From Porogramme epimiltina (Eukaryota; Basidiomycota; Agaricomycetes; Polyporales; Polyporaceae), in assembly GCA_900155495.1 (NCBI GenBank), contig FTLJ01000071.1, positions 1 to 64,000 on the forward strand: a stretch of 64,000 bases of DNA, read 5' to 3'. Under the pieces are notes generated by a model, which had not been told where the DNA came from, made no database searches, and was given only the letters and a program-made list of their open reading frames with translations. The translations under genes were made by a program, and so were the position numbers. Of the stretch, positions 1 to 64,000 are shown piece after piece; the first letter of the stretch is position 1; every line of letters begins with the position of its first letter.

Positions 1-617
1 ACGGGCGCCTAAGTGGATGATGGCGGTATCAGATCAAGGAAGGACCCGTTGAGGTGGATTCGGGCTCCGCTTTCGTCGAGATTTGCCGTAGACCCGCAGA
101 ATCCTTACGGATAGTCATCCAATGCTCCAGAGCAAGTCGAGTCTAGCCACAGGTCGGTGAAGTTCTGTGAAAGGCGTCCGACTGGACGCGTATAGACAAG
201 GCTGGGTCTTTTAGTCCGCGGAGAGTGAGGATCTAGAGTTAGTAAAATGCATTAATGGAATGGACGGTACATCCCAGGAGCTAGAATAGTAGGCATGCAA
301 TAAGTAGAGCACCCACGAATTGCGAACCCTTTGGGCTCCCGTCAGCCAGCCATACAATGTTTGACGAAATCATGGAAGCGTGACGAGATTCGTCTATGTT
401 AGCACTGAGTACTGAGCAGCCATTCGCTGTATGCTGTCAAGCTCGATCGAATTCAATCCCCGCGTCTGCTGTCTGAGAAGTGTACGCATACGGAGATTGC
501 TGAGGAAAGGGTTCAAACCATCTCCCGCACGTTCTAGTGCGCTCCAACCGAACGGAACACGCGTCACTCATCCTCTGTTTTCCCCTTCTCCGTTTTCCTC
601 TTTTCGTTATTCTCAAC
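1..617. other. No gene seen at left edge
   Basis: I see no coding region with recognisable motifs here. Short open frames exist on both strands but none resembles a known family or shows consistent splice sites. The stretch lies downstream of the first P450 (minus strand) and to the left of the first copy of a 0.5-kb dispersed block. Confidence 0.5.
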
Positions 618-1133
618 GCTCACTCCGCGATGTATAGTTCGAAACGCTAGGTAGCATCGCATCTCTCCCTTTTGACGTATCCACCACCCGCTACTCGCTT
701 GAGCAAACAATTCCCATGGCTCCGACACGGCGCCATCAACACCACTGTGGTTTAGTACGTACCCGTATATCCAGCTCGGCCACGCAGACCCAGATTTCTG
801 ATTTGAATCCCCAACACGCTGGTACCCAGCAACCGTGGCGCAAGCCATCCCACTTGGCGGCTCACCCTGCGCTGCGTAAGAGTCCTGCGCCTGCCGGGTC
901 CAACCCAGTCTCCCCACCCTAAGCACTGGATGCATTCGTACATCCGCGCGCTCTCCGTGCCTCGCACCTCCGCGCAACCGACGAGGGCTGGACATCGAGA
1001 ATTCGAATGATGGGGTGGCTCTGGACGAGTGGCGTAGCGCCGCTTGAAATCTGGTGGGCTTCTTTGAGGCACAGTTTGATCGGGGAGGTCGGCGCTTGAA
1101 CTCGCTTGCGTTAATCGAATTGCCGACACGAAG
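618..1133. repeat. Dispersed block, copy 1
   Basis: About 515 bp nearly identical to 6676-7191, in the same orientation. Both begin at a GCTCACTCC-type sequence and end just after AATTGCCGAC. Copy 2 holds a short plus-strand frame starting MAPTPTPSTPL; in copy 1 that frame is shifted by a one-base difference. A long minus-strand open frame also runs through both copies but matches no family I know. Copy 1 lies beside the 3' end of the first P450, and copy 2 directly follows the broken CCT3 copy. The block thus seems to mark the borders of the segmental duplication. Confidence 0.75.
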
Positions 1134-1421
1134 GATCCGGAAGAACTCCAAGCATACCCTGTCAGCTGCAGCGCGCGCACTGTTCGCTGTCCCTATAGTC
1201 GGACTGCAGCCTCATTGGGTCCAGGCGTCTGAACAACGTGTTTCCGAAGAACTTGTCCATGATTTGTGGTAAAGTTACCCAATCGCGACTGCATACAACC
1301 AGCCCTTGAGTAGTAGTAGCAGGGGTGCGTGCCTCCCTTATACAGAGCAACCATTCTCCAAGATCCCCCCATCACCGATAACGACATAACGACATGCCTC
1401 CGAAGAACGTATACAGCTCAA

Positions 1422-3879
1422 CTACTGGGCCCAAGAAACACGGAGAGGCATGGCTGAGACTTCCCCGCCGTTCTTGTCTTGAACGAAGGGCACCATGACT
1501 CCTGCAGGTGCGCGCGTAACACGAAGGTTATCCTCGGGAAGTGCAAACTCGAACTTCTCCAGGAGCTCGGCGGAAGCGGCTTGGAGTTGGTACAACCTGA
1601 GCGCCGAAACGTAAGTATATGTGACCTGAGGACTTGAGCGGAGTATCGCATGCTTACGCGAAACGCCATCTAGTAGGGAGAATCCGGGAAGTTAACTCAG
1701 GGCCACGCACGCATGTATCAATGTAGTACTCACCCGATGCAAGCACGGAGTCCGGCGGCTGTAACGAAGGGTGAGTATACGTCCCAGGATACGCGCACAG
1801 GATAAGGATGCTCACAGAAAGTTAACCTGCGACAAGCGGAAAGATCTCAAAACCCATATTAGGAGGTACAGGTCAATGCACTCACAGATTGGCATACACT
1901 CCAACCTTGACCTGCTTCTCGGACTCGGGCTTGAGGAACCGCTCAGGGTTCCAGGTATCCGCGTCTTTGCCCCAGACGTGCGGGAGACTAAATCGTATTC
2001 CGTGAGCACCCTACCCATCAGCGACATAAATAACACAACGCACCGGTTGTATCCACAGATCGACATCAAGATGGGCTGTCCGGCCGAGACGGGTAGTTCG
2101 GTGATGACTTCTCCGTCCTTGCCGATAACCGGGTCCGAGAGAGGGATGATGTCATCCTTCGCAGCGACACGTTGGAGGTGGTAGGCAATCGGGTGGAACC
2201 GAAGGGTTTCCTATAGGGAAAAGGTACTTGGGCATAGATCGTCGCAGCAGCGGAGAACTGGATATACCTTAATCGCGGCGAGGACGACCTTCATCCCATC
2301 CAGATCGTCCATCGTGAACATACCGTCCCCACGTGAAGTAACCCGGGCCCGTGTTGCCCGAATTTCTTCGCGCATGCGCGCCTGGTATTCTGGGCGTTTG
2401 GAGAGCTCGTAGAGCATCCACGTCAGCGTGCTGGACGTCGTCTCGTGCCCGGCCGCGGTGAGGTTATGCATCTGAGCTAGAACTTCACCCTCGCTGAGGC
2501 GAGTACGTGCAGTCTCCGATGTATTAGCTTTGACTGGAAATTTAAATATCGAGCCTGTGGTTGAGCGCCGAAGGTCTATCTGGAAGATGCGTTCAAGAAT
2601 ACTTACTGAGCACGCTCATGACATCTCGCTTCTCCTCGCGAGAGCCGTCCCAATCCTCTGCGCTCGCTTTGTAAAGAGGGCGCCCCACCTCCTCAAACAA
2701 CGCGTTCAGCCTGCGAAGGCGACCATATAGGGCCGTCGGGGTGTATTTCATCAGATTGAGAAGGGCAGCAGGAAGGTATGGCCACGTGGCGCGCCACAAT
2801 AGAGTGCCAGCGCTGGGGTATAGCCCAGTATCCTTGCTAGATGAGATTTTATATTCAGTGTCTGAGGAGTAACTGCTGATGGATGTGCGAGGGCTCACAA
2901 AACGGTGCTGTACTCTCGTGCGAGCGGACTGTTCATGTCGTCGAGGGCGTTGAAGTGGTAGTCGAATGAGGCTGTAAGAGCCATTTAGTCGGGGACCATA
3001 AGTGAACTCGGGAAATTCACGCGCCTTCGCCCACGATGTCGAGGGCAGAGCGCGCCAGCCACTTGTCTACGAGGATGACGGCATCTGACTCCCCGTTGAT
3101 CTCCGCTTTCCATTTCTCGACAACCTTGGCCCGATGTCAGCATAAATACAACCACCATAAGCAGCCAATAGCATATACCTTCCCAATCGTCCTTTGGAAG
3201 AGTGGGAGGAATTCCTTAAGCTGCTGCGCGCTGAACGCGGGGTTCATGACCTTGCGGTGGCGGTGGTGCGTCTCACCTATGGTAACAAGCATCAGCTTGG
3301 CCCTTAGAAGTACGAAAACGCTCTCACCTTCAGCCGCGAGAATACCTGGCCCTACCGAGAGGGAGGTGAAGTGGCTAACTTCTACCCGTTTAGGATAGTT
3401 GTACCCCGACTTGTGCAAGATGTGTTGCATGGCCTGAGAGAACGTTAATATCCAACCCCCAGGAGCACGAGAGTTGGGAGGTGCCTAAGCGAACCTTCGG
3501 ATCGGCGGTCATGATCTCCTCCACCTACACCCAACCCAGCGTCCGCAACACGAGTTTAGAGAGCATGATGCATCGAATTGAGAACAATGCGCACCCCGAA
3601 ATAACTGTGAATACGCCAGGTGGAACCATACTTGCGCATCCACTGGAAGTCCAAAGCACCGACCTCCTTCTGGTGCCAGATTTGATACTCATTGCCTGTA
3701 CATGTGGTCAGATAACCCTTATGGGTATGGGACGCGACTACGTTCAACGACTCACCGAACAATTTCGATGCTGCTTCCGGACCACGGAGGTTGGCGAGAT
3801 GCTTGCCACGCAACACATTGCGGACGAAGGCCACAAGAGCCACGGCGGCGCATACGAGGACAACAGAGAGGACAGTCAT
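1422..3879 (-). CDS. Cytochrome P450 (family 1, copy A)
   Basis: Microsomal haem-thiolate monooxygenase; substrate unknown. Start ATG is at 3877-3879, before a hydrophobic anchor (MTVLSVVLV...). In order come LRGPEAASKLFG, an HRHRKVMNPAFS segment, the I-helix AGHETTSSTLTW, the K-helix ETLRFHP, an SICGYNR block, WNPERF and the haem loop FSAGLRACIG. The C-terminus ends PLRVSWAQ at the TAG at 1422-1424. The haem region is split over three tiny exons of 11 nt (1816-1826), 25 nt (1734-1758) and 12 nt (1658-1669), which join in frame as LTF-SAGLRACIG-WRFA. Nearly the same gene, with flanks, recurs at 10.4-12.8 kb. I see no broken motif. The family resembles agaricomycete P450s with MNPAFS and ETLRFHP signatures; I do not assign a CYP number. 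Confidence 0.9.
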
Positions 3880-3950
3880 GGCGGCGGACACAGGTGTAGA
3901 GGTAAGCTACTGAGATGTGGGCGGTGGGGAGCGACCGCGAGTGCCTCCCC

Positions 3951-3958
3951 TATTTATG
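3951..3958 (-). promoter_or_regulatory. TATA-like element of P450 copy A
   Basis: CATAAATA on the minus strand, about 72 nt before the ATG at 3879. The same element lies at the same distance before copy B (12900-12907). Confidence 0.5.
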
Positions 3959-4596
3959 AGATACTTCAGCCCATGCCTTCGGGGGATGACTGCAAGCGTT
4001 GTACGCACAGTTTCTCCGGTTGACCGGCGTGAGCCGACCTTCGGTGGGAGCGGGACTGCCACACATTGGTATTGTTGTATAGACATGCCGTTGGACAACG
4101 TAGGAAAACTTGGCGGAACGGCGGGCATATGAGTGCGGTGAAGGCCTTCAATAGAAGTCCACGCAACGGTAGATGACGCCCCGGGTCGGGTGCGGCAGCC
4201 GCGATGTCTGAAAAGAACTTACGTCCGCGCACACTCTTGACGTAACGTTGGATGTGGTATCCTATTCCGGCGATACTGTGGTGATGGAAGACCATACCTA
4301 TCTCATGGTCCGATGAATTGTCTGAGATGCCGCAGCAGGTTGTCAACAAAAGATAGTGTTGGGGTTTAAGGGCAAAGACTTAGGCTCACCTCGCGTATGA
4401 ACCGGGCGTCAAAAGAACATCAGGACTGTAATGCGTGATAGGCTGCGAGCACCAAGCGAAGTCTTCCGTCGAATGTGCGGCATCGATTCCCTCAGTATCG
4501 AAGCCTCGCGTGGCGTGAGCATGCGATGCCGAGCCGGCTGCGAACTTCGAAAGACAACGGCAGCATCGTCAGGCAGGGTGGGTTAATAAAATGCCC

Positions 4597-5310
4597 GGGC
4601 CGACGTCGATCTCTGGAAGGATCTCCGCGCTTGCGACCTGTCCGAGGTCGTGAGGCTCAGACTCCGGGTACCCCACGGCCCCAGAGCGATCGTCTACTGC
4701 GTCCACCATGTCCCTTGGATCATCCGAGTTCGAGAGTACCGTTTACCGGGAATTGTGCAGGCTACCAGTGGATTTGTTGGGTGACCTGGTGAGTGTTTGC
4801 GCTAGCTGCATATCCCTGAAGCCGAAAAGGTGGCTGTTAGACACTCACCTTGCAGACTGTCGTGTTTAGGGAACACGGCGGGAACAACAGCACCAAGCTC
4901 GACGAGCTTCTCCGTCCCCAACCCTCGTCCGCCTCCAGACTCAAGAGCGAGACCACACCAATACCAATAGCCTCTTTGCGGCCGTGAGGAGCACAGAGAC
5001 GCGGTCCTCTAGGGGGCCATAGGGTACTCTCTGCACCTCCGTGACGTCGCGCCGGGGGGTCTGGAAGGTGTTAGTGACTATTCTGGGACCTAGGCAAAGC
5101 GCGGTGGCGGTGGGAGATAACTTGGTCGCACGGGAAGTGCAGGGTTGTCTGGCGGCTTCATCGAAACACCGTCTTGGGAGGGCGAGTTGGTGGGAAAGTA
5201 TTGCGCGGGTCCGGCTAGCGTGGGGTGGGGGCGTTTGGTAGTGGGCATCACAGGTTGGGCATTCGGGGGCTCGTTTTTAACCTTTTTTGAGGCTGGCGGA
5301 AATTCTGATG
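4597..5310 (+). pseudogene. Truncated F-box-type gene fragment 1
   Basis: Matches the 3' half of the intact F-box gene (about 9250-10000), including the DVDLxxDLRxCDL segment, the intron after DDL and the TWEGELV segment. It lacks the F-box and the acidic tract. After a matching stretch the frame shifts (following LRLRVPH) and later parts are rearranged, so no product is expected. It lies between P450 copy A and the broken CCT3 copy, exactly as fragment 2 lies between P450 copy B and intact CCT3. Confidence 0.8.
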
Positions 5311-5615
5311 ATTCGTTTGTCTCAATCCATGCGTTTCAAAGCACGTCGTCGAGCTGGAGGTGAGAGGGCCAGCACAGTAGGGTGGTTGGGGGTCTCGTGT
5401 GCAAAGATTGGTTGGTGCACATTGGTGGTCGGCGTTCAAGTTCAACGTTCAATGTTCAGTGCTCCCTGTCGGAATGGTTGTCGCGGATCACATTCACGTG
5501 CCCATACTTAGTGTAGACTGCCTTCATCTTCTGGGCGCTTGTGTGAGGATCCTCGCGTCTTGCGCGTTCCCCATCCCCACTCTACTCTCCCTTCATCCAC
5601 AGCCCTTCATCCAAG

Positions 5616-6658
5616 ATGCAAGTAGGACAGACACCTGTACTTGTCATGAGTACGTACTCAGTGCAGCTCAATTCAGCCGGCAACTCATAGGCCTTCTGTA
5701 GACACCGCGCCTGAAAGGCAATCAGGTCGAAAGCCCAGATCTCAAATATCACGGCGGCGAAGGTGCGCAACGCGTCCGAGGGTGAATCTTAGAGGTATTC
5801 TTACGTCAGTGTGGCTATGAAGACTGTAGCAGACGTGATCAGAACATGTCTGGGTCCAAAAGCCATGCTCAAGATGATTTTGGATCCGACAGTGGGCGGC
5901 ATTTGGTGCGTACACTTACTCTGCCTCCTCGGATGACCCGTTTTGAACGTGCCTTTTGCAGGCTGACGAACGATGGTAACGAGGTCCTACGAGAGATAGA
6001 TGTCGCGCATCCGGTTGCGAAGAACATGATCGAGTTGAGCAGGACACAGGACGAGGAGTGCGGGGACGGGGCGACGAGTGTAATCATCTTCGGTGAGTCC
6101 TTACCCGCGCCCTATGGATCCATTGTCCACAGCACCCTTCCTTATACCTACTCTCATCACGCAAACAGCGGGAGAAATCCTTGCGCAATCCCTCGCCCAG
6201 CTAGAACGCGACATCCACCCTGTTGTGATCATTTCTGCGTACAACAAGGCCCTCCCCGTTCCGCGCCGTTGCGGACGCGATGGAGGTCATTCCGCGTACA
6301 CTCGTTCAGAACAGCGGTGGAAACGCGATCCGCGCTCTTACGGAGCTCAGGGTGCGCACTTCATTCTCTGCCTAACTGCCGGACTTGGACGTTGACCCGA
6401 CCTTCCTGCAGGCCAAGCACACGAACGGCGAGCACTCGTGGGGCATCAACGACGAGACGGGCAAGATCATCGATATGAAGCAGTACGGGCTTTACGAGTC
6501 TGCGAGCATAAAGGTGCGTGCCTTCGCATGAGTCCTCCATCCCCGTGTTGATTTCGTCGCGACCAGGTACAAACGCTCAACACGGCGATCGAGGCCGCTC
6601 GCGTGCTGCTCCGTGTCGACGACGACGTGAAGGGGACGTGGAAGGACAAGGAGCAGGG
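5616..6658 (+). pseudogene. Broken CCT3 (TRiC gamma subunit) copy
   Basis: Co-linear with the intact gene at 14375-16468 from its ATG (5616) through exons 1-4 and part of exon 5. It then jumps near 6255 to the equivalent of 16018 in the intact gene. The missing piece is 1005 nt (15013-16017 of the intact copy), comprising one 91-nt intron and 914 coding bases, so the frame is lost. Exon 2 also has a one-base deletion near 5730 (61 instead of 62 nt), and three bases are added in the DPMGG segment. The 3' end lacks the Gly-rich tail and stop and runs into the dispersed block. It cannot make a chaperonin subunit, since most of the intermediate and apical domains are gone. Confidence 0.93.
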
Positions 6659-6675
6659 TTTCTCGTCGTTGACAT

Positions 6676-7191
6676 CGCTCACTCCACGATGTACAGTTCG
6701 AAACGCTGGGTAGCATCGCATCTCTCCCTTCTGACGTATCCATCACCCGCTTGAGCAAACAATTCCCATGGCCCCGACACCGACGCCATCAACACCACTG
6801 TGGTTTAGCACATACCCGCACATCCAGCTCGGCCACAGCGACCCAGACTCTATCTAGTTTGTATCCCCCGCGTCAACGCGCTGGTACCCAGCAACCGTGG
6901 CGCAAGCCATCCCACTCGGCGGCTCGCCCTGCGCTGCGTAAGAGTCCTGCGCCTGCGGGGCCCGACATAATCTCCCCATCTTAAGCACTGGATGCACCCG
7001 CACATCCGCTCTCCGTGCCTCGCACCCCCGCGCAACCGACGAGGGCTGGATATGGAGAATTCGAATGATGTGGTGGCTCTGGACGAGTGGCGTGGCGCCG
7101 CTTGAAATCTGGTGGGCTTCTTTGAGGCACACTTTGATCGGGGAGGTCGGCGCTTGAACTCGCTTGCGCTAATCGAATTGCCGACGCGATG
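6676..7191. repeat. Dispersed block, copy 2
   Basis: Second copy of the block at 618-1133, about 515 bp, same orientation. The plus strand holds a 29-codon open frame from the ATG near 6769 to a TAG near 6855, preceded by CAATTCCC. No family is recognised. The copy directly follows the truncated CCT3 pseudogene. Confidence 0.75.
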
Positions 7192-7870
7192 GAAGAAGCA
7201 CGTCATGTCGTCCTGAGCCACTGCGCCAACGGTGTAAGTAGCTAGCTCCTCTCCTCCACTATGCTCCTCACCCATGTCCGGTTTCCACAGGGATTGGATG
7301 CATCCTGCTTTGGTACGCGCTATGACGTTATCCCGCGTCTCCAGGCCTCGTGTTTCCTCAAACCTCCCAAGTAATTCGCAGCAAGGCTCGCTATTTATGA
7401 CTCTACGTACAAGCGGCCCTCGATTGAGCCTACAGCAAACGATCTGGCTATCCGTTGCACTCCTTCGGGGGGGGGCTCATTGCCTAGCAATGCGACAACG
7501 TCTCGCAGATGTCGGGATTATCGTGCTGCTGCCAGTGGTCATTGTATCTACCGAATCTGACGTGCCGATCGCCGATGGCATTTCTGACCGGCAAAACTTA
7601 GAGGGACACTCACTTCGAGGAGGGCCTTGTTCGATAGCATAGACTTCACGTGTTTTCGCAAGAGCAGACACAGAATACAACGAGACGTGAGTGATCCCTC
7701 GTTGGCTTGACGAAACAACGAATACTCAGAACGCTCCCGAACGCCACCTCACCCACCAGGACCTACAAGTTTGGAGAGCAGCAACGTAGCGACCTTTTAC
7801 TGCGACCTGAAGTATATCATGTCTGCTCTGGGACCGAATCTCTCCAAACATTGCTCTCAAGTTCCTCACG
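7192..7870. other. Spacer before the F-box gene
   Basis: A 122-codon plus-strand frame (7274-7642) is open here but has no recognisable motif, odd composition and no similarity to its neighbours. I do not call it a gene. The last part should hold the promoter of the F-box gene; I see no clear TATA box. Confidence 0.4.
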
Positions 7871-10014
7871 ATGTGGCAGCAGCCCACATGTCCCATCACG
7901 CCACTCGCGCTTCCGGACCCTACCCACAGGCTCGTTCACGCGCCACTCCCCCGGACTAGCTTCTTCTACCGTCATGCTACGCCCCTCCTCCCTAAAGACC
8001 TGCTAGTCGAAGTCTCCCAATACCTTGCCTTTGGCGACACTGTGAACCTGGCGCTCACGTCTCGGGCGGTGTACGAGGCTGTCCCTCCGCGCGTGACGGA
8101 TGTGGAGTGCAAGACCCAGAAGGACGCGACGGCCCTATTCAAGTATATGCTCGATCCGCCCATGGACGAGCGGGCGCTGCAGCTCCTCTATCTCTACATC
8201 TATCCACGCGCCGTCGCATGTCGAAGTAAAGAAGAGGGAGGATCCACGGACCAAGGAGTAACAGGTGAGTCTGCGTTCAAGTACTTGTCGTAGCCGGACA
8301 TAGTAACATATTGCACTGCGCGCAGAAGATGAAACCTTCAACCAGAAATTCTTCCTAGTCCTCGAACGGGCGCAAAACCTTCGACGTTTGTACGTCGGGG
8401 ACTGGACGGTACTGGGCTTAACATGCGAGATGACCATCTCGTACACGCCGGTAGCGGATCTCGTGCATCTGGTGACCCTCGACCTAGCGCGTGTGCCAAC
8501 CGGAACGCTTTCGGCGGACGACCTCGCGATGCGCACGTACCCGCCCAACGTCGAGACTGTCAGGTGGATCGGGTGGCAGACGTTCGATATGGTGCGGAAC
8601 CCGACCTTTGCGGAGGTCATCTCCGGGTTCCGGATTCTCCAGCACATCCGCGCGTTCTGGATGGTCAACTTGCGCGACAGCCTGGTGGGCGACGACGAGG
8701 TCGTGGCGATGGAAACGCCGCTGAACACGCGCAACGCGAGGATTCGGGAACTCGTCCTCGCATACACGACTCTGCGCGGGGTGTCTCCCGCCATGCTGGC
8801 CGACATGTTACCGAATCTGCGCTCGCTCACTTTGGTGGGGTGCTGGGTGTGCCTGCCAGGTCCCGTTCGCGACTGTGAGGGCGACAATAAGGATGAAGAT
8901 GAAGAGGACGATGACGACGACGATGACGAAGAGGATGACGATGAAGTGGTGGTATATTACAGCAAAGAAGATTACGGCCAAGAGGAAGAGCATTCCGAAC
9001 AAGAGGAGTATTACGATGAAGACGAGGATGTTGACGAGGTCGAGTACGACGGCGAGGATGAGGATGATGGCGAGGATGATGACGACAGCGAGGACGACAG
9101 CGAGGACGACGATGATAGCGAAGGGGGGGGTGGGGACAGCGAAGGCCGGCCATTCTCTCTGCACCTCCTCACGGTGCAGGATGCGCGGAATTGCTGTCCA
9201 GAACCACTGCCGTGGGATGTCGAGACGCTGTTCTACATCTCCCCGGAGGACAACACCAACGTCGATCTCCGGGAGGACCTCCGTGTCTGCGACCTTTGTA
9301 GGCTTGTCGGGCTCAGACTCCGAGTGCCCCATTCTGCTGAAGAAGTGTTTCAAGCCATCGTCCGCTCTGTCCGCAACGTCGTCTGGGTCGAGTTTGAGAG
9401 TACCGTTTATCGGGAATGGGGCTGGCCGGACCTGTTGGACGACCTGGTGAGTGTCTGCGCTGATTACGCATCCCAGAAGCCTGGAATGTTGCTGATATAC
9501 ACGACCTCTGCAGGCCGTTTTGTTAAGGCGATACCACGGAATTTACGGCACGAAGCTCGACAAGCTTCTCTGTTTCTCCGTCCTCGTCTCTTGCGGACCT
9601 CCAGAAGAGGGTGACCTCTCTGATCCCAACAGCCTCTCCCCCTTCGCGGAAAGCGAGGAAAAGAAGAGCCAAGCGTTCCTTCGGGCGGTCGCGAACTACT
9701 CTCCGCGTCTCCGCTACATCGCGGTGGGAGTCCTGGAAGACGACATGTCGTACCGATGGGAAGATGATTATTCTGGGACTGAAGCGCGCTGGCGGTGGTG
9801 GAAGGTCGTGCGGGACGGGTGGGGTCGTCCGACAAGCATCGTCGAGATACCAACTTGGGAGGGCGAGTTGGTGAGGACGTTCTTGCGCGAGTCCAGCCGG
9901 GGGAAGGTTGAGAACTTCGATGGTGAGTGTCGAAACATCACAAGCTGTGGAGATAACGTGTTCCTTCTTGCTTGAATGGCAGGGATGTCTGATGCATTTC
10001 TTTATCACAACTAG
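7871..10014 (+). CDS. F-box protein with long acidic tract
   Basis: Probable substrate-recognition subunit of an SCF ubiquitin ligase, binding Skp1 through the F-box. Exons 7871-8264, 8326-9446, 9514-9922 and 9983-10014 join in frame to 651 aa. Residues about 38-75 fit an F-box (LLPKDLLVEVSQYLAFGD, then LALTSRAVYEAV). The middle resembles the leucine-rich substrate half of agaricomycete F-box proteins. About 80 residues encoded at 8876-9150 are almost all Asp and Glu with a few Tyr and Ser. The C-terminal half carries VCDLCRLVGLRLRV and TWEGELV. If the last intron is retained, the protein ends a few residues differently at 9975. Two truncated copies of its 3' half lie at 4.6 and 13.5 kb. Substrate unknown. 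Confidence 0.85.
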
Positions 10015-10398
10015 CACGGTTTAAAGCACACCGTTGACCAGGAGGCGAGAGAAGACTAGCGGGGCAAGGTGAAGGGTGGATCTCGTGTGCTAGGAGCAGT
10101 GATGTACATTAGTGGTCGGGATTTAATGCTTGCCGCCAGAATGGCATTCGCGGACAATATTTACATGTATCCAGTAAAGAATATGCTCCAGACATCTGAA
10201 CCTCGTATTTCCGAAGACCTCGCCAATGAGTCACGTATGTAGCTAGTGCAAGGGGCCCTAACTCATTTCATGATTGACACAGCCAGGATGTATACATCTT
10301 TCTGAGGGACCTTCATACAGGGGCTGGCACTCAACAAGAAAATCCTCATCACGGAGAGCGACATGACAGCGCGACTTCCATCTATGTGTGCAGAGCGA
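10015..10398. other. Convergent spacer, F-box gene and P450 copy B
   Basis: The 384 bp between the stop of the F-box gene and the stop of the minus-strand P450. It should hold both 3' ends. I see no further gene. Confidence 0.5.
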
Positions 10399-12831
10399 CT
10401 ACTGGGCCAAAGAAACACGGAGAGGCATAGCTAAAACCTCCCCGCCCTTCTTGTCCTGAACGGAGGGCACCATGACTCCTCCGGGTGCGCGCGAAACGCG
10501 AAGGGTGTCCTCGGGAAGGGCGAACTCGAACTTCTCCAAGAGTTCGGCGGAAACGGCTTGGAGTTGGTACAACCTGAACGCTGAGCGTAAGCATAATTGA
10601 TGGGACTCGAGGAGAGGATCGGATGCTTACGCGAAGCGCCATCTGGAACGGTGTAGAAGTAAGCTCTGGGCCATCCACGTACGTATCATTGTAACACTTA
10701 CCCGATGCAAGCCCGAAGTCCGGCGGCTGTAAAGAGGAGTTAGTATACGTCCTAAGATTTATATGCCGTATAACACCCACAGAACGTTAACCTGAGAGGA
10801 ACGGAAAGAAATCAAAACCAATACCGGGGGGCACAGGCCGACACACTCACAAGTTAGCATACACCCCAACTTTGACTTGCTTCTCGGACTCTGATCCAAG
10901 GAACCGCTCGGGGTTCCAGGTATCCGCGTCTTCGCCCCAGACTTGCGGGAGACTAAATAACTATGAGTACGCTTACCATCAGCGAACGTACATAACGCAA
11001 CACACCGGTTGTATCCACAGATGGACAGCAAGATAGGCTGCCCGGCCGAGACAGGCAGTTCAGTAATGACTTCTCCATCCTTGCCAATGACCGGGTCTGA
11101 GAGAGGGATGATGTCGTCTTTCGCAGCAAAACGTTGAAGGTGGTAGGCAATCGGGTGGAACCGAAGGGTTTCCTACACGAAAAAATGCTTAGCCATAGCT
11201 CGTCGCAACAGTGTAGAAATAGAAATGCCTTGATCGCAGCGAGGACGACCTTCATGCCATCGAGGTCGTCCATCGTGAACACACCGTCTCCGCGTGAAAT
11301 GACCCGGGCCCGCGCTTCCCGAATTTCTTCCCGCATGCGCGCCTGATATGCCGGGAGCTTGGAGAGCTCATAGAGCATCCACGTCAACGTGCTGGACGTC
11401 GTCTCATGCCCAGCCGCGGTGAGGTTGTGCATCTGAGCTAGAACTTCACCCTCGCTGAGGCGGGTCCGCGCGGTCTCCGATGTATTAGCCTTGACTGTGA
11501 GTTTTAATGCCGTTGTCAGTGATCGAGTATTGAAGAACTATTGGGAAGATGTGATCAAGGATACTCACTGAGCACGCTCATAACGTCTCGTTTCTCCTCG
11601 CGGGAGCCATCCCAATCCTCTGCGCTCGCTTTGTAAAGGGGACGCCCCATGTCCTCAAACATCGCGTTAAGCCTCCGAAGACGACTGTATAGGGCTGTTG
11701 GGGTGTATTTCGTCAGATTGAGGAGAGCCGTAGGGAGGTATGGCCATGTCGCGCGCCACAAAAGAGTGCCACTGCTGGGGTACAGTCCGGTGTCCTTGCT
11801 AGATAGCACCGTATATTCAGCGCTCAATGAAGGACAAAAATGTGTGGGGACTCACAAAACGGTGCTGTACTCTCGTGCAAGGGGGCTGTTCACGTCGTCG
11901 AGGGCGTTGAAGCGGTAATCGAATGAGGCTATCAGAACCAGTTAGTCCGGGACCATGAGCGAAGTCGCGGATTCGTGCGCACCTTCGCCCACGATGTCAA
12001 GGGCGGAGCGCGCCAGCCACCTGTCCACACGAATGACAGCATCCGACTCCCCGTTTATCTCCGCTTTCCATTTCTCGACAACCTTGGTCCGATGTCACTA
12101 CGAATGCAACCAACGAAGACGGGCAATAGAAAATACCTTTCCAATCGTCCTTTGGAAGAGTGGGAGGAACTCTTTGAGCTGCTGTGCGCTGAACGCGGGG
12201 TTCATGACCTTGCGGTGGCGGTGATGCGTCTCGCCTATGATAACTAGTGTCAGCCTGGCGCTCAGAGTTACGAAAAAGCTATTACCTTCAGCCGAGAGAA
12301 TACCTGATCCTACCGTGAGGGCGGTGAAGTGGCTCACTTCCACCCGTTTAGGGTAGTTGTATCCCGACTTGTGTAAGATGTGTTGCATGGCCTGAGATAA
12401 TATTAGCGTCCACCCCCGGCAATTGAGATTAGTGAGGTCCCTTGACTAACCTTCGGATCGACGGTCATGACTTCCTCCACCTATATCCAACCCAACCCCC
12501 GAGACGCACATTTAGAAAGGATGATGCATGTAAGTGAGACCAGTACACACCCCAAAGTAGGTGTGAATACGCCAGGTGGAACCATACTGGCGCATCCACT
12601 GGAAGTCTAAAGCTCCAACCTCCTTCTGGTGCCAGATTTGGTACTCGTTGCCTATATATGCGTGTCAGATGAATGGTGCTGGTGGGCGACTTTGTCCAAC
12701 GACTTACCGAACACTCTCGACGTTGCTTCTGGTCCACGGAGGTTGGCGAGATTCTTGCGACCGAAGACCTTGCGGACGAAGGCTACGAGAGCGATTGCGG
12801 CGAGCACGAGGGCAACAGAGAGGACACTCAT
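10399..12831 (-). CDS. Cytochrome P450 (family 1, copy B)
   Basis: Paralog of the P450 at 1.4-3.9 kb, with the same exon pattern and flanks. Start ATG is at 12829-12831 (MSVLSVALVLAAIALVAFV anchor). Motifs seen: LRGPEATS, HRHRKVMNPAFS, AGHETTSSTLTW in the I-helix, ETLRFHP, WNPERF and FSAGLRACIGWRFA, ending PLRVSLAQ at 10399-10401. The three micro-exons around the haem cysteine have the same sizes as in copy A: 11 nt (10781-10791), 25 nt (10702-10726) and 12 nt (10631-10642). No disruption seen. Expected to be an ER-anchored monooxygenase fed by P450 reductase; substrate unknown. It is followed upstream by an F-box fragment and intact CCT3, so the whole P450-CCT3 block is duplicated. Confidence 0.9.
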
Positions 12832-12899
12832 GGTGGAGGAAGAGTGGCGGACAGCTATAGGAGTGGGAGGGGATGAGGGGTGAATGTGAGTATCTCCCC

Positions 12900-12907
12900 T
12901 ATTTATG
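12900..12907 (-). promoter_or_regulatory. TATA-like element of P450 copy B
   Basis: CATAAATA on the minus strand, about 69 nt before the ATG at 12831, conserved with copy A. Confidence 0.5.
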
Positions 12908-13484
12908 CACCCTACGTCTTCGGGGATGACTGCAGACCTTGTACGCACAGTTTCTCCGGCCGACAGTGAGCCGCGCTTCGGTGGAAGCGGACTGGCACGT
13001 ATCAGTCCAGTTGTACGGACACGCCGTTGGACACCGTGTCGGAGCGACGGGCATATGAGTGCGATAGATGGATTCATAAGAAGTTCACGCAACGGCAGAT
13101 GACACCCCGGGTCGGGTACGGCAGCCGTGATGTCTGAAAAGGACTTACGTCCGCTCGCGCCTCAGCATGTAGCGTTAAATGTAGCGACTTATTCCGATGC
13201 ATAACTGTGGCACTGGAACATCGTATCTTCTATTAACCTTAATAATTGTTTCTGCATGACGTCTAGGTGTCGGAATAAGTCGTTAGCAAAAGTCGGTGTT
13301 GAGGGTTGAGCGTAAAGAGGCTCACCTCACGTGCGAACGGGGCGTCAAAAGAACATCGGAACTGCAACGTGTGATAGGTTGCAACCACCAAGCGAAGTCT
13401 CCCGTCGATTGTGCGGGATCAATGTCCCTGCAATCGAAGCTCCATGTGAGATGAACGCGCTATGTCGGGCCCCCATTTATTGAG

Positions 13485-14055
13485 AATGGGGCTGGCCGGA
13501 CGACCTTGTGAGCATTTACATCCTACAAACCCAGAAGGTGGCTAGCGCTGCTGATAGACACGCCGCTGCAAGCTGTCATGTTCAGTTGACTCTACCACAC
13601 GAGGACCACAAAACTCAAAAAGCTTCTCCGCTTCTAGATCCTCGTCTTTTGTGAGCCTCCAGAGGAAGAATACCTCACCAATCCCAACCGTGGGACGCAG
13701 GAAGCGTAAAACAAAGCGTTCCTCCGGGCGGTTGCAAGGTGCTCCCTGCGTCTTCGATACATTGGGCTGGGGGTCCTGGAAGGCGAAATTCCATTCCACC
13801 TGAAAGATGGCTACTCTGAGGCCGAAGTACGGTAGCGATGGTAGACGATCATGCGAGACGAAGACTCGGGCCTTCCAACACGCGTTGCCGAGATACCAGC
13901 TTAGGTCGGTGAGCTGGTGAGAATATTTCTGCCCAGGCCCTATGTGAAAATATCGATGGTGAGTGCTTTAGTGTTAAAAAAGGTGGCAACCGCGGGCCCG
14001 TTCTGGTTTGTAAAGCCGACATTTTCGATGACTCGTTTGCTACAATCTGTCCAAT
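13485..14055 (+). pseudogene. Truncated F-box-type gene fragment 2
   Basis: Begins within EWGWPDDL, the match to 9415-9446 of the intact F-box gene, and continues through its intron and the KLxKLL segment towards the end of that gene. In-frame stops and shifts occur (for example a TAG soon after KKLLRF), and the F-box and acidic tract are absent. It lies between P450 copy B and intact CCT3. Confidence 0.75.
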
Positions 14056-14374
14056 GGGTTTGAAGAGCGTCTTTGAGCAGGAGGTGGGAGATGGCTATAG
14101 CAGTAGGATTAAACGAGACTTACAGTGTACTAAGGGCCATCCAGGACCAGTGATGTCCAGTCGTAGTCGACATTCAGTGTTTACTATCTGGCAGGGTGGC
14201 CGTTATAGGCAATATTCACGCTCCCAGTATGGACTGCAGCCGACGCGCTGGATATGGCAATGTAGACGCGCATGCTTCACCTTCATCTTCTGGGCGCTTG
14301 GGCAAGGATCCTTGCGTCTTGCGCATTCCCCATCCCCCCTCTATCCTCCCTCCGTCCACAGTCGTTCATCCAAA

Positions 14375-16468
14375 ATGCAAGGAGGACAGACCCCCGTGTT
14401 TGTTATGAGTGCGTAACAAGTGCAGCTCAACCTAGCAGACGACTAATAGGCCCCTTGTAGACACTGCGCCTGAAAGGCAATCAGGCCGAAAAGCCCAGAT
14501 CTCAAATATCACGGCGGCGAAGGTGCGTAACGCGTCAGAGGGTGCCCGGGGAGTGTAATCTCACGTCAGTGGCTCTACGAAGACCGTAGCAGACGTCATT
14601 AGGACGTGTCTAGGCCCCAAAGCCATGCTCAAGATGATTTTGGATCCGATGGGCGGTATTTTGTGCGTACACTTGCATTGCTCCCTCGAATGTCTTGTTC
14701 TGATTGTGCCATTCTCAGGCTGACGAACGACGGTAACGCTATCCTACGAGAAATAGACGTCGCGCATCCTGCTGCGAAGAACATGATCGAGTTGAGCAGG
14801 ACACAAGATGAGGAGTGCGGGGACGGGACGACGAGTGTGATCATCCTTGGTGAGTTCCTGCCCGCACCCTATGCATTCATCGCCCATGTCACCCTTCCTT
14901 ATACCTACTCTCATCACGCAAACAGCGGGAGAAATCCTTGCACAATCCCTCGCCCAGCTAGAACGCGACATCCATCCTGTTGTGATCATTTCTGCGTACA
15001 ACAAGGCCCTCCAAGAGGCTCTCGAGATTATCAAGCGCATATCCATTCCTATCGACGTCAACGACGATGAGCAAATGCTCTCGCTCATCAAGACCTCGAT
15101 CGGGACCAAGTTTGTCATGCGCTGGTCGGACCTCATGTGCAAACTCGCGCTGCAGGCTGTCCGCACTGTCGCGCACGACGAGGGCGCGCTCAAGACGGTC
15201 GACATCAAGCGCTATGCACGCGTCGAGAAGATCCCCGGTGGCGAGATCGAGCAGAGCCGCGTATTGGATGGTATCATGCTCAACAAGGACATCACGCACC
15301 CCAAGATGCGCCGTCGGATCCAGAACCCGCGTATCGTGTTGCTTGACTGTCCGCTCGAGTACAAGAAGGGCGAGAGTCAGACGAACATTGAGATCTCGAA
15401 GGAGGCGGACTGGGCGCGGATACAGGAGATCGAGGAGGAGCAGGTCAGGAGCATGGTCGAGAAGATCCTAGAGCTGAAGCCGGACGTCGTCCTCACCGAA
15501 AAGGGCATCTCAGGTACGTCTCCCCCCTATCCCTCACGCACGCGCGATTCCGTATCCCCTCCCTACTCCGCGAGCGAATGCGATGCCGACCCCGCCCACG
15601 ATAGACTACGCCCAGCACTTCCTCTACAAGGCGAACGTGTCTGCAATCCGGCGCGTACGCAAGACGGACAACAACCGCATCGCGCGCGCTGTTGGCGCGA
15701 CGATCGTGAACCGTGTCGACGACCTCCGCCCATCCGACGTCGGCACCAAGTGTGGCCTGTTCCACATTGAGAAGATCGGCGACGAGTACTTCACGTTCCT
15801 CACCGAATGCAAGGAGCCTCAAGCGTGTACCGTCCTCCTGCGCGGCCCGTCCAAGGACATCCTGAATGAGATCGACCGGAACCTCGCGGACGCGATGTCC
15901 GTCGCGCGCAACGTGTTCTTCGACCCGACGCTTGCGCCAGGCGGTGGCGCGACGGAGATGGCGATCAGCGTGGGGCTGCAGGCGAAGGCGCGCAGCGTGA
16001 CGGGCGTCGAGAACTGGCCGTTCCGCGCCGTCGCGGACGTGATGGAGGTTATTCCGCGCACGCTCGTCCAGAACAGCGGCGGGAACGCGATCCGCGTCCT
16101 CACGGAGCTCAGGGTGCGCACTTCGTTCTCTACCTAACTGCTAGGTTGGCGCGTTGACCCGTCCTTCCTGCAGGCTAAGCACGCGAATGGCGAGCACTCG
16201 TGGGGCATCAACGGCGAGACGGGCAAGATCGTCGATATGAAGCAGTACGGGCTTTACGAGTCTGCGAGCGTAAAGGTGCGTGCTCTCATATATGTTCGTC
16301 ATCCCCGTGTTGATTCCCCTGTGCTGCGACCAGGTACAAACGCTCAAAACGGCAATCGAGGCCGCTCGCGTGCTGCTCCGTGTCGACGACGTCGTGAAGG
16401 CGACGCGGAAGGACAAGGAGCAGGGTGGCGGCGGCGCACCTCCTCCGGAGGAGATGATGGAAGGGTAG
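14375..16468 (+). CDS. CCT3: T-complex protein 1 subunit gamma (CCT3)
   Basis: Gamma subunit of the cytosolic chaperonin CCT/TRiC, the hetero-oligomeric double ring that folds actin, tubulin and WD-repeat proteins with ATP. Eight exons (14375-14408, 14461-14522, 14583-14662, 14719-14849, 14926-15513, 15605-16113, 16174-16275, 16334-16468) sum to 546 aa, matching the usual length of about 545. Visible hallmarks: the gamma-type N-terminus with [35 protein letters not shown], the ATP-site GDGTTS (within [10 protein letters not shown], Cys where Val is common), [34 protein letters not shown] and WGINGETG. It ends in a short [14 protein letters not shown] tail. It is intact and almost surely essential. 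A deleted pseudogene copy lies at 5.6-6.7 kb. Confidence 0.97.
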
Positions 16469-16780
16469 GCGTGTGCGGACCCACTTACGTAGATCGAGCG
16501 GCGGGCGGAGGCGCGCTGGCAGTCTTGAAGCAATCTAATCACTTGTAATATGGCCTTCAATTGGCGCGCGGGACTCAGAATTTCAACCTAGGGCAAAGCA
16601 TTGCTGAATGCGTATCGGCTATACGGCGAAGATCCCAGCTCCATCCATGTCACCTTTCCTTGCTTTCAAGGCTCATGTTGAGGAAAAGGCAGGGAATGAC
16701 TTGAACTAGTGAGCAACTACATGAACTAAATAGAGCCCTTTCAATCCCATTTATATAGCCTAGGGTTGTGTAGCAACATG

Positions 16781-18862
16781 CTAGCGCCGTTTAAAAAGCA
16801 GTCGCGCAGTAGGATCTGGAATGACAGCATCCAAGAAGTAGATATTATCCGGGCGCTCCATGCGATCGCCAGCGAGTTTGAAGTCGTAATTAATGATGAT
16901 AAATGCAAGGAGTACCTTCAATTCGCTCGCCGCAAAGAAACGTCCGGGGCTGTTCGTAGCAACCGCAGCGTAAGAACTCGGAAACTTGTCGACCGGAGAG
17001 TGTAGACGTACCATGCATACTGTCCGTGACCGAATGGTAGGTAATCGGCAGAGGTGTTGGTAAACTGGTGTTTGGAACCTTCGCCCTCTTCGCGTAAATC
17101 CGCAAAACGGAACGGCTGGAACGCATCAGGCTGAGAGTAGTGAGCAGAGTCGTAATGTATGGGACGGGCTGCTGCCGCAATGAGCGTGCCTTTCGGAAGG
17201 AATGTCCCATTGGCCAGTGTGATATCTTTCATGACCTTGCGGCTCAAGGAGACTAGAGTGGATCACAAGTTGGATCAGAGTGATGGAAAAGACATGAAAA
17301 CGAGTGCTTACGTAGGCTAACGCCATTGTGCCGTTGAGACTCTTTCAGGACACTGTCGAGCTTCCACATCTTCCCGATAGAGTTCTTTGTCCATCCCTCT
17401 GTAGCCACAATGGGCTCAATCTCTTCTCGAAGCTCGAGAACATGCGCCTGAGAAACAGCAAGATGGAATAGAGCTTGTATTGCACTCTGTCGAGCACCGT
17501 CAAAGGAGAGTGGGCGAGCCGATTCGGAACGTGCATGGAAGGCGTACGTTAGACGTTGTGTGGATAGAGGCGAAGTTGACGATCATGACGCGTTCCGCGA
17601 TTACTTCATTCGCTCCGCCGCGAGCAATTTCTTCATCTATGATCCACTGGAGCATATCGTTCTAAAGACAGGTAGCAGATGAAGCGTTAGGTGTCTGTGG
17701 AAAATAACAACGCGTACAGGTTTCTCCGTCCACTCATTGCCAATGTCCTTCATCTTCTCCCGCCGTTCGTTGATGTAAGGGTTGAGATACGGGAATGTGT
17801 TCCTTACTGTGTTCTTGGCGTTGCTGGTTAAGCGGCCTACGATGCTGGTGGAATGTATATAATGACGTTGAACGAATTATTCCTGCGTCCATTGAAATCA
17901 CTTACGGCCTAAAGATGGTAGGGAACAGGCTGAGAATGTATCCGTCGGTAACTACGGCCGTGGTATACTGAATTGCAAGATCTAGATAACCCTCATCCCT
18001 GCCTATTTCACATAATGCATAAGCTAAGTGAGCTGTCGTGAAGTGGGGGAGAGACACTTACACAAAGGCTCGCCCACGAAAACACGGCTGCTGGCGCGAG
18101 CGATGATCCTCTCCATAACGTGAAATGCATTGAGCTCTTTCCAACCTAGAAACATTGTGTAAGGAACATTCTTCGATAACAATTGCTAAAGCGTCCTCAC
18201 TATCATTTGGGGGATCAATGTAAGTGGGGATGGCAAGTAGCAACTCATCGACCATGTCAGGGAGGACCGCAGTAATGCCGCGCATCAGCCTTTCCCGAAT
18301 AACGTCGATATGGTACCCGTCGTCTATCGGATATCTTCCTGTCGTGTACTTGATGTTGAAAAACTGCGACCAAGGACTGTTAGTACCTAGGCCTTTAGAC
18401 GAGAGCGTGCATGGGCGGGTTCTTACATCGTCGAAGGACTCTCTGAATGATGCTTCTTCTCCGCCTCTTCTGCGTACGTCTTCGACCATTTCGGGCCCAC
18501 TAATTATCACCAACCATTGATTGGGCAGGGCTATTTTGAACACTGAGCCATAGAACTATGAGCTGTATATGACATCAGCCGTTTGAGATACGCATTGGAG
18601 CAGGCCCACCCGTTGGTATCCCTCTGAGAGGACTTTCCTGCCATCTTTCAAGTACCTGTATGTTCCAAGACACGAGAGGATAGGTACAGACGTGCCTCCG
18701 ACAGTGGGTATGGCATTGAGCTAGAGAAAAGGACAGTGTAAGTGAAGTCGGCACGATACAACCGTCCAGGAACAAACTCACTGGATCCAAGCGCCACCGA
18801 AGGAAAAGAAACGCAGCTAGCCCAGCCAAGGCTACACAAACGGATGTTGGAAGGTCTCCCAT
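16781..18862 (-). CDS. Cytochrome P450 (family 2, gene C)
   Basis: ER-anchored monooxygenase of the ent-kaurene-oxidase-like type; substrate unknown. Start ATG 18860-18862 opens a short anchor exon (MGDLPTSVCVALAGLAAFL, then RWRLDP). Later exons give FKIALPNQWLVIISGPEMV, the I-helix NFASIHTTS, LKESQR (the E-x-x-R motif), FQPFRF and the haem loop FGHGQYACPG, with Tyr where the family mostly has His. The haem cysteine codon is split TG|C by the intron at about 16950-17011. The last exon ends at TAG 16781-16783. Closest relative in the window is the plus-strand gene at 59.4 kb, which shares the SGPEM segment and the long extension before SFxExFD. Confidence 0.88.
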
Positions 18863-18910
18863 GGCTGAGATTTTGGGCGTTGGAAGTCAGCTTAGCCCCA
18901 GATACCGCTG

Positions 18911-18917
18911 ATTTATA
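18911..18917 (-). promoter_or_regulatory. TATA box of P450 gene C
   Basis: TATAAAT on the minus strand, about 50 nt before the ATG at 18862. Confidence 0.5.
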
Positions 18918-19359
18918 CACCGTAGCCCTGTGGCGCAGCACCCATCCGGCCATAAAGGCCGATCTCCACACCATCGGTCCTGCGGGCGCTCCCGCAGGTT
19001 TCCAGAAATGTATGAGCGCACGGATCCTAGGAGGGCGAAAATCGGATATATGGGGTTGTGAAACAATATCAGCAGGCCTTTTCCGGTATTAGGTCGAAAC
19101 GAACTGAAGCCAAGCAGCCTGGTATGCCAAAACCAGTGTGACGATGACCAAACTCATTGATATGGTGACACATGTGCTACTGCGCGTAACCTAAAAGATA
19201 CCGAGCGCATGGCCGGTAAAGGCTATTGGACGGCCACCCCGACACCTCTGCACCCGTCGCGGCTCTGATAACGCGCCACGGATCAGCCCTGAGAACCTTC
19301 TGTGCACTTAGTCACCAGCACGTACCTTAGGGGTTCCACCTTGTGGGCACTGTCGTTGT
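18918..19359. other. Spacer between P450 genes C and D
   Basis: Holds the upstream region of gene C and the 3' end of gene D. No further gene seen. Confidence 0.5.
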
Positions 19360-21374
19360 TCACAGGGAAGATTGACGCTTGCGGAAGAGAAGCTTCGCAG
19401 CACGGTTTGGAACGACATGCTCCGCCCAATAGATGTTGTTCGGGCGCGGGCCACCCTCGGCGAGTTTGAAATCATAGTTGACAACAAGGAAGGCGATGAG
19501 CGCCTTGAGTTCGTTTGCCGCAAAGAACCGGCCTGGGCTGAAGATTCAAAAGTCAGCACCAAGATCGTGAGGCCGGCGAAGCAAACACCAGCGGCATACC
19601 AAGCATGCCGCCCGTGGCCGAAGGAAATATAGTCCGGAGAGGTGTTGACGTATTGGTGCTTCATGCTCTCGCCCTCACCCTCCCGCATGCGTGCGAAGCG
19701 GAATGGATCGAACGTGTCGGCGCCAGCGTAGAGAGAATCATCGACATGTGTTGAGTACGACGCGGCGCCGATGAGTGTGCCCGCAGGAATGAATGTGCCG
19801 TCAGGAAGAGTGATGTCCTTGAAGACCTTGCGATGAAGCGCAACTGGAGTGAGAGTTAGATCCGCGATTTTCATGCACGACGGTCCAAAGGGAATGCAGG
19901 GCGAGACGCACCGACGTTTATTCCGTTGAGCCGTTGGGACTCGCGGAGGAGGCTATCAAGTTTCCACATCTTTCCCAAACCGGCTTTAGTCCAGCCCTCG
20001 CCCTTGACGATAGGCTCGATCTCGTCCCGGATGGGTTGGATGTATTGGGGAGCCGCCGCAAGATGATAAAGAGCATGCGTGACGCTCTGAAGAGTAGGTT
20101 AGACGGCGATAGTTGAAGATTGTATAAACACTGACATTGGATGACGTGTGGATTGCAGCGAAATTGACGAGCAGGACGCGTTCGATTATAGAGTCCATGG
20201 AGCTGTTCCTTGGGATCGCTTCCTCAATGATCCATTGTACCATGTCGTTCTATGGTAGAGAGGACGGTAAACCTATGTGCGAAGCTCGGACGTATAACAA
20301 CCCTTACCGGCTTCTCAGTCCAGCCGTCTCCAAGTTCTTCCATCTTGGCTAGCCGTGCTTCGACGATAGGCTTAAGATGAGGAACAGTCTTGCGCAGGAC
20401 AGTTCGCGCGTCACTGGTCCACGCCCCGATAACACTGTGCACTGTTATCAATTTACGGTTACAGAACAGATGATCTATAAATACTCACGGCTTAAGGAAC
20501 CGAGGGTACATCTTCAGGCGCTCCCTGTCCGACGACACTGCGATTGTGTACTTGATGGCTAAATCGATGTACTCCTGGTTGCGACCTGTAGGCACCGATT
20601 CAGGCAAACGAGATCGTCGGATAACGAAGAGTAGACGCACAGGCGGGTGCTCCAACGAATACACGGTTGCTGGCCCGCGCTACGATCTTCTGCATAGTCG
20701 GGAATGCGTGCACGGTTGTCCACTCTGTACGGTACGTGAGTCGCGACAACCAGCGGAGGAAGAGCACCAGCTACTAACCATTGCCCTTTGTAGGAATGTG
20801 AGCCGGAACGGCGAGCGAGAGCTCGTCGAGGACATCGGGGAGGACAACGGGGAGAGTGCGCATGAGCCGCTCGCGGATGATGTCGACATGGTAGGGGTCA
20901 TCGATCCAGGTCCGCCCAATCGTGTACCGAGAGTTGAGGCCTTCCTCGGCACCCTCGATGAAGGAGACCTCGTCGTCGGGCCGCTTCCGGATGTCTTCGA
21001 CCATCTTGGAGCCGTTAATGATAACCATCCATTGGTCGAGCATGGCGACCTTGAATACAGAGCCGGGGTACTGCGAAAAACATACCAGGTTTGTATCGAT
21101 AGGGTTGGGGGGCTGAGGTAGTGCGCACCTTCTGGTAGCCTTCGGCCAAAATACCCTTCGCGTTGTGCAAGAAATTGTAGGCGGAGATATACGACAGAAG
21201 AGGTGCGGAAGGCCCTCCCATGGTGGGTATGGAGTTCAGCTATGTCGAGGAGTAAGCGACATCAACTCTTCGGCAGATAAATGAGAGACATACTGGGTTC
21301 ATCCGCCATCGAATGACGTAGACGGCGACGAGAGAAGCCAGAAGAGCATAGACGATGGTGTGAGTGTCCTCCAT
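19360..21374 (-). CDS. Cytochrome P450 (family 2, gene D)
   Basis: Start ATG 21372-21374 (MEDTHTIVYALLASLVAVYV, RWRMNP). The next exon carries the family signature SIPTIGG/TVGGPSAPLLSY type segment, followed by FKVAMLDQWMVIINGSKMV, EGLNSRYTIGRTWIDDPYH, NFAAIHTSS (I-helix), LRESQR, KVFKDITLPDGTFIPAGT, FDPFRF and the haem loop FGHGRHACPG. The cysteine codon is split by an intron near 19.55-19.60 kb. It ends LLFRKRQSSL at TGA 19360-19362. It is a close paralog of gene E, sharing the anchor and the YTIGRTWIDDPYHVDIIRE segment, so the pair is a fairly recent tandem duplication. No broken exon found. Predicted ER monooxygenase, substrate unknown. Confidence 0.9.
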
Positions 21375-21433
21375 TGTGGCGGTCATCCAAGGGATAGCCC
21401 GCAGTGCTGCAGCACAGAGGCCACGCTCACGGG

Positions 21434-21440
21434 CTATATA
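21434..21440 (-). promoter_or_regulatory. TATA box of P450 gene D
   Basis: TATATAG on the minus strand, 60 nt before the ATG at 21374. Confidence 0.5.
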
Positions 21441-22812
21441 TGCGTGGGGGTACATGCATCACGGGCTCCGGCAAGGTCGCCGCGCTGCCGTCGCGCAGGG
21501 GGGAAGAGTGTTCCATGAGAAGCGATGCGTCAAAGACGATTACAATGAGGACATCGGCGCTACCTAGCACCTATTGCCGCCGAAATGTGCGGTTCGGAGG
21601 GTATGCCATCGCTTCCCCAATTCCGAGGAGATCACGTATGTGCCTCGAGAATATCGGTCCATGTTCATGTGCTGATGAGAGGCCATCCTGCAAGAGTCAT
21701 GCATGGTTAACACCAGCATTAGCATAGACAAGATAGATCCACACAAACTGCGGGCGGATGTTGAGAGCGGACAGAGAAAGACGAGAGAAACGTCATGAGA
21801 CATGGCGGGCACAGGCGGGAATCTGAAAGTCAAAGTCCTCGGCCACGTGGTGGGCCCGCGGCGGATGAGTGCTGGGTGCTCGGATACTGCCGAGGGCGCT
21901 TGGCCCCGCCCTAATCTCGGCCGGAGCGCCAGCGAGGCTGTAAGCGATCGACCAGACTTGACTTCTACTTTCCAACTCTATTAGCAGCAATCTCAGTATG
22001 TAAGTAGCTCCATAGGGAAAGCTACGGCAAATGTCTTTCTTCCCATCACCGATAGCCGTTGGAGCTTCTGAAAACTTCCACGAGTCCGGGCGCGTCCGAC
22101 GCGCACGCTCCACCCTCGTGCTCATTCATATTGACGTCCTGTAATCGTGTGGTCCTATTGTGGTCAACACATCGTTTGAAATACTTCCCACTGCACAGCA
22201 GCCAATCACAAGTGCTCTGAGTGGCTGATTCGTCTTTCCGCGGGCGAAAGTATTGGTCCTATGACGGCGGTTGCTCGCATGAGGGAGCACAGGATACGAG
22301 TACACGAAACAAAGCCGTCAAAGTCTGGTACCGCTCCTATCCTATTCTGGGCTCCAATACAATAGCTCCCCAGAGTCCGATAGTGGCTTCTTTTACGTCA
22401 AAGATGTAGCCCGGTCTCTCCCAAATGTAAACGTTGTAAACAGATCTAGCGTTCAAAGCACAGCAAACCACGCATTGGGTGGTTGTGTCCCATTACTCGG
22501 GATTCGACTTGAAGGCTGCCGGTACTGTGTTTGAGCCCCAACTAGGCGGAGGATCGACAGCGATCAATTCATGATAACCACTGGTTTCTAGTACTTTCCC
22601 TGCTGGTGTACCTTTCAATCAATTCCTTCCACACGTTTGTATTTAGGAGATAGATAGATCAGGGGGCAATGCGCCACTGCATTGACCGTGCTACGAATCC
22701 AGACAAAGAATGCAAGTACCGACGGTCAAACCCGTATACGAATTTCCCAACCATAATAGCTTCCCATGTAGGGCCATATCAACCTTGTTACGAACGTGCC
22801 GTCTACGATGTA
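21441..22812. other. Spacer between P450 genes D and E
   Basis: About 1.4 kb with only short, motif-free open frames on both strands. No gene, RNA gene or clear repeat is recognised. It holds the distal promoter of gene D and the 3' flank of gene E. Confidence 0.5.
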
Positions 22813-24830
22813 CTAAGCCTTCGCAATCTGGCGCTTCCGGAAGAGTAGCTTCGCTCCAGGATCGGGGACGACGTGTTCCGCAAAATAGAGGTTGCGAGGG
22901 CGCATGCCGCCGCCGTCCGCAACCTTGAAGTCGTAGTTGACGACGAGGAATGCGACAAGCGCCTTGAGCTCGTTCGCAGCGAAGAACCTTCCAGGACTGC
23001 AATATAAGCCCGTCAGCCCACCATCATGGGAACGGCGAGAGGAAGTCGCGCAAGGAACCTACCAGGCGTGGCGACCATGGCCGAAGGGAATGTAGTCCGG
23101 AGAAGTGTTCACAAACTGGTGCTTCATGCTCTCGCCCTCGCCGGCCCGCATGCGCGCGAACCGGAAGCCATCGAAAGCGTCAGCGCCAGAGTAGATCGCG
23201 TCATCGCGGTGGGTGGCGTAAGATGCAGCGCTTATGAGCGTGCCCGCAGGAATGAAAGTGCCGTCGGGAAGGGTGATGTCCTTGAAGACCTTGCGGTTGA
23301 GTGAAACTGCAGGCGGGGTTAGAGAGATGTCATGTGAGAGGATATTGTGGGACGCACGCATGCCGATGCCGTTATAACGCTGCGATTCGCGGAGGAAGCT
23401 GTCGAGTTTCCACATCTTGCCCATTGCTGCCTTTGTCCAACCCTCTGCCTTGACAATGGGTTCGATCTCGTCCCGGAGGGGTTGGAAGTATTCCGGGGCC
23501 GCTGCGAGATGGTAGACGGCATGGGTGACGCTCTGGAGTGGATGTGAGAGAAAGCAACTGAGAGTTAGGGGAATGAGAGTACGTTAGAAGAGGTGTGAAT
23601 CGCCGCGAAGTTGACGAGCAAAATGCGTTCGACGATCGACTCAAGCGAGCTGTTCCGTGGGATTGCCTCTTCAATGATCCACTGGGCCATATCGTTCTAC
23701 AGAAGGAGCAACCATCAATGCTTGCGCTTCAAATGCCTTCACCCATGAGACCTTACCGGTTTATCAGTCCAGCTGTCTCCCAATTCTTCCATTTTCGCCA
23801 GCCTCTCCTGAATGATGGGCTTGAGGTGCGGGACACTCTTCCGCAGGATCATCCTCGCGTCGCTAGTCCAGGCGCCGATGATGCTAGGTACAGCGTGAAT
23901 GAGCATATGACCGCAAGAATAGAAAACACGCGACGTACCCCTTGAGGAACCACGGGAACATCTTCAGACGCTCCCTGTCCGACGAGATCGCAATCGTGTA
24001 CTTGATCGCAAGATCCAAGTACTCTCCATTACGACCTAATCCATACGGTGAGCAAAAGGACGAGGGGCAGATGCCACAGTCGACGTACAAGCAGGTGCAC
24101 CCACGAAAACGCGGTTGCTTGCGCGCGCAACGATCTTTTGCATGGTCGGGAATGCCCTCACCGTCACCCAATCTAGATGCGCCGTTAGTTAGAAACAAGA
24201 AACATAAAAATGACTATTTCTCTTTCACCCACCATCACCGTTGACGGGAATGTGATCCGGGACAGCCAACGTGAGCTCGTCGAGGACGTCCGGGAGGACA
24301 ACCGGGAGAGTGCGCATGAGTCGCTCGCGGATGATGTCGACATGGTATGGGTCGTCGATCCAGGTCCGCCCAATCGTGTACCGGGAGTTAAGGCTCTCCT
24401 CTGCGCCCTCGATGAACGAGACCTCGTCGTCGGGCCGCTTGCGGAGGTCATCAACCATCTTGGAACCGCTGACGATAACCATCCACTGGTCGAGCATCGC
24501 GACCTTGAACACGGAGCCATGATACTACGGAGGGAGAGGTGTTTTAGCGGTGGAAAGGGGATGCTACTCGATACTGCGCACCTTTTGGTAGCCCTCAGAG
24601 ATGATGCCTTTCGCGTTGTGTATGAAGTTGTATGCGGAGATATAAGAAAGCAAAGGAGCGGATGGGCCTCCTACTGTCGGGATGCCGTTAAGCTAGGAGA
24701 GCACGATTGGGATGAGCCAAATATCCTGAAGAATCTAAGTAGGACGTACTGGGTTCGTTCTCCATCGGATGATGTAGACTGCAACGAGCGTTGCTAGGAC
24801 GGCGTAGACAATAGTTTGGGTGTCCTCCAT
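22813..24830 (-). CDS. Cytochrome P450 (family 2, gene E)
   Basis: Start ATG 24828-24830 (MEDTQTIVYAVLATLVAVYI, RWRTNP). Exons give FKVAMLDQWMVIVSGSKMV, RYTIGRTWIDDPYHVDIIRE, MQKIVARASNRVFVGAPLC, AQWIIEEAIPRNSSLE, NFAAIHTSS, LRESQRYNGIGM, KVFKDITLPDGTFIPAGT, FDGFRF (the PERF position) and FGHGRHACPG. The last exon reads GRFFAANELKALVAFLVVNY and ends LLFRKRQIAKA at TAG 22813-22815. The haem cysteine codon is split TG|T by the intron near 23.0-23.06 kb. It is a close sister of gene D. All expected P450 motifs are present and in frame. Substrate unknown. Confidence 0.9.
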
Positions 24831-24891
24831 CTCAGTCGCAGTAGAAGAGACCCCTACAGATGTTTGGCACCGTCAAGGACGCTCCCGTGGG

Positions 24892-24897
24892 CTATAT
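24892..24897 (-). promoter_or_regulatory. TATA-like element of P450 gene E
   Basis: ATATAG on the minus strand, about 62 nt before the ATG at 24830. Confidence 0.4.
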
Positions 24898-25780
24898 GCA
24901 TGTCTGCGGAGGCCTATATCGCGGACAGCTCGGCATAGTCCCCGTACAACGTCCACAGGGGGACCGTCAGAGCTGATTACAGCAAAGAACGCCGTGCTTC
25001 CGGCGACTAATAGAGGCGGACTTAGATCTCCCATTTTATGTTCGGTTATCCCACAGCCGTCGCGAAGCCCGATAGATGCTGGATGCCACGAACAACGCCC
25101 GCGTCCATGTGACGACATGGCGGCTCAGAAGATGTGTGCCTAAGAGCTTGTGTAGATAAGATCAATCCTTGCCAACTCCGTGCAGAAATAGGCCACTTAC
25201 AACATAGTACATTATGGGAGACCGGAGAACTTCAAGACCGTCAAATACCAGGCGAAAGCCGCGAACATAAACTTGGAGGAACAGATCGGGGCCATTTTAG
25301 CCGGAGCTCGAAAGGGGCGGAGAATGCCGACGGCAGAGACCGGCGCTAGCCCGTATGGCTACCACGCCACGTGTTCCACACCACTGCCGCCATGGCCTGG
25401 GTTGTTTTTGCCCAGTTAAAGGCTCGACTTGAACAATGTTTATCCTGAACACCGAAACCCAAGGAGACGAACAGCCAGGTGAGTTGGCGCGGCCCGAGCA
25501 CGTTTTGTTGCGTACAAATGTGCATGTCCGACGCGAGCGTCCGACCCCCGTGCTCTTACACAAATAGGCGCGTAGTCATGGTGCGTACCGAGGCGAAATG
25601 ACGGGCCGAGAGGTTGGACTCGCGTGGGTTAGTACAGTAGTCACAAGTGAACAGCTAACGCTAGCCATACATTCTAAAATGACCCACTTGTAGTAAAATA
25701 GAGCACATACACCATCCGTCAAGTACAACGCTCACGGCCTACTACTACCGGGCTACTCGCCGCCTCCGGTCAACGTTACC
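24898..25780. other. Spacer between P450 genes E and F
   Basis: About 0.9 kb with no recognisable gene. Short open frames on both strands carry no known motif. Confidence 0.5.
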
Positions 25781-27966
25781 CTATCTCCCCACTCCATCAT
25801 CCCTTCGCTTGCGGAACATCAACTTGGCTGAAGGGTTTGGGACGACAGCGTCCGCAAAGTGGAGTGTAGGTGGGCGAATCTTGCTATCTGCTAGCTTGAA
25901 ATCATAGTGAATCACCAGGAACGCAAGGAGGGCTTTGAGCTCGCTCGCAGCGAAAAACCGTCCCGGGCTGTGTACGTCTGTGAGTCACTCATCTTCACAA
26001 TCGCTGTATCCTGTATGTACTAAGGCACCCAAAGGGAGAGCTTGGAGAAGATGGATCAGACCGACGCACCATGCATGCCCTCCGTGCCCGAATGGGATGA
26101 ACTCTGCGGACGTGTTCGGCAACTGGTGCTTCGTCCCCTCCGTCCCCGACGCGCCGTCCGGCTTTCCGCGTGAAAACCGGAACGGGTCAAACACCTCTGG
26201 GTCTGCGTACACTCCATCATCACGGTGCGTGCCCAGCGTCGATGCGCAGATGAATGTATCCTTGGGAATGAATGTTCCATCACTAAAGGTTACGTCCTTC
26301 ACAACGACGCGTAGCATGGTCACTAGTGTTGCAGGCACAGAGAGGAGTATAAGGGATAAGGGGGTGAGCAGCGCAAGGGTTGCATGCAAAAGAGACCGAC
26401 GCACGGAGGCCGATACCATGGAATCTCAAGACTTCCTTCAGCATGCTGTCCACTTTGTTCATCTTGCCCATCGCTGCCCTCGTCCAGCCCTCCATGGCGA
26501 TGATTGGCCCAATCTCTTCGCGGAGCGACTTCAAACATTCCGGGTTCACTGCGAGATCGTATAAGGCATGTGTAATGATCTGCCGTACATAATGTTGCGT
26601 TATGTTCCCATTGACATAAGAATATGCTCTCGGGGCGTACGTTTGACGTTGTATGAATAGCTGCGAAATTGACAACCATGATTCTCTCCGCGATCTCCTC
26701 ATACGTACTTCGGCGCGGAATGGCCTCTTCAAAGATCCATTGCAACAAATCGTTCTGCGGTCCCTGTAGGTCAAACAACTCCCAGGGCTATAACCCAGCT
26801 ACTCACAGGTCGTTCCTCCCAGCTGTCCCCGAGCTCCTCCATCTTCATTCTACGTTCATCCAAAATGGGCTTCAAGCGAAGAGCAGTAAGACGTGCGCTC
26901 TTCTTCGCGGTGCTGATAAGCGCTCCAGCAAATCTGGCATATTGATTTGATTTCAAGCTTCATAAACGACTCCAAAAAGCCGAAGTCGCTTACGAACGAA
27001 GGGGACGGGGGATGAGACCAAGAATAACACTATCCTTGACGACGTCCAATGTAAAGCGGATAGCCAGATCCACGTACTCCTGATTTCGGCCTATACAACA
27101 TCGTTGGTCCCGTCGGGTAAGTCGCATTCACGAGAGATCGTTGATACATACATAGAGGAAGCCCGACAAAGATGCGGTTGCTCATGCGGGCCACAACTTT
27201 CTGCATTGTCTCCGTTGCCTTCACCGTGGTCCACTCTGGAAAGTATACTGGCATCAGACTCTACAGAAGAGCTGCGGGCTGGGAGAAGCGCGTACCGTTA
27301 CCGTTGATAGGGATGCAGTCCTGCACAGCAACCGCGAGCTCATCAATCACGTTTGGAAGCACTGCGGCTAGCGTACGCATCAGCTTCTCGCGGATGATTT
27401 CGACATGATATGGATCGTCTATTGACTCTCGTGTGAGAGTGTGCTTCAATTGCAAGAACTGCCAGCGCAAAAGGATTACGGGGGGAGCTACCAGATAATA
27501 AGCGGATGAACGCACCTCCTCTGTACCCTCCTCGAAGGACAGTTCATCCGGATGCTTTCGCAATTCGTCCACAAGTTTTGGGCCATTGACGACGACGATC
27601 CACCGACTGAACTGAGCAACTTTGAACACGGACCCACGGTACTATTCGTCATTGCCGGAGGGTGGATTCAGGGGTGGAGTGAGTGACTTGCGTATGAACA
27701 ATACGCACTCGATGATGCCCCTCGGTAAGCAATTCCTTTCCGCGGATGAGGTAGTTGAAGGCCCCTATGAGCGACAGGATGGGCGCGGACGGTCCGCCGA
27801 CAGTCGGGATAGACTTCAACTGAGGGTTCGGGTGTCAGCCTCCTGAACTTCTGGAGGATCGAAGAAAAGTGCACACCGGGTCTGATTTCCATCTGACGAC
27901 GTATGCAACGACGAGTATCACAGAAAGAGCGTACAAAAACGCATTGGAGTCGTCCAGTGGAGCCAT
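25781..27966 (-). CDS. Cytochrome P450 (family 2, gene F; array copy 1)
   Basis: First member of a four-gene tandem array (F-I). Start ATG 27964-27966 (MAPLDDSNAFLYALSVILVV, RWKSDP). Exons give LKSIPTVGGPSAPILSLIGA, FKVAQFSRWIVVVNGPKLV, TRESIDDPYHVEIIREKLM, VVARMSNRIFVGLPLC, LLQWIFEEAIPRRSTYEE, NFAAIHTTS, LKEVLRFHG (E-x-x-R), a DVTFSDGTFIPKDTFICAS block, FDPFRFSRG and FGHGGHACPG. It ends MFRKRRDDGVGR at TAG 25781-25783. The haem cysteine codon is split by the intron near 25.98-26.07 kb. Members F-I share KEVLR instead of the KESQR of the other genes in this family, and a longer pre-haem loop (GASGTEGTKHQ). Substrate unknown. Confidence 0.88.
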
Positions 27967-28024
27967 GGAGTGTGTGTGTGAAGGGAAAGAGATGATGAAG
28001 CTGACATTCCGAGCTCCCGTAAAC

Positions 28025-28036
28025 GATATATGTACC
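28025..28036 (-). promoter_or_regulatory. TATA/GGTACATATA element of P450 gene F
   Basis: GGTACATATATC-type sequence on the minus strand, about 60 nt before the ATG. The same core recurs before genes H, I and M. Confidence 0.45.
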
Positions 28037-28519
28037 TGAGACATACGAGACGCGGCCTTCCATTCAGTATTTTGATAGGCGGTGGGAAGCTTGAGTTAAC
28101 TGCGTTTTTGCTCGTCGATACGCAAGGGTCAAGCGATCAAGCACTGGATTACTACCTGACAAATGGAACTCAAATGGGGAGATTGGATTGCAACATATAT
28201 GGGCAGATATCTTTCAAAGTTGTAAGCAAACACGTTATCGTCCGAGGGAAAGGAGACGGAGAGATCTTACCAATAGCATCCGGATCGAGTATAGCCCGGA
28301 AGCCGTCATCAAGCACTAGGCCCGACTTTGACATATAGCCCCTTCTGAACTTGAAGCTTACCGAGGGGGCACTGCTTCTGCCTCCGGCGCCGCAGCAGGT
28401 TGATCGAGCGCTTGCTAAGTACGCTACCCCTTGAGCTTGAGAGATGAGCATAGTATATGTCGAGATCTGATGTACATCTGAGAGCCAATGTGTTGTCAGC
28501 GACCACTGGACTCCGCGCA

Positions 28520-28590
28520 CGAAAATGTGAAGGCTTGAATCCAGAAAAGTCGACACGTGAGAGGCGGCTCCGCCACAATTGATCGACTAT
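28520..28590 (-). repeat. tRNA-like dispersed sequence, copy 1
   Basis: Divergent copy of a short sequence containing GTGGCGGAGC, CACGTGTCGA and a B-box-like GGATTCAAGCC on the minus strand. Better copies lie at 35751-35845, 38903-38975 and 45843-45925. Confidence 0.4.
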
Positions 28591-28604
28591 CACCGCTCAG
28601 TACT

Positions 28605-29085
28605 TACCATGGGAAATGCCCCTCCTCGGCAAATTTGAAGTCATAGTTAAGAATGAGAAATTCAAGGAGCGTCTTGAGCTCGCTCACTGCGAAGAAACGG
28701 TAGTGGCTGTGTACATCCATGTCAGTCATCCCACCCCTCCCTCATGGACGGGAACACGCGAAAAAAGAACTTGGAGAAGAAGAGCAGGAAGTGCGACACA
28801 CCAGGTATGCCGTCTGCTCCCACACGGGATATGGTCGACGGACGTGTGCACCATTTAATGCTGCGCGCCATCACCCGATCCCACAGTCACATCTACTGCA
28901 ACGCGGCGTGCTCAGGCGGCCGCGCGAACTTGAAGCGGAATGCATTGAACACGTCTGTGTCGATATAGCGGGGATTGTCGTGGTGCGCCGCGAGCTCAAC
29001 TGAGTGTCCCCCGTGAGAGGCGCGTCCCGTTTCCCAGTGCCACGTCCTTCATCGCCCTCCGGATCACGATCACTATGCGGGGTCG
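28605..29085 (-). pseudogene. Relic of a P450 C-terminus (gene-L-like)
   Basis: Decayed last exons of a family-2 P450. On the minus strand: RRAMKDVALGNGTRLSRGTL (29.0-29.08 kb), a VFNAFRF match to the PERF region (about 28.93 kb), a MVHTSVDH-IP segment with an in-frame stop before it, and GRFF..SELKTLLEFLILNY (28.62-28.71 kb). The haem loop itself is corrupted and the piece has no 5' exons. The wording is closest to the gene at 46.1-48.4 kb (AMQDVTLCDGTRLPKGTL, LKTLLAFLILNYDFKF). It lies between array genes F and G. Confidence 0.8.
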
Positions 29086-29273
29086 GGAAACCAAGTAAAG
29101 GAGCTCGAGCAATCTAGTAGGTGCGGGTAAGGAGTCTTGGTGAACCTCTGAAATCACTTGTGCACTGTACATTGACCTGCTTGCATTGGGATTGAGTGCG
29201 TACACTCCAAATACGACGCCCTCCTACTCTCACGACCTACTATTCGTGACCCCTGGTTAACGCTCCTGTTCCT

Positions 29274-31471
29274 CTACTGCTTCGCTCCAATATCCTTTCG
29301 CTTGCGGAACAACAACTTAGCTGAAGGGTTCGGTATGACGGCATCTGCAAAATAGAACGTAGATGGGCGGGCCTCTCCGTCCGCGAGCTTGAAGTCGTAG
29401 TTGATCACTAGGAACGCGAGGAGTGCCTTGAGCTCGCTCGCAGCGAAAAACCGACCCGGGCTGTCATGTATATCGGCGTAAGTCACTTGTCTTCACCCCC
29501 CCCTCTCCCTTGTGGATGGGGACGCGCGAAAAGAGAACATCAAAAGGCTAAGAAGTCCGACGTACCATGCATGCCCCCCGTACCCGAATGGGACGAAATC
29601 TGCAGACACATTCGACATCAGGTGCTTCGTCCCCTCCGTTCCCGACACGCCATCCTTCTTCCCGCGTGAAAACCGGAACGGGTCAAACACCTCTGGGTCA
29701 GGGTACGCAACATCATCGCGATGCGTTCCCCACGTTGATGTGCAGATGAAAGTATCCTTGGGAATGAATGTTCCATCACTGAGAGTTACGTCCTTGACGG
29801 CGATTCGCAGCATGGATACTTGGGTTTGCAGGAGTCATAAGGAGCGAGGACGAGGGAGGTGAGTTGAGCAGATGTTGCATACAAGAGACCGACGTACGAA
29901 GACCGATACCACGATGGCGCAGGACTTCCTTCAGCACGCTATCCACTTTATCCATCTTGCCTAGTGCTGCCTTCGTCCAACCCTCCGCGGCGATAATAGG
30001 TTCAACCTCTTCGCGGAGCGGTTTCAACCATTCCGGGTTTGCTGCAATATCGTATAAAGCATGTGCGACAGTCTGTCACATATGATGTCTCAGTAGACAC
30101 TTGAGAACAGATAAGCATGCACCGGTGGCGTACGTTGGAGGATGTGTGAATCGCTGCAAAGTTGACGAGCAGGATCCGCTCCGCGATCTCCTCATACGTA
30201 CTGCGGCGCGGAAGCGCCTCTTCGAAGACCCATTGCAACAAATCGTTCTGCGGTTCCTATGAGATAAAGAGTTCTCCGGGCTATGAGATAAATACTCACA
30301 GGTCGGTCCTCCCAGCTATCCCCAAGCTCCTCCATCTTCATTCTACGCTCGTCCAAAACAGGCTTAAAGTGGCGGGCAGTAAGGAGCACGTTCTTCCTCG
30401 CGGTGCTAGTAAGCGCTCCCACAAGTCTAGCATACTGATTAGGGTTTATGCTTCGCAAATGTCCGAGACACGCTAGAAATGCCACTTACGAGCGAAGAAA
30501 GGGCGGGAAGAGGACAATGAAAACCCTATCCTTGATGACGTCCACTGCAAAGCGGATGGCCAGGTCCGTATATTTCTGATCCCGGCCTACACAATATCGT
30601 TAGGTCCCGACGGTCAACTGCTTTTGCGAGAACCCAAACATCGATACGCACATAGAGTAGGCCCCACAAAGACGCGGTTGCTTAAGCGGGCCACTATTTT
30701 CTGCATAGCCGGCATCACCTTCACCGTGGTCCATTCTAGAACGCATGCTAGTGTCAGATTTCATTGTAGAAGAGCCACGGTTTGAGAGAAGTGCGCACCG
30801 TCACCATCAATAGGGATGTAATCCGGGACAGCCGTCGCGAGCTCGTCGATGACGTCCGGAAGCACCATAGACAGCGTGCGCATCAGCTTCTCACGGATGA
30901 TCTCGACGTGGTACGGGTCATTGATCGACTCTCGTGTAAGGGTGTACTTCAATTGCAAAACCTATCGGCACAACGCGGTCACGGGGGGAGCTAGGAGAGA
31001 AAGTGTAGTTGGACGCACCTCTTCCGTGCCCTCTTCGAAGGACAGCTCGTCAGGACGCTTCCGCAGATCGTCCACAAGTTTGGAGCCATTGACGACTACA
31101 ATCCACCGAGTGAATTGGGCAATTTTGAACACAGACCCACGATACTATTTGGCATTGATGGAGGGTGAATTCGGTGGTGAAATAGACGAGAAGCACGCTT
31201 CTATAGATAACACGCACTCGATGATGCCCCTCCGAAATCAGATCCTTTGCGCGAATGAGATAGTTGAAGGCGCCTATAAGTGACAGGATGGGCATGGACG
31301 GCCCGCCAACAGTTGGGATGGACTTCAACTGAGGGGTCTAGTATTACCCCACTGTACTTCTAGATGATCAACAAGAGAGCTCACCGGATCTGACTTCCAT
31401 CTGACAACATATGCCGCCACGAGTATCGCAGCAAGAGCATACAGCAACGCAGTGGGGTCTTCTGGGGCCAT
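29274..31471 (-). CDS. Cytochrome P450 (family 2, gene G; array copy 2)
   Basis: Start ATG 31469-31471 (MAPEDPTALLYALAAILVAA, RWKSDP). Exons give LKSIPTVGGPSMPILSLIGA, FKIAQFTRWIVVVNGSKLV, TRESINDPYHVEIIREKLM, IVARLSNRVFVGPTLC, LLQWVFEEALPRRSTYEE, NFAAIHTSS, LKEVLRHRG, DVTLSDGTFIPKDTFICTS and FDPFRFSRG. The haem loop is FGYGGHACPG; Tyr replaces the usual His after FG. It ends LLFRKRKDIGAKQ at TAG 29274-29276. The cysteine codon is split near 29.46-29.56 kb. The closest match is gene F upstream in the array. No disruption found. Predicted ER monooxygenase, substrate unknown. Confidence 0.88.
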
Positions 31472-31527
31472 GGAGTTCGTGAGAGAGGGGGAAGAGCTTA
31501 AGCCGACGCCCTGAGCTCCAGCAAGCG

Positions 31528-31533
31528 GTATAT
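31528..31533 (-). promoter_or_regulatory. TATA-like element of P450 gene G
   Basis: ATATAC on the minus strand, about 57 nt before the ATG at 31471. Confidence 0.4.
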
Positions 31534-32454
31534 GAGGAATAAGACGCCGCTTTCCATTAAATATTTTGATATGCGGTGGGAAGCTTGAATGAATTGCATG
31601 TTTGCCCGTCGATTGTCAGATAGGTTACCTGAAAAAAGAACACCGTCAGGGAGCTTGAATGGGGCGAGCGATCCGAACGCATGTGTACACATACCTTCTG
31701 GTACAAGGAAACTCATCGTCGTCCTTGGCCAAAGAGACGGACGGGTCTGGCGCCCCACCAATGGCCTCCGAGTCCAGGACGGTCCAGAAGCCATGAGGGA
31801 GGCTCAACCTTGAGGACAGGTACGATCCTTTCGGGACCTCAGATCACCCTTCACGGAGATGAAGCAGCTCTCGGTCCCTAAATGGGCGTGAATACACATC
31901 GAATCAGAACTTACGCAATGCGTGCCTTCGCCGTGGCTGCGAAATTAGAGTGGGAACACACATAAAAGAACGTCAAATACCGACTGCGTACTGTTCGTGT
32001 GAGGCTTCATGAACGGAGTATTGCATGCAGCCACCGAATACAAGGTTTCTGCTCGTGGGTGGATGCTCGTGAGCTCGTTTACGTGTTGCAGGCCAATGAC
32101 CTGGAGTCCGAAAGAAAGACAGATGCGTAGTAGCATACTAGCACGCGAAGTCTCGGAAAGTCGGACGCCGGCGTCCCGTGACAACCGACACGTGGCGGCT
32201 ATAAGGCGACCATATGGGCGGGCGTCTAAATGCTCCTCGGAGTTCCATGGACTACTTACCACTGCTTCAACCTCGAGATAATAAGAATCAATCACATTGA
32301 CAGGAGTCCGCTGCGCCAATGCACTCAGCGCGGCCGCCACTATGTACCGTGCATATTTCCGCGCACAGCTGCTCGGAGAAGGGGAAAGAGGCAGCAGAAG
32401 AAGCTATAACGCACCTCCCGCATCGTCCGCGCCCGAACGAGATACTTATATTAG
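31534..32454. other. Spacer between array genes G and H
   Basis: Shares scattered matches with the 5' flanks of genes F, H and I, for example a TTACCTGAAAA segment near 31.63 kb. It has no recognisable gene. The 131-codon minus-strand frame at 31945-32340 has no family motif. Confidence 0.5.
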
Positions 32455-32640
32455 CCTAGTATGGACGTCATCATCTGGTGCCGCGCGTTCTGTGTACCTT
32501 CGCCCGCCCCCGCCACCACATACTCGTACAAGGACGCGAAGCGGAACGCGTCGAGCGACCTGCGCCCGCGCAGTGTGCCTCGTCGTTGTACGTTGAGTCG
32601 TGCGTGCCTATTGAGGTAGAATGTCGGTCGTTCGAGAGGC
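32455..32640 (-). pseudogene. Short P450 relic (gene-L-like pre-haem region)
   Basis: Minus-strand piece with LDAFRFASLYEYVVAGAGEG then ARHQM. It matches the FDAFRF to GARHQM region of the gene at 46.1-48.4 kb, including the unusual Ala/Gly-rich insert. Flanking exons are missing or frameshifted. Like the relic at 28.6 kb, it lies between array genes and points to an L-type gene carried and then lost during duplication. Confidence 0.65.
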
Positions 32641-32791
32641 TCATGCGGGCTAGCCAAGGCTATGTGGATAGTCTCAGCGAGCCTCCACCAAAGTGTTTCG
32701 TACACACTACAACTACATATTTGTGCTAATACTGAATGCGTACACCCACAGTGACCGGCCACTGCCCAAACCCACTCGCTGATCATATTCC

Positions 32792-35010
32792 TTATGGCGT
32801 CACTCCAATATCCCTCCGCTTGCGGAACATCAGCTTAGCGAAAGGGTCTGGGATGACAGCGTCCGCGGAGTAGAGCGTAGGTGGGCGGGCGTCCCCGTCT
32901 GCGAGCTTGAAGTCGTAGTTGATCACTAGAAATGCGAGGAGTGCCTTGAGCTCGATCGCAGCGAAAAATCGTCCTGGGCTGGATTTATCTATGTCAGCTA
33001 CTCGTTTGCGTACCCCCCTCCCCCCGAGTCTCCCAGATGGAGATACACGAAAGGAGAGCCTGGAGAGGGAGGGGCGAAGACATCAGACGTACCATGCACG
33101 CACCCCGTGCCCGAATGGGATGAAATGTACGGATGTGTTCGGTAATTGGTGCTTCGTTCCCTCTGTCCCCGAAATGCCATCCTCTATTCCGCGTGAAAAC
33201 CGGAACGGGTCAAATGTGTGTGGATCGGAGTACGCCCCATCGTCACGGTGTGTCCCCCACGTCGATGCGCAGATCCATGTGTCCTTGGGAATGAATGTCC
33301 CGTCACTTAGAGTTACTTCCTTAACAGTGACACGTGACATGGATACTGTGTTTCAGAGAGTAATGCGGGGATATGGGTGAGGGAGTTGAGCAGGGGAGAT
33401 TTAATCAACAGAGGCCAGCGTACCGACACCGATGCCATGGAATCGCAAGACTTCCTTCAGCATGCTGTCCACTTTATTCATCTTGCCTATTGCCGACTTC
33501 GTCCAGCCTTCCGCGGCGATGATTGGATCGATCTCTTCACGGAGTGGCTTGAACCATTGAGGATTTACTGCAAGATCGTATAGCGCGTGTGTAATAGTCT
33601 GCCGTGTACACTGTTTTGTTATATCCCGTTGACAGACGAGCGTGCTCCCTGGACGTACATTGGAAGATGTGTGAACAGCTGCCAAATTGACGAGCATAAT
33701 TCGCTCCGTGATCTCCCAATCCGTGCTACAGCGCGGAATTGCCTCTTCGATGATCCGTTGCAATAAGTCGTTCTGCAGCCCGTGCGAGTCAAAGACGTCG
33801 TATAGCTATAATTTGAACCCAGTTACTTACAGGTTGATCCTCCCAACTGTCCCCGAGCTCCGCCATCTTCATTCTACGCTCATCCAATATGGGCTTGAGG
33901 TGGCGAGTAGTAGTAAGACGTACAGTCTTCCTCACAACGCTAATAAGTGGTGCCACAAGTCTAGCATATCAATTGAATTTCATATCTCGCGAACGATTAA
34001 GAAGATTGCCTACGAGCGAAGGAAGCGGGGGAAGAGAATGAGGATAGACTTATCCTTCGTAACGTTGACTGCAAAGCGGATGGCCAGGTCCACATATTCT
34101 TCATTCCGGCCTATACAGCATCGTTAATCCTATTGGGAAGATTGAACTCGTGAGGGATCGAGGGCTGATACACACATAGAGGGAGCCCAACAAAGACTCG
34201 ACTGCTCAAGCGGACCAAAATTTGCTGCATTGTCAGCAATGCCTTCACCGTGGTCCATTCTATGAAGCAGAATGGCGTTATAATTCTTTGCGGGGGGGGC
34301 ACCGCCCATGTGTTGGAAGCCGCACGCACCATCGCCGTTAATAGGAATGTAATCCGGCACAGCGACCGCGAGCTCGTCGAACAAGTTTGGGAGTACCGCA
34401 GGCAGCGCGCGTATCAGCTTCTCGCGGATGATCTCGACGTGATACAGGTCGTCTCTTGACTCTCGTGATATAGTGTGCCTCAATTGCAGGGTCTGCTAGC
34501 ACAATGAGGCCATGTAGGAGCCGCTGAGAATAAGTGGGTGAACGTACCTCCTCCACGCCCTCATCGAAGGATAGCTCATCAGAACGCTTTCGAAATTCGT
34601 CCACAAATTTTGAACCATCGACGACTACACTCCACCGATTGAACTGAGCAACCTTAAACACAGAGCCACGATACTGCTCGACGTTCACAAAGAGTGGGTC
34701 CAGGGTTAGAATCAGCGACGAGAGCCCCCTGCAGACAGTACGCACTCGACGATGCCCCTCCTTAATCAGTTCATGCCCATGGATGAGGCGGTTGAAGGCC
34801 CCTATGAGTGATAGGATGGGCGCTGACGGTCCGCCAACAGTCGGGATGGACCTCAGCTAAAGGGGTAACCGGTCAGGTGTTAAATCACCAGTGTCCTTTT
34901 GAAGGATCAACAAGAGTACCCACCGGGTCTGACTGCCATCTGACGATGTATGCAGCGATAAGTATCGCAGCAAGGGCGTACAACAGCACACTAAGGTCGT
35001 CTGCGGACAT
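32792..35010 (-). CDS. Cytochrome P450 (family 2, gene H; array copy 3)
   Basis: Start ATG 35008-35010 (MSADDLSVLLYALAAILIAA, RWQSDP). Exons give FKVAQFNRWSVVVDGSKFV, LRHTISRESRDDLYHVEIIRE, LVRLSSRVFVGLPLC, LLQRIIEEAIPRCSTDWE, NLAAVHTSS (I-helix), LKEVLRFHG, EVTLSDGTFIPKDTWICAS and FDPFRFSRG. The haem loop is FGHGVRACPG, the only family-2 member here with Arg at the classical F-x-x-G-x-R-x-C position. It ends MFRKRRDIGVTP at TAA 32792-32794. The cysteine codon is split near 32.98-33.09 kb. Sister of gene I, including its 5' flank. Predicted ER monooxygenase, substrate unknown. Confidence 0.88.
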
Positions 35011-35065
35011 GGTGTGTGTGTGCGAGGGAGAGAAAGCTGAAACTCACGTCCTAAGTCCCCCGGAT

Positions 35066-35077
35066 AGTATATGTACC
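35066..35077 (-). promoter_or_regulatory. TATA/GGTACATATA element of P450 gene H
   Basis: GGGTACATATACT-type sequence on the minus strand, about 56 nt before the ATG at 35010. Confidence 0.45.
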
Positions 35078-35850
35078 CATTAGAAGGACGAGACGCCTCC
35101 TGTCATCCGATAGTTCGACAGTCGGTGGGAAGCTCGAAGCACTTGCGTCTTTTCTTATTGATTCACAGGACCAAGTGGTCAAGCAGATTACCTGAAAAGG
35201 GGTAAGGGGTGAGCCAGAACTCGGATGAGACGAGATTCTAACACATATGTATATACCTTAGGTCATGCGCAAACACGCCACACTCCTAAAGGAAAGGAAA
35301 CGGAGTGATCTGGCGTTCTATTAATAGAATTTGAATAGAGGGTAGTTGGAAATCATCGAAAGGGTCGAACCTTGAAATACCTTTTGGGAACTTACATACT
35401 CCTTCACGGAGATGAAGCAACTGCTAGCTCACTGAGGCGATTGCATACACATACATTGAACCTGAAGTTACACGATGGGCGCAGCTCGTCACTGATTTGA
35501 AATACCCCTAAAAGAACGCTGAACACTGACTAGGTATTGCTTCTGCGGCTGGTGCAGCCGCAGGCCCTCGCCTGTACGCTTGCCACGTATGCCAGTACCC
35601 CTCGAATGCCAAGAATTGTGAATGACCATCAGCGATAGGCTAGCTGGCCGCGCAAACCAGTTAGCGAACACCCCCAAGCACTGGGATTCTGGCTCCCGTC
35701 ACTGTGTCTCGTAACTTGTTGTAGCGTAACTCGTTGTAGTGGAAATGAAGCATATGGTGGAAAACGCGACTCGCAGGACTCGAATCCGGGCGAGTCAGAT
35801 GCTCGACACGTGACAAGCTGCTCCGCCACCATTGGGCGTCTAAAGTACCT
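35078..35850. repeat. Duplicated 5' flank, copy 1 (upstream of gene H)
   Basis: About 0.75 kb co-linear with 38232-38975 upstream of gene I. Shared blocks include CAAGCAGATTACCTGAAAAG, ACTCCTTCACGGAGATGAAG, CATACACATACATTGA and a tRNA-like element at the distal end. Weaker matches occur upstream of genes F and G. No coding frame is conserved between the copies, so I read it as co-duplicated promoter and intergenic DNA. Confidence 0.8.
35751..35845 (-). repeat. tRNA-like dispersed sequence, copy 2
   Basis: Best copy. On the minus strand it has GTGGCGGAGC (A-box-like) and GGATTCGAGTCC, a good match to a Pol III B box. The flanking stems do not pair as in a tRNA, so it is not called a tRNA gene. 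It could be a tRNA-derived SINE head or an old tRNA pseudogene copied with the P450 units. Confidence 0.45.
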
Positions 35851-35962
35851 TTGACATGGCAGTCCATGCTAGCTATATGTTTGTGCTAATACTGAATGCG
35901 TACATCCACGATGACCTACCACTGGCACTCACATAACCAACTCTCTGACAGTCCATATTCCT

Positions 35963-38176
35963 TTATAGCTTCACTCCAATATCCTTCCGCTTGCGGAACA
36001 TCAACTTGGCTGAAGGGTCGGGGATAACAGCGTCCGCGAAGTAGAGCGTAGGTGGGCGGGCGTCCCCGTCTGCGAGCTTGAAGTCGTAGTTGATCACTAG
36101 AAATGCGAGGAGTGCCTTGAGCTCGATCGCAGCGAAAAACCGTCCCGGGCTGGGTATATTTGTGTTAGCTACTCGCTTAAGTATCCCCCTCTCCCCGAGT
36201 CTCCCTCATGTAGATGCACGAAAGAAGAGCATGGAGAAGGGGGGTCAAGAAATCCGACGCACCATGCATGCCCCCCGAGTCCGAATGGGACGAAATTTAT
36301 AGATGGGTTCGGTAACTGGTGCTTCGTTCCCTCTGTGCCCGACACGCCATCCTCTATTCCGCGTGAAAACCGGAATGGGTCAAACACGTGTGGATCGGAG
36401 TACACCCCATCGTCACGATGCGATCCCCACACCGATGCGCAGATGAATGTGTTCCTGGGAATGAATGTCCCGTCACTCAGAGTCACTTCTTTAACAGTGA
36501 CCCGTGGCAAGGATACTGAGTTTCAGAGAGTAATCCGGGATAAGAGTAAGGGGGTTGAGCAGGGGAGGTTTAAATTCAACGGAGGCGGACGTACGGATGC
36601 CGATGCCGTGGAATCGCAAGACTTCCTTCAGTACGCTGTCTACTTTGTTCATCTTGCTTATTGATGACTTCGTCCAGCCCTCTGCGGCGATGATTGGTTC
36701 GACTTCTTCGCGGAGTGGTTTCAACCATTCCGGGTTTACTGCAAGATCATATAATGCGTGTGTAATGGTCTGTGGTGCACAATGTTTCATTATATCCCCA
36801 TTGACAGACGAACGTGTTCTCAGGACGTACATTGGAAGATGTGTGAACAGCTGCAAAGTTGATAAGCATGATTCGTTCAGTGATCTCCCGATCCGTGCTA
36901 CAGCGCGGAATGGCCTCTTCAAGGATCCATTGCAATAAATCGTTCTGCGGCTGGTGTGAGTCAAAGACGTATTATGGCTATAACTTGAACCTAGTTACTT
37001 ACAGGCTGATCCTCCCAGCTGTCCCCGAGCTCCTCCATCTTCATTCTACGACTATCCAATATGGGCTTGAAGTGGCGAGTAGTGACAAGACGTACAGTCT
37101 TCTTCGCCGCGCTGGCAAGTGGTACTACAAGCCTGGCATTTCCATTTGATTTCATGTCTCAAGAACGATCAAGAAGGCTACGTACGAGCGAAGGAAGCGG
37201 GGGAAGAGAATGAGGATAGCCTTATCCTTTATAGCGTCTGCTGCAAAGCGGACGGCCAGGTCCACGTACTCCTGATTCCGGCCTATACAGCATCGTTGGT
37301 CCGATTTGCACTCGCGGAAGTTCGAGGGCTGATACGCACATAGAGGAAGCCCGACAAAGACTCTGTTGCTCAAACGAACTATAATCTTCTGCATTGTCGG
37401 TAACGCCTTCACCGTGGTCCAATCTGGAAAGCATAATGACATGAGGCTTCTTTGCAGAAGGGTCACAACACATGGGTTGGAAGCAGCACCCACCGTCGCC
37501 GTTAATAGGAATGCAGTCCGGCACAGTGACCGCGAGCTCGTCAATCAAATTTGGGAGCACCGCAGGCAGCATGCGCATCAGCTTGTCGCGGATGATCCCA
37601 ACGTGGTACGGGTCGTCTATTGACTGTCGTGCGAGAATGTGCTTCAATTGCAAGACCTGCCAGAGCAATGAGATCACGGAGGAGCCACTAAGAATAAGTG
37701 GATGACCATACTTCCTCTATGCCCTCATCGAAGGATAGTTCATCAGGGCGCTTTCGAAATTCGTCCACAAGTTTCGAGCCGTCGACGACTACAGTCCACC
37801 CATTAAACTGAGCAACCTTAAATACGGACCCACGATACTGTTCGATATGAATAGATAGGGGGTTCAGGGTTAGAATGAGGGACAAGCGCGCCCCCTGCCA
37901 GGCTGCAAACGATACGCACTCTTTGGTGCCCCTCCTTGATCAACTCTTGTCCGCGGATGACGCGGTTGAAGGCCCCTATGAGTGACAAGATGGGCGCTGA
38001 CGGCCCGCCAATGGTCGGGATGGACTTCAACTGAGGGCTCAGGCGTTAATCCACCAGTGTACGTCTGAAGGATCAACGAGAGTGCTCACCGGGTCTGACT
38101 GCCATCTGACGATGTATGCAGCGACAAGTATCGCAGAAAGGGCGTACAACAGCGCACTATGGTCGTCCAGGGACAT
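35963..38176 (-). CDS. Cytochrome P450 (family 2, gene I; array copy 4)
   Basis: Start ATG 38174-38176 (MSLDDHSALLYALSAILVAA, RWQSDP). Exons give LKSIPTIGGPSAPILSLIGA, FKVAQFNGWTVVVDGSKLV, ARQSIDDPYHVGIIRDKLM, IVRLSNRVFVGLPLC, LLQWILEEAIPRCSTDRE, NFAAVHTSS, LKEVLRFHG, EVTLSDGTFIPRNTFICAS and FDPFRFSRG. The haem loop is FGLGGHACPG, with Leu for the usual His after FG. It ends MFRKRKDIGVKL at TAA 35963-35965. The cysteine codon is split near 36.15-36.26 kb. It is the closest paralog of gene H and carries the same upstream DNA. Substrate unknown. Confidence 0.88.
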
Positions 38177-38227
38177 GGAGTGTGTGAGAGGAGGGAAAGC
38201 TGAAACCGACGTCCTGAGTCCCATAAG

Positions 38228-38240
38228 CGGTATATGTACC
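38228..38240 (-). promoter_or_regulatory. TATA/GGTACATATA element of P450 gene I
   Basis: GGTACATATACC on the minus strand, about 55 nt before the ATG at 38176. Confidence 0.45.
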
Positions 38241-38975
38241 GATTGGAAGGACGAGACGCCGCCTGTCATCCGATAGTTTGACAGCTGGTGGGAAGCTCAA
38301 AGTAGTTACCTTTTCGCTCGTAGATACACAGGACCAAGTGGTCAAGCAGATTACCTGAAAAGGGGTAAGACTTGAGTCTGATCTCAGATGAGGCGAGATT
38401 CTAACACATGTGTAGATACCGATGGTCATACGCAAACACGCTACACTCTTAGGAAATGGAAACGAAGAAATCTGGCGTTCTATAAATAGCATTTGAATCC
38501 GGGGTAGTCGAGAAGTATCGAGTAGGCTGAACCCCGAAATACAACCTTTGGGAACTTGCATACTACTCCTTCACGGAGATGAAGCAACTTCCAGCTCACT
38601 GAGGTAATTGCATACACATACATTGAGCCTGAAGTTACACGGTTGGCTCAGCATGTCGCTCATTTCCATGTCAGAGTAGAAACGCCCCTAAAAGAAGGTT
38701 GAACACCCACCGGGTATCACTTTTGCGGCCGGCGCAGCAGTCCCTCGCCCGTATGCTTCCCATGCATGCCGATACCCCTCGACAGCTGAGTATCATGAAT
38801 GACCGTCAGCGACAAGCTAGCTGACCGCGTGAGCCCGTTAGCAGACGCTCTAAAGCACTGGGACTCGGGAGCCGATGTCTCGTTGCAGCAGTGGAAACGA
38901 CGCATATGATGGAAAACGCGAGGAGTCAGGACACGCTCGACACGTGACAGCTCTACCACAGTTGGGCGTCTAAAA
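38232..38975. repeat. Duplicated 5' flank, copy 2 (upstream of gene I)
   Basis: Partner of 35078-35850. It holds the same ordered blocks and ends in a shortened tRNA-like element at 38903-38975. It marks the outer border of the last array duplication. Confidence 0.8.
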
Positions 38976-38989
38976 ATACACTCGCCTAC

Positions 38990-39131
38990 TACGCTGTTCC
39001 TGCGAACACTTCGACTCTAGGTCTCGCCCAAACATAACTAGCATCCGAAGCAATTGGCGGAACTGAGTTTTGCAGGGCGGCTAGGCAATAGACTTCCGAA
39101 GCATGCGTGCTCCCGCTCGGAAAGGGTGAAG
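38990..39131. repeat. Duplicated gene-J 3' flank, outer part
   Basis: Matches 44469-44620 (blocks such as GAAGCATGCGTGCTC versus GCAGCATGCGTGCTC). Its continuation is interrupted by the transposon insertion and resumes at 40264. Confidence 0.7.
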
Positions 39132-39142
39132 TAATTATAGTA
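39132..39142. repeat. Left target-site duplication
   Basis: TAATTATAGTA, repeated exactly at 40264-40274 on the other side of the element. Confidence 0.8.
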
Positions 39143-40263
39143 GTGCTTGCCAAGAATACCCGTATAATTGATTATAATCTGAGATTATAACCGCGTTATG
39201 ATTAAATAGGGGCATTGGCCGTAATCATAAAGGGGTTCAGTAGTAGTCATTACACTACAATACAATACCCTACCATTACATACCCGGTCAGTAAGTAATG
39301 GTATTCAATAAGCAAGCAGGTGATTGGGTGCTTGGGATTACAAGGAGAGCAGGGTATTACTGATAGTACTGATTGATAAGATTCTGTTACTGATGGAACA
39401 CATTAAGTCTTATTCCCGTTGGGCTTCAACCTGTCGGCGCTAGGGAAGGAATGCCTCTTGTCCGCACATACGCATGCTTTTTTCCAGTCCCTCAGCGAGC
39501 AGCTTGAAAACGGGATACGGCGCTGCTGCCTTGCGAGTGCGTCCAGGTCCTTGAGCTCCGGAGACAAGTAATAGTAGCCCAGTGAGCTTCACATGCGCCA
39601 TATGTGCGCTGGCGGCCGCACGGTCTTGACGCTTGCCGGGCTCTGGTGTGACCTAGCAGGCCATCCCCAGTCAGCCTCTCGACAATCTACTCTAGCACCC
39701 AAACTCACGCATGTGCGACTTTCGAGGGTCCCCCGCACAGCAGCTCTTCCGACCGCATGCCGGATGTGTTTGGCATGCTGATGAGTCACTCAAGCACCCA
39801 GCGGCCACCTGCCCTCATTCTCGAACGCCTCTGCCGCAGTGTTGTGTTTTGTTTTCCCGCAGATGACCAACCTGTAGCTCGTTGAAAGCAGCCTGCAAAC
39901 GACCGGCGCCGGTGCCACTGGCAGTGACTTACCGCCGCGCAAATCTCGGTGGTACTACGGGGCCGGCCTACACGGTCAAGTTTTCAATGCGCACGACTCT
40001 TTCGTACATTAAATCGTAAGCACACACTCTCTTAGAGCTGTATAGTGGATGGTGAGGAGCAGGAGAGAGAGCCGTCATTCAGGAGAACCCGGCACATGAC
40101 CAGAATGTTTGCTAATTGAAGTACTTACTATTACATATGCTTACTCTTTGCTTACAATAGGTTATCTTACCCGTAGATTACTTATAGGCCGCCGGAAGTA
40201 GTATAATTATCTATATCATTACTTATTGTGTAGAGACCGTAAGTAATAGTAATTGTCAAGCAC
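39143..40263. mobile_element. Non-autonomous inverted-repeat DNA transposon
   Basis: A 1121-bp insertion. The left end reads GTGCTTGCCAA and the right end, reversed, reads GTGCTTGACAA, so there are terminal inverted repeats of about 11 bp with one mismatch. It is flanked by an exact 11-bp direct repeat. Both ends are AT-rich and carry many copies of TTACT/AGTAA-type motifs in opposite orientation. The middle (39.4-40.0 kb) is GC-richer, with no recognisable transposase; the longest frames are about 60-66 codons. The paralogous sequence at about 44.63 kb runs straight through without it. An 11-bp target duplication would suit Mutator-like elements, but the superfamily is not settled. Confidence 0.85.
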
Positions 40264-40274
40264 TAATTATAGTA
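40264..40274. repeat. Right target-site duplication
   Basis: TAATTATAGTA, the exact copy of 39132-39142. The host sequence then continues into the 3' flank of P450 gene J. Confidence 0.8.
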
Positions 40275-40475
40275 GTCAATATAACCAGACACGGAAAACT
40301 CGACTACATAGATACATTGAGACCCGGCTTGACCGTCACAATAATAGAAGTCCTTACATTCTCGGCGCGATGCATCCCACCGATTCCTTGGTTCAACGAA
40401 CTCGAAAGAGCAAAGTCAAGAAAGGGACTGTCTTCGGACTCCGTTGTGCGGTGGCTCACCCGTTGCATTCCCTCG

Positions 40476-42555
40476 TCAGATTTTCTGTCGCTTGCGGAAC
40501 ATGAGCTGTCCACTTGGAGAGGGGATGATGCTTGTGTCAAAGTACACATTCCGCGGGCGTTTGCCGTCGCCCCCGAGCTTCAAGTCGTAATTAATGATAA
40601 GGAACGCGAGCAGCGCTTTGAGCTCGTTCGCCACAAAAAACCTCCCGGGACTGTGCAAAGCTCAGGAAATGTACGAGCGGCAAAAGCGGGCGACGCACCA
40701 TGCTTGCTTTCCGTGCCCGAATGGGATGTACTCCAGCGACGTGTTCACGAACTGGTGCTTCATGCTTTCTCCCGCCTGCTCTCGCATGCGCGCGAACCGG
40801 AAAGGGTCGAACACTTCCGCGTCTGGGTACACCGCTTCATCGTGGTGCGTTGCATGAGTCGCGGCGGCGAGGAGCGTGCCCTTGGGGATGAATGTTCCGT
40901 CGCTGAGCGTGATGTCCTTGAGCGCCATGCGTGAGACGGACACTGTTGCCCGAAGAGTGTCAACAGGCGAATATGGCAGAGGACAAAGGGAGTTGTCGTA
41001 CGGATGTTGAACCCATTGAAGCGTTGCGACTCCTTCAGTAAGCTGTCCAGCTTCCACATCTTGCCCAGAGCCCCCTTCGTCCACCCCTCTGTAGTAATGA
41101 TGGGCTCGATCTCTTCGCGAAGGGGAATAAACCACTCCGGGTGCACTGCGAGATCGTAGAGCGCGTGTGTGATCATCTGTCTCTGGGGTGAGTCTCGGGA
41201 GGGTGGTGCAATGTGTGTGCTACGCACATTAGACGTAGTGTGGATTGCTGCAAAATTCACCAGGAGAATACGTTCTGTGATCTGTTCGTCTGTGTAGTTG
41301 CGCGGTATGGCTTGCTCGAGTATCCATTGGAGCATATCGTTCTAGGGCCGTGTCTTAGCCAAGGTGAACAGCTTCATTAATGCCGCCATCTTACTGGTCG
41401 GTCGTCCCAGCGATCCCCAAGCTCCTTCAACATCGCCCTGCGTTCGTTTAGCAGCGGTTTGAGATACCCGGTGGTCATGCGGACGTTCTTCTTCACACGA
41501 CTCGTCAGAGTCGAAACGATCCTGGGCAACGAACGTGGGTTCAGGCGCGGACGCGCCATGGGACAGCATAAGATGCACCTACCGGCGGAGAAAGCGTGGA
41601 GTAAAAAATAAGATAGTCTGATCCCTGACTGCGTCTGTCGTGAAGTTTATTGAAAGGTCCAAATACTCTTGATTACGGCCTGGCAGGTAAAGTTGTCATT
41701 CAAATTTCACAGCAACTCGGGGTTCAGCCGATGCCATACGCACAGAGGGGAAAACCAACAAATGCGCGGCTGCTCGTCTGTGCCACAATATTCTGCATGG
41801 TTGACCCGGTCGTGACTGTCGTCCATTCTACGGGACACTATGTTTTAGATGCCATTATTACAACCTTGATAATGAAGGGGCACGCTTACCATCGCCGATA
41901 GTAGGAATATAGTGCGGCACAGCGACTCTGAGCTCATCAACGACTTCCGGGAGGACAACAGGGAGCCTCCTCGTGAGCTTCTCACGAATAATGTCAATGT
42001 GATACGGGTCGTCGGTTGGTGCACGCCCGAGAGTATACCCAAGCTTCAAGAACTAGGATGGCGAGTTAAGCCAGAAATTCTCGAGGAAGAGTATAAGATG
42101 GTCACACCTCTTCGACGGCTTCCAAAAGGGACATCTCATCATCGGGACGCTTCCGCACATCGTCCACTAGCTTCGGTCCACTGACGACCACAAGCCAACG
42201 ATCGCTGAATGAGATCTTGAAGACGGAGCCATGGTACTGTGCAAAACATATCGTTAGCCTAATCGCATACGGAAAGCAGTCGAGCCAAAGGCACCTACCC
42301 GGTGGTAACCCTCTGTGATCAAGTCCCTTCCGCGGAACATGAAGTTTGCGGAGCTTATAAACGAAAAGATAGGTGTGGAGGGCCCGCCGATGGTCGGAAT
42401 AGATCTCAGCTAGAACATAGAGAGTTCATAACAACCATCGAGAGGTAAACGGGGGCACTTACTGGATCTGACCACCATGCAACGACCCATGCCACGACGC
42501 AAATCACTACAAGGGCGGAGGCGAGGGTCTGCGTTTGGAGGTCTTCTAAAGCCAT
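40476..42555 (-). CDS. Cytochrome P450 (family 2, gene J)
   Basis: Start ATG 42553-42555 (MALEDLQTQTLASALVVICV, WWSDP). Exons give LRSIPTIGGPSTPIFSFISS, FKISFSDRWLVVVSGPKLV, LGYTLGRAPTDDPYHIDIIRE, IVAQTSSRAFVGFPLC, MLQWILEQAIPRNYTDEQ, NFAAIHTTS, LKESQRFNGFNI, ALKDITLSDGTFIPKGTLLA and FDPFRFARM. The haem loop is FGHGKQACPG, with Gln at the classical Arg position. It ends LMFRKRQKI at TGA 40476-40478. The cysteine codon is split near 40.655-40.70 kb. The truncated copy at 44.83-45.19 kb is its nearest relative, then gene M. Its 3' flank holds the transposon. No disruption found; substrate unknown. Confidence 0.88.
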
Positions 42556-42597
42556 CGAGTTGTGGACAGAGTCAGGGGGAGAATGGGCAGATGCGAG

Positions 42598-42606
42598 GTA
42601 TATATG
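42598..42606 (-). promoter_or_regulatory. TATA box of P450 gene J
   Basis: CATATATAC on the minus strand, about 45 nt before the ATG at 42555. Confidence 0.5.
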
Positions 42607-42764
42607 CCTGAGGTTTCTGTGTGGATGCACGACCCACCCTACATTATGTCTACATGTCACCGCGAACAGAAAGTGCGACAGCTGCGATCTAAGCGCGTCT
42701 CACTACTTTCGGCGGCTTTTGTAGGGAGCAGCGCAAGGGAGGCGCCTATTGCGGTTATAGGTCC

Positions 42765-43165
42765 GGGTACGAGTTCTTAGGGGCGTACCCGGGCCAAACC
42801 CGTACCCGATCTTCGTACCCGCGGCAGAGGAACGGGCGGCCTCGATGTCGGAGGCCACAGGCTTTAGCTCGAAAACGGCGGGGGACAGGGTATCGTACGT
42901 GGTCCGCGGGAGAGCATCGGCGGCGTTGGGATCGAAGGAAAAGTGGATCTGGAAATGGCGAGCGCATGCACACTAGCAGGCGGCGGCGGCGAGAGGTTGC
43001 GTTATGCTTGATGCAGGGGGGACTGACCACATGCCGAGCAGTAGTAAGTCGCGGGTGGGGTTGGGATGCGGGCTACGGGTATATCCGCGGGAACCCGTAC
43101 CCGTGCCCTTCTTGTCCTCGCCCCTCACGGATACCTGCACCGCGCGGGCCCGGGTACGGCTTAGA
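42765..43165. repeat. TACCCG/CGGGTA-rich block with inverted ends
   Basis: Many copies of GTACCCG or its reverse complement are concentrated at both ends: GGGCGTACCCGGGCC near 42.78 kb and, inverted, GGCCCGGGTACGG near 43.15 kb. A central 200 bp has few of them. The layout suggests a small DNA-transposon remnant with sub-terminal repeats, but no target duplication is clear. No coding frame of note. Confidence 0.5.
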
Positions 43166-44468
43166 CACTGTTGTCTGCTTTCGCCCCAGGTTGAACCTAA
43201 AATTTCAGCCACCATAATTAGAACATTGTTGATGGCATGGAGTTCAAGAATAGTCTAGACACCTGCAGCACTTAATCAAGCCATGCCAGAAACCAAGCGA
43301 CTTTTCCATATAAGCCACCGAAAAGCATGTTTGTCAACTTTCAAGGGTACAGTGTGGAACGCGGGAGACAATTGACTGACAGGTTGAGAAAGTATTAGAC
43401 GTGTATCAAAGATAAGTCTTCACCTTTGATGCTGAAGGCCTTGGAACTTCTCATAGATGCCACATACTCTGCGGGTGCTGTTTTGTCGTTAAGAGCTGAT
43501 GATACTACTGAGCGAGTATCGTTAACTCGATTCCCCCACGTGCGGCGCCAACACAACTGGCGCACTCACCTCATGTCAAGGTAGATTCAGAGCACATGTG
43601 TGTTGTAGCGTACTTAGTACTTAGTACTTAGGGGGTTGGGGACAAGGTTGATGATCCCGCCGACGTGTTGGGTGAAGTCAAGGACGGGCGTCTATCAGGG
43701 AAATAAGCTACCTCCATCACCACCACGCCCTCCCCGACCCCGACACAGACCCGATCCCTTGCTATCTCCCTCGACTGTGCTTGGTCGCACAGGCCTAGGC
43801 CCTCTATACGCTTCTTGTTCCCGCATGATGATCTCTTCCGCTCTGCTTGACTGTTCTACCCCTTTACTCTATCCTCACCAACCCATTTGGCCGACGCAGC
43901 CCCACGTCCGGCATTAGTCGCCAGCCCCCCTCAGGCCCTCGCCGAACGCTCATTATCTGTGCCCCAAGCACCTCGCTTCAACTATAGCAGCCCCCACCGT
44001 GGACTTTGAAGAGTGCACATTACTTCTTTAGCTCAGCCTACCCTATCCACTTCACTTGGCCCCTTCTCTTCCGGCAAACCAGCCTCACTGGCGCATAATA
44101 CTCCTGTCTCCGCTGCCCCCGGGTTGATTAGCCTTCTTGACTCCATCCATTGCACCTACACACCACAGTCGTCCGAACGCGCGGAATTCGCGCACAAACC
44201 GCGCTGTGCCTGATGCTATGCGCCACTGTCGCACAATCGAGGATACGGGCACCATCACAAGAGGTCACTCTCAGTAGCAACGGACAAAACTCAATCTGAA
44301 AGTCATCATTCCTGTGTGAGTGTCTGCGCTTGTTTGGTGAAGTCGGCGGTTTTGTGGGGCAGGGTATGTGGTGTGAGTGGGAGTGTATCGGTGTCTGTGG
44401 AGCTGCCAGTCCGCCTAAGTCAGAATGGGGCTATAGAAGGGAGGGAGGGGGAGAGTCGTTGTTACTCA
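43166..44468. other. Gene-free stretch
   Basis: About 1.3 kb of mixed-composition DNA with short motif-free frames and a small TACTTAG microsatellite (three tandem copies) near 43.61-43.63 kb. No gene recognised. Confidence 0.5.
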
Positions 44469-44833
44469 GTATACTCGCCTACGCCGTTCCCGCGAATGTC
44501 TAGACTCGTAGTTCTCGCCCAAATATGTCTGGCACCCGAGGCGCTTGGTGGAACTGGGTTTCGTAGGGTGGCCAGGTAACAGAACTCCGCAGCATGCGTG
44601 CTCGGAAAGAGTGAAGCAACTATATTGGTCAATATTGACTAGCCACGGAAAGCTCAACCAGAACATCTACATAGAGACCCGGATCGAGCACCGTCACAAT
44701 AATGGATACTCTTACATTCTCGGCACGAAATATCCCATCGATCCCTTCGTCTAACGAACTCGAAACAGCAAATCCAAGAAAGTGACTACCTTCGGACTCC
44801 GTAGTGCGGCGGTTCACCGGTTGCATTCCCTCG
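44469..44833. repeat. Duplicated gene-J 3' flank, uninterrupted copy
   Basis: Matches 38990-39142 followed directly by 40275-40475, that is, the gene-J flank without the transposon. It serves as the empty site for the element at 39143-40263. Confidence 0.75.
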
Positions 44834-45190
44834 TCAGATTTTCTGTCGCTTGCGGAACATGAGCTGTCCACTTGGAGAGGGGATGATGGTTGAGCCGAAG
44901 TACATGTTCCGCGGGCGTTTGCCGTCGCCCGCGAGCTTGAAGTCGTAGTTGACAATAAGGAACGCCAGAAGCGCCTTGAGTTCGTTCGCCACAAAAAACC
45001 TCCCAGGGCTGTGCAGAGTTTAGGGAATGTAAGAGCGGTAAACACGGGGGACAGACCATGCGTGCTTTCCGTGCCCGAACGGGATATACTCTAGCGACGT
45101 GTTCGCGAACTGGTGCCTCATGCTTTCTCCTGCCTGCTCTCGCATACGCGCAAACCGGAAAGGGTCGAACGCTCCCGCGTCTGGGTACTG
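44834..45190 (-). pseudogene. Truncated P450 C-terminus (gene-J-like)
   Basis: Only the last two exons remain. FDPFRFARMREQAGESM, then LEYIPFGHGKHAC split by an intron, then PGRFFVANELKALLAFLIVNY and LMFRKRQKI with stop TGA at 44834-44836. The match to gene J ends abruptly at about 45190 in the codons before FDPFRF, and unrelated DNA follows. There is no anchor, I-helix or K-helix, so no enzyme can be made. The preserved frame and haem loop suggest a recent truncation. Confidence 0.88.
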
Positions 45191-46136
45191 GGCGCCCCCC
45201 GAGGCGGGGAGACGCATCGCTTCTTCACATTCTGGCGCGGGAGGAGGTCGTCGCTCTTGCCCTTGGAAAACGCGTCTACTTCGCCTCTGGGGAATAAGGG
45301 ACGGGCTGTGGGAGGGGCGGTATGGATAGTGGGAGCGGCTGGGCGCAGGCCTAGGAGGAACGGAACGACGGAAACGCGCGTGATGATGACCATGGCGTTT
45401 GAAAACATCATGAACGAGTGCTTGGTGAATACACCTAGGGAGGGAGTGAGTGAGAGGGCAAGGACGGGCTCATGGTCGTGACCGCAGTAAAGAGAGAGTG
45501 GACTCAGCGGGCGCAGCCGTGGCCGCAGTGACTGCTTTTGCGTCAACATCCGACTCCGCTGTTTCCGCACATAACTTGTCCGCAAGATCAGTATTCGATT
45601 GCATGTCGGAGAAATACACGCACCACACGGTAAGCCTTATGAAGTGCACTTAAAGACTTCACTGTAGCTTATGGCATGGCAATCAGACACTTTGAGGTGG
45701 CCCTCATATGGACGCTTGCCCCATACGCTACTCCCCGAAAGCCGAACATCGTTTATAGCCACCAGTACCGAGTTAGCTTGCCGTGTGGGCCGGAGCTGGT
45801 GTCACGTTGGAAACCACATGGCAGTGATCACTGGTGGGTAGCGAGAAGACTCGAAAGTCGTCGAGAGCCGAGTCCAAAAAAGTCAGATGCCGGACACGTG
45901 ACAGCCACCATCGGGCGTCTAAATTATCTTCGACTCCGGGTACATCGGAAAAGGTTGAATGACGAGTGCTTCACCATTCGACATTCACGAATCAGCCGCA
46001 AGCTCTGGTAGTAAGTAGTTCAACTTTTCTATGGAGATAATGAATCAAAATAACAAGAATCCGCCATTCCTGACATGCATCTAAGGCTAAGTCCTCCCCA
46101 GACACGACGCATGCCACGGTCCACCTGTGACTATGT
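45191..46136. other. Spacer before P450 gene L
   Basis: Unrelated DNA adjoining the truncated P450, with no recognisable gene. A tRNA-like dispersed sequence (copy 4) lies at 45843-45925. Confidence 0.5.
45843..45925 (-). repeat. tRNA-like dispersed sequence, copy 4
   Basis: On the minus strand: TTTAGACGCCC, GGTGGC, TGTCACGTGTC and CATCTGACT, in the same order as copies 2 and 3 but with a decayed B box. Confidence 0.4.
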
Positions 46137-48380
46137 TCACCGGTACGCTACATCTTGTCGTTTGCGGAACATTAGCCTCGCCGACGGGTTCGGTATAATG
46201 GCCTCTGCAATGTGGAGGTTGGGCGGCCGCGCGCCGTCTCCGGCAAACTTGAAGTCGTAGTTGAGGATGAGGAACGCAAGCAGCGTCTTGAGCTCGCTCG
46301 CCGCGAAGAACCGTCCAGGGCTGTACGTCAAGGTGAGCACCACGCATCCCTCCATGCACAACTACAAGGCACAACGAAAGAAGGGGAGAGGGGATAACGA
46401 CGGAGGTCTAACGCACCACGCGTGCCGCCCGTGCCCAAACGGGACATAGTCCACGGACGTGTGCACCATCTGGTGCCGCGCGCCCTCGCCCACGCCAGCG
46501 CCCGCACCCGCACCCGCCGCGGCACGCCCGCGCAGCCGCGCGAAGCGGAACGCGTCGAACGCGTCCGGGTCCGCGTAGTGCGCCTCGTCGCGGTGCGTCG
46601 CGCGCGACGGCGCCCCGACGAGCGTGCCCTTCGGGAGGCGCGTCCCGTCGCAGAGCGTCACGTCCTGCATCGCCTTCCGGATCACGCTTACTGCGCGGGG
46701 GAGGGGAGGGGGAAGGGGGGGTCAGCGTTGGCACGTCGCGGGAGGGGAAGGGGGGTGCACTGATGTTGATCCCGTTGTAGCGCTGCGACTCCTTGAGGGT
46801 GCTGTCGAGCTTCCACATCTTGCCGATCGCGGCCTTCGTCCACCCCTCCGCGGCGACGACGGCTTCGATCTCTGCGCGGAGCGGAGCGATGTACTGCGGC
46901 GCAGCCGCAAGGTCGTACAGCGCGTGGGTGACGCTCTGCGGGCGCGAAAGGGGCCACCGCTGTTAGCGCGGCACGCGGGAGTGGGAGGGCAAGGCAAGCT
47001 CACGTTCGACGAGGTGTGGATGGCGCCAAAGTTGATGATGAGGATGCGCTCCGCGACGAGTGCGTCGGGGCTCTGGCGCGGGACGGCCTCGTCCAGGACC
47101 CACTGCAGCAGGTCCGCCTGTGCGCCACGCGCGTTCTTTAGCCGCGGGCATCTCGGGCGCGGGCGGCGCGAGTTGTGGCGGTATACGCACCGGCTTTTCT
47201 GGCCATTCCGAGTCTGCGTACTCGGCCATTTTGGCCTTGCGCTCGTCGATCATCGGTTTTAGCATTGATACGCAGCGGTCGCGCGTGGAGGTCGCCCTGC
47301 TGTAGAGCGCGCCGACAACGCTGCATCGGCGAGGAGTTTGCGGTCAGTAACAGCGCGAGCGTTTGGATAGGGCCCTTTCTCACCTTTTTAGGAACGGAGG
47401 AAACATGTTGATGAGGTACTTGTCCTTCATGACGTCCAGCGTGAAGTTGATAGCCAGATCAACATAATCGTCGTCTCTACCTGTCCGCGCCGCGAGCTCG
47501 TCAGCAAGCGACAGGTGCGGCACGCGGACACACGGACATAACGGCAGCCCGACGAAGACCCTATTGCTCGCGCGCGCGACAATCTTCTGCATCACATTCA
47601 CCGTGTCCACGGCCACCCATTCTAGCGCCCGCACGTCAGTGCCGCCCACCCCGCGGGCCTGGGGCCGCTCTAATGGAGGCAGAGCCGGAGAGGCGCACCG
47701 TTGTCCGCCGCGGGGATGTGGTCCGCGACCGCCTGCATGACCTCGTCGGCGAGCGCGGGGAAGAGCGCGGGGAGCCCGCGCGTGAGCTTGTCGCGCACGA
47801 TGCCGACGTGGTACGGGTCGTCGAGCGTGTCGCGCCCGAGCGTGTGCTTCATTTGCAGGGCCTGTGGGCCAGACAGGTGCAGGGTGAGTAGCTTGGAAAG
47901 TAGGGAGAGGGCGCACGCACGTCGTCGGCGGCCTCCCCGAACGAGAGCTCGTGGTCGGGCCGCCTCCGGAGGTCTTCGACCATCTTGGGGCCGGTGACCA
48001 TGACCATCCACTGGTCAAAGAAGGCGACCTTGAATGCAGAGCCGTAGTGCTGGGTGCCTGATGTGTTATTTGAGTACGGAGGGCACCCGGGAGTGACGCG
48101 CACCTTTTGGTAGCCTTCGGCCAGGATCTCTGCACTGCGGAACAACATGCGGAACGCTGTGAGGTAGGACAGGAGTGGTGCAGATGGACCGCCGACTGTC
48201 GGGATTGCGCGAAGCTGTATTCGAGGGATCGGGATCAGGGACATGAGAGGCGGTATGTCAAATACGCCACGGTTAGATGAGAATCTATATCGGACCCACT
48301 GGATGCATGCGCCATTTTACGACATAGAGCCCAATGGCTAACGAGAGGCCCAGGTAGACCCACGACTGGAAATCTTGCAT
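46137..48380 (-). CDS. Cytochrome P450 (family 2, gene L)
   Basis: Start ATG 48378-48380 (MQDFQSWVYLGLSLAIGLYV, KWRMHP). Exons give LRAIPTVGGPSAPLLSYLTA, FKVAFFDQWMVMVTGPKMV, MKHTLGRDTLDDPYHVGIVRD, IVARASNRVFVGLPLC, LLQWVLDEAVPRQSPDAL, NFGAIHTSS, LKESQRYNGINI, AMQDVTLCDGTRLPKGTLVG, FDAFRFARL and FGHGRHACPG, ending LMFRKRQDVAYR at TGA 46137-46139. The loop before the haem carries an extra Ala/Gly-rich stretch (GRAAAGAGAGAGVGEG) absent from its paralogs but echoed in the relic at 32.5 kb. The cysteine codon is split near 46.32-46.42 kb. Higher GC than the F-I array. Substrate unknown. Confidence 0.88.
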
Positions 48381-48460
48381 GTTCGCTGGCCTGTGTCCGC
48401 TGGGGAGAGGGTAAAGAACGAGGCGAAGCCTGCTGACCGTACCTGGACGACAGGGGCGCG

Positions 48461-48468
48461 ATATAAAT
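48461..48468 (-). promoter_or_regulatory. TATA box of P450 gene L
   Basis: ATTTATAT on the minus strand (ATATAAAT on the plus), about 81 nt before the ATG at 48380. Confidence 0.45.
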
Positions 48469-49283
48469 ACGGGCGCGGGGCGCGGGGGCGCGCCGAGGGT
48501 GGCTTCTTGGTCGGGGCTGAAAGTGTGTGCGCGGGCGCACCGGAGGGGCGCCACTCCCAAAATCTCCCATGGGTCTGCCAGACGGGATCCGGAGGGGGGG
48601 CGCGCGACGGCGGCGCAGGCGCCGTGGTTCTGCGCGGCCACGCGACGCGCGCCCCACGCGCGCCGCTTCCCTGTCTCCGCACGGGCGCGGACATCAGGAA
48701 GAAGCAAACTTTGCCCCCTCGTGGTGCCTCGGACGCGGCGCGCGCGCGGCGGGCCGTCCCACGGGGGCTGCTGCAGAAGCGGGAGAGGGTGGGGAGGGGC
48801 CACCGAGGGAGGGCGCGCGCGCGGGGCCTGGTCCGTGCCTGCTGCCTGGGGCTGACGTGCGAGCGGCGAGCGCGGGCCCCGCTATCGCCCCAACGTGCGC
48901 GACGACACGGGGGCGCGATGGGGCGCGCGCCAACGTGGCTCGCGAGGGGCCGGCGCGTGGGACGGCGGAGGAAGATCGCGCGACGGGGCACGGGCAGGGT
49001 CGAGCGTGTGCCACGGGGAGTGTGGCGGTTTGGGGGAGCAGCATCGATCTGCGACGGGCGGTTGGCGCGCCCGATCCGCTAAGCATGCGCATACATACAG
49101 TTGTAGTGTCCGTTCCGCGAATAAGCTTCCGAGTCCCTGCGTTCGATCCTAGCTATACACCCGGCCCTCGCCCGCCCGATCTCCCCGGCGCACGTCTGCC
49201 CCCGGCGCGGCGCGTGGAGCCCACTGCACCCGCCCCAGTGCTGCTCGGCGCGGCGCGCTCTTCGCCGAGTCGCGCGTCGGACC
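48469..49283. other. Very GC-rich spacer between P450 genes L and M
   Basis: About 0.8 kb of strongly GC-rich, CpG-rich DNA. Open frames of 110-260 codons exist on several frames of both strands, as expected where stop codons are rare. They are Arg-, Ala- and Pro-rich and show no family motif. It holds the upstream region of gene L and the 3' flank of gene M. Confidence 0.6.
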
Positions 49284-51474
49284 TCACGACGCCTGCCGCT
49301 TCCGGAACATGAGCTGCCCGCCCGGCGCGGGCACGACGCTCGACCCAAAGTACACGTTCCGCGGCCGCGCCCCGTCCCCGCCCAGCTTCAGGTCGTAGTT
49401 GACGACCATGAACGCGAGCATCGCCTTCAGCTCGTTCGCCGCGAAGAACCGTCCGGGGCTGCATGCGCTCAGTCAGCACCTCCGCGCGGACCGAGCAGCC
49501 GACCGTGTGTACGCACCATGCGTGCTTGCCGTGCCCGAACGCGATGTACTCGAGCGACGTGTTCACGAACTGGTGCTTCGTGCCCTCGCCCGCGCCCTCC
49601 CGCATCCGCGCGAAACGGAACGGGTCGAACCGCGCCGCGTCCGGGTACACCGCGTCGTCGTGGTGCGTGCCCCACGCCGCCGCGGAGAGCAGCGTGTCCT
49701 TCGGGATGAACGTCCCGTCGCTCAGCGTCACGTCCCGCAGCGCTAGCCGCGTTACGGACACTGTGGGCGCGCGTGGGGGGAGGGGAGAAGGAGAAAAAAG
49801 GAGGCGTGAGAATCTTGGCGCTGCGCGCGGACGGACGGGAAGGCAGGAAAGGAAAGGGGACGCACTGAGGCCGATGCCGTGGAAGCGCTGTGACTCCTTG
49901 AGCAGGCTGTCCAGCTTCCACATCTTGCCCATCGCTGCCTTCGTCCACCCGTCCGCAGCGACGATTGGCTCGATCTCCGCGCGGAGCGGGCCCATCCACT
50001 CCGGGTGTGCCGCGAGGTCGTATAGGGCATGCGTGATGCTCTGTAGGGAGGAGGGAGAGGGCGCGCGTCAGTCCGCCGTCCGTCCCGTCCGGGAGTACGA
50101 GCGCGAGGGAGAAAGCGCGCGACGTACGTTAGATGACGTATGGATCGCCGCGAAGTTGACAAGCAGAATGCGCTCTGCGATACCCTCGTCCGTGCTCCGT
50201 CTCGGGATCGCTTCCTCGAGTATCCATTGTAACATGTCGTTCTGCGGTGCCTGTTCAGCTCTGCTCCCGGCGCGCGCGCGACGCGGCGACTCACCGGCCG
50301 GCCCTCCCAGCTGTCACCAAACTCCTCCATCTTCGACCGGCGCGCGTCCAGCAACGGCTTGAGGAACCCGGCTGTGGTACATACGTTCTTCTTCGCCCCG
50401 CTGATCAGCGCCCCGACGAGTCTGTGCACATGCAAGACCCGTTAGAAGCCTCGCTAACATGCACGAGGACGGCGCGCGAGACGGCTCACGGGCGGAGGAT
50501 GTGCGGGAAGAAGATGAGGATCGTCCGGTCCTTGACGACGTCCATCGTGAACCGGATCGCGAGGTCGAGATAGGCCTGCTTGCGGCCTGTGCCGCGCATA
50601 TGCATCAGCCTTCGGACGCCCGGATCGCGTAGAAGAAGCGGGTACGCACACAGGGGCGTGCCGACGAAAACGCGGTTGCTCGCGCGCGCGACGATCTTCT
50701 GCATCGTCGGCATGGCCGATACCGTCGTCCACTCTGCATCGCGCAGGCGAGTTAGTGGCGACAAGACAACATCAAGACCGAATTGAGTGCGGGGAACGCA
50801 CCGGCGCCGTGGGTGGGGATGTAGTCCGGGACGGCCACGGTGAGCTCGTCGATCACGTCCGGGAGCACGACGGGGAGCGTGCGCATCAGCTTCTCGCGGA
50901 TGATGTCGACGTGGTACGGGTCGTCGAGCGACGCGCGCCCGAGCGTGTATTTCATCTGCAAGAACTGGTCGCCCAGAGGGGTCGACGTTGGGCACCGACT
51001 GTCACTCTGAAGATGCTGTCATAGCGCACCTCTTCTGTGCCCTCCATGAACGAGAGCTCTTCGTCGGGCCGTTTGCGTAGCTCGTCCACCAGCTTCGGGC
51101 CACTGACGACGACCGTCCACTGGTCGAGCAGCGCGACCTTGAATACAGAGCCATGGTACTATTCGCAGTGCACGCTCTTGTCAGCATAGATAAAGGGCTT
51201 CGACAAGGCCGGGACACACCCGCTGGTATCCTTCCGTGATCAAATCCTTTCCGCGGCGGAGGTAGTTGAACGCGCTGATGAACGACAGGATGGGCGCGGA
51301 CGGCCCGCCCACGGTCGGGATTGACCTCAGCTACACCCAGACATGTCAGGAATCGCGCCCTTGAACGGGGAGAGGGGAAGCACGCACCGGGTCAGACCGC
51401 CACCGCACGACATACGCGACGACGCAGACCGCCGCGAGAGCATATAGGAGCGCCTGGGGGTCCTCTACGATCAT
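49284..51474 (-). CDS. Cytochrome P450 (family 2, gene M)
   Basis: Start ATG 51472-51474 (MIVEDPQALLYALAAVCVVA, RWRSDP). Exons give LRSIPTVGGPSAPILSFISA, FKVALLDQWTVVVSGPKLV, MKYTLGRASLDDPYHVDIIRE, IVARASNRVFVGTPLC, MLQWILEEAIPRRSTDEG, NFAAIHTSS, LKESQRFHGIGL, ALRDVTLSDGTFIPKDTLLS and FDPFRFARM, then FGHGKHACPG. The last exon is GRFFAANELKAMLAFMVVNY, ending LMFRKRQAS at TGA 49284-49286. The cysteine codon is split near 49.46-49.52 kb. Nearest to gene J by its C-terminus and to the array genes by its anchor. It is the outermost minus-strand member. Substrate unknown. Confidence 0.88.
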
Positions 51475-51530
51475 AGAGGGCAGAATGAGGGGGGCGGAAA
51501 GGAAAAGGGAGGACGTGGGGCCCCACGCGG

Positions 51531-51543
51531 GGTATATGTACCC
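51531..51543 (-). promoter_or_regulatory. TATA/GGTACATATA element of P450 gene M
   Basis: GGGTACATATACC on the minus strand, about 58 nt before the ATG at 51474. Confidence 0.45.
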
Positions 51544-52265
51544 GTTTTGCGGGCCATTTCCCGCGTACCGTACCATTGTCAGGGATCGCTTCGACAATCA
51601 CTACGGCACGCCCGAGGCTGCGTTCTCATCCGCCCATGTGCCGAGCCTCCCCTCCGCGCCCGCACAGGGGCTCGAGGGGCGCAGCGCGTAAGGAGAATGA
51701 CCAGCGGGGGCGCCGCATCCCCGAGAAGCATCGGTGGGGCGTGACCGTGGGCTGGAGCTGTCGGGGGGTACGGGCATCTGAGATTGGGATGTGGGAGGAA
51801 TGCCAGAAGATGCACGGAAGCGTGGAGCATGTGGATACTGCTCCCGGCGCGGAACTGCACAGAGGTACATATCGCGGCTGGGAGGGGTTCGCAGGCATCA
51901 AATATGTTGCGTCTAGCCTCACGATGGGCCCTATAACTCAGTGGTTGGAGGAGTGGTTGAAGGGTTGGGAAGAGACGGAGCGCCAACTTCAATGCGTGAG
52001 CCAATCAGTCAATGTGGCGCCCGGCCCGACTCCGATCCGGCCTCGGTTGATCCCCGACGAAAGTACATATGTCTGCACGGCAAGCGCCGGCGACATGTCT
52101 CGCAGGGTCGCCCAACCGAGCCCAAGCGACCAAACATTCTTCGCAAGGCGATGTTGGAGGTTTGGAGTGAGAAGGGAGCCGAGGTAGCCCCGGCGTTTCC
52201 GGGGATCGCATAGCTGCGCAGTTCTCGATAGGCGGGTATGTTTCGATGGTCTGGAATTGTGTAAC
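51544..52265. other. Spacer between gene M and the tandem repeat
   Basis: Contains only shadow-like open frames on both strands (up to 203 codons) without motifs. No gene recognised. Confidence 0.45.
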
Positions 52266-54119
52266 ACGAGTGTATTTGCCCGTGGCTTTGCCACGATGCG
52301 GGCCTTTGGCCCTCTAGTCGCTATGTATACGTTGGCTTTTAACCCTCTTATCGTGATGTGGTACTTTCTTGAGGTTTGTTCATTATTAATTTATCTTAGC
52401 CAAGCTCCCGAGTCCGGATGTAAGTGTCACACCATTATTTAGGGTCTCCGGTGGCCGCGTCTCTTCGCTGGCCCGTTTTGTCTAATAGGATGGAGCTTCA
52501 GTTACATATGAGTTTATACTGACCCTGTGATAAGTATCCACGTTACAGGCTGTATAATAAGTTTTGAACCCCGTGAACTTAATCTAATAATTTAATTTTT
52601 CTCCCGTGATCCCGTTGAACCTCTGCATAGTACCTAAGATATTGTATGTTCCACTGGAGTCGCGAACGCTGTCGCTGCGCGAAAGACAGTCAGGTCGGCA
52701 CTGGGCTGTCGCTTCGCGAAAAATGGACCGGAACCGGGGAGCGCCCTCGTCCCTCGGGCGCTCTTTTGGATGGGCCCTCGTTCCTCGGGCTAGGCGGAGC
52801 ACATGGCTGCCATGTGGTTGCGCTTACGTCGCGTATTTCGCGTATTTCGCGTAGCTCTTTAGACGCCCCCTCCTCCCGTTATTCTTAGACGAGTGTATTT
52901 GCCCGTGGCTTTGCCACGATGTGGCCCTTTGGCCCTCTAGTCGCTACGTATGTGCGGGCCTTTGGCCCTCTAGTCTCTACGTATGCATGGGCCTTTAGCC
53001 CTCTAATCACACGGTCTTTATTATTAATTTGTTGTAGCCCTCTCGATATAGGTGTCAGGCCTATCGTCCAGAGTCTCCCGTGGCCGCGCTGGCCCGTTTT
53101 TTTCTTATAGGATGGATCTTAAGTTACCTACGAATTTATACTGATCCCGTAATAAGGATCCACGTTACAGGCTGTATAATAAAATTTGAAACCCGTGAAC
53201 TTAATCTAATCCTTTGACCCTGCTCCCGTGATCCCGTTGAACCTCTGCACACCCTAATATATTCTATGTTCCACTGGAGTCACGGACGCTGTCGCTGCGT
53301 GAAAGACAGTCAGGTCGGCGCCGGGCTGTCGCTTCGCGAGAAAAGGACCGGAACCGGGGCGCGCCCTCGTCCCTCGGGCGCTCTTTTTTGGGGGCCCTCG
53401 TTCCTCGGGCCAGGGGGAGCACATGGCTGCCATGTGGTTGCGCGTAGTTCGCGTATTTCGCGTATTTCGCGTAGCTCTTTAGACGCCCCCTCCTCCCGTT
53501 ATTCTTAGACGAGTGTATTTGCCCGTGGCTTTGCCACGATGTGGGCCTTCGGCCCTCTAGTCGCTACGTGTACATGGGCTTTCAGCCCTCTAATCGCAAC
53601 ATGGTGTCTTATTGAGCTTTGTTCATTATTAATTTATCTCAGCCACGCTCCCGATGTAAGTATTGCACCATTATTTAGGGTCTCCCGTGGTCGCGTCTCC
53701 TCGCTGGCCGGTTTTTTTAATAGGGTGGAGCCTCAGTTACATATGACTTTATACTGACCCTGTAATAAGGATCCACCTTACAGACTGTATAATAAAATTT
53801 GAAACCCGTAAACTTAATCTAAAATTTTGATCCTGCTCCCGTGATCCCGTTGAACTCTGCACACCCTGAGATACTCTATGTTCCATACATAGGAGTCGCA
53901 AATGCTGTCGCTGCGCGAAAGACAGTCAGGTCGGCGCTGGGCTGTCGCTTCGCGAAAAATGGACCGGAACCCCTTGGGCGCTCCGCGCGGCTTTGGGGGC
54001 CCTCGTCCCTCGGGCCAGGCCATCCACGTGGGCCCACATGGCGTCCATGTGGCGTTTTTCGCGTACGCCGCGTATTTCGCGTAGCTCTTTAGACGCCCCC
54101 TCCTCCCGTTATTCTTAGA
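52266..54119. repeat. Tandem repeat, three units of about 620 bp
   Basis: Units start at ACGAGTGTATTTGCCC at 52266, 52889 and 53509 (periods 623 and 620 bp); the third ends near 54119. Each unit holds, in order, CGTGGCTTTGCCACGATG, short sub-repeats of the type GGCCTTTGGCCCTCTAGTCG, a GTTACAGGCTGTATAATAA segment, a CTGTCGCTGCGxGAAAGACA block with its near-mirror CTGTCGCTTCGCGA, a CCTCGTCCCTCGGGC block, TCGCGTATTTCGCGTA and TAGACGCCCCCTCCTCCCG. Units diverge by substitutions and small indels. No coding frame is conserved among them (frames of 60-83 codons shift). Function unknown. Confidence 0.9.
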
Positions 54120-54742
54120 TCATGTGGATTCTCACATGGCGACGCCTTGTTCAAAAGTCCTCCGATGTCCGTCTCTTCCAGGAGACCCCGACGGCCAAGG
54201 TCAAACCCAAGCATGGAGCATAAAAGTACATTAAGCGCGTACCGCCAGGACTATCATATACAGGAGCTGTCGACGTACCCTCAAGAATGTGGTGGGCGGT
54301 GTCGCCACGGGGGTCGCGCATATCCTAGATGAGCGGATGAGATCAAGGCTGGTGGACGGTGCGGTATACGTATAAGTAAGGATGCTGGGGGGAAGACGAC
54401 GTGGGTACACGAGCGGTGGAGTCCGGGAGACGAAACAACATGTGGGGGTGCATGCGAAGGGGTGTGCGGGGAGCGCAGGGAAGTGAGCCAAGGGAGGAGC
54501 GGCCGACATTAGTGGGTGATGGTACGAGGGGGTGGATGGCGTGCCGGCGGGGAACGCACTGGCATACCTCATAGAGGGAAGAAAGGGGAGGGTGGAGCGA
54601 AGGGGAGCCTGGTGCGTCAATAGGGCAGCGAACAGAACGCGATAATAAAAGTTAAAACAAGCCCCACACGCGTCCCCGCACACACCGAAAGACGCAGAGG
54701 AACAACGCTACAGCAGCGCCCTCCCGCCCGCCCGCCCCAGGG
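54120..54742. other. 3' flank of the deubiquitinase gene
   Basis: About 0.6 kb without a recognisable gene. The 150-codon minus-strand frame at 54231-54683 has no motif and lies directly downstream of the deubiquitinase stop; it is probably 3' UTR or chance. Confidence 0.5.
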
Positions 54743-57700
54743 TCAGCGCGCAAACGACGACGGCGGCGGCGCCTCCTTCTGCCGGTCCCGGTCCTTGTCG
54801 CGCCGCCCAAAGCCCAGCATCGGCGCGGTCAGGCTCAGCTTCCGCGTCGCGCGCTTCCAGTTCTGCGCCGCCGCGGCGCTCACGCTGTGCCCGTGCCCGT
54901 GCCCGTGCCCGTGCCCGTGCCCGCCCCCGCCGCCCGCGCTCGTGCTCACGCTCGCGGGCACGACGGGCGTGTCCCCGATCCCGCCCCCGCCCGTGCCCCC
55001 GAACGAGAGCGCGGACGCGAACGCCGGCGGAGGGGGCGGATGCGCGGGCGGATGGAGGGGCAGCGTGCGGGCGTGCGAGGGCGCGTGGGACTGCGTCGAG
55101 TACGAGTGGTGCGAGTCCGCCGTCGGCGCCACGCTCGCGCGCGACGGCGCGGCGGACTCGCGCGGCGGCGGGTGCGCGGGCGGGTCCAGCGGGAGCGGCG
55201 GCGGCGGTTCCGCTGCAGCGGCGCGCGGAAACGGCGACGGTGATGGCGACGGGTTGCGCGAGCTCGCGGCCGTGCGCGCGCTCGACCCTGGCCGGCTCCC
55301 GCTCGCAGTGCTCTCCGCGCCCTCACGCGACTTGCCCTTCGCGTGCGGCGCATGGTCCCCCAGCGGCCCGTTCGCCCCCACCCCCGGGGACGCGGGGGAG
55401 CCAGGGAGCGGCGGCATCGGCGGGGGGTATGCGAGGCCGGATGCGGGGCGCGAGGCCGACGACGTGGACGACGAAGAGGCGAGCGCGGCGTTCGCTGTAG
55501 ACGGGCGCTTCGTGTGCGCGCGGGCCGCGGAGTCGCGGCTGCGCTCGCGCGCGCGGTGCGTGAGGTCCGGCGCGGACTTCTTGTGTGCGGAAGGGGAGAG
55601 CGGAGGCTCGGACGCGGACGTGGCGGCGAGCGGGAGCGCGCGGGCGGGGAGGTGCGGCGAAGACGAGGACGAGGGCACGCTGCCCTCGCCGTGCCCAGCC
55701 TCGGACCCGCGCCGCCCGCGTCGGGGGGACATGGGGACTGCGACCTCGGCGCGCGTGGAGCTCTTGCGTTTGAACCAGCTAGGTTTCTTCTCTGGGGCGC
55801 GCTCCTTCGTTGCAGACCCGTTCGGGAACGCGTGGCCCTTGCCGGGGACGGGGGAGGATGGGACTGACGGGACCGATGGGACGGAGGAGCTGTGCGCGCC
55901 GTCTGTCTGGCTGTCGTGCTCTGACGGCGCGGTTCGGGGACGGCGGGTCGACGGAGAGCTGGGGAGGGGCGGGACGGGGAACATCTCGGCGCCGCTGCGC
56001 CTGCTCTCTGACGCCGCTGTGCCATTCCGGAGCCGGAGTGAGGGCGTATTGCGGAGGGTGTGGAATAGGCCTTTGTGCTGTGGCTGTGGCGAGGACGGGC
56101 CAGCGGCGGGGGCGGGCCCAGACCCGGGCGTGGGGATGTGCAGCGACAGGTGCGGCGGCGTGGAGTTTGCGGGCGATAGCGCGGGAGGCTCCCGGTTGTC
56201 CGAGAACTCCGGGTCCCTCGCGAGCCCCGGCGGCACCGCGGGTGCATGGGACCCTGGGACGTGCCCCTGATCGCTTGGCTCGCCCGTCGCGAGACTGAGC
56301 GGCTTCCCGTGGGGGGATCCGACGTCTGTCGTGGTTGCTGATGCGGGTGGGGGCGTTGGGGCCTTCAGGCCCAGGGCGGGAAGGTCGAGGTCGACGGCCT
56401 GGTAGTACAGCACATACGCGGAGCCGCTGTTCGATTCTCCAAAGTACTTCGAGATTTCCGACTCCTTGATGGTAGAGACCGTGTCGTCGTCGAAGAGCGT
56501 CCAGACACCCCGTGCCTTGATTATCGTGACGTAGTGGCCGTGGTGCGGCCCACTAGAAGTAAGGTTGCGAGCGTCAGGTGGGCAAGTCACCGGATGATGT
56601 CGCGCAGCGGATGCGGTACGTACGTGCCAATGTGTACGACTATTGCGAAGAGTTCATATAGTCTATCCGGGTCCTCTGCGTCGTCTACGGTGTTGAATAG
56701 TCGAAGTTCTAATGGAAACGCGACGCGGTACGCGAGCTTGATGTACTTCTGGACGTCTTCCTGGTACTTGAAGCGTTTTAGGTGCAGCGCGAGCACGTTC
56801 GGGAGTTTCTTGATCTTCATTCTGAAAGACACGGGATAAACCTTGCCGGTGATCAACATACACGGGAGAAGCGTACCTTTTCTCCGCCTCCTGCAAGTCG
56901 CAACACGAATCGCAGAAGAACTTGTTCTTCTGACAGAGCATCTCGCTCGCGCTGAACTGCCGGAGACACGCAGTCACCGACGAGTTCTGCTCGATGTCGA
57001 TTGAGAGGTCGAGGAACGACTCATCGCGGGAGGATACGGTCTCGCACGTCAGGCAGCGCGTCTCGCTCGTCAGCACGCCCTCGAAGAGCCTGTGCACTAT
57101 CGTGGCGTGGTGCGCGGCGACCTGTGCGGTGGTCGTGGACGAAGGGGGCTGTGTGGAGAGCGTCGCGATGGACGCGCTCACTTCGCAGGGGGGCTGCGCT
57201 TGAGCTTCGCGATACGGGGGGTGCGCAAGACGGGGTACTCACGGTCCTCTCCCGATTTGCCTGCTCCGTTTGTACTCTCTTTGAGCTTCCTCCCGTCCGC
57301 CTCCATCTCCTCCATGATCTTGTTCAGCAGAAAGTTGAGGAACTCGTGGGCGTCCTGATGCTGAGAGCCGCGGAAGAGCTCGTTGAGTTCTTTGAGCTTG
57401 TCGATGAACGCGCGGGGGGCGACGGTTCCCTTGTCGGCGGGATTTCGGCTGATGTGTAGGAAGAGGGAGCGGAGGGCCGATAGCAGAGACGGAGGCGCTG
57501 GGGGAATGGGAATCGCGGGTGGCACATTTGGGTGTATTGACGGTGCTTCGGATACAGAAGCGGAGCGAGTGGGCTTCTTGCGACCTATGGCGGGCGGCGG
57601 TGGTTGTTGGACGGGTGGGGGAGGAATAACAGGGAGGGGCGGGACGTCGGGTGCGGAGGGGTCTGGATGCTGGAGGAGGAGGTCGCGAAACGGACCGCAA

Positions 57701-58409
57701 AAGTAGAGGGCTTGGAGGACAGAGTTGGCATAACTGTGAGGAGATGGTTCGATAGCAAGTCAGCTGGCGCTGCATAACTTATGAGGTGCCGTAATGGGAG
57801 GGGGAGCAGATACAAGCGATTAGTCACTTGGGGAAAGGGGATCAAGTTGTATGGCTGAAGACGGACGAAAGGCCCCACGAGCATGGCCATGAGTGGAGAC
57901 GGGCGAGGCGGACTTCACCAAGGACTTTACTCCAGCCGTGCGCTTGCACTCCCTTCAGCTAGCTGAGTGCCACACGCCACCCCTTGGCGGTGAGTGAGAG
58001 CGAATGCACGCAGAGGTCACTGTAGACACCGGTGGAGGGAGACTGCGCCAGAAATGGGCCTGACGACACCGCAGCCATGCCCGCAGAGCATAGACTGAGC
58101 AGATTGGTGGAAGCATGCTGCATCTCTTGTCCGATGATGCAGCACACGGAGTAGACACGACAGACGGGGGTGGAGACCGTCCTCTGCGAGTAGGGGAGGA
58201 GGACGGGGGACGGACAGGTACTCACCAGGTGTTCCCAAACTATTGCGAGTCAGCAAGGGCTGTGCAACCAAAGACGGGGGACTCACATTCTCCAAACCAA
58301 AGAGTTTTGCATCTGCAGTAGCGACGATCGGGGGGTTGTGGACGACGACGGGGAGGGGAGCGGTGGCAGACTGGCTGGTTCCGAAGGGGTTCCATTTCCC
58401 AATGGCCAT
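54743..58409 (-). CDS. ubp9: Ubiquitin-specific protease, USP12/Ubp9-13 type
   Basis: Cysteine protease that removes ubiquitin. Exons on the minus strand (58287-58409, 58225-58238, 57243-57733, 56877-57180, 56624-56821, 54743-56552) join in frame to 979 aa. The Cys box [20 protein letters not shown] puts catalytic Cys at about residue 46. A Pro-rich insert of about 60 aa precedes [14 protein letters not shown]. Zinc-finger cysteines lie at about 252/255 and 299/302 (RCLTC, FFCDSC). [19 protein letters not shown] (catalytic His about 383), WTLFDDD and AYVLYYQ close the domain near residue 433. A 546-residue Pro/Ser/Ala-rich tail follows, with six Gly-His pairs (54893-54928). In yeast and human relatives WD40 cofactors activate this type. 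Exon 2 is only 14 nt, and the catalytic Cys codon is split by a 491-nt intron, long for this window. Confidence 0.93.
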
Positions 58410-59395
58410 AGTGGTGGCCCGAGCGGGACGTGCGCTGGGCTAGGGTGCGGACGTGTCCAGGGCGGGGCGGGGACGGAGAGGGAGGTGGTGGGTGTTGGGG
58501 ATGTTGGCCAAGGCCGGACTCGCCTGGCTGAGAGAGAGTGTGATGACTGCCCATCGCGCCCACCGCGCCGTCCCTTCCGGCCAGGCACAGCCTGCCGAAA
58601 TCGGAAAGCCTCAATTACGATGAACCGCCCCGCCGCTCCCGCGATTTGCCTCCTGCCAGAGCCCGCCCGGCCAGGCTGGTGTTCTCACTCGCCCCCTTCG
58701 CCCCCCCATACCTGCCGCCACGCCCCAGAGCCGACCTGGCCACCGCGGCCGACCCCCACGCGCCGCGCACCGGCAGACGTGCCTGGTGCCTGCCCCAATC
58801 GCTGCATCACCCGCGACTCCAGGTGGTCTCTCACCTCCTGCCCAAACATGGCGTGGTCTTTCGGACACGTACGTACGCCTCCGCCTCGACGTCTCTCCCC
58901 GCATGCGCTCGTGTCCAGCGACCTCGCCCCGTTGGTAAGCACCCCATCCAATCCCTGTGCGCCAATTCATTCCGCCACATGGTCGTCCTCCCGGCCCGCC
59001 CACCCGTCAAGCTGTGCATCGCCTGTGGTTCAATGTTCGAACCCTCCCCGCGACGTGTTTCCGTCTTCATTTTACTCGGCTACCATGACCCACCCAAGCC
59101 CCCGACATACCGGTTTCACAGATAGACTTCGCTTCGCTTATGTGCCTCCCGGCGGCACCGATCAATCTTCGGTCAGGGTTTCCCTATGTTTTGGAAAACG
59201 CGCTCGTCAGCAACGCTCTAGTGTGGAACCATTGCCGTCGTAATGCCTCGAATCGTCGGTCTCTCAAGCCCTCCCCCTCCTGCGCATTCCACAGCTTTGT
59301 CATAGCGTGGAAATGAGCACCTACATGTCGCACGAGGGTCGCGCTGAGCAATGTCATATATATTGCCAGTCGCTGCAAAGTGGCACCAGACAGCT
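58410..59395. promoter_or_regulatory. Divergent promoter region, deubiquitinase and P450 gene N
   Basis: About 1 kb between two start codons facing away from each other. A TATATAT lies at 59356-59362, 34-40 nt before the P450 ATG. Long frames here (for example 58338-59243 plus) overlap the deubiquitinase start on the other strand and lack motifs. Confidence 0.5.
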
Positions 59396-61503
59396 ATGAC
59401 TGACTTCCTGACACTCTTCTGGGTACTCTTGGCTGCCCTTTCTTCCATTCTCTATCTTCGATGGCGGTTGAATCCAGTGAGTGACCACCTCGGCCGAATC
59501 ACCATGCACGTCGGACTGATAAAGCTCGTTCCTAGCTCCACGCCATACCCACTGTCGGAGGCCCCTCGTTGCCGATTCTCTCGTATATCGGGGCGTTTAG
59601 GTTCGTGACGAACGCCAGGCAGGTTCTATCCGAAGGGTACCGACGGGTACGTCTGGCCACTCCACGCCGAGCGAGGCGTCACTCACGCCCTCGAGTGCAG
59701 TTCTACGGCTCCGCGTTCAAGATCGCGCTACCTGGCCAATGGCTTGTCATCATCAGCGGCCCCGAGATGATCGAGAACTTGAGGAAGCGAGGCGAAGACG
59801 AAGTGTCCTTCCAGGAGTTCTTTGACGAGGTGAGAGTGCTCCATCATGAGGCGTCACTTGACAGCCCATTTCTGGCCGCAGATGTTCAATGTCAGGTACA
59901 CGTCAGGAAGAGCCTCGGTGGACGACTCGTATCACGTCGAAGTAGTCCGGGACAAGCTGATGCGCAGTCTTCCAACCGTCCTACCTGCTATGACCGATGA
60001 GTTATTGCTTGCCATCCCAGACTATATCAATCCCCAGGGCGACGGTGAGTGCCGAAGAGTATCTATGCAATCTCAGACCCAATTTGATGTGAGCTCTTCA
60101 GATTGGGTGGAGCTGAATACATTTCACACCATGGAAAGGATCGTCGCCCGTGCGACCGCTCGCGTCTTTGTGGGTGCACCCTTGTGTGAGTGTTTCACTA
60201 GCATATGCACCATCCTCGTCTCATGTTTCTCAAACAGGTAGGGATGAGGACTATCTGGACCTGGCGATCCAATATACGACGGCCGTGGTTATCGACGGTC
60301 AGATCCTCAACCTACTGCCTACCATCCTCCGGCCGTGAGTGGAGGCCTGGCTTTCTTTGTGTCTGGATGCATGTCTCACCATACGTGAAACAGTATCGTG
60401 GGACATTTGACGAGCAACGCAAACAAGACGATCTCAAAGACGTCGCCGTACCTCATTCGCCTTATCAATGAGCGGCGGGCGAAGATGGAGCAATACGGCG
60501 ACACTTGGGACGGGAAGCCTGTGCGTATTCTGAACATGTGGACCCATCGAACTATGTATAGCGCTTGATACCGCACCCGCAGAACGACATGCTCCAGTGG
60601 TTGATGGAAGAGGAAGTCTCTCGTGGCGGGAGAACCGAAGCTGTTATAGAGCGCGTCATGATCACCAACTTCGCGGCGATCCACACGACGTCTAACGTGC
60701 GCCTCTTCTCTCCCTTGTATCCGCGCACCCTCACCTGATGCGAGTCTCCAGAGTGCGACACACGTCCTATACCATCTAGCAGTGGACCCAAAGGTCGTAC
60801 GAGCACTCCGCGAAGAGATCGAGCCTCTGGTCGCCACGGGAGGGTGGACAAAGAGCTCCCTAGAGAAGATGTGGAAGCTCGACAGCGTGATCAAAGAGTC
60901 CCAGCGGTACGACGGCATCAACCTAGGTACGCCGCCGCCGACTTACCCCGCCTCCCTCACCTCACCCTATACTGAACGCCAAACAGTGTCCATGGACCGC
61001 AAGATCCTCAAGGACATCGTCCTCCCGGATGGCACCCTCCTGCCCAAGGACACGCTCGTCGCCGCTGCGGCGCACCCGACGCACCACGACGCCGCGCACT
61101 ACCCCGACGCCGACGCCTTCCGCCCGTTCCGCTTCGCCGACATGCGGCGCGCCGGCGGCGAGGGCACCAAGCACCAGTTCACGCACACCTCCCCAGACTA
61201 CGTGCCATTTGGCCACGGCCGCTTTGCGTGGTGCGTCCCCGCTTTACCCTCTCCTCCCCCTCCCATCTCCGCCTGCACACGGACCGGGCGGCTGATGTGA
61301 TGCTTACGGATAGCCCGGGGCGGTTCTTCGCGGCGAGCGAGCTCAAGGTCCTCCTCGCGTTCCTGGTCGTAAAATACGACTTCAAGCTCGCCGGAGGGCG
61401 CGTCGAACGACCGCAGAACATCTATTTTGCCGAGGCTGTGGTCCCAGACCCGAATGCGCGGGTGATGTTCAGGCGGCGTCATGGCGCCGTGGCGCGGTCG
61501 TAG
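59396..61503 (+). CDS. Cytochrome P450 (family 2, gene N)
   Basis: The only plus-strand P450. Eleven exons (59396-59476, 59536-59646, 59701-59829, 59882-60044, 60102-60185, 60238-60334, 60394-60520, 60583-60696, 60752-60926, 60987-61230, 61314-61503) sum exactly to 504 aa. Motifs: MTDFLTLFWVLLAALSSILY anchor, IPTVGGPSLPILSYIGA, FKIALPGQWLVIISGPEMI, ARVFVGAPLC, NFAAIHTTS, IKESQRYDG, ILKDIVLPDGTLLPKDTLVA, FRPFRF and FGHGRFACPG. An upstream in-frame ATG at 59351 was rejected because it would place the TATA box inside the coding region and adds 15 residues that gene C lacks. The cysteine codon is split TG|C. Closest relative is gene C, 41 kb away on the other strand. Substrate unknown. Confidence 0.93.
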
Positions 61504-61862
61504 GTATAGCTGTCAGTGCATCTCGGTTCGCACGTACGCAGCCCGTAACTACGGGCGTTAATGGATGGCACATTCGGATCTGATTGCCTCGTATTACCAG
61601 GACACGCCGAAAGTTGGTCCCTATAATGTGGTATGCCGAGAGCCTCCCGGCGTTGAATTAGCTCATGTACAGTATAACGGAAGTCCTCGGTAGTAGTCAG
61701 TCCCAGCAGTCTACCCTACCTGTCAGTCCATATGTATATACTTCTGGACCAGTGCCCACGGCGCATCCGGCCATCGTGGGTATGCCGACGCCTCTCCCAG
61801 CCCCAGTGCCCGCCGTCTAACCAAATGCCAGCCGAGCCCCTCTCCAGACGCCGCGCGCGCAC
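61504..61862. other. Convergent spacer
   Basis: 360 bp between the stops of P450 gene N (+) and the Skt5-like gene (-). It holds both 3' ends; nothing else seen. Confidence 0.5.
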
Positions 61863-63535
61863 TCACATGATGACGCAGTCCTTGTCCTTCGCGCCCTTGC
61901 CCCCCACCGACCCGAGCTCCCCGCTCCCATTCTCGTCCCGGTGCAGCACGGAGCCGGGCCCGCCTGGCGCGATGAGTGGCGTGTTCGGGCCCCGGAGCCG
62001 CTGCGCTGCGCGCTTGTCGCCCTGCTCCGCTGCACGCTTGTACCACTTGATCGCTCTGTTCGTGCGTGAATGCGTGCGCGCGAGGGCGAGGGAGGGATGG
62101 TACGAGGGCAGGAAAGGTGCGGACGGGCACGTGTCAGGCCACCGAGCGAGAAGGAGAGATAGGGGGCACGCACTCTTGCATATTAGGCTCGGTGCCGATC
62201 CCGACCTCCAGGAAGTACCCCACGGCGTACATCGCCTTCGTGAGCCCCGCCTCCGCCGCGCGCATCGCCCAGAGGTACGCCTCCGTGTCCGACTGGGGCA
62301 GCACGCCCGGCGAGCCGACGAGATACCACGCGGTAAGCGCGAAGCACGCGTCGCGGTGGTTCTGCTGCGCTGCGATGTTCTGCAATACCAAAACAGAGGA
62401 ACAAAGGCGGGCGTCAATGCGAGGTGGCGGTGCGGAGGAGAGGACGGACGTAGTAGTGTATGGACAGCGCGGGGTCTTGTGGGCAGCCCATCTTGCCGTA
62501 CTCATAGCATTCTCCCAGGCGGTATGCACTGGGTGAGTACCCGAGCTCCGCGGCCTGTGCGAGGAGCTCCGCGGCGTACTCGTAGTCGACGAAGAGCACG
62601 TTGTCGATTCCGCGTTCATGGAGGAGTGCGAGTTCGTGCAGCGCGTGGGGGAATTCGGCGGTGGCGTGCTCTGCGGAGCGCTTGAGGTACTTCACGCCCT
62701 CCTTCGGACTCTTGGAGAGCCCGAGCTCGCCGTTGAGCTCGGCGATGCCGAGGCGGTAGAGGGCGCCCGGGTGGCCTGCGGCGGCAGCCTTCTTGTAGAA
62801 CATGATGGCCTTGGCGGACTCACGGCGGCAGCCCCAGCCGTTCTCGCAGCAGGTGCCAGCGCGGTAGGAGGCGTCGGGGTGGCCGTGCTTGGCGGCGAGG
62901 ACGAAGAGGGGGAAGGCGCGGTCGAAGTCCTGGCGGCTCTTGTTGGTGCCGATGCCGTTCGCGTAGCAGTCGGCGAGGAAGTACTGGGAGGGCATGTGCC
63001 CGCGGTCGGCCTGTCGTTTGAGGAGGGACAGGGCCTCGTGAACGAGGTCGTCGCGCTTCTGCATGGCCTTCTCGACCTCCATCACGTTGCCCGGTGTCTG
63101 GATGGGGATAGGCATCGTCTTGGAAGCGTCGACCATGAAGACGGCGAACTCGAACTGGATGTCTGGGTCCTGCGTCTTCTTCGCATTTGCGCGATAGAGC
63201 TCGAGGGTGCGGTCGTGCGAGAGGAGGGCGGCCTGCTTGCCGGGGCGGAGGTGGGAGTGGTCGAGGATAGGCCCTGGCGGGGGAGAGGGCGCGCGGATGG
63301 ATTGTGTGGCGACTGACCTGGCAGCGTAGGGTTGGTCGTACTGCTCCTGCGACTGATAAAAGTCATCTCCGTCTCCGTCGTAGTCTTCGTACTGGGATTG
63401 TCGGGCCTGCTGCGGGTACGCGGCGGAGTACTGTGATGCCGGACGTTCTGTGGGTATTGCTGGCGATGGTCGGCGGGGGTCGAAGTCCGGGGCGAACGTA
63501 TTGGATGGCCGCCGAGCTTGGGGCTCTGCGTACAT
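61863..63535 (-). CDS. SKT5: Sel1-repeat protein, Skt5/Chs4-type chitin synthase activator
   Basis: Probable activator and membrane adaptor of chitin synthase III. Exons 62450-63535, 62174-62379 and 61863-62055 sum to 494 aa. Residues 1-95 are disordered, rich in Pro, Gln and Tyr. From about residue 110 an alpha-helical region leads into about seven Sel1-type repeats (about 178-445; for example YFLADCYANGIGTNKS, YRAGTCCENGWGC, YRLGECYEYGKMGC, AIKWYKRAAEQGDKRAA). The C-terminus is KDKDCVIM, a CaaX box expected to be farnesylated, as known for yeast Chs4. The start at 63533-63535 is the first ATG of the open frame. Other Sel1 proteins of the same family (Shc1-like) are possible, but the disordered head and CaaX end favour Skt5/Chs4. 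Confidence 0.88.
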
Positions 63536-64000
63536 GTCGGCAAGGGCGATGAGGAGGGGGAAAGGAAAGGAAGGAGGGAGCGGAAATGAGCGGGAGGATG
63601 GTGGGAGGAACTGGGAAGGCGGTCGGGGAGTGCAAGACGCCCGCCGTCCATCAAGCGCCCATCGTCATCGAGCAGGACTGCGCGTGCCGCCAACACCGAG
63701 TCTGCTCCTTCAGCCGTCTTATGCGTATACGCTATTGCCTCTTCCCCCTCATGTATGCCTACAATCACCGCGTAACAGCTCTTGAGATGCCCAGTTCAAC
63801 CAAGCCATCCACCTTATATCAAGTTGGCATGTTGCCTGCGTCAGCACGTTCGGCCGACGATCATCATCGGGACGACGTCATCAACGCCGACGTCCTCTGC
63901 GCGCGGGGGTTCTATACTTATACCTGGTGCGTGTTGGTGATACCATGAAATTTGTTCCACTGCACTCTGGCCGAGGCCCGTCGTCCAGGGAAACTCATCC
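63536..64000. other. Upstream region of the Skt5-like gene
   Basis: Contains the presumed promoter and 5' UTR of the minus-strand Skt5-like gene, with pyrimidine-rich stretches on that strand near 63.55-63.6 kb. No further gene can be supported before the window edge. Confidence 0.45.

Follow-up and report, generated by a model that had tools for sequence, protein, structure and literature searches.

The window, by which we mean the whole stretch of 64,000 nucleotides analysed here, contains 13 complete P450 genes between positions 1422 and 61503 together with two relics (Table 1). Its contig is 64,257 bp long in an assembly of 41.9 Mb and 926 contigs, so the window covers almost all of it and the array extends to near both contig ends. 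Eleven of the genes (C to M, family 1) form one family; ten of them follow one another head to tail in minus-strand orientation, and the eleventh has the opposite orientation. The other two (A and B) make up family 2. A preliminary description of this DNA had claimed eleven genes in one family, ten of them head to tail on one strand, and the gene models bear this out. We matched the genes called L, M and N in that description to K, L and M, respectively.

Table 1. P450 genes and relics in the window (identities are to the gene or copy named).
Feature	Positions	Strand	Remarks
Gene A, CYP5136-type P450	1422..3879	-	15 exons; 90.5% identity to B
Gene B, CYP5136-type P450	10399..12831	-	15 exons
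Gene C, CYP512-type P450	16781..18862	-	11 exons; sister M (66%)
Gene D, CYP512-type P450	19360..21374	-	10 exons; sister E (84%)
Gene E, CYP512-type P450	22813..24830	-	10 exons
Gene F, CYP512-type P450	25781..27966	-	11 exons; fast sub-array F-I (EVLR, FGHGGHAC)
Relic r28, 3' P450 remnant	28610..29061	-	frameshift and in-frame stop; nearest K (52%)
Gene G, CYP512-type P450	29274..31471	-	11 exons; sub-array F-I
Gene H, CYP512-type P450	32792..35010	-	11 exons; sub-array F-I; nearest I (83%)
Gene I, CYP512-type P450	35963..38176	-	11 exons; sub-array F-I
Gene J, CYP512-type P450	40476..42555	-	11 exons; 91% identity to copy on contig C777
Relic r44, J-like	44834..45193	-	open; retains only the last two exons (101 aa); 87% identity to J
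Gene K, CYP512-type P450	46137..48380	-	11 exons; lone lineage
Gene L, CYP512-type P450	49284..51474	-	11 exons; short branch adjoining F-I
Gene M, CYP512-type P450	59396..61503	+	11 exons; sole plus-strand family-1 gene; sister C

A splice-aware script that aligned homologues from the database to the window gave the gene models. All 13 are open, with 10 to 15 exons and no stop codon or frameshift, and each has a stop codon and an ATG at the aligned start or at most 13 codons ahead of it. The 136 introns measure 48 to 114 bp and comprise 134 GT-AG and two GC-AG introns. The aligner accepts only GT or GC as donor and AG as acceptor, and it could bridge a small lesion by placing an intron. Model scores ranged from 1298 to 1785. 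With the Fomes homologue P0001 as query, the family-1 controls scored 32 to 52 for 12 shuffles of the region of gene E, 40 for its reverse strand and 35 to 55 for 10 off-target stretches. The family-2 controls on the region of gene B scored 38 to 57 for six shuffles and 38 for the reverse strand. The 13 P450 genes with core motifs reported earlier are thus confirmed as full-length models scoring far above the controls, and the limits given for them hold as well, the outermost stop codons being those of gene A, at 1422, and gene M, at 61503. The finding first looked wrong from a plain search of the window for heme and I-helix motifs, which caught only the two family-2 genes and none of family 1. 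Family 1 is missed by such a search because an intron runs through the heme-cysteine codon and the I-helix motif is of the unusual FAAIHTSS type, not AGxDTT. In one minus-strand frame of 61-15060 Pfam matched nothing; genes A and B of this stretch are read in different frames.

The glutamate and arginine of ExxR, the FxxFRF box, the I-helix threonine and the heme cysteine are kept in all 11 family-1 proteins. ExxR reads ESQR in seven of them and EVLR in F, G, H and I; among the best 120 of 2148 homologues, 86 have ESQR and none has EVLR. The heme motif has ACPG in 11 of 11 genes and FGHG in nine (FGYG in G, FGLG in I). A basic residue (K or R) at its fifth place, found in 117 of the 120 listed homologues, is missing from F, G, H and I, and this basic residue of the heme loop is lost in C too. 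The I-helix histidine, considered as a novelty of the locus, proved to be a family trait present in 115 of those 120. Nine of the eleven genes have 10 introns, and D and E have nine. CYP512 proteins are described as having an ExxR of the E-S-Q-R type (S 62%, Q 53%; PMC3990721) and a heme motif of the F-G-H-G-K-H-A-C-P-G type (PMC3990721 Table 3), with preferred intron numbers reported as 10 for CYP512 and 13 to 15 for CYP5136 (PMC3899305). By motifs and intron number the family-1 genes thus fit CYP512; no CYP512-named sequence to which the 40% identity rule could be applied occurred among the best 120 of 2148 homologues. Within that set, the proteins closest to draft gene E are those of two polypores, Epithele typhae at 67% and Fomes fomentarius at 66%. 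The structure model of P0001 (pLDDT 91.2) has an N-terminal helix at residues 4-25, and all 50 listed PDB matches are P450s, with CYP51 first.

Both family-2 proteins have ETLR and FSAGLRACIG, and both genes have 14 introns. They are 43.7% and 42.6% identical to P. chrysosporium PC-PAH 4 (P0200), which we take to be CYP5136A3, and so lie above the 40% rule; a BLAST search with the draft family-2 protein gave 41%. The motifs reported for CYP5136 are E-T-L-R and F-S-A-G-x-R-x-C-I-G (PMC3990721), and A and B thus fit that family by motifs, introns and identity to PC-PAH 4. They differ from known CYP5136 genes in standing as two copies within a segmental duplication, which they share with a CCT-gamma chaperonin gene and its broken duplicate. 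Family 1 likewise resembles the CYP512 genes of other basidiomycetes (P. chrysosporium, Ganoderma and Agaricus) in ESQR, FGHG[K/R]HACPG, a usual number of 10 introns and tandem duplication, but here eleven open genes occupy one 64-kb contig. Among six species, duplicated CYP512 genes per scaffold reach eight (in A. bisporus), a count by scaffold and not by array (PMC3899305 Table 2).

How the array arose can be read in part from a tree of 79 rows, made up of the 11 window genes, 13 family-1 members from elsewhere in the genome and 55 of the 120 listed homologues. The 13 further members were modelled on eight contigs, C777 (2), C286 (3), C626 (2), C704 (2), C754, C334, C285 and C532; several of these models are without the first exon because the locus was cut, and one more match, on C38, was left out. 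The tree gave 100% bootstrap support to D/E, F-I, C/M and the grouping of J with the two C777 copies. L adjoins F-I with support of 96/72, which is under the threshold of the tree. Of the sub-clusters proposed earlier, C/N (here C/M), D/E, F-I and the lone L (here K) therefore stand, and J/M (here J/L) does not, as J and L are 72% identical yet unpaired in the tree. The description was to be refuted if the genes fell into unrelated families in a tree; this did not happen, 11 of the 13 being one family. All 11 window genes share a branch, but this branch is weak (71/77) and also includes eight other copies from the same genome and four Epithele proteins, so that the tree does not establish one recent origin for the whole family-1 set.

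The DNA between and within the genes also records duplication. Identities among the family-1 genes range from 47 to 84%, direct repeats run in step with the genes (spaced about 3.2-3.5 kb in F-I), introns of close pairs are 71-86% alike, and the upstream DNA of H and I is 81% alike over 504 bp. Two relics of the three claimed were found, r28 and r44, the latter without its first nine exons. The third was not found: a masked tblastn search elsewhere in the window gave a best E of 0.11, and all matches of the HMMs of the two families (117 and 33) at E<=1 fell within the models. For enriched basidiomycete P450 families, CYP512 among them, the reported pattern is one of duplication that followed speciation and was often in tandem (PMC3899305).

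The dN/dS values of eight gene pairs in the window (A/B 0.10, D/E 0.07, F/G 0.17, H/I 0.27, F/I 0.24, J/L 0.13, C/M 0.11 and L/F 0.12) show that these pairs are under purifying selection and that none is near neutrality, with the values for D/E, J/L, C/M and L/F being rough since dS exceeds 1.3 in these four. Overall, dN/dS was below 0.3 in all 16 computable pairs of the 17 tried; the other pair (L014/L023) was saturated. These values bear on whether many of the copies are duplicates decaying into pseudogenes or products of misassembly, for instance haplotypes assembled apart. Two relics do lie within the array, genes F to I depart from 10 to 15 of 118 conserved columns compared with 0 to 7 in the other seven family-1 genes, and dN/dS is highest in H/I and F/I. 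All 13 frames are open, however, every computable dN/dS value is low, and dS of the closest family-1 copies tested is 0.30 (J and its C777 copy) and 0.34 (H/I), far beyond the values usual for alleles. J and its C777 copy were considered as alleles, a relationship rejected by the dS of 0.30 and an upstream flank only 73-87% alike. Decay or artefact is thus a very improbable account of the array.

In all 12 relative-rate tests (four genes against three outgroups, p 6e-4 to 1e-9), genes F to I evolved faster than L; the tests have data in common, and L is their sole point of comparison. Seven of the 23 changes common to F-I fall in residues 402-432, ahead of the heme cysteine (442), a clustering noticed after the fact and located in the least certain stretch of the structure model (blocks of pLDDT 63-80). 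It is conceivable, if somewhat doubtful, that F-I is a neofunctionalised sub-array, which would have come off an L-like ancestor, changed fast, exchanged ESQR for EVLR and dropped the basic heme-loop residue. The changes may have altered the heme environment or the reductase contact, beyond the substrate pocket alone. Relaxed constraint in F-I would be expected to give a similar picture.

Six-frame Pfam scans of the nine P450-free stretches longer than 1.3 kb, between or beside the P450 genes, matched only Cpn60/TCP-1, ubiquitin carboxyl-terminal hydrolase and Sel1 repeats, all from genes of a housekeeping type. The best NCBIfam for the Cpn60/TCP-1 matches is CCT gamma, the pieces being under the whole-protein cut-off, and an LRR-like match at 8307-9611 was under its Pfam cut-off. 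No terpene synthase, PKS or transporter appeared in these nine stretches, in agreement with the preliminary description, and its view that successive duplications built a P450-only locus is supported by this result and by the purifying selection on the pairs. A classical biosynthetic gene cluster has a core synthase or cyclase beside tailoring genes; none was seen within the scanned stretches, and the locus is no complete biosynthetic cluster.

The density of the array had been placed at the high end even for wood-decay fungi. That it is exceptional is not supported, because published arrays and another contig of the same genome are comparable or larger. P. chrysosporium is reported to have 16 P450 clusters, one of them with 11 genes, and the 11 genes of its cluster 5 and the four of cluster 6 occupy 62 kb between them (PMC1184071). 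With 15 P450 genes in 62 kb and at most 11 per tandem cluster, these two are like the present locus in gene count and span, and the density is thus known in kind and size. In P. carnosa, 29 duplicated CYP5144 genes are reported on one scaffold (PMC3899305). In the genome that holds the window, C358 has at least 18 P450 loci over 116 kb, and C193, C284 and C12 have at least eight, seven and six, respectively, with loci counted whether intact or not. These counts are lower bounds, since the Pfam search of the genome scored 92 of 517 candidates and listed none of the 13 genes of the window's own contig. A literature search made without the organism name found no description of the locus.

We conclude that the locus very probably arose by tandem expansion of membrane-bound class II P450 monooxygenases, with eleven genes of the CYP512 type and two of the CYP5136 type. 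The frames are open, each family keeps one intron plan, the F-I repeats are stepped, selection is purifying, and one copy is truncated and another decayed. The copies would have been made by unequal crossing-over, and the enzymes would be held by an ER anchor and served by P450 reductase. The array may provide oxygenases whose specificities overlap and whose substrates are hydrophobic and polycyclic, with lanostane triterpenoids, steroids and wood extractives as candidates.

What the enzymes oxidise may be approached through their relatives. CYP512W2 and CYP512A2 of Ganoderma are reported to oxidise a lanosterol-derived acid, W2 giving several products (PMC9748899), and in Polyporus brumalis growing on wheat straw, CYP512 and CYP5136 belong to a group of six P450 families that are up-regulated for the whole of growth (PMC6055342). 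By analogy with these reports, oxidation of triterpenoids, steroids or wood compounds is plausible here. One possibility is that the copies oxidise one scaffold successively, as the tailoring enzymes of a lanostane-triterpenoid pathway with its cyclase encoded away from the array. The Ganoderma enzymes accord with such a role, as do the sterol 14-demethylases that make up 43 of the 50 listed PDB folds, although P450s are broadly alike in fold. The nine scanned stretches yielded no pathway partner, however, and polycyclic aromatics and resins are further substrates reported for members of CYP512 (PMC3899305), so that we regard this role as possible only in a tentative sense. Alternatively, the array may serve to detoxify wood extractives and fragments of lignin and be kept for its breadth of substrates. 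The induction in P. brumalis and the identity of A and B to PC-PAH 4 point this way, but the CYP512-type copies are only 47-84% identical to each other, which makes one common role uncertain; the chances of this explanation seem to us not far short of even.

As a tandem expansion of P450 monooxygenases, the locus looks like an ordinary yet well-preserved case of a kind of multiplication already known in wood-decay fungi. Such arrays help account for the 149-266 P450s reported per wood-decay fungus genome (PMC3899305). They also offer the chemistry of triterpenoids and pollutants natural series of oxygenases that are close relatives, and the comparison of L with F-I is a natural experiment in which one copy has been conserved while its tandem neighbours have drifted to altered motifs in the heme region.

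The P450 genes A and B, both CYP5136-type, belong to a segmental duplication in which a block of P450 plus chaperonin is present twice, taking in positions 601-1135 and 6660-7193 of the window together with the two gene units. The flanks searched are 86-88% identical, and the duplication almost reaches the start of the contig. The chaperonin member is a CCT-gamma gene, and its two copies likewise share 86-88% identity over their alignable parts. These copies are the top two CCT-gamma matches genome-wide, the third-best having an E-value of 4.5e-41.

Features of the window, with strand and extent
Feature	Positions	Strand	Detail
CCT-gamma chaperonin gene	14538-16284	+	profile positions 13-502 of 526 covered
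Second CCT-gamma copy	5772-6528	+	middle missing (about 100-428)
Two 300-bp direct repeats	52633-52932, 53253-53552		93% identical

The direct repeats lie in the gap between the P450 gene L and a ubiquitin hydrolase gene, 620 bp apart from start to start. GC content is about 52-54% at 16-44 kb of the window and rises to 60-66% over 44001-64000, starting in the region of the P450 relic r44 and gene K.

Another contig of the same genome, C358, carries at least 18 P450 loci within 116 kb (about 33-149 kb), an array larger than that of the window when its loci are counted irrespective of family or intactness.

All 11 CYP512-type (family-1) genes of the window have His in the I helix where the acid of the acid-alcohol pair normally stands, and the same His occupies this position in 115 of the 120 listed family-1 homologues (the best 120 of 2148 matches).
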